Origin: Asterochloris sp. CNOR1
Taxonomy: Eukaryota; Chlorophyta; Trebouxiophyceae; Trebouxiales; Trebouxiaceae
Length of the DNA stretch: 64,000 nucleotides
Assembly: GCA_963969365.1 (NCBI GenBank)
Contig: OZ017753.1
Coordinates: forward strand, 3,038,001 to 3,102,000
Direction of reading: 5' to 3'
The first letter of the stretch is position 1, and each line of letters opens with the position of its first letter. Both the position numbers and the translations under genes were made by a program. Of this stretch, positions 1-64,000 are shown in pieces. Below the pieces are notes generated by a model. It saw only the letters and a list, made by a program, of their open reading frames with translations. It had not been told where the DNA came from and ran no database searches.

Positions 1-1252
1 CCCCATCTGCTTGCAGCATCTCTCCCAAGTGCTTGGAGGACCACTTGTCAGTCAGCTTTGAGGTGAGGCCCTCGAGGCTGTCAGTGCTGTGCTTGAGCAT
101 ACTGCAGGAACAGATGCCCTGCCACTGCCACCTGCAGGATGCCATTGCCAGCGCCCAAAACCACAGGCCAAGCACTTCTGCACCACAGCACCAATACTTC
201 CCTCCTATCAACCCTGAGGACAGAACTCAGCAAGATGCAGGCCTTGCACAGACAACCTCCAACGTCCTTGGCTAGCAGCAGAAGTTTCACTCGAGCAACT
301 GCTTGTCCTCAAGTCTGTGAGCAACAGGCCTGTTTCACAAGCTACAGTACTTGTCATTTCATCAATCGCACTCTGATGAGACAGAGCAGCTGAGACTATG
401 TGACGCTCAATCCCGCGCAGATTCTTGATCAAGTCCTGGGCATGCATCCCCTTGAGGCCAGACATGAGGCCAATGCAAAAAGCTGTCTGCAAGAGTCGCT
501 GAGTTCTGACCCGTGAAAGGATTGAGTATCATCACATGATGCTGCAATGGGCCTGGTATACGGAAAACGTTTTCCAGGCCTAGGCCATCAGCTGGCCACG
601 ATATCACAGGCTGTGAACTTCCGTATCTGCAAGGTCACTACAGCAGTGACGCCCCCAGCTGGCCGCTCTCTGGCGAGGAGTGAGTCAGCACACAACAAAA
701 TCGCGGGCTGGCCTCAAAGGAGAAATTCTCAGCGGCAGAGATTTCTCACCAGGTGAGGCCCAGAACCTGTGCTGGCAACATCAGGGCGGTGGATATGCCT
801 CTCCTGTATGATGGACATTATCATGGGCTAGATGGCACCATCAAGAGCGCTTAAATGGGCTGCAAAGCTTCTTTCCTCTGACTTTGCAGGGCGTACCAGT
901 GAGCAAAAGCTTACGCTTACATCAGATTTGGGCCAGCTCACCGCCACTTTGGGTGCCTGTCTTGCACCAAAGAGGCACTAAGGCAGCGCCCAGCAGGGCA
1001 TGCTGCCAGAGCACTGTCGGGAGCATCAGCGACTCTTGGGGACTTGTGATTCAGGTGATCGCACAAGATGTGCTGATCCGGCATCATGGTGGGCTGCAAA
1101 TCTCCATGATGGGCTGGATGGCGCAGATTTTTCAGGTTTCTGGGGCTCTTCTTTGCACTGGGGTTGCTCACCTGCAGCAGGCCCTGTATTTTCTGCTGTG
1201 TTTCCAACAGGTGTCCCCTGCCCCTGCAGGCTGAGCCGCCACTGACAAAGGC
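1..1252. other. Leading stretch with no recognisable gene
   Basis: Both strands carry only short open frames without recognisable domains or convincing splice-linked continuity. It may hold the promoter, 5' UTR or an undetected first exon of the GARP gene that starts at 1253, or the tail of a gene lying to the left. I see no RNA gene or mobile element here. Confidence 0.4.
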
Positions 1253-4200
1253 ATGGCAGCATCGGACCTGGCTGCGAGGCAGGGCCAGCCTGTGGAGCAG
1301 GAGGGGGACGCCTCAGGGCACCAGGCAGGCATGTTCGAGCACTTTGCCCTGCTAGCAGGGAAGGAGGGTTTCAAGGGGTGGGCCCAGGGGCAGCACATCC
1401 ACGCCCACTCGGAGACGGGGGGCAGCTCCGGAGCCTGGCAGCCCGACACAAGCAGCCAGCCCCCGCCCCTGCAGCCCCAGCAGCAGCAGCACTGTCTGGC
1501 TGCTCACACGGCCAGCAGGGCTGGCGGTGTGGCAGGCACGGGCTCACGGCCGCATGCGCAGACTGGCAGCCTGCCATCGAGGGGCTCCTTTGGCTCCATG
1601 GCTGCAGCAGGGCAAGCCGGAGGCAACGGCGCCAGCAGCCGCCCGCCGGTGCACCCCCAGGGACCAGCTCGCGCGCTGCCCAACCGCCGCAAGCCCGGCC
1701 AGGCCGCCAGGCGAGGCCCCGCCCCGGCACCTGCGGCGCTGGCGCGGCAGGCTGAGGATGGCGCAGGCAGACAGCAGCACTCGCCCAGCCCCAGCCCCCC
1801 CGGTGAGGCCTTCAGCTGCCGTGGGCACACCCTTCATGTGATCCTGGCTTGGTGCTTTTGCACTCCTAGTTGACCTTGAGTAGGCGCTTTGTTGCTGCCC
1901 TGCTGAAGCAGGCAAACCAGATGTGTAGGCTCAGGCTGCTGGAGTCGCCATGCAGCTGCAACAAAACCCTTGTTCTATGTCTATGCCATGCCCAATGGGC
2001 AGCAATGATAGTATTGCAGGTGCTGCCGTCGGCATGTGCTGCAAGCAGTGCACCGCAGCTGTTGCTCAGCGCCAGCCTGCAAGGGCCGGGGCTGGCAGGA
2101 GCACGCTCTTTGTGTGCCATCTACTGAGCTCCTGGAGCCTTGCTTTGTGCTGGCGTCACCTGCTGAAGCAAGTCAAGCTGCAGTGGGGCTTGGGGGGACG
2201 CTTGCAGAGAGGGGCGGCTTTGATTTGAGTCATGCCCTGACTCAGCAGCGTCCTGGCTGGGCATGGCTGGCACTGCCAGCTGCAGGTTGACCCTGTGCTC
2301 GTTGGCAGAGGGACAGCCTGGCCCCACTGTCAGCACAGCACTCTGGGCACAACAGCCTGCCTCCTCACTTCACTCGCCGCTCTTGGCAATCTGATAGCCA
2401 TATCGCTTCACTGCTACCATGAGGCCATCCCTGCACCACATGTTCCTTTGAGATTGTATCCTCAGCCCTACTCTTGATGGGCAACAATGCCCCATGCTGC
2501 TCAACGCATGGGCTAGCCGCCTCCCGTTCTGCTGACTCTGCAACATGCACGTCTGGCAAGTGCCCCATGCAGGTCCACACACAGGGCGACAGCCTCCCCT
2601 TCCTCAGCGATGCACTTGGTTGGCAGGTTCTGTGCTCCAAGCTGCTCCCACACAAACGCCGACAGAATCTGCTCTTGCTGTCGGCAGGTCGCACCAGCGG
2701 CAGGGCATCCACAGGCGCCGGCAGCAGCAGCGAGGCCACCCCACGGCCGGAGGCAGCAGCCACACGGCCCCCCTCCCGGCGCCTGGCTGCCGCCGGCAGG
2801 AAGCGACACTTTTCAGAGGAGGCCAGCTCGCCACCCCCTCCTGCCAGCCGGGGAAGGCAGGCCTCAGAGGCAGCGCAGGCAGTGCCAGACGCAGGTGAGC
2901 TTGAGGAGCTCAAGCTGCGTGTTTAACTGATGGCTGCTTCCTCAGGGGACGGCTCCTTGCTCAGACAGCCAGGGCAGGCACTGCTTGATGCTGGGCAGGG
3001 AGTAGCTGACGCAGGTGAGTACAAGCGAAGCTGCAGCAGCTTGGACAGATGTCATTTCTTGGGAGAGCCCATTCTGCTGTCCCTACCTGGTCACACAGGC
3101 GCAGGCAAGGCTTCAGAGGGTGTGCAGGCAGGCAGCCGCCCCTGGTTTGTCACAAGGTGACATGGGGCGAGCAGAACCTCTTGCTTGCTGCAAGCAGCAC
3201 CCCGTTGCAGGTTGCACAGGCAGCGTCCATTGCCGCTGAGTTGCATGGTGCAGCAGATGGCCTGAAGCATTGTTGGTCTTGAACGAGTTCAGCTTGCCAG
3301 CTTATCCTATCTCATCAACATTGATGGCACCCTGCACGCCGCAGCTGCTATTGAAGCATGCGCAGCTGCTGCAGCCGCACCGCATGCACCTGCAATGCTG
3401 CCTCACACACTTCACTGTCATGATGCCCCCAGGGTAGTCTGAAGATTTTGTCATGACACATTTGGGATCACTCTATGCTTAGTAAGCCGCTGCGAGCTGC
3501 TCCACTTAATATGCTCCGCCCTGCACTCTTGTTGTAGTTGCAGCCCCTTGAGCTTCTTGCCAGGTGGTATCTGAAGGCAGGGATCAGCTTGTGTTACCTG
3601 CCTTGCAAGGGCCAGCATGTCGCCTGTCCACCATAGGCGGCCGCATGATGATAAAATCATGGTTAAACCTGGCATGGCAACACCTTTTCTGTGCTGACAT
3701 ACATTCGCCGCCTTGCAGAGCTGGAGCAGCTCATTTTGCCATGGCACAGATTTCCCTTATGAACACTGCTGAGCCACCTCCTGTGATGCTCTGCAGAGGG
3801 TTATATAGCCTGTTCCCCAACATTCTGCCTCAGATTCCAGAGATGCAAAGCCTCTTTTACAAGCTGTCCTGCAGGATGGGCAGCTCACTCTGGGCATGGC
3901 AGCCAGGGGTGTGGCCACAGGCACTTGTCAAGCATGCTGCGCTGTACATGCACAGTCAGTTTATTTGAAGGCTGGAAACCTAGGGCTCAAGTGGGTCATT
4001 TCTGCGCTCATGCACTGTCTGCAGTCTGCTGTGCAGGCCTCAGCGCTGCTCCTCTGCCACAGCTGCAATGGGGTAGGGCAGCATGGTGTGATCTGCCTGG
4101 TTGTCCAACTCCCAGGCCAAACTCCAGTGTCTGCTGCGCTCACGTGCTTTTGCTGCTGCAGGCCCTCATATGGCGCCTGCACAGGGGTCCAGCCCTGGGC

Positions 4201-6924
4201 AGCAGGAGAGGACGGGGGGTTCCAGCTCCAGCACCAGCGTGGGCAAGGCTGTGCCCCTGGCGATGCAGCTGGAGGAGCAGCAGCAGGCCATGGACAACGC
4301 TGCAGGTGTGCCCCTTGTGGCCGATGAGCGACATCTGCTGAGCCATGCAAAGCTGGTGTTGCATGCTTGTGCAGCAGCGTGTCACAGATCAAGCAGCAGG
4401 TTTGCTGCATTGCTGGCGCTGCCGCATCAGATCTGGGCCGCCTGGCGATCTCGAGCTCTGTTGTCTGCCTGACTGGGACTGCCAGGCTGCTGTTGCTTCA
4501 CGGTCACAGCACATTGCAGGGCAGCATCAGCTGCAGGCCATCAATCAGGCTGCAGGTGTGCAGCTCGTCTGATTCCAGTCAACTGTCAAGGTAGCAGCGG
4601 CATTTGTTCAGACAGGGCCAGCATCCACGCTACAGGGCAGTATGCCAGCGAAGCCTCACAGAGGCAGCCCTCAACCAGCTGTATCCTCATGTACTCGGCT
4701 GCCTGCAGGCGAGGAGCAGCCGCCGCAGGAGGAGGAGCGGCCGCGGGAGCAGTCGTCGCAGCACGAGCAGCTGCCGCTCCAGGAGCAGCAGGCGCCTCAG
4801 CAGCAGCCACGGTGGCCCCACCGGTCCCCCCGTAGGGAGGCTGCCTCTGAGGGCTCGGACTCGGGGGACATGCAGAACGGCCCCAATGGGAAGCGCCCCC
4901 GGCTGATCTGGACGCCTGAGCTGCACCAGCGCTTCCTCAACGCGGTCAACCACCTGGTGAGTTGGGAGCAGAGCAGCATTGCCCCTCGGCCATTTAGTGC
5001 CATCTGGTGCTTGGCAGCAGGGCACCTGCCTGCATTTGAATTTGCTCGGTTGGCAGTTGGTCCTGCATGACAGTGTCAGCTAAGTGCAATGTGAAGGAGC
5101 AGCTCTAGCTATGTCATAAGGTCTGCTACACAGTGAAACTCATGACCCCCATGAGCCATCACGGCCTCAATACTGCACTGCCCAGCAACTTCCACATCCG
5201 CTTGACAATTCTGATCTGAGATTGTCAGACAGGTATTGAACAACACAGACCTGAAGTGTACCAGAAACGCAGCCAGCTGAGACTGCCCCTGATCTGCACC
5301 CGCCACGATTTGTAGCAGCTGTCCTGACGCTGATGTCGACCAGACTCGCTTCTGCACTGCAGGGTCTCAAGCACGCGGTGCCCAAGCAGATCCTGCAGCT
5401 GATGAACGTGGAGGGCATGACGCGCGAGAACGTGGCCAGCCACCTCCAAAAGTACCGTCTGCACCTCAAGCCCTCAGCTCAGGGCAGCAGCAGCCTGCCC
5501 CCTGAGCAGCCGCCACCCCCAAAAGCGCAACAATTTGACCAGCAGGTGGGCCTGCCTGGCATCGCCTTGTGTGAGGTGTCTTGTAGGTTCTGGGGTCAGG
5601 AGCACACTCTACAGGCTGTGGAGGTGCTTTGGCTTGGCCGTGCAGCTTCCGCGGTCTATTCAGCTCCCTGCTGCTCACGCCACGTGGTACCAGCCTCAGG
5701 TGGGCTCTGCAGGTGGGCCTCCAGCAGGACTACAACAGCTGCATCTGGCTGCACCCATATAGTTTCCACTGCAGCATTGTATTCTCAAAACCCCCACCTT
5801 GGCAAAGTCGCCACGCTGTGCAGCATCTGTATGGCCTGCTTCAGCGCAGCAGTGCTGTAGGCGGGGTCAAGTATGTGGGTGCCCAGGGTGTTGAATGTCT
5901 GCCAGACGTGGGGTGGCCGCAGCTGCCCCTGCAAAGCCTGACCTGAGCACCTCTTGGCGCACCTCTGCAGGTGTCTCTGCCTGACTCCTGCTGTGCTCCT
6001 GCTGCAGAGTGTGGGGTGGCCGCAGCTGCCCCTGCAGAACCTACCCGAGTACTCTAGCTGGCTGAGCGGACCCATGCTGCAGACCTTGACCCCAAACCAC
6101 ATGCAGCCGATGCTGCTGCAGCACCACCTGGGCTTCTCTGCAGGTAAGCTGACAATGCTGTGCATGATTGGCTGCACCACCGTTGTCTCTGCACAGGCGC
6201 TGCTGCCTTGTTGCTGCAGTGTGCACTAGGGCCCTCAGCTGGTGAAGGTACTGTGATTACCCCCACACATGACCCTGTTGCTGCACAGGCGCTTTTGCGT
6301 CGCCGCTGCGTCCTTTGGGAAGGTCTGCTCAAGTGGCTGAACCCCAGCCCTGGAACAGCTGTTTTGCTGCGGCCTCTGAAGATGTACTGGCATCGGTCAG
6401 GAGTCGTGCCGTGTGACATAATTCGCAGCCCACACTAACACCCTGCCGCAGGTTCCCTTTGGTGATGGAGAGCCTGATCATTGCGCCGTGCCCTTTTGTA
6501 GAGGCTTGCAGCATGCTGCAAGTGGTGGCTGCGGCAAGGCAGCCCACCATCGGCTTGAAGTGTGCGCTGTGGCATCCCTGCAGGCGCGAGTAGCATGCTA
6601 CAAGCGGTGGCCGCAGCGGGGCAGCACAGCGCCGGCCTGATCGACGCTCACCTGGCGGCGTACTGCCACCCCCAGACCTGGCAGCAGGCGCCCTCCATCA
6701 GCCTCATCCCCCAGGCGCAGCAGACCTACGCCACGGCCCCCCCGAGCCAGCCCCCCGCCGAGGACAGCCACAGCACTGCCACCCCCGCCACCAACTCGGA
6801 GGCAGCCCATGAGACAGGGCGCCACCACGACGTCAATGCAGCCGAGTCGCCTGCTGCCACCGATCCCCTGTCCCAGCTGCTCAGCGCTGCGGCTGTGATG
6901 CAGGCAGGGCGTCAACGCCACTAG
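1253..6924 (+). CDS. GARP-family Myb transcription factor, LUX/PCL1-like
   Basis: Predicted nuclear DNA-binding regulator of the GARP family. Eight exons join in frame: 1253-1802, 2688-2894, 2946-3014, 4162-4305, 4709-4956, 5363-5545, 6008-6143, 6584-6924, giving about 625 residues. The single Myb-like domain is split by the 4957-5362 intron. Exon 5 ends with [15 protein letters not shown] and exon 6 carries [17 protein letters not shown] then [17 protein letters not shown]. The SHLQKYR signature and the [25 protein letters not shown] context match the LUX ARRHYTHMO/PHYTOCLOCK1 subgroup more closely than B-type response regulators, and no receiver domain is present. The flanks are low complexity: Gly/Ala/Pro/Gln-rich N-terminus, Glu/Gln-rich stretch before the Myb domain, Gln/Ala/Thr-rich tail. 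The start at 1253 is the first in-frame ATG of a long coding-like exon, but a farther 5' exon cannot be excluded. A clock role is inferred from subfamily only. Confidence 0.85.
2843..3140 (+). repeat. Three tandem exon-edge copies, one apparently exonised (GARP gene)
   Basis: The end of exon 2 (about 2843-2899, finishing GACGCAG|GTGAGC) is echoed by the whole of exon 3 (2946-3014, finishing GACGCAG|GTGAGT) and more weakly by about 3089-3140 inside the following intron. All share a GGCAGG..GCAGGCA core. Exon 3 is 69 nt and phase 1 at both ends, so it can be included or skipped without a frameshift. Confidence 0.6.
5908..6036 (+). repeat. Intronic copy of exon 7 start (GARP gene)
   Basis: The 26 bases at 5908-5933 (GTGGGGTGGCCGCAGC...) recur without change at 6011-6036, the start of exon 7 encoding VGWPQLPLQ. 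The first copy is in the preceding intron about 103 bases upstream. Confidence 0.85.
6508..6640 (+). repeat. Intronic copy of last exon start (GARP gene)
   Basis: About 6508-6557 (AGCATGCTGCAAGTGGTGGC...) is a diverged copy of about 6591-6640 in the final exon (AGCATGCTACAAGCGGTGGC..., encoding [11 protein letters not shown]). It sits upstream of the acceptor at 6582-6583. Confidence 0.75.
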
Positions 6925-7645
6925 GGCCTGGCACTCTAGGACTGCTTCACTGTACAGGCCTCTGCACTGAGCAGCCCCGCCGAGCGGCTTCAGGCGTGCC
7001 GGCGGGCCACAGGCCATGCATGTCATGACGCTGTACACCCACATGTACCACACTGTGCTGTGCAAGCGACGCCTGAGCTTGCACAGATAGGCAATTGTTA
7101 CTGGATGGCTGATGGTTAATGAGCACGTTTGGGTGTGAAACTTGAGTGGTTTTCTCATTTGATGCATTGCTTTGGGTGGCGTGCCCACCCTTGTGGATAA
7201 ATGTCAAGTTGCATTGGTTTCATGCTGCTAGTGTGCTGAGTCAAACGCTGATTGCTTTTAGCATGTCAAATAGTCATGCACAGATAGTAGTATTGAAGAA
7301 CTTGAAAGTGTTATAGCCAGCATGCAAGATTCAGATGTTGTCACAGTGGGCTCAGTATCCGGCGGTGCCGGCAGCTGCGGCATGACCTATCTGCAGTCAA
7401 CCTGCTGTCTGTGCAAGTCGTTACCTGCACCTGTAGGGCCGTTACCCTGTCACACTATACTGTTGCAAGCTCATCTGGCATACTGCTACGGAGTAGCAGT
7501 CTTACCTCCCATCAGATCAAGCATCAAGAGGTGCAACTCACAACAGCTTGGTGCCTGAGAAGTCAGCGTGGTCCCTGCACGCTTTGACGCTTTGACAGCC
7601 CCCACACACGGGAGTCGCGGCACAGCCTGTCTGTGAGCAGCAGCA
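6925..7645. other. Intergenic: GARP 3' UTR and BMS1 5' region
   Basis: About 720 bases between the GARP stop codon and the BMS1 ATG, both genes on the plus strand. No coding signal or RNA gene is recognised. It should hold the GARP polyadenylation region and the BMS1 promoter, but I see no definite TATA box or other motif. Confidence 0.5.
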
Positions 7646-10600
7646 ATGGCAGCTGAGAAGAAAGGAGGCAGCGGCAAGAAGCGCAAGGTCAAGAAGACCA
7701 AGCAGACTGCCCAGAAGCGTGCTGTTGCCAAAGCAGAACGCAAAGCCAAGGCGGCAGGAAAAATGGCTACCGCCGAGGACATTGATGCAGGTGAGGTGCT
7801 GCCTGCAGCCCATGCAGGCACTGGTCTCTCCAACCGTGAGTCTGGGCTGCATTGCTGTGCAATATGTAGCATGTGCTGCATGGGCTGCGAGCAGACCTGC
7901 TGACGCCCATTTGGAGCAGATCGTGCCTGGCACTCGCGCACTGCAGCTAAGTGTACATGGTGTCGTTGAGACACAAGGCTGGCTTCCTTGCTGTTGCCAG
8001 GTGAAGCATTCGTGTTCACGTCACAAATTTTACCACTGCCGGCCATCTGGGGTTGGCTGTTGCTGATGGTTTTACTGCACACTGTGGCCAGTCATGTTTT
8101 GATTGTGGGCATGGCCCTGCAGACACAAGGATGGGCAGCATCAAATCCTGTTTTGATGAGTTCGTTTGCTCTGGCTTGCCTGAACTAGACATTGTGTGCA
8201 GACACTGTAGAGAGGCTCTGCAGCTCTCTTTACACTCTCCGCCAGTGTTGCATGGCAAGACTGCCGGGTACCATGTACGGGCACAGCAGCTGCACCTCAG
8301 CAGCCCTGCAAATGTGAATCTTGTCTCCGACGAAGTGCACATGCTGCCCTGCAGCCAAGGAGCGTGCCGCCGCAAAGGAACGCAACCCCCGCGCCTTTGT
8401 GGCCTCCAGCCGCGGGGCCGCAAAGAAGGTGCGGATGCGCAATGCAGAGAAGGAGCAGCGGCGCATGCACGGTGAGGGCCTGTTCCTGCATCACACCATA
8501 AGTGCATCTCTCGGGTGTCAAGTGGCCATTGCAAGGAGCAGAGCCTGCACTTGGGTGCAGCACCTGTATCCCTCGTGCAGTGCCCGTGATGGGCTGGGCA
8601 ACTGCTAAGCTGTCACATCTGGTGTATATGGGCTCAAGTGGTCAGGTTGCTGGCACCCTCCTGCACTGCCCATTGTGAAGCACAGCCCACGAACTCATGT
8701 GCCTGTGGGCTTGTCTGAATCCGATTGATGCCCCAATTTTGCAGTGCCCATGGTGGAGCAGGACGTCACAGAGCCGCCCCCCCTGGTGGTCCTTGTTCAG
8801 GGCCCCCCAGGTGTGGGCAAGACCACTCTGATCCGTAACCTGGTCAAGCACTACGTCAATCAGAGCCTGGGGGAGGTCAAGGGGCCCATCACGCTGGTGG
8901 CGGGCAAGACACGGCGCCTCACCTTTGTCGAGTGTCCCCAGGTGTGTCCTGAGGAATTGCTTTGCAGCATTGGGCTTGCCTGCAAACAGGCAACCTCTGC
9001 CAGCACAGAGCAGCCGGCAAGAGTGCCAGCACACAGGTGGCAACCCAGTACAGTGGGTGTCTGCACACGGGCAGGCACCTCACCTCGGTGCAGTGTCCCC
9101 AGGTGTGTCCCCATTGCTTCCAGCATCAGGCTGAGCCTGCCATCAGACAGAGCTCCCTGGTTGTAAGCAGGACATGGCACCTCATCAATGCGAGTGCACG
9201 GGGAGGAGCGGGTGCTGGGCGGCTGTATACAAAAGCACTCTCCCTTGCAGGTGGATCTGTCACCTGGCCATTCTTCAGCTGTGCTGTGCAACAGGGGCGG
9301 AGGTCAGGTTTGGCACCATACCTTTTCAATTGTATTGTGCAACACGGATGGATGTCATGCTTGGCAGCTTGCCCCAACAACACATCTGCCGGGGAACAGC
9401 ACAGCCTGCTGGAGGCACAGGGGAGGGACCTACAGGGGAAGGGAGCATGCCCCATGGCACAACTTCAGGATTTGTTGACGGTTGGACAGGCGTCTGCTGT
9501 TTGTCTGTGAGTCCAAGCCCCCCCTGCCTGAACAGCAGCTTGCTCACCACCCTCTTGGCAGCTATGCAGGACCTGAATGGCATGATCGATGCTGCCAAGT
9601 ATGCTGACCTGGTGCTGCTGATGATCGATGGAGGGTTTGGCTTTGAGATGGAGACCTTTGAGTTCCTCAACATCCTGCAGGCAAGCAGTTGCCTGTGGCA
9701 GTGTGCCCTGAGCAAAGCGCAAACTACGTGCCTAGGATCCAGCAATGTCTTGCCTGCCAGCTCTTGTTGATCACCCTGGCTGGGCTACCAGTGGGAGTGC
9801 ACGCCAACTGGTCAGGCTACTGCTTTTGCAGCAACAGTTGTCCTTCTCCTTCACTTGCCTCAAGGTGATGGGCTGCCAACACCTGGTCCCTTGGCTGCAG
9901 CTGGGAGCCCTGCTGCTGTAGACGCCTGCCTTCCCAGCCATCCGCAGTGACAGCATTCCCTGTTGCTGCAGGTGCATGGGTGGCCCTAAGGTCCCAAGCT
10001 GCCAACACTCACATTCTTGTTTGCTGCATGCAGTAGGGTGCCGTGGGGATGCAGACACCTGACGTCCCATTGAGATCAGACTGCATGCTTGCTCTGCTCC
10101 CTAAGACGCCTGGCTTATGCAGCCACCCACACTCATGCGTCATATGCTGCTGCAGACGCATGGCTTCCCCAAGGTCATGGGTGTGCTTACCCACCTGGAC
10201 TCCTTCAAGGACCAGAAGCGCCTCAAGAAGACCAAGAAGACCCTCAAACACCGCTTCTGGGCTGAGATCTACCAAGGTGGGCTGCAGCCGGCCGGCCTGC
10301 TCTGAGCTGTGGACTTCTCTGCATGTATGGGTGCGCAGGCCCTCAGTACAGAGGTGTACCAAGACAGGCACCTGAGGCAATCATGTCCTGTGCTTGAGCA
10401 CCTGCCCTCTACCTGCCTGATCTGTCTTGTGCAGACTCCTGCTGAATGTGACTTGGAAGGTTTTTGAGGTCTGACAGACCATGGGCACTAGTTGCCTGCA
10501 TGCTGATTTCTCCCTTACTTTTCTGCACGGTGGCTGCGCTGACCTGCGCATGCTCTGTGCAGACCTCTAGTGGTCACAATGACCTGTGGCTTGTTTGGCT

Positions 10601-13600
10601 CCCTAGCGCGGCAAGTGCAACGTTGCCAGCCACTCGTTGTAGCAGCAGGTGCAAAGTTGTGAGCCCATGCACAGTATACCGTGACCTGGAAAGGTGACTG
10701 GCAACCTGCTGCATGTGCAGGCATCAAGCTCTCCAGCGCAAATGGCGTGGCACACAGGGACATTGGGCTGCTGCAATCCCAGCTCAGCTTGACCCCTGTT
10801 CGCAGTCTCAGCAGTGCCAAACATGAGGCAGGCTAGCATGACACATGCAACGAGGATGCGTATGACCATATATGCAGGAGCCTGGCTGCCCCACCTGAGC
10901 GGCATGTTGACCAGTTACTGGACCTCTTGCCTGCATAGCGTGCAGGTGCCATGCTGCCCTACTTGACCGACATGTCTACCAGTCACTGGAAGACTGATCA
11001 TCCCCTTCCTGCAGGCGCTAAGCTGTTTTACCTGAGCGGCATGAAGAATGGGCGCTACATGAAGCGAGAGGTGCTGAACCTGGCGCGCTTCATTTCTGTG
11101 ATGAAGTTCCGGCCCCTCAGCTGGCGCCAGACCCACCCTTTCCTGCTGGCAGACCGCTTTGAGGTGGGCATCTGTTGTCTAGTGCTCGAGTCTGGTGGTC
11201 AAGATCTAGTGTGCCTGCATGAGTCTTTGATCAAGTCCAGGCCAGCAGACCACATGTAGATGGGGCTGGGCTTATAGCTGATAGGGATCTGGTGCCAGGG
11301 TGAGCAGACTGCTTTGAGACAGGGTTGGCTGCTTTTGCTTATAGGGCCTCCCGTGGCTAATGTCTTGACCATGCAGGCCTGTGCTCTGCGAGAGTTCAGC
11401 CAAGCAGGCTTACCTGCATAGCTCAATCTCTTTTGTGTGAGAAGCAGTAAGCAGCGCCCTCTGGTTTGCAGGACATTACCCCAGTGGAGAGCATCCGCGA
11501 GAACCCCAAGTGCGACCGCGACGTGACAGTGTACGGCTACCTGCGGGGGGCCAACATGAGGCAGGGCACACGTGTGCACCTGGCAGGGGTGGGGGATCAA
11601 TCGGTGAGACCCCTCTGCAGGCCGCAAGCCACCCATATGCCGTCCTGTGCAGTGCCAGCTCCTGATGAATCCTTTAGTTGTCTCTGCCTCAGAGGTAGGG
11701 GCCCACTCGGTGAGGCCCCCTCTGCAGGGAGCTCATGTGCTTGTAAGCCGTGTTTGTGATGGCTCCTTTGATGTGCCTTCATCATGGGCGGGCTCATTGA
11801 TGCCCCTCACTGTAGGTCCCATGCAGGGTCTGACCATGGCGACCTGGCCTCTGAAAGCCAGCAGCTCGCTGACCAGGCCTGGCTTCAATCAGACTGCCTG
11901 CGTTTTTGCAGGTAGTTGTGGTGACTGGACCCATCAGGACCACAAGTCTCTGTGCCTGCATCCTGTTGTGTGTGCTGTCGTGCTGAAACCCTCCGCAGAC
12001 CCTCAACTTGTGACTTGCCCACAGTTTGCTGAGCTGGACCAGCTACCAGACCCCTGCCCGCTGCCAAGCACGGTGAAGAAGCGCGGCTTGAACGAGAAGG
12101 AGCGCATGCTGTACGCGCCCATGGCCGATGTGGGGGGCCTCATGTACGACAAGGACGCCGTCTACATCAACATTCCCGACTGGAAGGTGGGCAGGGATGC
12201 ATCGCCGTGGTCCTTACCAGATGGCAGCAAGGGGATCCTGTGCTGTGCAACTTATTTTTGCGGTCAGCAACTCGAAGCAAGCAGGATCTAGCCTGCGTGC
12301 CACATTTTGAGAGGAGCTGTAAGCAGGGCGAGGGCCCAGTCTGCACGTACATGTGCAATGGTGAGGTGAGCAAGGCGGCGCTTGAGATGCCTGCTTTGCT
12401 GCGCTGCACATGTCTGGGTGCAGGTCCAGCTGCAGCATGGGGGCCACCTTTGTCTCTGGTGAGCGCCACTTGGAAGGCAACCAGGGCTGGGAGGTGTCTC
12501 CCCTTGCAGGCATCTCTTGAGATTACTGACGTCAGCCAGTTCACGCACTTTGTGTGTGGCAGCAGCTCACAGCAGGGTGCAGATCCGCCTACAGTATGGG
12601 ATCTCCCTTCACCTCTGGCAGGAGCTGTTTGAATAGCAGGCAGCACTGGGGATAGCAGCAAAACTGCTTCACAACGTTTGTACCAACACTCACAAGAGCT
12701 GGTGGGAATGAGTGCTGGCTTTGCTTCTGGGTGCTCATGGAGCACACCACCAGGTTCTATGTGCTTGCAAATCAGAGGTGACTCCAGAGCTGCAAAGGCC
12801 CAGATGAACCCTGCCGCATCTGAATCACAGCATGGGACCCTTCCGACTCACCAACAGCCAGTATGAGCCCTGAGCTCCGCAAGAGGGGCATCGCCTACCA
12901 AGTTTTTAAAGCGCTGTGACACAGGGATCCCAAATTCGAGTGCGAACTGGCCTCTGGTGGCGCCTCCTGTACGACATGCCCCACGTCAATGTTCTGCCAG
13001 GTCACAGCTGTGCAGTTTGCTTGTGGGTTGATGTAAGACCAGGCGGGTATACATGCCAGTCAGGGAAAGTAACATCAGGAAGCTATGCATGCGTGTGGCA
13101 CATGCCTTGTCTGTCCAAAATGGTGCTGATGCCAATGCTGCAGGTGCAGTACAGCGCGGATGGCACTGCTGTGTCCACACGTTACGACCCAGGAGGGGAC
13201 ATGGTGCGCGAGCTTCAGGCGACCAGCACAGGCATGGATGAGAGGCTGCAGCAGTCCCAGATCCGGCTGTTCCAGAACGGCACGCCCTTGCAAGCAGGTG
13301 AGGTGACCTTCCTCCTATCAGGCTATGTCAAGAGAGGCACTCATACAGGCAGGGCTAGGGATGACCAGCCTGCAAGCACTGCAAGCAGGTGAGGTGACCA
13401 TTCTCGCTTAGGCTACACCAAGACCGGCATCCTTGCTGGCAATCAAGGCAGGGCTGTGTACTGTGTGAGAGTGTGCCGCAAACCCAGATCCGCCTGTTCC
13501 AGTACAGCGCTGCCTGCAAGCACATGGGAGGGTACAGAGCTGAGTGACCAGTCACAGACTGCAGGGTCAATGTGGGTCCTGCCCACTAGCTCTGGGTCAC

Positions 13601-16600
13601 CATCAATAGGCCAAAGGGGCTGGGTCTGGTACTACTGCGATGGGAGTATGGACCTGCACGCTTGCTGACCACTCAAACAGGTGCTTTGGCGATATTGACA
13701 CCAGACATCTCACGGGGGAAGCATTTGATTACATGGTCTTCAAAGGGGAGTGTGTTCCCTTGTCTAACAAAACCTCTCGCAGTTATGAGTACAACTCGTC
13801 TCAACTCTCAGTAGGCAACCCATGTCACACCTCATGCCTCTCTGCCTGCAGAGCTGAACAGCAGTCAGCAGGCAAGTGCCCTGGAAGGGCTGCATGATGA
13901 GTCACCTTCAGATGAGGATTCTGAAGGCTCCGACAGCAGCGACGAGGAGGGAGAGGGGGAAGACGAACTCAGTTCCTCCTCAGAGGATGAAACAGAGGCA
14001 GATGGCCCAGCATCAATCCGGCAGCCAGTTGGCCAGGAGGTTGTGCATGCTAGCGGCAGGAAGCGCAGGTCAGCCCTGCCGCAATGCTCGCAAGCACAAT
14101 GTTAGCTTGAAGCTGCTTGAGCCAGCAAGGGCCACACCAAACTTAAACTGGCCAGGAGGGTGTGCATGCTGGCAGCAGAAAATGTGAACAAGACAAGCCG
14201 TGACTGGCTTGCTGGGGTAGCCAGCAAAAGATCTGAGGTGCGAGCCATCGGAGATGAGCCGCACATGGGGCAGTGTGCTGCCCGTGAAGCTCTGAGCGCT
14301 TCTGCAGCTGCAGTAGCCCACCAGCAGAGCTCTGGCACATCAGGCTGCGGTTGCTCCCCACCTCTACTACTTGCAGTATGCGTTCAGACACATCAGGCCT
14401 CCGTGCTTTGCTACCCGAATGCTTTTGTTCTTGATGGACTGCTGGCAGTGGCAGGCTCTGCTCGCTTGAGTCTGAGAGGCGTCCACACTGTTAGCACTGC
14501 CGCATTAGTCTCTGAAGTCCAACCTTTCTGCAGGCGGGCTGTGTTTGAGAGGGACGCACTGCCTCCACCGCCACCAGACGAGGGGGACTCTGAAGAAGAG
14601 GAGCCTGCACAGGACTGGGCTGCTGGGCCCGCAACTGGCAGCCTGGGGGAGGCAGAGGGCAGTGGTACAGATGACAGTGGGGCAGAGTCTGATGACTCTG
14701 AAGGTGAACTCTGAGGCAGATTGCAAATCAGCTGGGACACTGGAGGCTCTGCCCTAAGGCTGCAAACTGGTCGACTGCAATATGGCAACATGTGCTTTTT
14801 CCCTTTTCATGATGATTGTCTCTTGCGGCCTGACCACACATATCACACGCTCAAGGCAGCGCCTGTCTCGGCCAGCGCTGAAGTGCAGCAAGCTTTAGGC
14901 CTCGCCAGCGCTGTCGTCCACTGCTGGGGCACTCAACGCATTGCTGATCTTGCCTGGCAATGTTGCATGCTGGCCACTGGCTTGTAGCTCTGCAAGCACT
15001 GCCGACCGCTGCCGGCGCTGCCTGAGATGCTCTCACAACGCATTTCTGCTGCAGGCCTGGGACGTGCTGCCAAGTGGAAGGCTAACATGCTGCGCAATGC
15101 AGCAGCCCTGTTCAGCAACCGAGCTGCCGATCTGCAGAGCTATGTCTATGGGGAGGTAGCCACTGACACAGGCACCAAGCGGCAGGTGAGCTGTGGTGGG
15201 GCTGCCTGCAATTGGCTAAGCCCCACTCTTGACCATAGGTCGTGCTGTCTGCTACGCGTGATGCCCACAAATTGTGATGCCAGGCAGCACACTCTTCAGG
15301 CCCCGCAGCGAAGCGTCCTGCAGCGTTTAGTGTGCTGCACACCAGCAGCCTTAGGTCATTCACAACTCCCGCGCTGGTGGTCGCTCGGTCAGGGGCTGTC
15401 TTTTCATTACATTGTGTTTGTGTGCATGTGTGTCCATATGGTACTTCAGCATGTTGACTGGTAGGTGCTGCACGTCTGGCATGTGCAGGTCAAGCACGGC
15501 AGCTTCTCCTCCCATGGCACCACAGAACAGTGCCAAATGTGCTCGGCTGACTTTAGGGCATGGTCTAGGTCTTCCTGCTCAATTCCTCTCCAGCAAAGCA
15601 ACTGGCGGCTGGGAAGGTCTGAAGCTGCACTAAGCCCTGTCCTGTCCAGATGGAGCTGCACTTCTCAAGCTCCTCTCGGATTGCGTTCATCAAGTCATGA
15701 TGATGAGGCCCAGGAGAGCCGGACTTGCAGACCTCTGAGCTTGCCTATGCATGTTCCCTGCAGGTGGCCGCTGAGAGTGATCAGGATGAGGATGAACTCT
15801 TCAAGCCCCGGGGACGCAGAGCTGCAGAGGACGCAGCCGTCTCTGCAGACGCCATGGACGCATTAGACAGCTGCCGTGTCACCCTTGACGCCGGGCGCCT
15901 CCAGCAGTGGCAGGATGCAGGGAGCGCAGAGCGGCTGCGCAACCGCTTTGTCACAGGTCAGTGCTTCGCTGCCGGCCTCCCTCTATGCATCAAAATCCTG
16001 ATGCAAGAATGGTGCTGTTGGATTACCGGTTATCTTGGGTCCAAGTTGCCATGGTTGCTCTGGCTGCGTGGAGGTCACAGCCCCAGGCTGCGTGAATGCA
16101 GGGGCTGGCCGTCCTGCGCTTGGGCGAGTCAGCTCAGACGCTGCTGGCTGCTGCTGTACAGGGGATGTGGCAGGGCTGGGACCACACCCACCCGGAGGCC
16201 ATGTGCACTGGCATTGGTTCTGCTCTATGCCCGCTGCACAGGGCTTGCCTCCAGGACATGTCCGCTGTCCACGCAGCTGACTCAAATGCAAGCAGGCCCA
16301 GCCGCTGTCCAGCATCCCGCTGCCCAGCCGGTGTCATCTCTTCCAGGGCTGCTCAGCCCTGAACCCTGCCGTGGGGAGTTGCAGGGCAGCGCAGCGGTGG
16401 CGGCTGCCAACTTTTCAATCCCCAGCATTTGTAAACCCTGCAATTAGCCCCTCCTGTTGGTGCTACAGGTCACTTCAATGATGCAAGCAGCATGACGTGG
16501 CCCACCCAACTCTGTCCGTCTCATCATTTTGCTTGTGTGAGGTACTTCCCTTCATGCCGCACGCGACTGTGGTGCTGGAGGGCAGTGCGACGCGGCCCAC

Positions 16601-19600
16601 CCAGCGCTGTATTTGTCATCATTTTGCATGCGTGTGAGACCCCGTTGTCCCTTATGCCGCAGGTGACTGGGACGCTGCAGGGCAGCGCGATGCGGCTCAG
16701 CCAGGCGAGGGGGACTCCCAGGACAGCGACGCTGACGCCTTTGGCGAGTTCGAGGACATGGAGACTGGCAAGCGCTTTGGCGCAGACGGGGATGCAGCTA
16801 CCGCCACAGCCCTGCAGGTTAAAACTTGACCTGTTGATCTGCGTGAAGCTGCATTTTGTCACTCAGAGAGTGCTCCGGCACTCAACAGCAGCCTGCCATT
16901 GCAAACGCATGACGACACCTCAATCCCCTGCAGGCCATCCAGGATGCTGCTGCTGAAGAGGTGCGCCAATGCCAGGCAGAGGAGAAGGCAGCCAAGAAAG
17001 CAGTCTTCAACTCCGAGTACGACACAGGTAGGTTGCACGTGCGTCCCTCCTGGGGCACTGTCAGCATCTCGGCGGCACAGCAGATGACGCTGAATCACTT
17101 TACTTGTGTCAATTAAAGCCAATGTTCAGCGGGCCATGCGGTGCTACTCAGCTCAGGAAGGGATCCCGGGCTTGTGAACACACGGCGTCAGCATTTGTGC
17201 TTGCAAGCGTGTTTGTGGACACCCTGACCCCAAAGCAGCAACCAGAGCAGCACATGCCCCTCAGGCAGCACTTGGAGCAGCACCGACCCAGTTCCATCTC
17301 ATTTCTGCACAACTAGAAAACAACAGTTGTATGGCCGCTGTTGCCATTAGACAGCCCCTCAGGCAGCACCTGGAGCAGTTTTCAGTGACATGCTTGCACA
17401 TGTAGTAACCAGTGGTCTTTGTGTTCATCAGTGGCACTGGACAGCCCCTGAGGCAGCACCTCAAGCAGTGCATGTCCTTGAGGCAGCCCCTGGAGTGGCC
17501 CTTGTTTATCCCTGGGGCAACATCCACAGCACAGCAGCGCATGTCCCTGGCCTGCAGGCGGCGGGGCCCAGGGCGTCCAGGACAAGCCCAGAAAGAAGGG
17601 CAGGGGCGGCGGGAAGGAGGGCGAGGGGGAGGACGGCGAGGGCGAGACCTACTACGATGCCATGAAGCAGGAGATGGGGGAGCGCGCTGCGCGCACCAAG
17701 GCAGCCATGGACGCGCTGCACCCCCTGCAGCGGGTCGCCATGGAGGGACACCGCGCGGGGACATATGTGCGACTGCGCTTCACAGGTTTGTATTTATTTA
17801 TTTTGTAGCTGTGGCCATCTCCATGATGCTGTCCTCCAGCATTTGGCCGGTATGACGGGCTGCAAGAAGCTCCCTTGCAGGGGGCCTGCCTGCGCCCGAC
17901 GGCCAGTGGTGGATTGCCCGCTCAGCAACCCCAGAGGTGAAGGTGAATGCCATGCGTCACATGCCCTGCATGCGTTGGCTACATTGCACACACATCTCTG
18001 CACCGTGTGGTGTTGGCTGGGCAAGGGCTTGAACACCTGCATGCCCTGCGCTTCACAGATGCGGCTCGTGGTTTGACTTGTGCTTCACAAGTCACACAAG
18101 CCCCTTGTCTCTCCTGCACCTGGTGCCTGCGGGCATGAACTGCATCTAGCATACAGACTGTTCTGGCGGCCGTCCAACATATCCACAGTGCCACGCTCGC
18201 TCATTCCTGGCCCACCTGCAGGGCTGCCCTGCGAGCTGCTGCGCCACTTCACCCCCTCCCAGCCCCTGCTGGTGGGCGGCCTGACTCCGGCAGAGGAGGG
18301 TTCCGGCTTCATGCAGCTGCGCTTCAAGCGCCACCGCTGGTTCCCCAAGATCATGAAGACCCGGGATCCCCTCATCTTCTCCATAGGTGCGCAGCTGCAG
18401 CTGGCCCAGATCTTTGCCTTCAAGTATTGCAGCGCATCCGGTGCAGGCATTGCTGCTCAAGCAGGTTCGACCCTGGCAGGTGCAGGTGGTTAGCAGCAGC
18501 CTGTTGGCTTGCACCAGGCGTTCCAGCAGCTTTCTGCAAGGCCTGGCGGGTGATTACACTGCAGACAGGGCTCTGCAGCGGTGCATGTTGCTTTTTCTGA
18601 TTAAAGCCAGGTTGAGTTTCCCCACATTTGTATGCCTGCGCATCCAACACCTCCAGAGCAAAAAGGCTGGCAAAGATGGCTCCTCAGTGCTTCAGCAGGA
18701 CCGTCTGAAGCAGACTGGCAAAGCTATCTGTTTGGCCTGCAGGCTTCCAGTGGCTGCCTGGCCATGCTTCCTGTCACTGCCTCGTTGTTCTAGGACAAAC
18801 CTACTGCAGTGAAGTGTTTGATGGCCTCCAGGGTGCTGGAGAGGTGGCGCCACTTCCATACCCAGTTTGCTGCCTTGCTGTCTCGTGACACACCCACAGC
18901 AAAAAAGTGTTCTGTGACCTGCGCGGTGGCGCCGCTTCCATGCTTTCCCTGCTGCCTGTTTGCTCCAGGAAACAGACCTACAGCAATAGAAGTGTTTCTG
19001 TGGCCTGCAGGGTGGCGCCGCTTCCGTACTCAGTTTGCTGCATTGTTGTCTCAGGACACACCCACAGCAAAGAAGTGCTCTGTGGCCTGCAAGGTGGCGC
19101 CGCCTCCATGCTTTCCCTGCTGCCTGTGTATTTCAGGAACCAGACCTACAGCAAAAAGAAGTGTTTCTGTGGCCTGCAGGGTGGCGCCGCTTCCAGTCCC
19201 TGCCCGTGTTTGCCACTGAGGATGCCAACGGGCGCCACCGTATGCTGAAGTACACTCCAGAACATATGCACTGCCTGGCGGCTGTGTGGGGGCCACTGGC
19301 GCCCCCCAACACGGGCGTCATCGCTATTCAGAACCCCAGCAATGACCAGCAGGTAAGAACGAGTACTGAGCGGCTGCACATGTACTGCTTGTCGATGTGT
19401 CGGGCGTGATTGCCATCCAGAACCCCATTCAGTTCAGCAGGTACAACACAGTTCTGGAATGGCTGCACATGCACTGCCTGGCAGCTGCCATCCAGAGCTT
19501 TGTCAATGACTACTTTGGCAGATTGCAAGTGGAAACCGCCATAAGAGTGTACTTTGCAGCTACCAGCAGGCGTCAATGCCATCCAGAACGCCAGCTATGA

Positions 19601-22600
19601 CCAGCAGGTGCCTGCTAGGGGCACACGATTGCCACGAATGTCGTTCTCCTGCTGGTCATCAGCCTGCACAGGCCCTTGACCGATGAACAGACCACCAAGC
19701 AGAGTCCCCCTTGCCTGCCATCCATTGCAGAGCTGGGAGAGCCATTGAGGTGTTCTGCCACAATGATTTGCCTGCTCAGGAGCCCCCCTACATGACATAG
19801 ACGCTGGCGTAATTTGCTGCCCGCAGAACTGGCGCATCAGTGCCACGGGCGTCGTCCTCCAGCTGGGGGCCAGCCTGCACATCGTCAAGAAGCTGAAGCT
19901 GCGCGGGGAGCCCTTCAGGATCCACCGCCACACTGCCTTTGTGGGCGGCATGTTCAACAGCCGCCTGGAGGTCGCCAAGTTTGAGGGGGCGGGGATCCGC
20001 ACCGTGTCAGGCATCAGGGGCATCATCAAGAAGGTGGGCTGACCCTACTGCTCAATATCAGGCTTGAATTGAAAATGTGTTGTGAAAAGGGATTGATAAA
20101 ACAACTTCTGCTCTCAAAAGAGGCACCAATCCATCCATATGGCAGCTGAGATGGCAAGTCACTGTCATGTACCCCTTACCCTGTACCCCTTTTATGATTT
20201 TCAAGGGAAGGCCTCTTCCTGCCTGCAGGCTCTACAGCCAGCCTTCAGGGCACCGCAGACAAAGCTGCCATTGCGTGTGCCAGGTAGCCCTTACATTGCA
20301 CTTCCATTCCGGGCTCTGAGAGGGGGCTTGCTGCTGCCTGCAGGCTCTGCGACCAGGAGTGCAGGGGGCCAAGGACGGCGCCTTTCGGGCCACCTTTGAG
20401 GACAAGCCACTGATGAGTGACATCATCTTTCTGCGAGCCTGGGTGGCTGTGGACCTCCCCCGCTTCGCCAACCCCGTCACCAACCTGCTCGCCCCGACCA
20501 ACATGCTTCTGCGGAGGCCCAAGCCTGGACTGGTAGAGGGCGCCCAGGTGGGCTTAAGTCCTCTGGGTGGACAAATGGGAACCTCTGTATGTGCTGGGCC
20601 CCAAGTGTGGGCCATTGGCACTGAGTGATGGCGCTCAAACCCTCTGGGTGGATTGTTGAGGACGCTTGGGGGTGTGTGTGGGGCAGGGAGGATCCCGTGA
20701 AAGATGTGTAAGGGTCCTGAGCTGGCTCTCTTGTTGCTTAAGGCGTGGTGAACTGGCCTGAGATTGGCAGAGTGTGGCCACTGCAATGCCCATATCAGCA
20801 TTTATATCTGGGTCTGCTCCATGCATGCGTCTCCCTCTGAACCAAAAGCACCTGCATCCATGCAAGTTCCCTGAATCAGCCAAGAGTGCCTGCAATCCAT
20901 TCATGCAGCATCTGGGATCTGTTAAACATATTTTGACCAACTAAGTAGAGAGCGCTTGCAGCAGCAGCATCCACCTTGATGTCCCCTTGCTGTTCAGGTT
21001 TAAATGCTTGTGGCTGTCCCCCTCTCCTGCAGGATGCTGTGGCCTTCCTAGTGCCAAATGCTGGAGCAATCACTGCATCCCAGTCCCTCACTACCTGCCC
21101 TGTTGCACTCTGCTGCTCAAGTACTCCCTACTTTGACACCACACGTGAGGTGTACATCATTGATGCAAGCAAGGTGCTCAAAGGGGACAGCATGTGGCAC
21201 CAACAAGCTCCTCATGGTCGTCTCCCCATCTTCTGCAGGAGGCTGCGCTTGAAGAGGCTGGACCTTCTGGCGGCAACGCTGTCCCTGTGGCCCCCAAGCA
21301 TGGGGCAGCGGCAGCTGCTGCAGCACCAGCCCCGTCCTTCACGCCGGCAGCATCCTTTGCCGGCGTGCGGCCTGGCACCCACTTCAAGCTGGGGCCTCAG
21401 GGGCTGGGCTACTATGCTGATGGGGTTGGGCAGGGTCCCGCAGCAGGTAATGGGCTACTTGAATCCACACTGGCTTCAGCAGCTGCATGTTGAGCTTTGA
21501 GACAGAGCCACCAGCGACATGATGAGAACTGCGGCAGGTGCACAGTCCAGGCCTGTACTGGGCTGCATGGCTGTTGGTCTCCGCCATGTGCCTTCTCTAG
21601 AATCATGAGCAGATGCTGATGACCAACTGCAGAGCCAGCACATATCAAGAAGTGTTGGTGGTCCTGCAACACTACCCCAGCCTTGCGCGTCTGCAGCCAC
21701 CCGACCCTGTTTTGTGCGTTCCAATTCCATGTTGCGCACTCTTCAGTGTGGTGCTGGGCTGGGTGCTCATGGGCATTGTGCTGGTGCCTGCAGGCCCCTC
21801 CCCAGCTGTTACAGCGGAGGCTGAGGAGGGTCAGGGGTGGAGCAGCATGCGCACGGTCGCCCAGATGCGCCGCGACCTGGGCATTGGTGCCCCGCGCAAC
21901 ACGGACTCGCTGTACAAGCCCATCGAGCGCGCCCCGCGGCAGTTCAACCCCCTCAAGATCCCACGTGCCCTGCAGGTGGGTGGATGTCTGGCCAAGCAGG
22001 GTGCCTGGCACGGACATGTCAGAGCGGCATCTTGCTGGGCCCCCCTGTTGCAGCAGTATGCACACCCGTTGAGGCCAGACACCTTGGCAGGGTGCTGTTC
22101 TGCTTGAGCACCATTGGCTCGCTCACAGTCTCATTGTAGGTGTCCTGCTCGCTTGGCTCACTGCCCCCCCCTTTCCAAATGCCTCTCTTTGCTTGGGGGT
22201 TGCCTGCCCAGCTTTGTCAAGCTCAGGCCGGTGCAGTCCAGCATAAGGCAAGCGTCCAGTGGAGCTGCACCTGCAGCCGAGTTGCGACAGCCGCAGGCTG
22301 AGACACAGGCACCATGGAGCTCTGTCAGGAGCGCTGACACCACAGATGTCCCACACCTGCAGGCTGAGCTGCCATTCAAGAGCAAGCCCAAGCAGCAGGC
22401 CCCTCGCAAGAACCCCACTCTGGACCAGAAGCGTGCTGTCAAGTTCCGTGAGCCTGCCGAGAAGAAGGCAGCCAGCCTGGTGCATGCGCTGTCTGCCATC
22501 CGCAATGCCAAGCTTGTCAAGAGGCGGGAGCAGCATAAGCGGCGACAGAAGGTAAGAAGGCTGTGCTTGGGCATGTCTTTTCCGCTGCAGCATCAGCTCT

Positions 22601-22827
22601 CAGGGCTGGAGCGGCAGTGCTGAGGTTGGCCAAAGGCTTTATGTGCTGCATGTGCCACACTTTTTGTGGCCCCTCCACCATGCCCTTGTTGATTGCTACA
22701 GGAACATGCCAAGAAGGTGGCAGCTGAGGAGGCCTGGCGGGCACAGTACAACAAAGAGGAGCGAAAGAAGAGATTCAGGGACCAGGGTAAGGCAGAGGCG
22801 CATGCAGCCAAACGTCAGCACAAGTGA
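7646..22827 (+). CDS. BMS1: Ribosome biogenesis GTPase BMS1
   Basis: Nucleolar GTPase of the small-subunit processome, needed for 18S rRNA processing and 40S assembly. Twenty-four exons join in frame for about 1,309 residues, the usual family length: 7646-7790, 8355-8471, 8745-8941, 9570-9680, 10156-10276, 11015-11163, 11472-11603, 12025-12186, 13144-13297, 13852-14068, 14534-14703, 15055-15185, 15764-15956, 16663-16817, 16934-17027, 17558-17785, 18222-18386, 19180-19352, 19827-20033, 20344-20547, 21239-21446, 21794-21975, 22363-22551, 22702-22827. Visible parts: basic N-terminus; P-loop GPPGVGKTT at about residues 107-115; [20 protein letters not shown] and GVLTHLD of the GTPase core; acidic Ser/Asp/Glu linkers in exons 10-14; then the AARP2/BMS1 C-terminal block ([64 protein letters not shown]) and a basic tail. 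Most of the 15 kb is intron, and many introns carry exon-edge copies. Confidence 0.96.
8931..9110 (+). repeat. Copy of exon 3/intron 3 junction inside BMS1 intron 3
   Basis: The 19 bases at 8931-8949 (AGTGTCCCCAGGTGTGTCC), which straddle the exon 3 donor after 8941, recur exactly at 9092-9110. Similarity extends upstream: exon GCGCCTCACCTTTGTCGAG against intron GGCACCTCACCTCGGTGCAG. Confidence 0.85.
9681..10155 (+). other. GC-AG intron (BMS1 intron 4)
   Basis: Exon 4 must end after CTGCAG at 9680 to join FLNILQ to THGFPK, and the next bases are GCAAGC. This gives a GC donor in an AG|GCAAG context, the accepted minor donor class, with the acceptor CTGCAG ending at 10155. Every other junction I resolved is GT-AG. 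Confidence 0.8.
9910..10170 (+). repeat. Copies of exon 5 start in BMS1 intron 4
   Basis: Exon 5 begins CTGCTGCAG|ACGCATGGCTTCCCC around 10147-10170. Diverged copies with a GACGCCTG..TT core lie at about 9910-9940 (CTGCTGCTGTAGACGCCTGC) and about 10100-10125. Confidence 0.55.
10880..11046 (+). repeat. Copies of exon 6 start in BMS1 intron 5
   Basis: Exon 6 starts at 11015 with an ACCTGAGCGGCATG core. The same core is at about 10892-10906, and a diverged ACTTGACCGACATG unit, also preceded by GCAGGTGC, is at about 10943-10990. The two intronic copies also share GACCAGT(T/C)ACTGGA-like sequence. Confidence 0.7.
11595..11730 (+). repeat. Copy of exon 7 donor region in BMS1 intron 7
   Basis: About 11595-11620 (GGATCAATCGGTGAGACCCC then TCTGCAG) spans the exon 7 donor. 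It is echoed at about 11698-11728 (CCCACTCGGTGAGGCCCCCT then CTGCAG). Confidence 0.65.
13258..13530 (+). repeat. Three copies of exon 9 end in BMS1
   Basis: Exon 9 ends CAGATCCGGCTGTTCCAG...GCAAGCAG|GTGAGGTGACC at 13258-13309. GCAAGCAGGTGAGGTGACC recurs at about 13382-13400 with TTAGGCTAC..CAAGA similarity beyond it. CAGATCCGCCTGTTCCAG plus a CCTGCAAGCA block recurs at about 13484-13525. Confidence 0.85.
14036..14205 (+). repeat. Copy of exon 10 end in BMS1 intron 10
   Basis: GGCCAGGAGGTTGTGCATGC at about 14031-14055 in exon 10 is repeated as GGCCAGGAGGGTGTGCATGC at about 14151-14171. Both are followed by a GCAGCA/GGCAGGA-type run. Confidence 0.8.
16488..16720 (+). repeat. Tandem copies of exon 14 start in BMS1 intron 13
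   Basis: Units containing a TCATCATTTTGC(A/T)TG(C)GTGTGAG block, then CC(T/C)T(T/C)ATGCCGCA..(G)CGACTG, then GGAGGGCAG(T/C)GCGA(C/T)GCGG. The last unit is the acceptor and start of exon 14 (16663). At least one full and one partial copy precede it in the intron (about 16489-16640), so the period is about 110 bases. Confidence 0.8.
17246..17500 (+). repeat. CAGGCAGCACCTGGAGCAG repeats in BMS1 intron 15
   Basis: A 19-20 base motif CCCCTCAGGCAGCAC(C/T)TGGAGCAG occurs at about 17256 and 17354, and as CCCCTGAGGCAGCACCTCAAGCAG at about 17444 with a partial at about 17475. Spacing is near 90-100 bases. Unlike the other cases, a clear match to the adjacent exon was not found. Confidence 0.75.
18843..19188 (+). 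repeat. Five-copy higher-order repeat ending in BMS1 exon 18
   Basis: GGTGGCGCC begins at 18843, 18925, 19011, 19093 and 19180, with spacings of 82, 86, 82 and 87. Copies 1 and 3 are most alike (CCCAGTTTGCTGC / CTCAGTTTGCTGC, then ACACCCACAGCA). Copies 2 and 4 are most alike (CCATGCTTTCCCTGCTGCCT). The array is therefore a dimer of about 168 bases repeated twice, and the fifth head is the true start of exon 18 (GWRRFQ). Several copies keep a CTGCAG|GGTGGCGCC acceptor look-alike. Confidence 0.92.
19312..19609 (+). repeat. Three copies of exon 18 end in BMS1 intron 18
   Basis: CGGGCGTCATCGCTATTCAG (19312 on, in the exon) recurs as CGGGCGTGATTGCCATCCAG at about 19401 and GCGTCAATGCCATCCAGAACG at about 19570. 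Each is followed by CAGCAGGT(A/G). The exon-type CACATATGCACTGCCTGGC-like segment is also repeated, near 19370-19390 and 19463-19490. Confidence 0.88.
20217..20365 (+). repeat. Copy of exon 20 start in BMS1 intron 19
   Basis: CTGCCTGCAGGCTCT..CAGCCAG at about 20219-20240 resembles CTGCCTGCAGGCTCTGCGACCAGG at 20335-20358, where exon 20 begins at 20344. A further GGGCTCTGAGAGG piece lies at about 20310. Confidence 0.6.
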
Positions 22828-23143
22828 TGATCATGAGGCATGTCCTGAAAGTCTATCACCAAGCAGGATGGGACGCTGCAAATTGATTATGAAACGCAAG
22901 CTGACTATGAGACCATAGGGCAGGCCTGCTTCTAGACAGCTCCAGTGAATGCCAGCATGAAACATGCCTAGTACTCTGTGTACTTAGAAAAGTCAGTGAC
23001 TGAATGCATCGAAATCAAATGTATGAAATATTGAAAGGGCCAATCTAGTTGTTTCAGCACATCTACCATGCAGGATGCGATGCAGAGACGTTCTCCGGGT
23101 GGGGAAAGCCTGACTTTGCTTTTGCCTTTGCTAGTCTGGTGGC
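22828..23143. other. Convergent intergenic gap, BMS1 / MINIYO 3' ends
   Basis: Only 316 bases separate the stop codons of two convergent genes, so both 3' UTRs must fit or overlap here. No gene or hairpin terminator is recognised. Confidence 0.6.
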
Positions 23144-26100
23144 TTATATGCTGGAGGTCCTGCATCGTGCCTCTGCAACTGCACGCACAAGTGCTTCAGG
23201 GCTGCAGCGGTCCAGGGTGTTCCCACGAAGGAGCTCCTGACACAGGCGCTGCAGCTGGCCGCTGTCGCTGATGGCAGGCCGCTGCTTCTCGAAGGGTCGT
23301 GCCCTGGTCATGGGCGCAGCGCCTGTCTGGGGAGCTCCATCAGAACTGGGTGTGTAGGAGTTCTGGGTGCCTGGCGCCAGATGGAGAGGGGGCAGGAGAT
23401 GGAGGCAGCGCTCATCTGCCAATGTTTGGAGGACTACTATCTGCAGAACACAGGACAAGTGTGCTGCATTTGGCTACAGAAAGATGGCCGATGCAGCCAT
23501 CATCCTGCAGGCAGAGGCTGCATGAAGATGGTGAGTGGCTCTGCCGCAGACAGTCAGGCAGAGGCTGCTTGCAATCAGTCTGTTTTGCACAGAAAGGTTG
23601 GGAGGGGCAGCTTGCGTGCAAAATCAGGCTTGTGCTGTTGTGCTGCAGCGTTTCATGAGTTCTTTCAGCATGTACTGCACTGCCAGAAAGAGCCCCTGCA
23701 AACACTGTGCTGCCCTGACAAGAGGCAGGGGCATTTGTTTACTTTGAGAAGCAGCCAATGTGCAACGCTTCACGGGCAAAGGCAGCAAGCTGTGCAACCC
23801 AAGCAAGCTGATGTTGTTCCCAGGCCCACCTGAAGCGCCGTTGGGACATGGACCTGGAGCAGCAGGGCAAGGCTGCTGGCAAAGACCGCGTCACCAAAGG
23901 AGGCAGCAGCAAAGTGCTCTACCCAGCGCTGTGCATCCTCGACTGAGATGGCCTCCCAGCTTTGTGTGTCAGTCATGTGGCTGCCGTACCTGCAGGCCAA
24001 TGGAGTGCTGGATCTCAGCCAGGGGAAGCATGTAGGGAAACATTTGGAGATGATTGCTTGTGGCTGCTCTCCAGAGTTTACTATCAAGCCGTACTAACAG
24101 CCAGGAGCAGACAGACCGTCCTGCGGGAAATGTGAGGCCATCCTGATCAGAGTGCTCCCACCACTGGCTCCAGACCCCTCTGGGAACCTTGTACCTGCTG
24201 CCACCATGGCTTTCATAAGTGTGGATTGCAGCAGCAGTGACTGGAACAAAAGTCATGAAAACTTGCAGGCGACCTCCCATACAAGCACCCCTTCTGTGTT
24301 GAGACCACATGTTGCTTGACTCGCAAGCACAGCCCCCACATCTGCCCCTCAGCGCATCCTGCGATGCGGCATCTTCACAGTGGGCATGACGACAAGCGTA
24401 CACTCACATCCAGCATGACCATGCAGAATCCTATGGGGGGTTTGGTGCCTCAGGGCGGCGGGCACGTGTTGTGGGACGGCAATCAGCTCTCTGCCTGCTG
24501 AACTTGCACCTGCCATCACAGAAAGCGGCGCTCAGCTCTCTACATGCTGCACTTGCAGCAGCCATCATTATGTGACTGCACCAACATGGCGCTGCGCCGG
24601 CAGCAGCCAGGCCTGCAGAAGGCGCACCTGTCCACCAGAGCAGTCAAGGTCCACCGCACAACAGCGTCATGCCACAGCTCCTCAGAGGTGCCCACCACAA
24701 CTGCCGCTGAGGGGCTGAAGACCAGATCTAGCACCCTCAGCAGCTTGCTGCCTGCACAGCATGCACTTCCGCTCCCTCAGCTGGCAGCACGCAGCAGGAG
24801 CAGTGCTTCCATGGTTCCAAGCACAGAGGGGATTGCTGTTTGCTGTGATACTTCAGGTCAAAGCCCAAAACTTGTACTAATGAGGGCAGTTTGCATGCTA
24901 TGCAGCCCATAGGTGGCAAGCCTCTTTAGATGTGGTCCTCTCCAGCAGCGCCACTGCCAACGATGCCAAAGCGTGCAACTGAGCCCACTGGGGCCATGTG
25001 GAGCAGGGACCCATCTCAGGGCTACTGTGCTCCTGTACTTGTCTTGCGACTAGCGCCGCACCCTGACTTCCCAATGAGTTCCTACCTGTGCTCATGCTGC
25101 TTGCCAGAGTGGAGTGTGTAGCCTCCAGCCCGAGCAGGAGCAGCAGGGCCGCGCCTACAGCCGCTGCACCTCTGTTGCGCTCAGAAAGCTTCTCAGGCTC
25201 CGACGCGCTCTCTACAGGTGCATCCTCTGGCACTGAAGTCAGTCCACCTGCGTGCTGCCTTGCTGCTGTACCCACAGGACTGTGCTGCTGCTCTTCCACA
25301 CCAGGAAGCCACACTTCCCGCAGCCACCAAGCCTCAGACAGCGGTAGGCGTGAGCCTGCATTGACACGAACCTGGCTTGGCGAGGAGTCCAAGTCACTGT
25401 TCCAACAGGCAGGGCATGAGGCAACGTGGGGGCAAGCTTGCACGTCATTATTACCTAGGCCTGCGATGAGCCTTTGAGGTACTATTGGGGCATGGCCGCA
25501 CCTCTCAGATGCCACAGAGACAGCTTCAGAGGCAGGAGGCAGCCTGAGGTCACATACTACTGTCACCTGCTGACTGCAGCCACGCATGTGGCGGCAGCCC
25601 TGCACTGCCCCATGCTCCCGGCTGAGGTCCAACTGCAGTGGCTCTTGGCCTGCTAGCCGCCACCAGCCCCAGCCAGGAAGCACTGTACCCTGTGAGAAGG
25701 ATGCCACCTATGTCATCTGCTTTGGGGATGAGGGGCGCGTGTAGCTCTTCATCAGATTTTCTGCAGGCGACAACCCAAGTGTCTGGCAAAGGGACCCTCG
25801 TGTCATATACACACAAAGCTATGTGCAGCTGCTGTTATACAACGTCCAGCGAGCAGCTGTGTTTGCATGTGCACTAAAAGCTTTGAGCTCGTGGACAAGC
25901 ATGCACAGATGCCAGAAAAAGAGTGGATACAGTATCATAGGGGCAAAAGCATATTGCGGGTGCTTTGCTTGAACTGAGCAATTGTTGCTTCCTTAGGAAT
26001 ACGTGCAGCAGCCTAGGTGCCATGGTCAGGCTGACCTGTTGGGCTGCCCCTCGATCTGTGCAAAGGTCGACCCAGCAGCTGCCAACGCCAGATTAGAGCC

Positions 26101-29100
26101 TGAAGCACACAGCGACTGGAGGGCCTGCTCAGCAGCTGCCAGCAGCACCGCCAGAGGTGAGTGCCTTGTCTCAGGTGGCACGCCTGACTCAGAGGCGGCC
26201 CCTGCTGAGCTTGTGTCCGCTTCAGCACGCTGCCCACCGTCAGCAGTAGGAGTGGGGCGGTGCAGTAGCAAGCTGAGTGCCTGCAGCGCCTCGGGCTCTG
26301 AGCCAGGTGTCAGCAGCGTGGGCAGGGCTAGAACTGCGTCTGCCAGCAACAGGTGCTGCTGGCTTCCCAGGGTGCCTGCAGGCAGTTGTGGTCAAAGTCA
26401 AAGCAGCCTTGATTATCTGCAGCATGCCGTGCTCACAGGTCTCGTGAATAGCTGTGCAAGGTGCAGGCAGCACCACCTGACAGGACTGAAGACGAGACTG
26501 AGCACTCATCAGCGCTGCAAAGCAGGGTCGTGGAAGTCCCTGTGCAGACCTGTGTGCCTTCTCATGCAAAGATGGCAGCTGGTCACCAGAAATTTGCTGG
26601 GTGCCAGGCGCCTCACCTGAGGCACATTGCGCTGCACCCAGCAGCAGGCGCAGGCAGGGCTGGCGCCTTTGCAGCGCCACACCTGCTGCAGGGGTCAGCT
26701 GCACCAGCTCTGCCTGTCCCTGTGCGGTTGAGACGACCTGGAGGCAATTGAGCCGATAAGTGTGTCTCTTAAATCATGTCAGCAAACCCTTTAGGAAAAT
26801 GACATGAAGGCTGCAGAGCCTCAACCAAATGGTGCGATTCTCCGTCTGGAGCCAGTCTGAATGCACCCCTGCTTGCCACAACAGAGGCTTGAGCACCAGA
26901 CATGTGCTTGGGCTCACCTTTGGAGCAATTGCATCAAAGATTGCAGACGGCAGCCACCTTGCTGAGCCAGGTCGGATCTGCTGCAATGCCACGAGGGTGT
27001 GCAGCAGCCCGCAACAAGCCGGCTGCAGCTGTGGAGCATCATTCCTGCAGCAGATGCCGGTCGGTTCATCAACATATGGTTTCACTGTGCAAACCTGCAT
27101 TGCATAGCTGCAGGACACCGACACAGGAGAGAAGCTGTATCACCACATATTATACACGCAAACAGCTGCAGTCTTCCTCTATGTTATGTCTATGTCTCAT
27201 CTATATGCCCAACAGCCTGTCCCACAACATGCCAAGCATATGTTGGCATCTGCTCACCCCTCACACACTAGCAGGTTGCAGCTTGCCAGAAGCTTCAGGG
27301 CGCTGCCTGCAAGGCCATCAGCCTGGAGGATGCTGGAGGCATGCACCAGGTCCCAGAAAGATGATTGCAGCTCTGGGTGCACCTGCAGGCAGCAACAAAT
27401 GTGCATATTAGGCTGTGCAAGCTCATTCAGTTGCGGCCGCACTTGCACGAGGATCGCAACAGCTGCAACATCCTTTGTGTAATTCCTATGTCACCCTTGG
27501 ATGGCATACACCCCACACTTACATACCTCAGCTCAGCCCATGTGCTGCAAGTTTACCTGGTGCAGTGCACACTGCAGCCCCAGAGCCTGCCTGACTGCCA
27601 CCACAGCACTTCGTGCAAGACAACAACAAGCACGCAAAGACAGATCCCCCTGCTAGGGGGTCTGGGGATAAGATATTGCCACAGGGCTGCTTTGTGGTAG
27701 CAAGGTGGTGTGGCTGAGGGCTGGCGCACTGCCCCTGGACAACACACCCACCAGAGTATCAAGGCTCTCAGGGTGTCAGTATTTGTGGCTTACCCCTCCG
27801 CTCTTCAGCATGGCTAAAATAAAGCCCACACATGCTGTGAGGGCCTCCACTTTGGTAGAGATCATGGACAAGCGCTGGTCTGTGGAGCTGTCACCTGCAG
27901 CCTCCTGCAGCGCTCCCTGCAGTACGCATGCGCCGCATGACATCAAGAGAGAGGCAAGCAAATTTCTCGCACTTTTGGGATGTGTCAATCTGATGGCAAG
28001 ATGCAGCCAGGTGAGGCAACGATCTTGCCAGCGCTTCATCAGGCATGTGGCTTGAACAAGCAAGGGCAGGCGCCCAGCTGAGGCAGCACCCTGCCCAAAG
28101 GCGCTGTAGCTTGCGCCCTCCCAGCTCATGCACAAGCAGTGCAGATGTTGCCGCTGCAAGCACCTGGAGACTCATCTTGCTGAGGTAGCAAGCATTGGCA
28201 CCCACCTGAATCTCAGACACGGGGTGTTGCAGCCACGGCAGGGAGCCTTGCAGGAGGGCTGTGGCGCAAGCAGGGCTGCACATTGCCTGCTCAGGGTCCC
28301 TGCAGAGGGTATTGCCATCTCATGATGTGTCTTTGAGCTGTACAAATTCCTTCAGGCTCCCCACCATCTAACGCACTTTGTGGCATCTGTTCGTGTGCTG
28401 TCAGCAGCGCCAGACAGTTGGCCAGCAGGAGCTTGCGCCTGGCTACAGCCAACCTAAGAAGCTGGAAGGCCATATATGCATGGCACCAGGCATCTGCTGG
28501 TGATAGCAGCAAAGCTCCACCAGGCAGAGCATGCTCTCACCCTGTGGCCTGCTCCACCAATTGCCTTGCAACCACAAAGGCTGCTGTGCTGGCACGACAC
28601 TGCAGTGCCAGCAGGTGAGCGCGGTGCCTGCGGGAGTTGCCGCCATGCTGTGCAGCATCAGGGGCACTGCAGGCAGGCCATGGCAGGAAGCAAGCAGCCA
28701 GGGCTGCATATGCGTCGTCCAGTGCCAGCAGGGGGATACCAGCAGCTGATGCTGCCCGCCAAGCATGCGTAGCCTGTACCTGCATCAGGGCAAGCAGAGC
28801 CTGTGTCAGCATGGGGTTTCTACAGTGCAGAATAAGGTCAACAAGCCAGGCATGCAGTACCAGCATGGACACAAAGTACGTAGGTGCTGCAACATCGACG
28901 CATCAGTGCTCAAAGTTTCAGCTGAGCAACCTGCAGGCTGCCTGGAAGAGGCGTGACACACCAGCTTGCAAAACAGGGCTGCATGCACCTGTGTTTCCAG
29001 CTGCTGAGCGTCTGACGTGGCCACTGTCCCACCCACTACTGCATTCTGAACCTGCTGCAGAAGCCCTGCAGGGGCACAATGGCGCTGATGTGAGAACTCT

Positions 29101-32100
29101 ACTTCTGTAGGACCCAGATGGCTGAGCAGGTACAAAAAGCCCAGTCCAGCCACTGTTCAAACAGCAAAGCACATTTTCATCATCATGCACCTGAAGCCCA
29201 GCTGATTTTGAGACCTGGAACTGGAGAGCCCAGCAAGACCAGTGTGCAGACTGCCCTGTGAAGTTTTGACACTTGACTCAAGTAGCCTGGGTGCCAATGC
29301 TGGACATCTCTGAGGCTTGCTGATTGCCTCTGCACAGCATGCGTGCAAGCACCTGGCTCAGCACCCACCTGAAGCCTGCACTGCCTTGGCGATGCCCTGG
29401 CTGCCTTGCAGCAGGAGCTGCAGACTCTCCAGCGCCAGAATTTGCACTGCGACTGCCGTGGGGCTGCCTGAGTGGCCCAGGGCGCCCTGCAAGGCCTGCT
29501 GCAGGCCAGGGCACTGCCACACTGCCCGTGTGGCGTCTGGACCTGCCCGCAGGTACGTGTTGAGGATGCGCAGCAGCAATGGATGGGCAGCTGACGAAGC
29601 AGGGTTCTGCAGGAGATAGCTCATGCGGTTCAGCACCTGCAGGCAGAGGAAGCCAGATGGAGAAGACGGACAGGCAACTTTTCTACAGGATTGCCCCAGC
29701 AGCCAGCGTAGGAGTGGCTCTCAAATGCACAGGTGCATGATTTGTCATTGACGTATCATCGCCCATCCAAGCTTAGCAGACCGTCTGCAGATGAACTGCC
29801 GGGGCATGCTTGTGGCCAGGCGCCGTATCAAGCCATGGGCACTGCACTTCGTGTGGGCAGCAGCCAGATGGTCATCCATGCTGAAAAGACCCATTCATGC
29901 GTCACTACTTTGGTGTTACAGCGCCTAGCACCGCCCATGCCCCACCTGCATGCGCAGCAGTCCCACTAGGGGATCTGCAGCGGCAACAGCGCTGTCTGTG
30001 CTGCCGTCATCAGCCGCATCTGCGGCAGCCTCGGTCCCTGCGGGCGGTGGCTGCAGGGGTTGGGGCACCCAGGCGCCGACTGCATGCGGCCGCTCGAGGA
30101 AACGGTAGGGTAAGCATGGTGCACCTGCAGCAGGTCAGGACTGACAGGCTGGGGGATGGTGGCGGCATGAGCGGGGCTTCACAGCTGCTGCATGAGAGGT
30201 TTGGTGCCCCCCATATTGCCGACAGAGGCTTTGTTGCTGATTGCAGTGTAATGCCATTGCCCAGCAGTGGTTAGGGGGCAACAAGCGGCCTGCATGGGCA
30301 GATGACACCCGGGAGGATGAAGAATTGATTGACTGCTCGAGATATACAAGAATCATCAACAGCCAGCGCACACCACCTGATGCAGGACACGCCTGGGCAA
30401 ATGTTAGCACAGCCATCTCAGCCTCTGTGGGGCATAGTGTGGCGGCAATGGCCTCAGCTGCGGCCGTCACGACTGGCATGTGGCTGTCGTCTAGCGCCCG
30501 TCTCAGCACTGTGGGAAGCTCAGCCTCCTCCATGGCAGCCTGCCACACCTGACTCCAGTCTGCAGGCAAAGGCAGGGCACTCACCAGATACCCAGGTCTG
30601 TCTGTCCCGTGTAAGAGCTTCCTCAGCTGCACATGCCGCATCCGGTTGCAGCATTCTGGGCGGCACCAGAAGTGCCAAAGATCTGCCACACCCTGCTGCA
30701 GTCTGCAGGCGTGGCGCACGCCAGCTCAAGCAGGCTCGTGGATCTGGTCACAGCCAGCCGTGGGCCATGCATCAGGTCCAGCGTCCAGGCCAGAAACATG
30801 AGAGATAAGGACGGCCGGAAGCGCTCAAGCCTGCCCCCAGCAGCATACAGCATGGTTGCTACTGGAATGAGGCATTACAGCTGAGTGCTGCAAAAGCGAT
30901 GCGAGAGTGTCTCAGCCAGACCTCTGCTCCACCACAGCTGCTCGTAGTCAAAGCAGCCACCTGCCAATGCTGTTGTCCCATTCAAGGCTTGACTCATTGA
31001 TGTCAGATGGCCTTTGAGAACCGGGCCTCAGAACATTTCCCACTGCCCTGCGCATGCTGTTGCCCATCCGTGACTTGACTTCAAAAACCCCAAGTGGACC
31101 ACACCTGCCATATCTAGGCCTCTCACAACAGATTGAGCTGATGTGCACTACATCTTGCTGAGGCAGCCAGCAGCGGTCTCACCAACGACTCCGGTGGCCC
31201 TGGTGGGTGAGCTGCCCCTGCGCAGGTCTGTCGCCCCCAGCTCGCGGCGGACCTGGAGCAGCACCCGCCGCAGCAGGTCCAGCGCAGCTGTGCGTTGCTG
31301 GGGCATGGAGCTGCGGGTGAGCAGGCATGCCTCATGGAGGCTGTACCCTGCTGCTGGCACGCTGCCCTCATCCTGCCTGCAGGCCGCACAGAAGAGCTAG
31401 CTGAGTGCTGACTGCTGCCTTGTGCAACAAGTTGTGGGCTGGCTGGGAGTGTGGGCTGTAGTCTGCTGATCTGCTGCCTCTGCAAACACAACACAGGGCG
31501 GTCTGAGAGATAAAGCACAGACAACAGAGGTCAAGCACCCCATCTGCCTCCCCCGTAAGACAGCAAGTGTTGCTAGCAGTGAGGGCACACCTGAGTGGGT
31601 CCCGCTTCACTACAGCGTCCCAGGCCTGCTCCTGGCTGTCCTCTGCACCCACTGCTGCTGCCACAATTGTGCCCTCATGCACTGCAAAGCGCACACCCCT
31701 GACGATATCTGTGGCTGCTCCTGTCCAGCTTTGCTGTGGCCGCGGCGGCCACGGTGCCGGCGCAGATGGGGTGGGTATGCCAGCTTGCTGCTGTGAGTTC
31801 CTGTGCGGCTGTTGGGCGGGTGCTTGCTCCTGCTGTTGCTGCTGGACAGCGGCACCAGAGGCATCCATTGGGGCCTGGGCGGCTCCTTCTGGCGAGGCAG
31901 CAGCGGCCTCCTGGCTGCGTGCAAGGGCCCTGCGCTTCAGAAAGGCCTGCGTCGCAGGTGACAGGCGTGCACCCACCTCACGCTGCATCTCAGCAACCTG
32001 CAGGCAGCCGGCAAAGCTGACTTCACGCTGGCCGTGGGAAGGTCACAGGACCATTTGAGAGCTGCTCAAGGAAGCTCAACAGGGCTCATGCAGTGATGTG

Positions 32101-33601
32101 GCTAACCCTGAGCTTTGGTGACTGCGCCTCTACAGCTCCATGGCTTCTGATTGTACAAGGGTGGGACCCTGGCAGACTATGCAGCCCTCTGAGGGTGACT
32201 TCAAAGTGCCACACACTTGCCGTCGAGATGCATTCAGGCAGACTTGCCAGGCTGGGGCGTGAGATGCCTGCTCAGCATTGTTATGGACAGCATTGCAGCC
32301 CTGACGTGGCTCTCATGCCAAGCATCTCACCTCCTGGGACTGCATTTGAGACAGCAGCCTCCTGTTCTCAGCGTCAATGCTGGCTCGATCATCAGCGCCA
32401 GGGTCAGTCGCTTCTGACTGAGCAAAGGGGGCTGCGGAGCTGCTGCTGGCAGCCACGTCTTGTGCGCCTACAGCATTGATGTAGTTTGCCTGTGCACTTT
32501 GAGCAGGATTACGGTGCTGGCGACAAGGTGTTGCCTGAGCAAACAGCACAAGTGGTCACCTTGCCCTGGATGCAAAGATGTTGCCATACTGGCCCAGACG
32601 GCAGCTCAGACCCAACTCTGCTGCTGACCTGCTTGGGGTTGCTGCCCAGGGCCATCAGCCTGTGGCCTGTTGCTGGGAACAGTGGCGTTGACAGCAGGTT
32701 CTGGTATTCTCAGCTCTCCTTGAGTCTGTGGCTGTGCAGGCTGAGCGTGACTGGGTCTGAAGCCCTTGGTTGGGGCCCCGCTGATGCGTGTGAAAAAGGT
32801 GCTGGGCCTCTCTCTCCCAACACCGTCATCGGAACCTAAGCTTTCCTGGCTACCAGGTATGCCTGGTGTCAAGGCTGGCTCAGCAGCGTCGCTGCCGATC
32901 TGTCCAGCTGCTTGGCCTGCCGGGGTGGGCTTGCTGCGGCGGCTCAGAGCAAACTGCATGGAAAGATGCAATGCCTCGTCAAGGACAGGTGCAGGCCAAA
33001 GAAGCATCATGAACTGAGGCTGAGCTACAAGAGGCTTGATATGGAGCGACATGAGCGTACGCCAGTCGTATTGTGATGACAGCACTCAAGGACCCGGTCA
33101 GCAGAAAGCTAAAGAGCAAACCACTGCACCTTGCTCTGCCGACGGTGCATTGCAGCGGGGAAGGCGGTGCTGCCATCGCCTGATGGGGCCAGTGGCTCTG
33201 CGCAAGACGTGGTCTCCCTCTCCTGGACCTCGCCAACTATGCTGGTCACAGCATCTGCAATGGCGAGCTGCGTGAGGTACGTTTTTGCATGGAGCTGATG
33301 ATGAAGCGGCTGCCATTACATCTGACTCAGACCTGTGGCAGAGACATGGGGAAGATTGCCATGCAGCCTATCCCCTGACAGAGGGGCCAAGCCAGATGCT
33401 GCTGCGTCCTCTCTCCCCTCATGCGATGCAAGCGTGATGCGTGTGACTTTGGCTGCTGGCTGCTTCAGGCTCCTCTGAAAGGCTCTCTGCAGGTAGAGAG
33501 GTGGGGTCGAGGAGACTGCAACGGTTTGCACAGTAGCTGACCTGACAGATGCCAGTGCTCACCTGCAGAGCGATGTCCTCATCCTCTTCTATGCCGTGCA
33601 T
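23144..33601 (-). CDS. RPAP1 / MINIYO homologue (RNA polymerase II-associated protein 1)
   Basis: RPAP1-family protein, which in plants (IYO) and animals supports Pol II assembly, nuclear import and elongation. The ATG is at 33601 (MHGIEEDEDIALQ). Exons resolved in frame: 33601-33563, 33486-33333, 33254-33130, 32953-32629, 32467-32331, 31997-31591, 31376-31183, 30559-30377, 30124-29946, 29636-29369, 29065-28931, 28886-28541. Further exons follow, including one ending at 23830, and the last is 23440-23144. Diagnostic blocks: SIVGEVQERE and MHRRQSK near the N-terminus; RPAP1_N motif IDAENRRLLSQMQSQE joined to VAEMQREVGARLSPATQAFL; AAGYSLHEACLLTRSSMPQQ; LRRALDDSHMPVV; DPLVGLLRM; and C-terminal EHFAAASFGDAVFASSLALL then TLADERCLHLLPPL. 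Exons between about 28540 and 23830 are coding in pieces but their boundaries were not fixed. The size is normal for the family. Confidence 0.88.
30545..30720 (-). repeat. Intronic copy of MINIYO exon 8 start
   Basis: On the minus strand exon 8 begins CCTGCAG|ACTGGAGTCAGGTGTGGCAG at 30559. The upstream intron holds CCTGCAGACTGCAGCAGGGTGTGGCAG at about 30680-30706. Translated, the copy reads PADCSRVWQ beside the real DWSQVWQ. Confidence 0.85.
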
Positions 33602-34511
33602 GATGCGCCAAGTTGATGAAGAATTGCAGCAAGAAGGGGAGTATAAGCTGAAGAAATCAGCTTAGGACGACATCAGTGAGCTGTAACAATCAAAGCAGCC
33701 TGCCGCTAAGTGTTCACGCTAGGATCGGCCGAGGGGCGCAGCGGCATGGACGTCCTGCCTTCAAAAGCATGCAGTGTCATTGCCACCAGTCTTTGGGGGC
33801 TTGTGTCCAGCAGCTTGATGTGGGCCGTCCAACTGTGACCATGAGCCCGCATGAAAGTCATCAGCATCAAATGGAGGCCCTGCATACGCTGCGCCGTGCC
33901 TGTTGCTGTAAGCCATGCTCGACATGACAGATCTGATACCTCAGCAATGTTGTGCTTCCCAGGATTCATACTATGCTTTCCACCGCTATAGCCTGCACAG
34001 TTGCAATGTTGCATGCCGAAGACCCATGCCCCTCTGCAGACACTAGTACACAGATGTGCCAGAGCGCTGGGTGTTGGTGTAGCTGGCTCCAGCATTGAGC
34101 CCTGCATTTAGCCCACAGAGCCGCAGGTGGCTGCAGGCTGCAAGCTCCCCAGCTGCTGCATGGTCAGTGCCTTGCACCCTGGGATTGTGATTGAGTCCAC
34201 CAGTCATGTACTGCCAGAATGAGCCACTCAATACCCCACCTCTATGCTGACCATCCCTCGATGTTGCATGCTAAGTATGTGGATGCAGCACTGCTTCAGC
34301 ATCTGTCAGTACTGCCGGACAGTATGCAACTCTCGCCCATTTTTTGTGGCCCTCAGAAATTCAGATCATCTTCATCTTAGGCCTTGCTTTCTTTTTAGGT
34401 CGAATAGATAACTATCGTAAGCTCGCGCCCGGCAGCATTTCCTGCCAGATCTTGGTGGTCACTAGCCGAGGCAAAGCACAAGCAGTTGACATCTGCAGGC
34501 TTTGACCAGTC
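33602..34511. other. Divergent intergenic region, MINIYO and amidase
   Basis: About 910 bases between two divergent start codons, so it should contain both promoters. No convincing open frame, RNA gene or named promoter motif is seen. An AT-richer run (TTTCTTTTTAGGTCGAATAG) sits at about 34389-34410, about 100 bases upstream of the amidase ATG. Confidence 0.5.
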
Positions 34512-37500
34512 ATGGCCATCATGAGGAGGATCCTCCTTGCCATCTTCGCAGTCATTGTCACTCTCTCAGGTGGGGAATGCATGAGGGCTTTCATCTGGGC
34601 TGTCCTGACCGGTTGCAGCATCCCAAGATGTTCCTAAGACAGAGATCAAAGTGCCCCATGTTTTTGTGCCCCATTTCAAGAATGTATGCTGATTGCCCTG
34701 CAGGCACTGCTCAGGGCAGGAAGGTCCTGCAGGCGCCTGCACCCTCCCCTGGAAGCTCTCTCACTCCCACAGTGCCTGCCAACCTGTGGAACCTGTCTGC
34801 CACTGATGCCATAGCGCTCCTGTGCGCTCGCACCATCACTTCGACCCAGTATGTTCAGGTGAGATCAACATCCTGTTGTGACAAGCATGGCAACCATGGG
34901 CCTTTGCCGACAATGTGATGATTTTCAACATGATGTGTGTAGGCACTCTTCAATCATTACAACGACGGAGGCTTCTCCTGCCTGAACTCATTCATCAGCC
35001 TAAACACCTCCAGGGTGAGGCACAATGCAGAGCCTGCCTTTCAGATGTGACTGCTGTGGGAGGTTGTGCCAACTATCCTGCCTCACAGCCAGGCGCATGC
35101 GCAGGCCCACAAGGCATTCTGTTGTGCACTTTGTTCGTTTTGCCAGTTGCAAAAATGGCCCCCTCCCCACAAATTATGTCGGCACCCCGTCTCACAACTT
35201 ATGTCGTGCCCTCCCCTGGACCCTTGAGTGTTGTTTGGGACACGAGCATGACGCGAGCATCCAGGCGTTGTACTCATGCACCTTTCATCCCTATGTGACA
35301 GCCTTGATTGCTGCCTGCTTGAGCAGGTCTTGCAGGAGGCGGCTGCCATCGACGCCAAGGCTGCTGCGGGCCAGAGCATTCTGCCGCTTTGCGGCCTGCC
35401 CCTCGCTGTCAAGGATTCCATCGACTGCCTGCCCTATCCCACCTCTGCAGCAACACCTGCTCTGCTTGGTGAGCGCGGCGTGGCAGCTTGCTGTACGATG
35501 GTGGTGCCTGCTCAGCCCCTTTCTGTCTGCATGAGGTTGTGACCCTCAGATGAGCCGTCCATGTCTGCCCTCCTGCTGCTGAAGAAGTAATTGTGTGCCT
35601 CCTGCCCCAAGCAGCACGCTGCTCAGCAGTGCCTGTAAGGGAGCTGCGGTATGGTTTGGCGAATACTGTTCCCCCCCTGCCACAGGTGCCTACCCCCAGT
35701 TTGAGGCAACGCTGGTGACTTCCTACAAGAATGCCAATGGCATCATTCTGGGTATGCAGCCTGCACTGACCAGCGCTGTTGCTCTACGGCATTCCATGCG
35801 TGCACGGCATAGCCCCATTGCCCCCACGCTTGGGTTCACTGGCACCTCGGCTGTGAAGCATTGCATGATGATCCAGGCATGTGCCATGCTGAACAACAGT
35901 GAAGCAGCCACTCACCTCTCGTCCACATGCTTACAGGCAAGGCTAACCTCGTGGAGCTGTCCAGCACAACAACAGGCATCAACACCGACAGCAATGTGAG
36001 CTGCTGCATCTTGGAGCAAGCCTGTCTGCAGGGTCTACTTGACCTTTGTGCATCTGCTGTAGGAGCTTGTCCAGCTCAGCAAGTCTGGGCAGCATAGTTG
36101 CTTGTCTGAGACAGCTGGTGTATTCTTGAATATTGTGCTGCATGCAGGGCATCAAGAACCCTCTCAATGCATATGCCCAGGACAGGATGCCAGGAGGTAG
36201 GCTGCACTGCCATCTCTTGTTTCATCCCAGCCTGCCTAGTTGCTGCTTTTGCTGGCAATTTTCATGGACCTGCTGCTCATGATGTCATTGTCATGATGAT
36301 GTTGTCACAATTACTAACCAAGTCTGGCCGCGACCATTCTGAGCAGGCCAGCAAGACCAGCAGCCATTGCATCCAGACTTTGCCGTTGCTTGCTAACGCG
36401 GCTGCCTGTTCATCTGTCATCTGCTTTCATCCCATGCGGGCTGCAGCGCTGGGTACGCAGCAACTACCATACTGCATTGCACCCTGCTAGGCTGTGTTGC
36501 TTCTGCTCAACAAATGCCACAAGTTGCCTTGATGTGCAGGCCCCAGTGCTTGCTTCACAGCAGTGCCTGCCTCTCGCTTCAAGCAGCAGAACCCAGCGCT
36601 CTGTTCCTGTATGCAGGCTCCAGCGCTGGGTCTGCAGCATCCATTGCAGCCCGGATTGCACCTTGGGCGCTGTGTGAGGACACTGGCGGCAGCTGCAGGG
36701 CGCCTGCAATGGCCAATGGTGGGTTGCCTCCCTGGGTACTCCTGGGGATCACATGCACCTGCTCGGCTGCCAGCAGCTGTTGGTTTGACTGGACAGCCTG
36801 TTGTTGTCAGCAGAGCTGAACTGGCTGATGGTGCTGTGCACCATCTTATTTTCTAGCCAGCTGCTGCTCTGCAGCAATCAAAATTTGCAGTTGCACTTGC
36901 GCTCGGCGAGGTTGTCATCGGTTGCTGCCTCAATGGCCTAACCTGCTCAGCAAGACAGATGACAGGCCCTTGATCACTTGCAGGCATCTTTGGCTTCCGC
37001 CCCACACTCCACTGCTACAACTACACAAATGCACTTGTCCCAGCAACATTCACACGCGACACTGTTGGTGGGTCTGAATTTCCTTTTCCTTTCCTTTCCT
37101 AAGTGTCCTTCTGTTCATTATGCCAGGATGTACAGTACCTGTCAATGCCCCGCCAGGCCCCCTGCTGCAGTGCAATGCAAGCAATGCATTGTGCGTGCAA
37201 GTTGAGCGCAAGGGTTCCTATGGCATATGAATGAGTTTGTGAAGGCTTGGCAGCTGGCCTTTGACCGGTACAACAGAGTGGACTCCCTCCCAAGACATAG
37301 CACTCACCTTCACTCTCTGGCAGGATCAATGGGGCGCACTGCTGAGGATCTCATCATGCTGGACAGCATTGTCCGCACGAAAAACTACAGCAGCTCTGGG
37401 GAAGGCATGCTGCCGGGAACTGTGCCCTGTGACGTCAACGTCAACACCAACTTAAGCCTGGCTGGCCTGCGCATTGGGCTGCCCAGCACCTTTGGTGAGC

Positions 37501-39996
37501 TTACGGTTGCTAAGCCAAACACATTGCCATTTGCACTCATCAGACTCTGTGGAATTGACATCTGATGAGTAAGCAACACTCTTGCCTGCCTTGTGCGGTG
37601 CTGTTGGCAGCTCTGTATGCAACATGAAGGCAAGAAGAGCCTATACTGCCTAAAGCTCATTTTGAGGGGCATGCTGAGTCAAGCCTGGTTGCTGTGCAGG
37701 CTGGGTGACGCCAGGCATTGATGCCAGTGTGAGTCTTCTGCCTCACTCAGCATGTCGCTTCCATCTGCTACCTTGCACTTGTGTGCCAGCTTCCTGGCAC
37801 CTGCATGCCTGCCTTATACGGCCAGCTGCACTTGTGAGTGCCTGTCTCACCTGCTGATGCAGATCTCTGCCATCGTCAATGCTGCCCTTGCTAAGTTCAC
37901 GGCTGCTGGTGCCGTCCTGGTTCCTTTTGACTCCACCCCCTTCAATCAGGCCAGCACACTTGCTGCACAACCATCTGGCTACGAGCAGGGCGACGTTTTC
38001 TCCAGGTGGGTCAGCCTCAGTGGCCTGTCTACAGCTGTGGGTGGTGGTGAGGAGGGCAGGTGGCTACTTCGAGTGTGACAAGTATGTTGATATCGGTGGT
38101 GCTGCTTGCATGGCTGTTGCAGATTGGCAATGATGTGGTCTGTAGCAAGCACACCTGGCCATCAACCTGGACAACGCAGGCTTCATGGAACCCAATGGTA
38201 CCTCAACATGGCTCCTGCGTCAGACAGTACTTGGGAGGGCCCAGGCATGTAGCAGCTTGCAAGCTTGCATCGCCCTGCTTGCAGGTACTTGTACACTCAT
38301 AATTACAGCATCTCCCCCCTGACGGTGAGCACTCTAGTTCTCTTTGCACTAACTTTCTATCTTGCAATGTGTAGTGTACAAACGTGCATGCTTGTATGAG
38401 GGACACTCTGATACACAGATGTTAGACAGATGTATGAAGTGGTTCCAAAAAGCGCAGGTCTTCCAGCAAATTAACAGGCCCAACCTGAGGGTCAGCTACC
38501 TCAGCGACCTCACCCTTCGCGATGACACCCCACTAGGCAGCAATGAGCACTGGGTGCGGTACCTCCAGACAGGTGAGGCATGTCCTGCAGATGCAGCTGC
38601 CTCATGTTCATGCTGTGGTCGATGCGCTGGCTGTCAAGCTTACTGGAGTTCCTGTCACATCTTGCTCAAAAGGTCCTATATGCTACAGGCCGCCCCAATC
38701 TGACGGCCACCTGGAACTCCACCTTCCAAGCCAACAACGTCGATGTCATCCTGTACCCAGGCTTTGCCCACTCTATCCCGCCAGTGGATGCTGCAGGTAA
38801 GCAGTTGGATTAAACAAACGTCAGTGTAGCTTCTCAGCCTGCTGACCTCTGTGTGCAGCTGTTGATATTTGTGACCTGTGACACAATAGCTCTCACTCAG
38901 CCCTGCCTGCTGCAGAGCCCTACAACCAGCTCTCTAATGGTGAGTCAGTGGCCAGCCCGACATGGGGAAAGCCTGTAGTGGACCCTGCAATGTGCCCTTT
39001 TTGCCTTGGTCGCAGCCCTGTCTGATCCCACTACTGCTCTGTCCCTCAGTCCCTTAATGGATGATGCTGTTTGCAGGAACTGTTGTTTCCAGCGGCAGCC
39101 AGGGCTTCTTCAGTCTGGATGCTCAAGCCATCGTGACTGGTGAGTACAATGCTGCCTGCCGGCTGCGTTAGATGCCCGTCACTTGCTCTGGCAGAACTTC
39201 ACAAGCTGTGACCAGCGCCACAGCAGGATGTGTCGCCTGGGTGTACATGGCATCTACTGTGAGTGCTGTTTCCTGCATCGATCTGCACCCCTTGTCACTT
39301 TCTTTTGTCATTGTTCCTTTCTTTCTGGGCAGCTCCTGCAACTGCTCAACTTCGCTGCCTGCAGCATTGGCCTTTCCCATTGGCTTTGACAGCCAGGGCA
39401 TACCTACTGGACTGCAATTTGCCGCCCTCCCCGGCCAAGACAGCCTCATGCTGTCACTGGCGATTGCTGTGGAGAAGCTGTTTGGGCCCATGGCCCCTCC
39501 TCCCACAGTGGCTGGCTGCTCAGGCTGCACTGCAAACACCAGGAATGTTGCTGTCGCCTTCAATGGAACTGGCCAGCCTAATGCCACCGCCACCTGGTCG
39601 TACTTTGGCCTGACCTTCAATGGCACCTGCAACCGATCCTTCCTGACAACCTATGGCCAACAAGGTGAGACTGGGTCTTGTGGTCATGAACACGGAGCTA
39701 CTGTGCAGTGCTGGCTGGGTTGGAAAAGCAGCTTGCTACCAGATTCCACCTGCCGAGCGTCAGGTGCCTGTCTTGCTTTTTACAGTGAGAGAACTGAGAA
39801 CATGCATGCCCTGGGCTCAGAATCTGCCCCCAGACCTGTAGTTGAATCTTGCTCAACACCTCCCTCAGACTTGCAATCATTGCTTGCATCTGCTTTCAAA
39901 ACCATCACCGTTGCTGCTGCAGGTATCCTCGGCATCGGTACCAGCAACCTCAACAATACGCTCGCCTCCAACAGCACGCTCAGCGCTGCTGGCTGA
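34512..39996 (+). CDS. Secreted amidase-signature family hydrolase
   Basis: Ser-cisSer-Lys amidohydrolase predicted to cleave an amide; the substrate is unknown. Nineteen exons join in frame for about 617 residues: 34512-34569, 34704-34858, 34943-35014, 35327-35468, 35686-35751, 35937-35995, 36148-36196, 36617-36718, 36984-37067, 37324-37494, 37700-37728, 37863-38005, 38285-38324, 38458-38572, 38689-38796, 38916-38939, 39077-39139, 39365-39664, 39923-39996. The N-terminus (MAIMRRILLAIFAVIVTLSG) is a signal peptide. Catalytic elements: Lys near residue 124 in LPLAVKDSID, cis-Ser near 202 in GGSSAGSAAS, nucleophile Ser near 226 in DTGGSCRAPA. The 24-residue Ser-Ser spacing is the family value. 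Later blocks SMGRTAEDL, FPIGFDSQGIPTGLQ and several N-x-S/T sites (NATATWS, NGTCNRS) suggest a glycosylated secreted or lumenal enzyme. It lacks features that would separate FAAH-like from other amidases. Confidence 0.9.
36436..36665 (+). repeat. Intronic copies of amidase exon 8 start
   Basis: Exon 8 starts at 36617 after TATGCAG with GCTCCAGCGCTGGGTCTGCA..CATTGCA..GATTGCACC. The preceding intron holds GGGCTGCAGCGCTGGGTACG..ACTGCATTGCACC at about 36438-36484, and a weaker GTGCAGGCCCCAGTGCTTGC at about 36535-36555. Confidence 0.8.
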
Positions 39997-41237
39997 TCAG
40001 ACTCCTGCCCTCCCCTCACTCGGCATATGGCAGCGGTGGGGCCCAGCCTCGCATGTTGAGACAGGCTGCCCATGCTTAGCTGTACGACCAACTTCCCACC
40101 CAACACAGCCCTACTGCTTGTTGTACATCTCATGAAGCACCCTGCAGCGCCCACCACACCCAACCTCTTTGTGATAGCAACTCCCAAGCTACCCGTCTGC
40201 CCTGACATGTGCTAGATCCTCTTGCCCGCTCACCCCACAAACGTCCCTGCCTTGAGGTTACATGACTTGCAGCAGCCAATGGCCCACTTTTGCGGAGCTT
40301 GCACTCTAGTAAGTGCAGTTGTGTCTGAGATTCCGAAGATGGTGGCAGATGGTATGAACCAGTGACTGTGGTAACACAGAGCTTCTTGAATTTGCCTCCA
40401 GCTGAAACTCATCCCTGCTGGATTTGTTGAGCACCCCAGAACTTCTCAATTCACACAGCTCTTGTTGTAAAGCCTGTGTGATTTGGGCTTCTCGTAACCA
40501 CCTCAAGGGCTGTCAGAGGAGTGTAGGCTCAAAGCAGCGTGGCAAGAACATTGATGCTAGTAAGACAGGCAATAGTACCCTACTCAGTGCAAGACACAGT
40601 CCAAAGATGCTTATGCATGCACTCAACTCATCTAGTCAGCTGGCTTCTGCAGGACCACCTCGCTGCCATTATCATCATTAGTGCAACTGAGGAGATGCAA
40701 CATGTGCGGGAGTTCAATTGACATAAAGAATGTATATGAGTTGCTCACTCAAAGCTATGTTCAGTCATAGAAGATTGAGAAGCTGGCGCTGAAGGATGCT
40801 ATTGTTATGTCCACGAAGTCTGTCGCCAGACATGCATGAGCGGCAAAGCAAAAGTACATACAGCAGAATGCGGAAATATGCTGCCTCTGTCCTGAGCTTG
40901 CAAAACGTTTAAACAAGACATCTTCTGTCATGAGGCATCCAGACACCGACAAAGCGCCTGATGTGGCTTCACGTCCTTGCTGCATCCCAGACCTTGCCCA
41001 TTCCTGGTGGCCATGCCCTCCAGAGGAGTCTGCTGGGGCCGACTTGTGTGTCTGCTCTCATTCTGGATAGCTAGAGTCCCAAGGGGATCCAGTCAACTGT
41101 CGAGTTGTTGCTGAGGAGCTGGCAGAGCTGTCCTTGAGCCCAGGTTTGACATGGAATCCCTGTATAGGCAGCGGGGCCTAGCTAGCCAGTCAACAGCAGG
41201 GACCAAATTGTGCAGTGTGACTGGGAGGCAAGCCACT
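39997..41237. other. Convergent region between amidase and lipase genes
   Basis: About 1.2 kb downstream of the amidase stop. No domain is recognised on either strand. A TGTAA, the polyadenylation element common in green algae, is at about 40466-40470. The last exon or exons of the minus-strand lipase gene may lie in about 40761-41237, because the exon at about 41456-41310 ends with a usable CAG|GTGAGC donor, but I could not find a convincing continuation. Confidence 0.4.
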
Positions 41238-44200
41238 TCACCAAATCTGCGTCCCACCCAGAGAGGCAGTGCAGGCCGTTGTGTGTCCCGCTGATTGGCT
41301 CACCTGAATCTCGCCGTCAAGCTCCTGAGAGGCGGAATCCTCCAGTGAAGGGGACAGGTCAAGCATGAGTTGTGCACCAGAGGGCTGAGGGACAGGAGTG
41401 TGCTTTGCCCGCTTGTCCTCTGCTCTGCCTTCAGCAACGATCTCCAACACCTGCACATGATGGGAGCATGGATCAGCAGTGATGCCAGTCTGAATGCATC
41501 AGCGGCCCAAAAGCCGCACCTGAGATGCACTGCAATCAGTCTGAAGTCCAGCAGCTGGCTAAGTGTGCAGCCCACACCAGCCACAGGGGATGCTGCTTAG
41601 GGGTCACACCTGAGAAGCACTTGAACCACATCACAGCTCACCTGCTGCATGCCAGGCTGCTGGGCCAGGTCCAGCAGCGCCTGCTTGCCCTGGTGACTGG
41701 CCTTCTCCAGGGTCAAGTGGCGGTGGATGATGGCTGCAAAGGACTGCAGGGCCAGACACAGAGAATCGCTCTCCTGCAGCAAAGCCTGCTGGCACCAAGC
41801 CACCCATGACCATGCTAGAGGCACCACACTTGTTACCCAGGCAGACAGGTAGGCTGCAGTTGCAAGCAGGGTCAGGAGCACGTGCTTTGCCTTTTGGCCA
41901 CAGAGGCTGTGGCATGCTGAGCATGAAGCCGCCAAAATGATGGCACCCTCTGCTCACTGCTGCGGCCAGGGAACTGGGCAGGGCACTCTTCTGATTGCTT
42001 ACCTTGCGGTATGCACCCATCATATGCTGAGCAATGCTGACATGGATTGCTCGCCTCCAAACTGCTGCCTCCAGAAACGGAGGAGCCACTAGCATGTCTC
42101 CCGTGCCAACGAGCACTCGCTGGCCTGGACGCTTATATAGGAACATGAACTTGCCATGCTGGGTCACTGGATCCCCCCGATTGATGATGCTCCAGCTGTG
42201 CGCTCCTGCAAACAGCAAAGACACCGGGTGCAAAGCTGCATGCTGAGTGGCAAGGGGCAAGAAATGATCATGCAATCAAGCATCCCACGTCATTGGGCTG
42301 CGCGTGTGCACCAACTGCTAGCACAACTGCCACCAAGAAGCGCAAGACAGCCACTAATAAGCGCAAAAGTGCTTGCCTTGAGATGCATGGCTGCGTTCCT
42401 CAATGTACCTAAGCCCACCTGCTGCCTCAAAGGCCCGTGCAAAGGCAGCATTGCCCACTCGCGGGGCCCCCAGGATATAGCAGGAGACCTTCACGTCTGC
42501 ACCAGAGTCTGCGCAGTTCATCTTGATGTCATAGGCAGCCAGCTGGGCCAGGGCACCTCCCAGGCTGTGCCCTGCAGTCATAGTCAGGAGCAGCAATGGG
42601 GTGCTGTGCATGCCACTCAGGACATTGCGCTAGGTGTAGCAGTGTAGTTAAGAGCTGATGCAGAATGCCGCTTGATTAGGCCAGACGGAGGGCGTCATTG
42701 TAACTGGCAGCTGCATCCCTAGGAGTGAGCAGTGAATGCAGCAGAGGCACATGCCAACACGAAACTGTCTTGCCTGTGACAAGTATCTGGCAGGGATGCT
42801 CAGGGGCAGTGCTCTTCATCAAAGAGGTGACCTGCTGCAGTACCTGCTCCCGCACCGTCAGCCATGCTTCCAAAAAGCCTGCAGAGCAAAGCCATAGGCA
42901 GTTGCAGTCATATAGCACTGGATTTTCTTGGAACCCTCACTGGATGTGCTAAATGAGATGGCAGTGTTGCCTGATGCTAGAGGCAGGAGGTGCACCTTTG
43001 TGGACCATGGGGCGACCAGTCCAGTAGCTTGGAGCAACCTGATGCTGGTAAGGGAATGGCGTCCTCCAGGCCTGCAGGCCAAACAATTCATAGCCAGACG
43101 TGAATGCCCTCAGAGACGTCATCATGCAATGCATCGGCATTTGGTCGCATGGGTGCCCGCCGAGGAGGCCATAGAGCGCATAGTCAATCAGGACCTGTGC
43201 ACAATGCATGCCTGACAGGCAGGTAGGGAGTGAGAGCTGCAGCTCCACCAGCAGAGATCAACACAGCCAGCTGGCCGCACCTGCACATCGCTCATCACAT
43301 TCTGCCTGGACGCTGTGCCCCTGAAAGCGAGAACTATGCGCCTGGGGCCATCTGCTGCGCTGCTCCAACCAATGATTGCCTGCGGTGAGAGCAACAGACG
43401 GACAGACTGATGTGTAGGAGTTGTGCTTTCCGCAAATGTGTCAAGACAAGCATACCGAGTTGCAGCCCGTCACGACCAGCACATGAGGCAGCAGTCCAAC
43501 GACATTGCTTTTGCAAAATGACTTGCAAGTGTGTCAGCAGCGCCTGCCTGAGTGTCCGAGGACTGTTCAGCAATGAGAAGGTGTTCCTTTAGACCGGCTA
43601 TCTCCAGCGCCAGATTGATGCTGTACTTAGATTCCGTCTTATCAGTCTGCAGCATGAAGGTGCAGGTGCGGATTGCAAATCTGGTCAACTTTGACAGCTG
43701 CAGTTCAGTGGCCTTGTGCAGGGCAAGGAACCCCAGACCATGTTGCTGTGCATGTGCGGGGCCTGGGCGGAGTGAGGCCTGCCAGGTCAAAGCCAGCAGT
43801 GAGGCCCTTTTGCGTATGTCACCCGACTCAGGTGATAGACAAGACGGCTCCAGTAGAAAGCCTGCAGGCATGTCCATGCAAGTCAGCAGGCCAGGGGTGA
43901 CTTCTGCGGCGGTTGACCAGCCAGGCATGAACAGCTAGCCGACAATGACTTGACTGGAGCTTGGGCCCCCAGCGAGGGGGTTGGGCACTCAGCACTGACG
44001 GCGCAGTCAGGCATCAAAGGCATCAGCTACATGCATGCTGGATGCCAAGTGCTGCACTCAGGGGAACTGCCATGCGCAAGCCTGCACATCGATTGCTGCG
44101 CTGCCTGTTCCTTCACCTTCAGAGTCGTCTCAAAACAGAACATGTCAATGTTCTCCTTGGCAGCGGCTTCAAATGCTGGATCTGCCTCAGTCCATGCGTA

Positions 44201-47200
44201 AGCTTGCTGATAGGCCTGCAGAGCAACTAGGCAAGTGGTTGCTCACAGGCATGGAGCGTCCTGGAGAGCAGCAGTGCTGATCTTAAAAGCGGACGGTGAC
44301 CAACCTGCAGCCTGGCATCTGTCACAACATCTTGCGGCCTGTAGGGAAGCAGCAAGGCAAGACCTGAGCGACCGCACAATACAAGCACGCAGTGCCAGTA
44401 TGTCAGCTCACCAGTACAGCATGATGTTGACGCAGCTCAGGGCCATCATGATGGTCTGCATAGGGAAAAGCCCCAACCAGACCTGAAGGGCAGCCAGGGT
44501 CAAGGGTGGATTACAGGGGTATCGCAAGAGTCCAGGCACACGTGAATGGTGCAGAGGCGCACAGCTTGGCTCCAGCAAGCCATCTGCAAAGCGACTTGTC
44601 AGTGCCACAGCTGCAGGAGGCAACTCACCTGCAGATTGGTGGTGCACGTGCCCATGCCAAGATACCACAGCAGTAAGGTGGTGATGATCATGCAAAGAAT
44701 GGCCCACAGGCGCAGACGTGTCTGCAACCTGATGGTCGTACTGGCCACCCGAAATATTGAGAAATGCAGGTGCTTCAGGCCTGATCTGGCTGTCCGCTGA
44801 TAGTGCACACACAGCAACAGGAAGACCATGAACAGTAAAATGTAACCTGCCCTGCATGAGCAGCAAATGTATGGTGATAGGGCTGCAACCACCATGAGCA
44901 TCTGGTGACATCAGATACCACTTCTGGAGTAGCTGCAGGGTGCTGCTGCCGCGCTGGCGTATGTCAAGACTGACCGCAATGATGGTGTAAGACATCTGAA
45001 AGCTGACTTGTCCGAGAGGCAGACAAGTAAAGATGTCCCAAATCAGTGTGCTGACCTGAAGGCCGTGACGCCGGGCAACACTGTGCAGGCATACTGCAGA
45101 GACCGGCAGTGAGCAGCATCTGCTGGCCGTGGAATGCCGCCCTCCAGGCAAAACATGCTGTTTCCGCAGGGGTTGGCTCTCAGCACGTTGGTGGATCCAT
45201 ATAAGCGGTGGCAGATGACCACTGCAATGGACGCCCTGCAGACGGCAGGGTCGAGGCGTCAGGCGTGATCAGCCTGAGTGTAGACAGCCAGGCTTTGGTG
45301 CAAGGCCATAATGGCTGCAGGCCCTTGTGCAGCTTTCCTGGCCTGAGCAATGCACTGGTGTCTGGTGCAGGATGGGCAGGAGCTGAATGTGCTGCTCAAT
45401 TGCTCCCTGCTTCCATGGGCTGGCTCAAGCCAGCTCGGAAATGCATGCGCTGTACTGACCAATCTGTCAGCCAGGATTGCCTCAGGCAGAGGTGAGGCGC
45501 CCCAGTACATGCAGGGAGCAGCTCAGCCAGAACACCGCATTGACACATGATCAAGCTTCTCACGCCAGCAGCAGCCCTTTGGGCCAATGAGTCCAGAGTG
45601 GCTTGTCGATGACCATGGGGACAGATGCCCCAGCTCTGAGGTGGGCTGGCACCTTTGAGAAGCGCCCGTCAGTCCAAAGGTTGGCGCTGTGGGTGCCAAC
45701 CAGCATGACCGCAAAGGAGCTGTACCAGCAGATCCACCTGTACAACAGCTGCTTGTGTCAGGCAAGGATGCTGTGAAATGTTCAAAAGTGCTCTCACAAG
45801 CATGACAGAAAACCTGGAGGGACCAGAAGATCTATCTGCAGCCAAAGGGGCTGGTGGATGCAAAAGACACCCATCAACGCCCGACATGACTTGATGCTCA
45901 ACAACCAAGCTGCCATTCTATGCCGACACCCAGAACATATGCAGCACCAGGTCAAGCCAAGCGGAGCCTAGGGGACACTGCCAAAGTTGGCTGAAACAGC
46001 TACACAGCAGCGGTGCTCCCCAGTGCTGACCTCCATTATGCAACTTTCTGCAGTTTGCGCCTCATCATGGACCCGCGCCACACATTGTAGTGTTTGACGC
46101 TGCCATTTGGCGTCGTGCATGGGGAGAGGATACTGCACCTGGCGGGCCTCACAACCTCACCTGGCAGCTGCTGTCCAAGCAATCACAGCCCCACCCCAGT
46201 CGCAGGGGTGCACAAGGCTGTACACATTCGGTACCAGGTAGCAGACCACATTGATGCTCCTCAGAATGAGTTCCACACTGTACATTGTCACCAGGAATTT
46301 CCGCCGCGGCAGCCTGCATGACACGAGTGAGGCAGGCATGAGCTGAAGGCTCCACACAGAAAAGGCCTGTAACATGCAACCAGCATGTGCTGCACTTAGG
46401 GCCTCAGCCTGGGCGGTGATTTGGCATGCGCACACGGAGGCAGGCAGTGTGTGTGATGCTGACCAGCCTGCGCAAAACGCCGAGCTGCAGACTGAGCCTC
46501 TCAGCAGTCACGCTGTTGCAGGCTAAGGGGTGTGCAACAGGCACAAGGATGAGCCAAACATGAGCGCTCACCAGACAAGCTTGGCCTTCAAGGCACGCCT
46601 CAGCTTGTACAGCCAGAAAGTCCAAAGAGCCACCAGGATGGCACTATAAAGACTGGCTGCCACCGTGTTCCATATCTGCAGCAGGCCTCAGTGCACATGT
46701 ATGAGCCTGCTAAGTTCAAATGCTTGGGGCCCACAGGCTGATCTTTGAGCGCTGTCTCAGTAGCAGATGATTAAAACATCACTGCCAGGGTTAGGCCCGG
46801 GCAGGACCTACCTCTACGTACGGCACTCTCAGTACCAAGTGGTCGTCCTGCAGGAGGTGCCATTCACCTATGGCTATCAGGCTTGTTCTGCACATGCAAA
46901 TCATCGAGCAATGATGATGCCACGACGGCCCACCTTTGTATACTTGAGCGACACCTCAGCGACCAGCGACAACAGGGCCACAGCCTCAGCAAGCAGCACA
47001 ATCCTGTGCGCTGCCTGTCAGCACAGGACAATGGTCAGCTGCCAACCACCTTCCCCTGCGGGAGTCCTTCACCGCAGAAGACTGTTGACGCATGTTCGGC
47101 TGGGCAGCACACGTGCACTTGTGAAGCCACCATAGCTGCTCACTCTGCCCTCCGCATCTGAAAGCGTTTCCACACGCAGCACTGCAACTGGCCTTCCATC

Positions 47201-47281
47201 TGGAGTGGTGGCAATGGGGCTGGCAAAGTCCAGGTAGGGGCCTGGGTCCTGCGTGGGCAGCTCTTGCTGCTCCTTTGTCAT
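41238..47281 (-). CDS. Polytopic membrane protein with class-3 lipase domain
   Basis: Predicted multi-pass membrane acyl hydrolase; layout is several N-terminal transmembrane segments then a class-3 (Rhizomucor-type) lipase domain. The start is MTKEQQELPTQDPGP at 47281. Exons resolved in frame: 47281-47144, 47014-46934, 46847-46812, 46675-46572, 46313-46161, 45737-45564, then one starting at 45235. Membrane segments include IVLLAEAVALLSLVAEVSL, AASLYSAILVALWTFWLY, the ELILRSINVVCYLVPNVY region, YSSFAVMLVGTH, and two more around 44900-44650. The lipase part shows AFYWSRLVYHLS, GPRRIVLAFRGTAS, GRPMVHKG, nucleophile elbow GHSLGGALAQLAAYD (about 42560), YILGAPRVGN, Asp in NRGDPV, and His in HVSIAQHMMGAYRK (about 42020). 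The layout recalls sn-1 diacylglycerol lipases, but sequence alone does not prove substrate. Exons between about 45200 and 41238 and the 3' end are only partly resolved. Confidence 0.78.
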
Positions 47282-50200
47282 CTTAGGCAGCTGCCTGATC
47301 CGGTGGACTCGCTGCTGCTAAAGCACGAGACGGTGCACGGTACATCACTGCCCAATGGCCAGTCCGCAGGTAGATTACTACAATGAAGTTTCTTTCAGCA
47401 AGGAATTTCGGTGCTATCATTATGTCAGCTTCTTGAAGCTGATGCTGCGGGAAATCTGATGGAGTCTCCAAAGGTGCAATGACCGGGGCACTGCCTCAAG
47501 ATGGGGGAGAGGTCTGGCCACAGCTGTGGTTTGAATCTTCACATGTCTGCCCAGAGGGGGATGTAGGGGAAGCCGGCCGGCAAGGGCTGAACTGAGGCAT
47601 TGAATGGTGGCCAGGCCACTGAGTGCTGCGCTGATATTAGCCCAAGGAGCAGGGGCTCTATAGGCAGCAGGACTTTGAGGCTATGTCTTCCATTTGTTGT
47701 GCGCTCAGGCTTGTGCCTGTCCTTGCAATGCAGCAAGGCACCTGTGGCTGCCACCGTCTTGCATGCCATGGTCAGGTTGTGTCTCAGATGCTAGTCTTCC
47801 ATACCTGCTGTCTGCGGCAGATGCCTCTCTTGGTAAGCTGGCATTGCACCACTTCAGCTTCTGTGACAAGTGCCTTCAGGGCATGCCATGTCATGCTTTA
47901 GGTGCCATGACCTCTTGCGGCCAGCTGCTCCTGCAATGCCTCAGGCTGTCTGCTCAGGCACCAGCGGCAGTAACCAGGCAGGGTATGTACGTCATTGCAT
48001 CCCCTCTGAAGTGCAAGATTGCCAGGTGGAGCTGCTCAGAACGGCCACTGTGCCGTCAGCAAGCACAGCAACTACCAGGTCACAGCAGCTGATTCTCAGA
48101 ATGGGGGTTGTCAGCATCTCATAAGAAGGCAGTGTGACAGGACGGTTGTGCCAGCCACTGTGTGGCAGCCACGCTGAGGGCATTGGAGATGAGATATGTA
48201 GAGGCTCTCACACGTGTTGGGAGCCCCAATCACCGCAAGCCGGGCTTTTGAGAGACACACTGTGGCCAGCAGAAGACATAGCAGGCCTTGGTCCTTTGAG
48301 GACAAATTGGGCAGCGCATGACATCACCTGGCTGATGCTGCCTGCTTTCCAGGCATACCAGCAGCTAGGCCTGGCAACTGGGCTGGGCACTGCTGCCCTG
48401 CAACACCTCAGCTTTCTGGTACTGGGGTCTTGCTGCAGATGAGCCTTGCCCCTGTGCTTGGGGCTGAAGCCAGCTTGGCACCAAGCTGCCGCCCACACAG
48501 TGTCAAATTGCAGCCTCCAAGCCATTTCTTTGTTGGTAATGGGGCAAAGCTGTTGGAGGGATGGGCTGTGGCAGCTGCTCTTATGTAAATGCCCTGCACA
48601 GTTCCCCACAGGGTGCCAGCTTGCCAAGCGTCAAGTCTGTCAGCATGTTAAAAAGGTGCAGTGTTATTCATGCATCAAGGCAAGGAAGCAGCATCTGCCC
48701 GTCAAGGGCTGCATTACATGCTGGAGCATGCATGCCTGCTTCGCGCGCAAGGCGAAGTTGGACAAGTGCTGGTCTCACTGTCGCCTCAACAGAGCATGAC
48801 CTGCCAGGCTCCTAGTCACCTGGCCCTGAGGCGCTCCTCACGGTCCCTCTGGCGGTGGCAGACCTCAAAGCATACTGTTGCAGCAGCTGACCCAGAGCTC
48901 CTCCAGGGATACAAAGCGCTGCAGCTGCGCTATCATTTTGCCACCGCTGTGCAAAGCATCTGCATCTACGTGGTCTGCTCTAGCCACAGAGTGCAGCTGG
49001 AAGAACAGCGTGCGACACCTTCTGGCTCCACGCCCTACCTCTGCTGCATCATGAAGCGTGGCCCAATTAGGTCTTGAGCAGTGTCCAGCATGCGGGCTTC
49101 ACAAGAAGCACTGGTTGGTGCCAGCATGCGCTGAGCTGCCAGCCACCCTGCATGTGCAACTTTGACAGCTTAAAAGGAGCAACAACTGCAGCCGTAAAAC
49201 GCTGCCCAGTGGCGCTGAGAGACTTCCACGCGTGGACCTGCGGTCAGGTCGGCAGGCTACTGGTCCTGATTGTACCCTCACTCTGTAACAAGTATGGGGC
49301 CTCGCAACAAGCCAGCTCATCGCAGGCTGTCCACGAAAGACACCTTGCAATACATGAGCGAAAGCAACCTACGGGCGGAGGTGGCTGCTCATGGTCACTG
49401 TAGCTGTGGCAGTGGCCTGCTGAGAAATAGGTCTGTAATCGAGATCTGCTGGAGGAAAGGTACTGACAGCATATGCAGTTTCCAAACATCTGCAGCCTCT
49501 GGAGAATGGCAACAGCCAACATTGTCAACTGGCCAAGTTCATATAAAAGGTTTTCTTTAGAGCTCAGTCGAACATTACCGAATATCACAGGCCATGTGAC
49601 ACCCTGCAACGACCTAAGCCTAGTTTCTCAAATATCACATGCTATGGAATCATGTGTCAACAGCACCGGATACCAAGCTGCAGCCGAGGGTCCTGATTGG
49701 GCGGGGTCTTGCCCAGCAACGTCGGCAGTGTCACTTTATCAACCACTGGTAAGCAACACTCAGCTGGGATGCAGAAGTGGTACTCACAGAAGTCGGCTGC
49801 TCATAAAGCTTCCGCCGCCGTCATCAAAGGTTCATGCGGGGAGACGCAGACACTGAAGCCTGTGGGCTCAACTGACGCACTGAGCTTCTCAGCATGGACT
49901 AGTCATGCTCCTTGAGGAGCAGTGCACAGGAAGTGCCACCCTCTGTGGCCCCGGGCCCATTCATGAAGATTGGGTACCTCACGGTGCCTTCTGTCCCGGC
50001 CCAATCTAAATTCAGCATGCAAAGCTCTCAGGCACCAGGTTTTGGGTGGGACCTGCATGTCTCAGTGCATGAGGCCTCATGCAGACTACACAATGGCTGC
50101 TACAGCGGAGGGGGCCCCAGTGCAACCACCTGGGTCTGCAGGTCGCGGCAATACACTAAAGGCCCAGATCAAAGCAGATGCAGGGACTGCGCAAGGGCCC

Positions 50201-50811
50201 AACACCTGCTCTGGAGCACTGACACTTGCAAGGGGCAACAACATGCCAGAGGAGGTTGGCGGCACAGGCATGGAGGCCAAGCGCAAGCTCTGTACCTGAC
50301 CATGATGTTGGGAGCGCGGAGGTGCACTGATGTCAGCATCGAGTCATGCCGCATTAGGTGCTGGGTGCGAGTAAGCAGGCACCTTGCAGGTATATGCTCG
50401 AACAGGGTCAAGCGTGGCCCCCTGTCATCTGCATGCTGTGCCTGAGCATTCACACAGCAGCGAGACATGGCATTACTCCAGAATGGCTTGTGGTCTACTC
50501 TGTGTGCTGTGTTATATTAATAACCAGCAGCAGAAGTGCTGTTGCTTCTTGTGCTTGCTGGCAGCAAGAGCTGGCCCATGGTTTGGCTCTCAATCTGAGG
50601 TGACACAAAAGAATGACCTCGATATCTCACCTCCCAGACATGTTGAAAGGTGTCCAGAGGGCAAAGCTGAGCTCAATGGCAATCAGCCAGCATCCCACAC
50701 AGTGTCAAGGTTTCTGCTCAACAGTGGTTGATGGTGGAAAGCAACATGGCGCTCAGGACTGCCCTCATGAAGCATGTCTCTGCTGCAGCATGGATGATGA
50801 ACAATCAGAAT
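47282..50811. other. Unresolved 3.5-kb region, no gene assigned
   Basis: No recognised domain and no chain of in-frame exons on either strand. Coding-like islands: minus strand about 48120-47995 (CDLVVAVLADGTVAVLSSST, beta-propeller-like in feel); plus strand 49293-49380 (ATG then GPRNKPAHRRLSTKDTLQYM); plus strand about 49697-49907 (QKWYSQKSAAHKASAAVIKG); plus strand 50094-50299 (ATG, MAATAEGAPVQPPG). These may be pieces of one fast-evolving gene, decayed sequence, or chance. Confidence 0.3.
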
Positions 50812-53800
50812 TTACACACTTGGAGTGATGAACTTGTTGCAAGCTAAGTGCACAGCCGCAGGCGAGACATTGTTGCGGTGAATGCGATGTGCAGGTATGT
50901 CATCATGCTCCTCCACCCAGGGGAAAAACAAATTATGCAAGGTCTTCAGAAAGTCGTGCTTGTCCTGTGGCGCATGCTGCAACTCTTCTAGCTCAGTTTC
51001 AGTCATGCTTCCACGCCGCGTCTTGGCTGCCGTGACTGGGTCATCAGCAAATTTGGCACCACGATCGCTGAGACGTCCATTCGTGCAAACTGCCAGGATG
51101 GTGTAGAAAAGGGACTCCACACCAGTGCTGGGACTGTGGCTGCTGCCCCTCAACACATCGATGGCCATGTACATGGGGGTGCCCGTGAGCTTCCGGACCG
51201 GGCTTGAAGGGTTTGTGTCTGGCCAGCTTTCCACTACCTGCAAGTCAAACAAATAACATATGTGCCTGCTTGGTATGTCTGCAAAAGTGCACAAGAGGGC
51301 CTAGGGATTGACCACATGATGCTCATGGTCAGGTCTGTCCCAAGCCCACCTTGGCAGCACCAAAATCATAGAGCCAGCCGTGGCAGCCCTGCCTATCATC
51401 CAGGTAGCCAATGTTGTTTGGCGAGATGTCCCGATGTGCAATCATCAGCTTGGCCAGCTCCTCCACAGCATGAGCAATGTCAGAGGTGACCTGCGCGATC
51501 TGCTGCACAGGCAGCTTTGCTTCGAGCGGCTTGACCACTGGCTCCACCAGCACAGCCTGCCAGAGGTGTCAGCTATGGTGGAGCTGCCCAGTGGCCAGGA
51601 GGCGCACAAAGTTGGCACTTTGTGGTAGCAGCTTTAGGATTTTGGCCTGCACAGACGCAAACACAGGGCAGATCAAGACTCAGTGCTGGTCCCTGATCAC
51701 AATGCAAACTTTTCATCAGCACAGCCCTGCATTGGTAGTGGCTTTTAGAAACAAGGTTCCTGCTGTATGGTGACAGCAGCTGCAGATTTTTGACCTGCAC
51801 AAAGGCATGTACATGATAGGCTTGAGGAAGAGCTGGTCCCCCCTCAGGACAATGTCATGCCAGCAGTATCCCATGGACATGAATTCCACCTCCTTGTCAC
51901 TGAAGGCCAGCTTCAGCACTGCCTGACTGTCGCCGCACTCTGTCAGCTTTGCCTTGAAGACATAGCTGCTTTGCCTGGAAGGGGTGCTTGTTGACACAGT
52001 GCGATGTGCCAGGCGCCTGGTGCACTTAAATGCGTGGGTTCCCAGCCGGCCCTCTGGCATGAGTGCAGCCACAAAGCCCAGCTGAGCCAGCGAGGCAGCC
52101 AGAACGCGCGCCAGCATGTGCAGGCCAGGACAGTTCTGGTGCAGCCTGAGTGGCAGCTGGCCGCTGCTGCTGATGCTGCTGAAGTCTGCCAGCTCCCCAA
52201 AGCGCAAGCAAAACACCTCAACTGTGTCCATGGTGATGCTAACAGCATAGATGAAGCCTCGCTCTGGCTGCTGGAATTGCACAATGCTAGCTGTCTCCAC
52301 CAGCTGCCAAAAAGCCGCGTCTGCATCTTTCTCCTCAAGCTTGACCTTAATGGGCACAACCAGCTGCGACCAGAGGCGATCATTGCCAGCCAGGCCTGAG
52401 CAGTTGATCTGCTTTCTGGGGTGTTGCAAATAGGTGCTGGCATGGGTGTCTGCGAGCACTAAGCCTGTTCCGCTAAGCGCTTGCTGCATTTCAGTCAGCA
52501 GCTCCATTGCTGCAGGTTGCATGTGCTTGGCCTCCCTGAGATCATCCTTCCCCTTGTACCGCATGGTGATGCGGCGCAGAGCGGCATCTCTCTCTGCTGC
52601 AGGCGGCAAGGCTTGGTGCTGGTCACCCCCAGAAGCTCGTGCAGCAGCAAAGCCACTTGCTAGGGCGCACATTGTGAAGGCAGGCAGGTGTGTCTGCGGC
52701 TGCACAACATGGGCAATCAACTGATATCTTCTGAAGAGGAGAGTTGTGCTGCAGACACAACATCTGTTGCGGACACACACCTCGACGTTTTTTGGTGCTT
52801 TGTGGAGTAGGGGGCGGGTCCCAGAAGTCCTGCAGTCTCTTCACCACTGCTTGCATGCTGGCTGCAGGGACATCTGGAAGCTCGTCAAGAAATGTGCTCC
52901 CTGTTTGTACCTGCCCTCTGCGTTCCTGCAATCAATCACAAGTCCTGCATGAGCTGTGCGCAGCTCCTTGCAGGCTGCACAGCAAGGTGCCGTCAACTCA
53001 AACAATTAGCTGCTTGTTCATAGCGAATTGCTTTAACTCCCTTACCTTCCCAACTTCTGCCTCTCGTTGGGATGAGTTCGCTGCACGGTTGCTGGCTATC
53101 TTCACTTCCTTCAGTGCATAGCCCAGCCGACTTACTTCCGACTCCAGCTCCGTCACACGATGTTCATTGCTGCCTGCAGCAGGGAGGCTGCTTCACCAAG
53201 CCCCTACTGCAGCATGTTTCTCATCATCTCAGGGCAATCCAGACGACACAACGCTAATAGCAGATGAGTGCCTCCAGCAAGTGCCCGTCAAGGTAGCTCT
53301 GCTGCTTCACACAAAGTAAGTTGCCCACACGCGCTAAGGCTTGACTGCGCCCACCGGTCGCGGATGGAAAACCTGAGCACCGTACTCTGCAAGATGACAC
53401 TCCCACCTGTGCGCTCAAGCCTCCGCCTCAGAGGGTCCATGGGGTCTTGTCAAGGTCAGAACAGGGCACCCACCTGCTGCCTCACACTGCGCAAGACACC
53501 TGACAGTCCTGGCGCACACCTCTAACAGCTGCTGCCCAACCAGCAGGTGCCCCATTGCCCTCTGCTCTGCTCATGCGGACCAGCCCAGCAGGTGAAGCAC
53601 AGCTATTAACCTGGGCTCAATATGAGGAGGGAGCACATGAACACCCTGGACAGTGTCCTGCACAAGGCATGCTGCCCGCTGCCGCGCACCATGCTAAACA
53701 AGGCCTGCAAAATCTGACAAAGCATCCTTCTCAGCAGATGTCCCATGGCCCAGCAGGCCATATATCGCGTGCAGTAGCTGCCTGTGGAACCAGACCAAGA

Positions 53801-54404
53801 TAAAGCCATCTGCAGGCCACCTGCAGCAGTCGCAAGCTGCCGCCATGCAATACATGAAGTCTGCAGCTCCAGAGAAAAGCAGCCCATGCACTCGTCCTCA
53901 TTCAAACCCGGCAAAAACGCCTAGGAGATCTGCTTACCTCCTCATGCTGCCCTCAGATCCTGCTACAGCAGGCAAGCCGGCAGATCAACCAGAGCACCAG
54001 CAGATGTCACTGGTGGGCGAGCATCCCCAGGTCCTGCTGGCAGGGACCTGAAGAGCACCTCCCGCACATTGCATGCTGTTCCACACCATCAAATCATGCT
54101 CACCCCTATGTGCTGCGCTCCTGCAGGCAAACCTAGCATGTGATCCCTGCTGCCACGTGTTACGCAGGACAACACCTGCAGCGCTGTTGCACCCCCACTC
54201 ACTTGCTGCCGTCCCTGCCAGGCGGGCCTCCTTCTCCAGCAGCGCTTTCCTGTCCTCCCGCAGTGCGGCCATGTACTTGCGCAGGTCGCGCAGACCCTGG
54301 GCGTCCTCACAGCTCTCCAGCAACCCCCTCGTCTCCTCAACCTCTTTAATGGCCTTGACCAGCTCCATGGCGACCTCTGCCGCGAGGCCTGGAGTGCCCG
54401 CCAT
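50812..54404 (-). CDS. FunK1-like protein kinase with coiled-coil and nuclease-like N-terminal region
   Basis: Predicted protein kinase of the type described in fungi as FunK1. The likely start is 54404 (MAGTPGLAAEVAMELVKAIK), first exon 54404-54203, alpha-helical and Glu/Lys/Leu-rich. Another coiled-coil piece is at about 53175-53046 (VTELESEVSRLGYALKEVK). The exon near 52670-51800 carries LWSQLVVPIKVKLEEKD then FWQLVETASIVQFQQPERGF, the position and pattern of the nuclease-like fold (V.(E)VK...QL..YA....QP.R.F) that precedes the kinase in this family. Kinase motifs follow on later exons: AKILKLLPQSANFVRLL, VEPVVKPL, catalytic loop HRDISPNNIG (about 51420), YDFGAAKV, KLTGTPMYMAIDVL, then GVESLFYTILAVC. 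HRD, N and DFG are intact, so activity is plausible. The acid in the nuclease-like E-x-K position reads Ile/Lys, so nuclease activity is doubtful. Exon edges in 54200-52900 are approximate. It neighbours a retroelement remnant and a Crypton. Confidence 0.72.
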
Positions 54405-54712
54405 CTGCAGGCAATGAAGCCATCTGGTGAATTAAGCCATCCATAAGTGGATGGCTTCAGCCAGCAGCGACATGTCCTCGCTGCTGCATTCCAACTCTTA
54501 CCTGGAATGCGGTCACTAATCCCAGCGGTGGCAACTGGCTTCAGGCTGCGATCTCCACGGCTGCTGCATGGCCAGTTTTCCTCTGTCTGCTCAAGCGGTC
54601 TTTCGATGCAGAAGGGCAGCCTGCCATGCCCTTCCCGACCTAATGATGATGATGATTTAAATTTAAAGTCCGTAGCCTCAATGCACGGGCATAGGACTAT
54701 GATCATTTCATC

Positions 54713-55085
54713 CTACCAATGAACTTTGCTGAAGGTGTAGGGGTACAAAAAGAAGCAGTACAGGCATATCAAGCAGGTCACTGTACTTGGCTGGTAAAGA
54801 GGGAGCCGGCGCTCATAGCAGGCCTTGGCACTGTGCTGGGCTTCATCACCACGTTGGACTGCTAGCTGAGGTTGCTGCCCGAAATGCAAACACCCTGGAT
54901 CATGTATGGCTTTCACCCTCAATCTCATTCGGTGACCCACAGATTCGGCATGTCCGGTCCTCTCGCTTGAGCTGGGGCAATAGGTATCGCCCAGTCTGTA
55001 CGCGCAGCTGGTGGCTGCTGCACCTGATGCTGGCATAGGCTCTGCGTAGCCTGAAGCCTCTGATCCTGGTCAGGTATGTCTGCAT
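54713..55085 (-). mobile_element. Non-LTR retrotransposon C-terminal remnant
   Basis: Minus-strand frame containing RVQTGRYLLPQLKREDRTCR, then a CRIC..(13)..H arrangement (EIEGESHT). This resembles the C-terminal cysteine/histidine tail following the reverse transcriptase in many LINE-like elements (pattern TGRY..(I)PREERLC..C......E.H). No reverse transcriptase core (YxDD) or endonuclease is present in this window, so the copy is truncated. The strand is opposite to the Crypton that follows. Confidence 0.55.
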
Positions 55086-55141
55086 GGCATAGGCCGTTGA
55101 GAGCGCCTAAAGTATGCCCCCAACACCTAAGAAACATCGAT

Positions 55142-55209
55142 TCCCTCTTCGGAGGGAGGGCTAGCCTTCGGGCTTATGAATCACTATGTTTAGAAATTTC
55201 GATTTCTAA
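55142..55209. repeat. Three successive TTCG-tetraloop hairpins
   Basis: Three perfect inverted repeats with TTCG loops: TCCCTC-TTCG-GAGGGA (55142-55157, 6-bp stem), AGCC-TTCG-GGCT (55163-55174, 4-bp stem), TTAGAAAT-TTCG-ATTTCTAA (55190-55209, 8-bp stem). The sequence just after (to about 55250) is clearly AT-richer than the rest of the window. Loops of this kind are typical of dispersed palindromic repeats in algal organelle genomes and of structured RNA ends. Confidence 0.8.
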
Positions 55210-55261
55210 TCACATTATCATTACAATTGATGTTTTACGTAAGTTCCCCAGATCCATCTTT

Positions 55262-58249
55262 ATGCATGACTACCAAGTGCCATCTGCTCAGTACAGCAGC
55301 TACATCAACCATGTTATCAGCCTGGGGCTGGCTGGGGACTACATAGCACAACTGCATGGCAGCTGCTCCCCAGACAGCCCCCCTTCCCTCAGAGCGGCTA
55401 TTGATCAAGCCTGCAGACACTTGTCTGGAGTTGTGGATGATCTCCAGCCAGTGCCGGTCTCTGCCCCTGATGTGCACAGTTTAGAAAATTTGGGGCAGCC
55501 GAATGGAGCACCAGTCCCAGACGCAGCAGTTGGCTTGGCAGCAGCCATGCCTAACACTCCTGAAGAGGAAGCTCGTGTTCTTAAGTTGACCCAGCTCATC
55601 GATGCCTGTCATGGTGCAGCCAGGCCACAGAACACAGTCCAGGCTGAAAACTCAGCTGCCAGGCTCTGGAAGGTAGGCGGTGCATGGCCTTTACTCCTGT
55701 TCTAATGACGCCCTTGATACTTTCAAGGCAATGTCACTTACACACACGCAAAGATCTTGCAGAGATACTGTGAGCAGGAGGCGCACCAATACCCTGATGG
55801 CGACCCTCATGTCCCAGGCCAAAGTTCTTGAGTTCTCGATGTGGCTTGTAGATGAGGCAGTTCAAGAGAATGGTGCTCACTACTCGTTCAGCAGTGTGGG
55901 GTGAGAAGCCCCTCCACTGCTGTGTCCGAGCTGCACTCAAGTCTTGCCATCCCAACCTTTGGCCTGGTGTGTGCAGCGATTATCTATGCCACCTCAAGGA
56001 AGTCCGCAGAGAGCAGTACTCACAGGGCCGCATCACCTCAGATGTACCCGCACCCCTGGAGATCCAGGCAATCAGGGACTTGGTCAGTGCACGTGGCAAG
56101 GAGATGCAGGCTGAGAACCTTGATGCCCAAGTGGCAGCTCAGGTGTGTGTATGGACCTGGTCAGGGCATGTTGTGCAAACAAAATGATGGCGTTGTCTGA
56201 CCTCAGCTTGTTGCTTGCATCTGCAGGTGGATGCCGCACTGAGTGCAGAGCAGCTTCGCCAGTCCCTGCAAGCAGCTTTCCAGCAGAAGCAGTGGCAGTG
56301 GGCCTATCTGCTGAGGATGGCAATGACATTCATGCCAGCCACACTGGGCTGCTCTGATGACCTGCGCAAGCTTCCCTGGAGCTGCCTGGCACTGAGTACT
56401 CAGGATGGCGTAGGCCCAGTACCCTCTGTGGCAATCCTCTGTGGAAGCATGCAGGGGAAGACTGTGAAGCCTGGGCAGATGGATATTCCTGGAGTCGTCA
56501 GGTATGCGCGACCATGCTGTCAGACGCAATTGGGCAGTGTGCTGCAGTTCTCAGAGTTTATGCCTCCTCTGCCACAGGTACCGAGACCATCGCATCTGTC
56601 CTCAGGCAGCGCTTGCCGACCTGGCTGTCGCCACCTTCCACAGGGGCATCAAACTTGAGGATCTGACCAAGTTCATTGTTGCCGCCCCTAGCATGCAGGG
56701 GAATCAGCCCAAGAGTGGGGAGACCCTCAATGTACACCTTCGGCAGGCTTTTGATCTTGCTGGTGAGCCAGTATGTCGATGCTACAGCATTTGGACATGG
56801 CTGTCGGTGACATCTGTGGCGTTTTACACCGCAGGCGTGCCCTGTGGCAGGCTTGATGGGTAAGGGAAAGTCAGCCACAAGTTTAAGAAGCATGGTGTGG
56901 AGGCGGCTAAGAGCGTGGGCATCAACAAAGCGGAGATCAAGATGGCGGCAAGGTATGCAACGCAGCCCATCGTTTGCATTCTGAACAGGATTGTCCCCAG
57001 CTGACCTTGCAGGCATGAGTCCGACACCACAGACCTGTATTGCATCTTTGACCCGGACACAGCCCACAGGCTGGCTGGTTGGGGACGAGACTGGACAGAG
57101 AATCATCGTCTGGGCCAGGCTGATTTCCGGGTAAGATCACCGCAGTGCCAGCGCTTCTCACGCAAATCACCAAGATTGGGGGATGGGGGGACTGATCCAC
57201 TTGTGTTCTGCAGGCCAAGGAGGATGTGCTGGACTGCATCATCCCAGGCTTGACAGTGCTCCTGCGCCAAGCTGGCATGCATTGCCACCCTGCACATCCT
57301 TTGCTGGCATCCTTACGGGCCATCGACCACCTGCGGCAGGTGTTTGTGCAGAATGCCAGCTTGAGGATTAAGTCAAATGGGGACCAGTGGCTCCGCACCA
57401 TCCCGCCAGCCGCCAGTCGCCTTCTGCAGAGCGCTGTAGGCAAGCAGCTGCGGCAGGAGACATGGGACAAACACGTTGCAGCTGAGGCAATTCTCAGCCA
57501 AAAGCTTGAGTTCTTCACCAACCCAATGGTGAGCGCTGCGGCCCCTAGGTGTTGTAACCAAGCATGCATTGCTCTGAACCTTTGCCCTTCCATGTCGCAA
57601 GCTTTCTTATTCAAGGCGCTGAGTGGACAGGAGGCCACGCCTATGCCTTCTGCCCCTGTGGCGATGCTGCCTCAGGTGCCTCTTTCTGGTGTTCAGCCCC
57701 CAGCATCAGCCAAACCCATGCCGTTGGTGCCTCTGGCTTCACAGGCCAGCTATGGCGTTACTCTGCCGCCTCAGTCCCTCAGTGTGCTGAGCGCCCCAGA
57801 TGAGAGGGACTCCTTTTGGTTCGAGAAGCAGGTGTGCAGTCAATTGCCTTTGAGCTTGAGAGCGCCTGCGTATTGGTCAGATCTTTTCCCCTTGTAAAAT
57901 GCAGGTCTGGAAGCTCTCAGATTTCAAAACAGTCCCCGAAGCATTTGAGGCGTTCTCCAAGATCTCAGCGGTGCCTTCAGACCACCGCAGGTGGCATGGC
58001 AGCAAGAAGGAAGCAAGAGCCAGCAGCATGGCCTTCTCAAGATTCAAGAATGGCCTTGCTGCTGAGGTCAGGAACCGCATGGATGCCCTGGGAAGCACCA
58101 TGGCAGCTGTTGTCGGGGCTTTAGAGATGGAACGCGAGTGCATCCCCGCCACCAGGACAGTCAGCTCACTGCAGCAGCTATGCAGCAGGTACAGCAGTGA
58201 TTCCAAGCTGCTTGGCAAGCGTAAGCAGAGCAGCTTAGCAAGCCTTTGA
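55262..58249 (+). CDS. Crypton-type tyrosine recombinase, probably degenerate
   Basis: Transposase-like tyrosine recombinase with the Crypton arrangement: YR domain then a C-terminal GCR1_C-like DNA-binding region. Exons: 55262-55672, 55728-55900, 55977-56142, 56227-56501, 56578-56762, 56835-56952, 57013-57130, 57214-57528, 57616-57831, 57905-58249. Catalytic box I is CSDDLRKLPW with the expected Arg. Box II reads VSHKFKKHGVEAAKSVG, where the usual H-x-x-R is H-x-x-Lys. Next are AARHESDTTDLYCIF with the presumed nucleophile Tyr, and HRLAGWGRDW. The C-terminal part (FWFEKQVWKLSDFKTVPEAF, later RRWHGSKKEAR) resembles GCR1_C. With the best acceptor (CCGCAG, 56834) an in-frame TAA occurs at 56861-56863. 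A poor alternative acceptor (GGAAAG, 56870) would restore VSHKF without the stop. The start ATG at 55262 is provisional, since the frame is open upstream through the TTCG-hairpin patch. Confidence 0.75.
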
Positions 58250-59311
58250 TTGTTTGCAGATCTGCATTGACAATTCGTACCGCCATTTACCTGCACAGGT
58301 CACATTTATCTGCTGAAACTCATATGTACTGAACAGTGTAATATTTCACTCAGAAAGTGAGATTTCACCCCACAAAATCACATCTCACGCAGGGGGGCAA
58401 GCCTTTTAAGGCTTGCCCTCCTGACAGACTACACTTGGTTTACATAAATCCAAGATCTGCATTCCCGCGTAACCCTGTTCTCTGGGCCAATCAAACAGAT
58501 TTTGGCTAGCCACTGCACAACAAAGTTCCACTACACTTGAACTTCACTTGAAGACATCAACCTGAGGGAGCCGGCCTGACCAACACATGTGGTGGCTTTT
58601 TGGACCTGGCATTGGCTACACTTGATTTCCTGATGGCAAAAGAGGACCTCCTGGGGGCTTGAAAAGGGCTGCACTCGCGCAATCTGTGTATCCGTTACAA
58701 AGTCAAACATTGTGGTACGTGGGTGCGCTTCCCACACCTGCGCTGTGGCATGGTGACTCAAACAATCTCATGATCTTGTAAACTAGCTTGCATCATCTGG
58801 CCTTCATCACATCAGCAATAACAGCTGCCGGCAGATATCTTCTTCAAAGAAGCCCGGCACCTTCGGCAAGGTATATATGGTGCAACCCACACTCTTCATT
58901 GATGGTGATGTGGTTGACAACAATCTCAAAATGGCTCTCTTGCCTCTTGCCGCTGCCTGGCTTAGACTTCATCCTGGCCTGCTTTCCTATGGAGTGAGAT
59001 TGATAAGCTCTACATAGGCACACAGTCCTAAGCTCATTGAGTTCTCATGTATAACTTCAACACTTTCATCAAGAAGTCTTCCGGTGGGCATGAGTACCAT
59101 GGGTAGGCTCTGTTGCGGAGCAGGCCTTCAAATTTCAAGCCATGTTGCAGGGCGTCACATAGCTTACTATAGGTCATGCATTATCTAGTCAACCACACAG
59201 AGTGTTTGAAACGCCTGGCATGTCAGGCAGTTGAGAATGCAGCATTACTGTTGAGGAGTACAAGGTTCCATACGAGGTGCAGCGTCTTCCTGCCAACAAG
59301 TGGTGGGCACC
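58250..59311. other. Intergenic region right of the Crypton
   Basis: About 1.06 kb before the KUP start. A TGTAA at about 58337-58341 may serve the recombinase transcript. A perfect inverted repeat lies at 58395-58418. A minus-strand frame at 58531-58761 (76 residues, no domain) is not assigned. The rest shows no coding or RNA signal. Confidence 0.5.
58395..58418. repeat. Perfect 24-base palindromic hairpin
   Basis: GGGCAAGCCTT-TT-AAGGCTTGCCC gives an 11-bp stem with a two-base centre, about 150 bases after the recombinase stop. It could be an element-end structure, a transcript 3' hairpin, or a MITE-like remnant. Confidence 0.8.
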
Positions 59312-62300
59312 ATGGCTGGCACGCCCTCAGAGGTGTCTGACCTCCAGGCACAGCCGTCCGGGCCTCAAATCAGGCCGAGTGCCGTGACGGCCTATGTCAC
59401 CAGGCCCAGCGAAGCCTTCAAAGCTGACAAAGACCTGGAGCCCCAGATTGAAGCCCAGGAAAGGGAGGTAGGCACCTGCAGAGTTGAGGACGTCAGGTTT
59501 CAGCAAAACTGGGCTGGAGCTGCTGCAGCAGCCACTGGTTTTCATGGCCAGAACTGATGCAGCAGTCACTATACATGTTACATTGAAGCGTTCAGAAGTG
59601 ACCACCTGCTTGCATGCGCTTGTGCAGGGCAAGAGGGGGCTGAGGACAACCCTGTGGCTGACTTATGGGGCAGTGGGTGTTGCGCTTGGCGATCTTGGCA
59701 CGTGAGCTGACGAGCCTCTAACAATATGGCTTCACTGTATTCTTGTGCCTTCCAAGTGGCTGGCTCTTATTGCTGATTGAGCACTGTCCTGCCTGCAGGT
59801 CCCCTATCTATACACTATCAAGGTGATGCTGCAAGCTGGTTGTCTATGGCGCCCTCTGTTGCAGAGGCGAGATGCTTGACTTTTGCATGCATATTAGCCA
59901 GCCTGCATGCACTGCCCCCTCACACATTGTCGCACGTTGATGCAATGCCCTGAGGGAAGGGCATATGCTGCAGTGTGTTTTCGGCGCCACCAACTGAGGA
60001 CCAGGTGCTGGGCGCCATGTCCATCATCTTCTGGGGCTTGACACTGGTGAGCGGCATCGCCTGCTGCGCTGAAACGGCCTTGCTGCCTGGCAAAGCTTGA
60101 GCAGGCATATACTTGCTCAGCAAGCCAGGCTGCGCATGCCTGTGCTTGCAATGAAGAAGCAAGACAAACTTGCTCTGCCTACAGGTGGTGATTTGCAAGT
60201 ACATGTTCATTGTGCTATTCCTGGACGACCATGGTGAAGGTGCGCATGTCAACACTCTGCATGGCACGCTTTTTACGCCTGTGCATGTTGTCAGGTAGCA
60301 CTGTGACTGAGGCAGGTAGTCTGCAGGCATTCTGCTTGTGTCATGTCATCAATGCTACGCAGAGGACTGGGGCATCTGGGCCCACCGACAGGGAGCGCCT
60401 GAGCATTGCAATCTGTGCAGTCGGCTGTTGTGAGTTGGTGGCAGCAGACAGCACTCTCATGGGACCCAGAACCATGCATGGCTTCTCCACTCATGCCCAC
60501 CAGGCTGCATGCTGCCCGCTCTTGTCAACTGGCCATGTGCCTGAATTTGCACCCACTCTCTGACTGCCGCAAGCAATGAAACCATGTTAACACAGATGGA
60601 GGTCTTGCTGCATATGACCACCCTGCTGACAGCGACCACTCTGCGGCCATAGCAAGCTCCTCATAGCTGCAGGAGTGTTGGCCCTGTCCCACAAGCAGCC
60701 ACTTCCCACACAGCCCACTCAGTCATCCTGTCTGCAGCCTGTACTTTTGCACTGCAGGTGGCACCTTTGCACTGTACTCCTTGCTCGCCCGTTTCATGGG
60801 CTTCACGCCGGGGCTGCGCGGGGAGCCCCTTGCCAGCGACCTGGGCTTGGAGAGGTATTCTCAAGCCGTTGTCCCAGGAGTGACAGGCACCTCTGCAGCT
60901 CCAGCGGCAGCACCAGCACCAGACAGCGCCGCAGACAAGCCTCGCAGGCGCTGGAGGCGGAACAGGTAAACAGCATTTGCCTGCTGCAGCCTGCCACATT
61001 GGCATTTGGCATGCGAGCAGGTGCCTCTGACACTGGCAGATGTGGTCAATGAGCAGATGTGTTGGGGTGCAATGGCAGGGCAGGCGATGCATCTGGATGT
61101 TCTGCAATGCCTGGCCTGTGCAAATCTTGAGTGCCTGTACGACAGCCTTGTGCCCTAACAATGCCTGCAGCTGCATATAGTATCAGCTACTACACAAAGG
61201 CACATTTGCCGCATGTCTTTATCAAGTGCTGCCCCCTGTGCAGGCTTTAGCTCAGGGCGATGCTGAAGAGCTCTGGAGCTGCTCCGCTGCAGTGCCTGGA
61301 TGCTCTCCATCTGCAGAAGAGCTGTCAGCACTCTCAGATGTTACCTCAGCATCACTACTCTGGTGTCAATGTCAAACCCATGTAGCACAACTTCCTGCAG
61401 GCAGGCAGGATGCTACAGAATGTGGTATATGGCTCACTTTCAGTCATCATTTTCTTGCATATTGTTCTTGTGACCACAATCAGGTTGTTGCAGGCTGGCA
61501 GAGCCTATGCGGCACTTCTTCAGGACCAACCACGTTGCTCAGACCATGCTGCTGCTGCTTGTGCTCCTCATGACTTCTCTCGTCATTGGCGACGGGGTGC
61601 TGACGCCGGCACAGTCAGGTATCATGTGCCCTGTACTCAGGCGCAGATCAATGAGGCTGCTCTTGCACATGCCACCTGGCTGTTTCATTGCCTGTCAGCT
61701 GCATGTTGAAACAGAAAGCAATGCTGCCTGGCAAACGCAGGACTGAGGAGCACCAAGCCCTGTGCATCCCACATCACAAGTACAGTGCTTCAGCAGTCAC
61801 TGCTTTCCTGATTGCCCAGTCAGCAAGTGTTGCTTGTCGGCCCGCAGCAGCCTCTTGGATGTACTGTTTTGCATGTGGGCTATCACTGAGTTGCAAACTG
61901 CCGCCCATATGAGCTCCATTGAGCTGCAGAGGTGTTGTCTGAGGTGCTGCTGTCTTTACTTTGACCTCTATGCTCCCCCTGCAGTGCTGGGAGCTTTTGG
62001 TGCCATAAAGGTCAAGGCTCCCAATTTTGCCCAGAGCAGCATCGCAGGCATCTCCATGGCAGTTCTGGCCCTACTGTTTGCCATGCAGCCTCTGGGGACC
62101 AAGTATTTGGGCGCGTTGTATGCCCCCATTCTGTTGCTCTGGTTCCTGCTGAATGTGAGCCAGCCTGGCCGCACAGCTGCACTGCTGATGTGCTGCTCGT
62201 GAGGGGCTGGCTGTGCACAGCCTCCCTTTTTGCGGCCGAGCTGAGGAGACAGACTGCTTGCGCATGTGCACCTCATGCTCCAGCACTGCTGTACAAGCAT

Positions 62301-63715
62301 GCTCAGATGTTTGTTGCTGACTGCAGGTCATTGTGGGCGTGCATAACATACACACCTTCTCCCCAGGCATTGGCAAGGTGAGGTTACCACTGACGGCACC
62401 CTGAGCTGCACAGTCTGCTGCTACCCTCTACTGGCCTCCATCCATGTTGCTTTGTGGCACAAGGCAGCTTGGGCCTGGCGTCTGCGTCTGTCATGATACT
62501 TTGGAGCTGCTGCTTTGTGCACTGACACAGCTGGTACCACCTCTGGGTGGGCCATCTAGCTGCTGTCATGTGGCCCTGTCCTCCTGGCATGCATCATGGT
62601 CTGGGTGGCTGAAGCTCAACTGCTGCTTGTAGGCCATAAACCCATACTACCTTTACCGCTTCTTCACCACCGGGCAAGAAAGTGCCCTGGACGCCTGGAA
62701 GTCCACTGCGACCATCTTCCTGTGCCTGACAGGCGCTGAGGCCAGCTATGCTGACTTGGTAGGTGTCAAATCGCACTCGTGGTTGGTGGGGTGACATGCG
62801 ATTGTGACAGCCCACTACATCTGCATCGCCTTAGTTCCCTCTTTTGTCATGCACAATGGTGCAAAGCTGGGGTTAGCACATTTCTGCTATGTCCGGATTA
62901 AGTCGTCCCTTAGTCTGTGCCCAGCCTGCAACCAGGCACAGCCTAGCTAGTGACTGTGCCAACTGCCTTGTGTAGGGCGTGTGTTTCCTGCTCTACCTGA
63001 GGCTGGGCCTGCTGTTCCTGCAGGGCCACTTCAGCAAGGCATCCATCAGGGCAGCCTTCCTGTGCGTGCTGTACCCATCAGTCATCATTGCCTACTTTGG
63101 GCAGAGCGCCTGGATCATTAAGAACCCAGAGGGCTATGCCACTTCCTTTTTCAGCTCAGTGCCCTGGTGGGCTGATGATGCATGTCTTTCAAGCAACAGC
63201 AAGACAGCATGCTTCACAATCCGTGCGGGCTTCTGTTGTCTGGTTGGGGAGAGCCCTGCCTGCTGCACCTGGCTGGCTGGTGTCATTTGGCTGAAGTGAG
63301 ACTGTGGCAGTCGTCAGCCTTGGGTCACAAATTTTGGACTGGGGCTGCGGCTGAGCTAAACACCTTTATAGGTGCCCAGATTTGGCACCGGCCTCGTCTG
63401 TCGTTGTGCTTGATGACTCTGGCCCTCTGCTGCAGCTTGTCAATCCAGGTGCCGCAAGGCGTCTGCCAGGTTCCAGCCTCATGCACCTGCTCTTCAGCAT
63501 TGTTTGCAGTCTCCCACGCCAACAGCTGTGCTCATCAGCTGTTGACCTGTCTGCCCTGCAGGAACGACGGTTTCTTCTACTTCTACTTTGTGGTAGCAGT
63601 AGCAGCTGCATGTGTGGCCTCACAGACCATGGTCAGTGCCGCCTTCTCCATCATCAAGCAGTCCATGATGCTGAATTGCTTCCCGCGCATGCGTGTGATC
63701 TACACCAACGTCAAG
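59312..63715 (+). CDS. KUP/HAK/KT potassium transporter (N-terminal part, runs off the window)
   Basis: Plasma-membrane or endomembrane K+ uptake transporter of the KUP/HAK/KT family. Exons joined in frame: 59312-59467, 59628-59701, 59799-59822, 59974-60046, 60185-60239, 60758-60965, 61494-61618, 61985-62154, 62327-62377, 62633-62758, 63024-63166, 63562-63715; later exons lie beyond 64000. Family blocks in order: GAVGVALGDLGTSPIYT, LGAMSIIFWGLTLVVICKYM, FLDDHGEGGTFALYSLLAR, LVIGDGVLTPAQSVLGAFG, QPLGTKYLGALYAPILLLWF, NPYYLYRFF, TGAEASYADLGHFSKASIR, YFGQSAWIIKNPE, and SQTMVSAAFSIIKQSMMLNC followed by FPRMRVIYTN. About eight membrane segments are visible. A low-complexity Ala/Pro loop then a basic run (exon 60758-60965) is the usual cytosolic loop. 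ATG at 59312 is preferred over the in-frame GTG at 59300. No frameshift is seen in the visible part. Confidence 0.93.
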
Positions 63716-64000
63716 GTCAGACGATTGCTTGGGGTTCTGCCGGTGTCCTTTACGTTGCGGCTCGTGCTGAAAACGCCTGGTCAAGCATTCACTCATCATG
63801 GCGCACCACTTCCTCACAGCGTGCAACATGTGCACAGACCCCCACGGCTCGGCTGCAGAGACCGCTTGAGGGTTACTCTTGGCTCTGATGGCACAAGCAT
63901 TATCCCAAGCAATCTGCAGTGGCTGCAGCCATGATGTGGCAGTCTGGCAGTCTCTGCAGATGGTCACCTGCTGCAATACTCTGATCTCCGATGTGCTCCC

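Follow-up and report, generated by a model that had tools for sequence, protein, structure and literature searches.

Decayed copies of adjacent exon edges in introns, probably absorbed through local tandem duplications across splice sites

The window analysed here is a stretch of 64 kb holding a GARP gene, BMS1, RPAP1/MINIYO and an amidase gene, in whose introns we found decayed same-strand copies of the adjacent exon edge, hereafter called ghosts. The initial annotation had proposed such repeats in at least a dozen introns of these four genes, and 12 of the 95 tested window introns indeed passed a stricter ghost test (1 in GARP, 9 in BMS1, 1 in RPAP1/MINIYO and 1 in the amidase gene). In GARP, on the forward strand, the exon end at 2867-2899 (donor 2895) recurs as a donor ghost at 2987-3019 within the intron 2895-4161 (offset 120, direct repeat score 31, identity 0.79). 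Further downstream, an acceptor ghost at 5908-5939 precedes the true exon start at 6011-6042 (offset 103, identity 0.94 over 32 nt); the 26-mer 5908-5933 is exactly repeated at 6011-6036. The exon starting around 6009 was read by eye and missed by the gene finder, so that this pair lies outside the 12 introns counted above. An acceptor-side ghost at 6510-6558 also matches the exon sequence 6592-6640 (offset 82, identity 0.78 over 49 nt).

BMS1, on the forward strand as well, is the richest in ghosts. Its exon end at 8913-8949 (donor 8942) is copied at 9074-9110 (offset 161), with an extended alignment of 93 columns at 0.72 identity and an exact core (8931-8949 = 9092-9110). The exon end at 13239-13314 has two donor ghosts, at 13380-13405 (offset 91) and 13466-13508 (offset 227), and that at 14030-14062 has one at 14149-14181 (offset 119, identity 0.88 over 33 nt); the copies noticed earlier at 13258, 13382 and 13484 and at 14031 and 14151 are thus present, in diverged form. 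The list of repeat events adds an acceptor ghost at 9911-9935 for the exon start 10145-10169 (offset 234), a copy at 11690-11719 of the donor region 11584-11613, which includes 5 exon nt (offset 106), and an acceptor ghost at 19630-19670 for the exon sequence 19841-19881 (offset 211). Two abutting copies, 16510-16604 and 16605-16704, form a contiguous tandem pair across the acceptor 16662/16663, with 0.72-0.73 identity over about 100 columns. At 18843-19195 we observed a decayed tandem array whose unit includes the intron end plus the opening 16 nt of the exon that begins at 19180; its five heads (GGTGGCGCC) start at 18843, 18925, 19011, 19093 and 19180, TRF reports it as one array of period ~84/168, and a genome-wide search returned one match, the array itself. 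The exon end at 19314-19354 is copied at 19569-19609 (offset 255) in a frame-preserving, open form that might be a mini-exon, and an acceptor ghost at 20219-20241 corresponds to the exon start 20334-20356 (offset 115). Two of the nine BMS1 ghost introns flank a doubtful predicted mini-exon.

In RPAP1/MINIYO (Pfam RPAP1_N/RPAP1_C), on the reverse strand, the exon start 30540-30567 is matched by an acceptor ghost at 30683-30710 (offset 143). In the amidase gene, on the forward strand, intron alpha (36197-36616) contains an acceptor ghost at 36434-36462 of the exon start 36611-36639 (offset 177), which has a counterpart in the C15 paralogue and none seen in the C11 or C6 paralogues. Overall, 126 repeat events were listed in the sample, 24 of them in the window, some being purely intronic or exonic. 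Because most pairs aligned to themselves in the lenient event alignment, only rows with distinct copies were kept and their extension was redone.

The sample covered 314 kb, that is the window plus 250 kb elsewhere, or about 0.6% of the genome. Gene models were our own HMM predictions, built without RNA; a first set in which intron costs were too low gave 2277 introns with a median of 81 nt, an over-prediction that we discarded. The retained models contain 620 introns, of which 449 were tested, the other 171 being dropped because a flanking exon was shorter than 40 nt or the intron shorter than 60 nt. Each exon edge was aligned with its own intron at score cut-offs of >=24 and >=28, and compared with edges from other genes, non-adjacent edges of the same gene, reverse complements and reversed sequences. 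Ghosts were found in 57 of the 449 introns, about one in eight, and in all six sampled blocks (4-22 ghost-bearing introns per block), so the suspected habit extends beyond the window. At >=28, 24/449 donor-side edges matched their own intron, against 7/8966 edges of other genes, 5/3518 non-adjacent edges, 0/449 reverse complements and 1/449 reversed edges. On the acceptor side the corresponding figures were 16/449 against 9/8971, 6/3518, 1/449 and 0/449. Other-gene and same-gene control edges reached the cut-offs about 5-12 times less often than own edges at >=24 and 20-70 times less often at >=28. From the shortest to the longest tercile of intron length, own and other edges reached 28 in 3/149 vs 3/1440, 14/150 vs 1/1451 and 41/150 vs 7/1444 cases, respectively, controls staying at 0.1-0.5% although longer introns offer more search space. 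The copies are therefore real, and intron-exon similarity lies well above all four kinds of control.

Introns with ghosts were also longer (median 417 nt, n=57) than introns without (247 nt, n=392; p=1.7e-11), and the difference of 170 nt is near the median ghost offset of 149 nt. We then compared paralogues in two families, the amidases (three introns) and ribonucleotide reductase; for the amidases, unhinted models and reading by eye supplied the intron limits, as protein-hinted models ran into introns. Intron alpha measures 420 and 427 nt where it has ghosts and 187 and 220 nt where it has none. Intron beta is 602 nt long with three 90-nt ghost copies, compared with 256, 188 and 128 nt, and intron gamma 818 nt long with a ghost at offset 432, compared with 225, 233 and 171 nt. 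Likewise, a ribonucleotide reductase intron with three donor ghosts reaches 654 nt, against about 320 nt (317 nt or slightly more) in its paralogue. Ghosts thus go with greater intron length both overall and at these four introns. However, at one amidase intron position without any ghost >=28 the shared introns still measure 265, 356, 106 and 178 nt (this ghost-free example being taken from the protein-hinted models), which indicates that ghosts are not the sole source of length change. Searches for paralogues within the sample found none at E<=1e-8; those with C2_g0 and with a fragment that we take to be epimerase-like matched the query gene alone, and the second copy of a presumably glyoxalase-like gene had no match to the ghost-bearing exon.

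Splice-site motifs are strong in this genome, and shared motifs, codon bias or low complexity could in principle produce similarity by chance; given how far own-edge matches exceed control edges at both cut-offs and by length tercile, we attach practically no credence to this. Nearly all junctions had been said to read CAG|GT and CTGCAG|G, which is overstated for these full motifs (CAG|GT 153/449, CTGCAG 237/449) and fits better for their cores (AG|GT 268/449, TGCAG 373/449). Could the copies instead be alternative or mutually exclusive coding exons left by tandem exon duplication? The BMS1 ghost at 19569-19609, which the gene finder called an exon, would suit this idea, and ghost splice sites have not been purged: erosion was not found among the mapped sites, with GT in 13/15 (10.6 expected) and AG in 20/24 (17.0 expected; p=0.26 each), a cruder ungapped mapping of ghost donors giving GT in 9/18. 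Against it, in-frame stops occur in 41 of the 62 ghost extensions, offsets modulo 3 are spread as 13/23/26, and the ghosts are mere fragments of exon edges. Only 4 of the 62 extensions are both frame-preserving and open, a count from which open in-frame copies may be missing if they were called exons. From the sequence, coding exons appear a very unlikely identity for these copies.

An origin in intron gain, where a tandemly duplicated exon segment holding AGGT supplies a new intron with both of its splice sites and leaves the copies as traces of that birth, draws on the same junctions, since donors are AG|GT in 268/449 cases and a G follows the acceptor in 318/449, so that duplicated junctions resemble ready splice sites. 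This model predicts that the intron start resembles the downstream exon start and the intron end the upstream exon end, in register. Mean in-register identity equalled that of controls (n=449), being for these two comparisons 0.269 vs 0.253 and 0.272 vs 0.260 at k=12, 0.254 vs 0.258 and 0.262 vs 0.252 at k=20, and 0.254 vs 0.252 and 0.260 vs 0.262 at k=30. In each of the six overlapping tests the upper tail was slightly heavier than that of the controls (7 v 3, 5 v 3, 7 v 4, 5 v 4, 2 v 0 and 7 v 4; summed 33 vs 18), so a few true gains are possible. One ribonucleotide reductase intron bearing acceptor ghosts occurs in only one of the two paralogues, through either gain or loss. Nevertheless, the distance from a ghost junction to the splice site at the other end of the intron is 32-1146 nt for the 30 of donor type and 8-697 nt for the 32 of acceptor type, only 1 of 62 falling within 10 nt, and ghost-free paralogues carry the same introns (amidase alpha, beta and gamma; one in ribonucleotide reductase). 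As the general cause favoured earlier, AGGT intron gain is thus quite improbable. Somewhat more weight, yet still on the unlikely side, goes to a targeted copying of exon edges, for example through breaks or R-loops at splice sites or CAGGT/TGCAG recombination, in place of random tandem duplication. Among 98 events with offsets of 60-400, those at junctions outnumber purely intronic ones 55:24, a ratio of 2.29 where simulations with uniform ages gave 0.91-1.14; it was matched only if most duplications are older, in which case a ratio of at least 2:1 follows simply from the constrained exon copy decaying more slowly. Acceptor ghosts are more centred on the acceptor than random breakpoints would give, reaching a median of 23 nt into the exon vs 32-45 nt. 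For donor ghosts, random breakpoints gave an acceptable fit at t=0.3 and 0.4 (p=0.21 and 0.78), though a poor one at t=0.2 and at t uniform over 0.1-0.5 (p=0.002 and 0.004). Similarity windows were matched in 38/1069 cases in intron interiors, 17/362 within exons and 0/401 in predicted intergenic DNA, the last deficit being given no weight since predicted intergenic DNA amounts to just 26.8 kb of the sample. Against targeting, similarity occurs at an almost even rate along the intron, rising roughly twofold at the junction, and this excess may reflect the slower decay of exon-matched copies. Introners or other transposon-made introns were rejected, as an all-against-all blastn of the 449 introns (E<=1e-5) gave, in this 0.6% of the genome, 4 pairs, all in the C10 block and 3 of them within one predicted gene.

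Judging from the genomic sequence, the best explanation is probably that local tandem duplications of ~80-240 nt across the splice sites of existing introns have been absorbed into those introns. It accommodates local repeats that are direct only, edge ghosts far above controls, an excess of intron length, and paralogues sharing the same introns with and without ghosts. A local tandem duplication in a gene would run across the donor or acceptor of an existing intron, and the splice junction chosen would still be the one adjoining the exon body. With the exon-attached site still in use, the mRNA would be unchanged, and the duplicate exon edge, together with its splice site, would become intron, which would gain one unit length. 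The ghost would then decay, or first multiply into a short array. We infer that the exon-attached sites are those used in RNA and that such changes are nearly neutral; slippage, unequal exchange or replication-based repair may be the cause at the DNA level. More tentatively, junction-crossing tandem duplication could be among the main sources of length for introns in this lineage; a long intron would then consist for the most part of remnants of its own exon edges, repeatedly copied and worn past recognition, with ghost sites as unused decoys. The long introns of other green algae, so far without explanation, might have the same origin.

Eukaryotic genes commonly contain internal tandem duplications, which are able to alter introns, and intron gain has been much studied, whereas transposon-free intron growth has not. 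Where the duplications are cited in PMC4974935 and PMC3443670, they create new introns or multiply them; here, existing introns would be lengthened by swallowed exon edges. The closest case is the potato RdRp gene (Ma, Lan & Niu 2016, PMC4974935), described there as having a tandem duplication that takes in an intron's 3' end together with the 5' part of the exon following it, with most splice signals inherited from the parent junction, as well as an 83-bp intronic tandem duplication. Our copies are similarly direct, local and head-to-tail, spanning intron and exon (87:0 direct; abutting at 16510-16704 and in 16/105 events, the rest being too decayed or non-abutting). In the potato account, however, the exon copy stayed exon and a new intron arose, in one intron, whereas here the old intron appears to swallow it and just grows, and many introns are affected. 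The AGGT model, in which introns are gained by tandem genomic duplication (Rogers 1989; Hellsten 2011, as cited in PMC4974935 and PMC3443670), shares with our reading a tandem duplication and the re-use of duplicated splice signals. As a general cause it is contradicted here by register and by ghost position, and the introns are common to ghost-free paralogues. In Chlamydomonas reinhardtii and Volvox carteri, tandem repeats are reported to reach their highest density in introns and to be over-represented close to intron-exon junctions, with a larger share of mRNAs having intronic repeats than in land plants; the passages concerned treat tandem-repeat motifs and describe neither decayed exon copies nor a link to intron growth (PMC3887541). 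Chlamydomonas and its relatives have conspicuously long introns, for which the relevant part of PMC8226300 leaves the reason open and calls the length-driving mechanism likely ancient. Ghost exon edges would offer a countable, datable trace of one intron-lengthening mechanism. They also pose a splicing puzzle, namely how the exon-attached site is chosen although between one and four near copies of it lie no more than a few hundred bases away.

The repeats themselves, initially read as tandem-duplication products straddling exon boundaries, behave as such: direct copies outnumber inverted ones 66:0 at offsets of 25-100, 87:0 at 101-300 and 18:1 at 301-600, with 5:5 at 601-1200 and 19 against 8 at 2000-5000, where a tandem origin is unlikely. 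Ghost offsets mostly fall within 80-240 nt. Abutting copies account for only 16 of the 105 events with offsets >=60, and the flanks of matches are less alike than expected from a uniformly decaying full-length tandem copy, for which large indels could be responsible. Microhomology at the breakpoint of the C6 array was dropped as a candidate because older upstream copies hide the breakpoint. That the process is ongoing, as had been suggested, is unproven, the strongest large-unit copies being ~88-91% identical and the few at 95-97% being small-unit or exon-exon repeats. Finally, 11 of 12 exon-exon repeats have offsets divisible by 3, a frame keeping to which the gene finder's own frame rule contributes, while the other 114 events divide 34/42/38 by offset modulo 3, as expected if constraint acts on coding copies alone.

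The sample comprised the window (C8:3038001-3102000 of a 56.38 Mb genome in 21 contigs) and five 50-kb blocks picked by position only (contigs C1-C4 at 1.00-1.05 Mb and C10 at 0.70-0.75 Mb), in total 314 kb or about 0.6% of the genome. Gene models were predicted, not RNA-based, with a small HMM gene finder written and trained for the purpose, which returned 49 gene predictions and 620 introns, with predicted median lengths of 243 nt for introns and 131 nt for exons. The genes present and their splice sites are suggestive of a green alga. In the window, Pfam backs BMS1 (AARP2CN), the amidase, RPAP1/MINIYO and a Myb/GARP domain. Reading by eye revealed two finder errors, a missed GARP exon at ~6009 and a misjudged GC donor in BMS1, after 9681. 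The latter opens a likely GC-AG intron (window 9681-10155, CTGCAG/GCAAGC, by eye), inside which the start of the following exon recurs in one or more decayed copies. The finder also apparently fused a KUP-type potassium transporter (K_trans, window 59000-63931) with an unrelated upstream gene. Across all blocks the acceptor consensus is long, with TGCAG in 373/449 introns and G as the next base in 318/449.

The exon-edge repeats quoted in the initial annotation were found in the sequence where it had placed them. We then aligned the terminal 60 nt of each adjacent exon to its intron for 449 introns; the other 171 of the 620 had a flanking exon <40 nt or were themselves <60 nt. At score >=24, donor edges matched their own intron in 44/449 cases, against 72/8966 for edges from other genes, 36/3518 for non-adjacent edges from the same gene, 1/449 for reverse complements and 2/449 for reversed sequences. 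Acceptor edges matched in 28/449 cases (same controls: 105/8971, 33/3518, 6/449 and 0/449). Under a strict definition (score >=28, >=8 exon nt, query including the junction), we counted 30 donor and 32 acceptor copies, hereafter ghosts, spread over 57/449 introns, and 27/48 genes carried at least one. By score >=28 alone, matches rose from short to long introns (terciles 3/149, 14/150 and 41/150; controls 3/1440, 1/1451 and 7/1444). The rate differs among the six blocks (heterogeneity p=1.9e-5): the C3 block (C3:1000001-1050000), of ordinary GC and intron length, has ghosts in 22/69 introns, and the others in 12/95, 6/80, 4/70, 8/72 and 5/63.

Ghosts are local direct repeats. At score >=32 in the 314 kb, direct versus inverted repeats numbered 66 vs 0 at offsets of 25-100, 87 vs 0 at 101-300, 18 vs 1 at 301-600, 5 vs 5 at 601-1200 and 19 vs 8 at 2000-5000. 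Clustering at score >=30 gave 126 events at offsets 25-600; 11 of the 12 exon-exon events had offsets divisible by 3, and the remaining 114 showed no frame-keeping (34/42/38 modulo 3). The median ghost offset was 149 (10th-90th percentile 82-240). Ghost splice sites survive at roughly the rate expected under neutral decay, with GT in 13/15 (expected 10.6) and AG in 20/24 (expected 17.0); in a cruder mapping that allowed no gaps, 9/18 had GT.

Introns with ghosts were longer than the others (median 417 nt vs 247 nt, 57 vs 392 introns, p=1.7e-11), a gap close to the median unit. Paralogues, drawn from genes picked for having both ghosts and paralogues rather than from a systematic survey, illustrate this. 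The window amidase has three close paralogues, on C15, C11 and C6 (intron limits partly by eye). One intron, at the same protein position in all four genes, carries an acceptor ghost in the window gene (420 nt, offset 177) and on C15 (427 nt, offset 182), with ghost flanks matchable by eye, and none on C11 (187 nt) or C6 (220 nt). This ghost probably predates the split between the window gene and its C15 paralogue, since no other two of the four genes are as similar (80% in alignment). A second intron reaches 602 nt on C6, with three copies (88-91% identical) of a 90-nt unit made of the intron end and ~27 nt of exon, and measures 256, 188 and 128 nt, without ghosts, in the other three genes. 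A third is 818 nt on C6, where the ghost, offset by 432, consists mostly of acceptor-side intron plus 8 nt of exon; the window gene, C15 and C11 have shorter versions of 225, 233 and 171 nt. Similarly, a 654-nt intron of the ribonucleotide reductase small subunit gene on C1 contains three donor ghosts, offset by 152, 298 and 430; its C5 counterpart, 317 nt long (slightly more with a GC donor), yielded no ghost above score 28. Another intron of the C5 gene (C5:2878300-2882600, reverse strand positions 1130-1705), which the C1 paralogue lacks, holds several acceptor ghosts and may reflect either a gain or a loss. As a counter-case, the common amidase intron before the IFGFRP exon has no such ghosts, yet measures 265, 356, 106 and 178 nt, so junction-crossing duplication is not the sole source of length change.

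The initial annotation had explained the copies by intron gain through tandem duplication of AGGT-containing exon segments, which as a general cause is not supported. When we compared intron starts with the downstream exon and intron ends with the upstream exon in the register this model predicts, mean identity over the 449 introns was no higher than control at k=30 (0.254 vs 0.252; 0.260 vs 0.262). Only 1/62 ghost junctions lay within 10 nt of the opposite intron end, and the introns of the paralogue cases are also present in ghost-free copies. The upper tails of the register test were nevertheless slightly heavier than controls in all six overlapping tests (summed 33 vs 18), so a few genuine AGGT gains may be present; as an explanation of the copies we find this origin very improbable. 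By contrast, what the annotation had said of tandem copies across exon boundaries stands: they are widespread in the sample and tied to longer introns. We regard tandem duplication across splice sites, lengthening existing introns, as the likely source of a real and widespread trace; the register tails and the length differences among ghost-free introns slightly lower our confidence in it and raise that in AGGT gain.

A mechanism specific to junctions is not needed, although a small probability remains for one. Scanning 40-nt queries against 200-nt targets (threshold >=24), we found matches at 22/281 donor exon edges, 15/281 acceptor exon edges and 25/281 acceptor straddles, compared with 38/1069 in intron interiors, 17/362 within exons and 0/401 in predicted intergenic windows; edges against other introns gave 17/5429 (donor) and 15/5429 (acceptor). 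Intron interiors are thus ~10-fold enriched over other introns' interiors (30/8000), and junctions ~2-fold further. The observed junction:intron ratio of 55:24 exceeds the 0.91-1.14 simulated from random duplications of uniform age, acceptor ghosts lie closer around the acceptor than simulated ones, and real flanks are less similar than simulated flanks. However, the simulated ratio rises with age (0.7 at t=0.15, 2.0 at t=0.25, 13.6 at t=0.35), because constraint slows the decay of the exon copy, so that older random duplications alone reach 2 or more.

Ghosts also appear to be rarely coding. Their extensions had an in-frame stop in 41/62 cases (75% of 361 random intron extensions), and 4/62 were frame-preserving and open, a count that in-frame open copies called as exons may escape. 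One of these, at 19569-19609 in the BMS1 intron 19353-19826 of the window, could be a real mini-exon, comparable to potato RdRp. The potato RdRp report (PMC4974935) describes the nearest single case. Other papers describe long introns without explanation in Chlamydomonas relatives (PMC8226300), intronic tandem repeats clustering near junctions in two green algae (PMC3887541) and, in review, the AGGT model (PMC3443670). Our searches of an open-licence library turned up no paper in which introns are lengthened on a pervasive scale by absorbing exon edges.

Finally, an all-vs-all comparison of the 449 introns at E<=1e-5 gave only 4 pairs, all in the C10 block (C10:700001-750000), and therefore no introner-like family in this sample. 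Three of the pairs lie within one predicted gene and one joins it to a neighbouring prediction; at 76-89% similarity, they suggest a duplicated gene segment merged by the gene finder.
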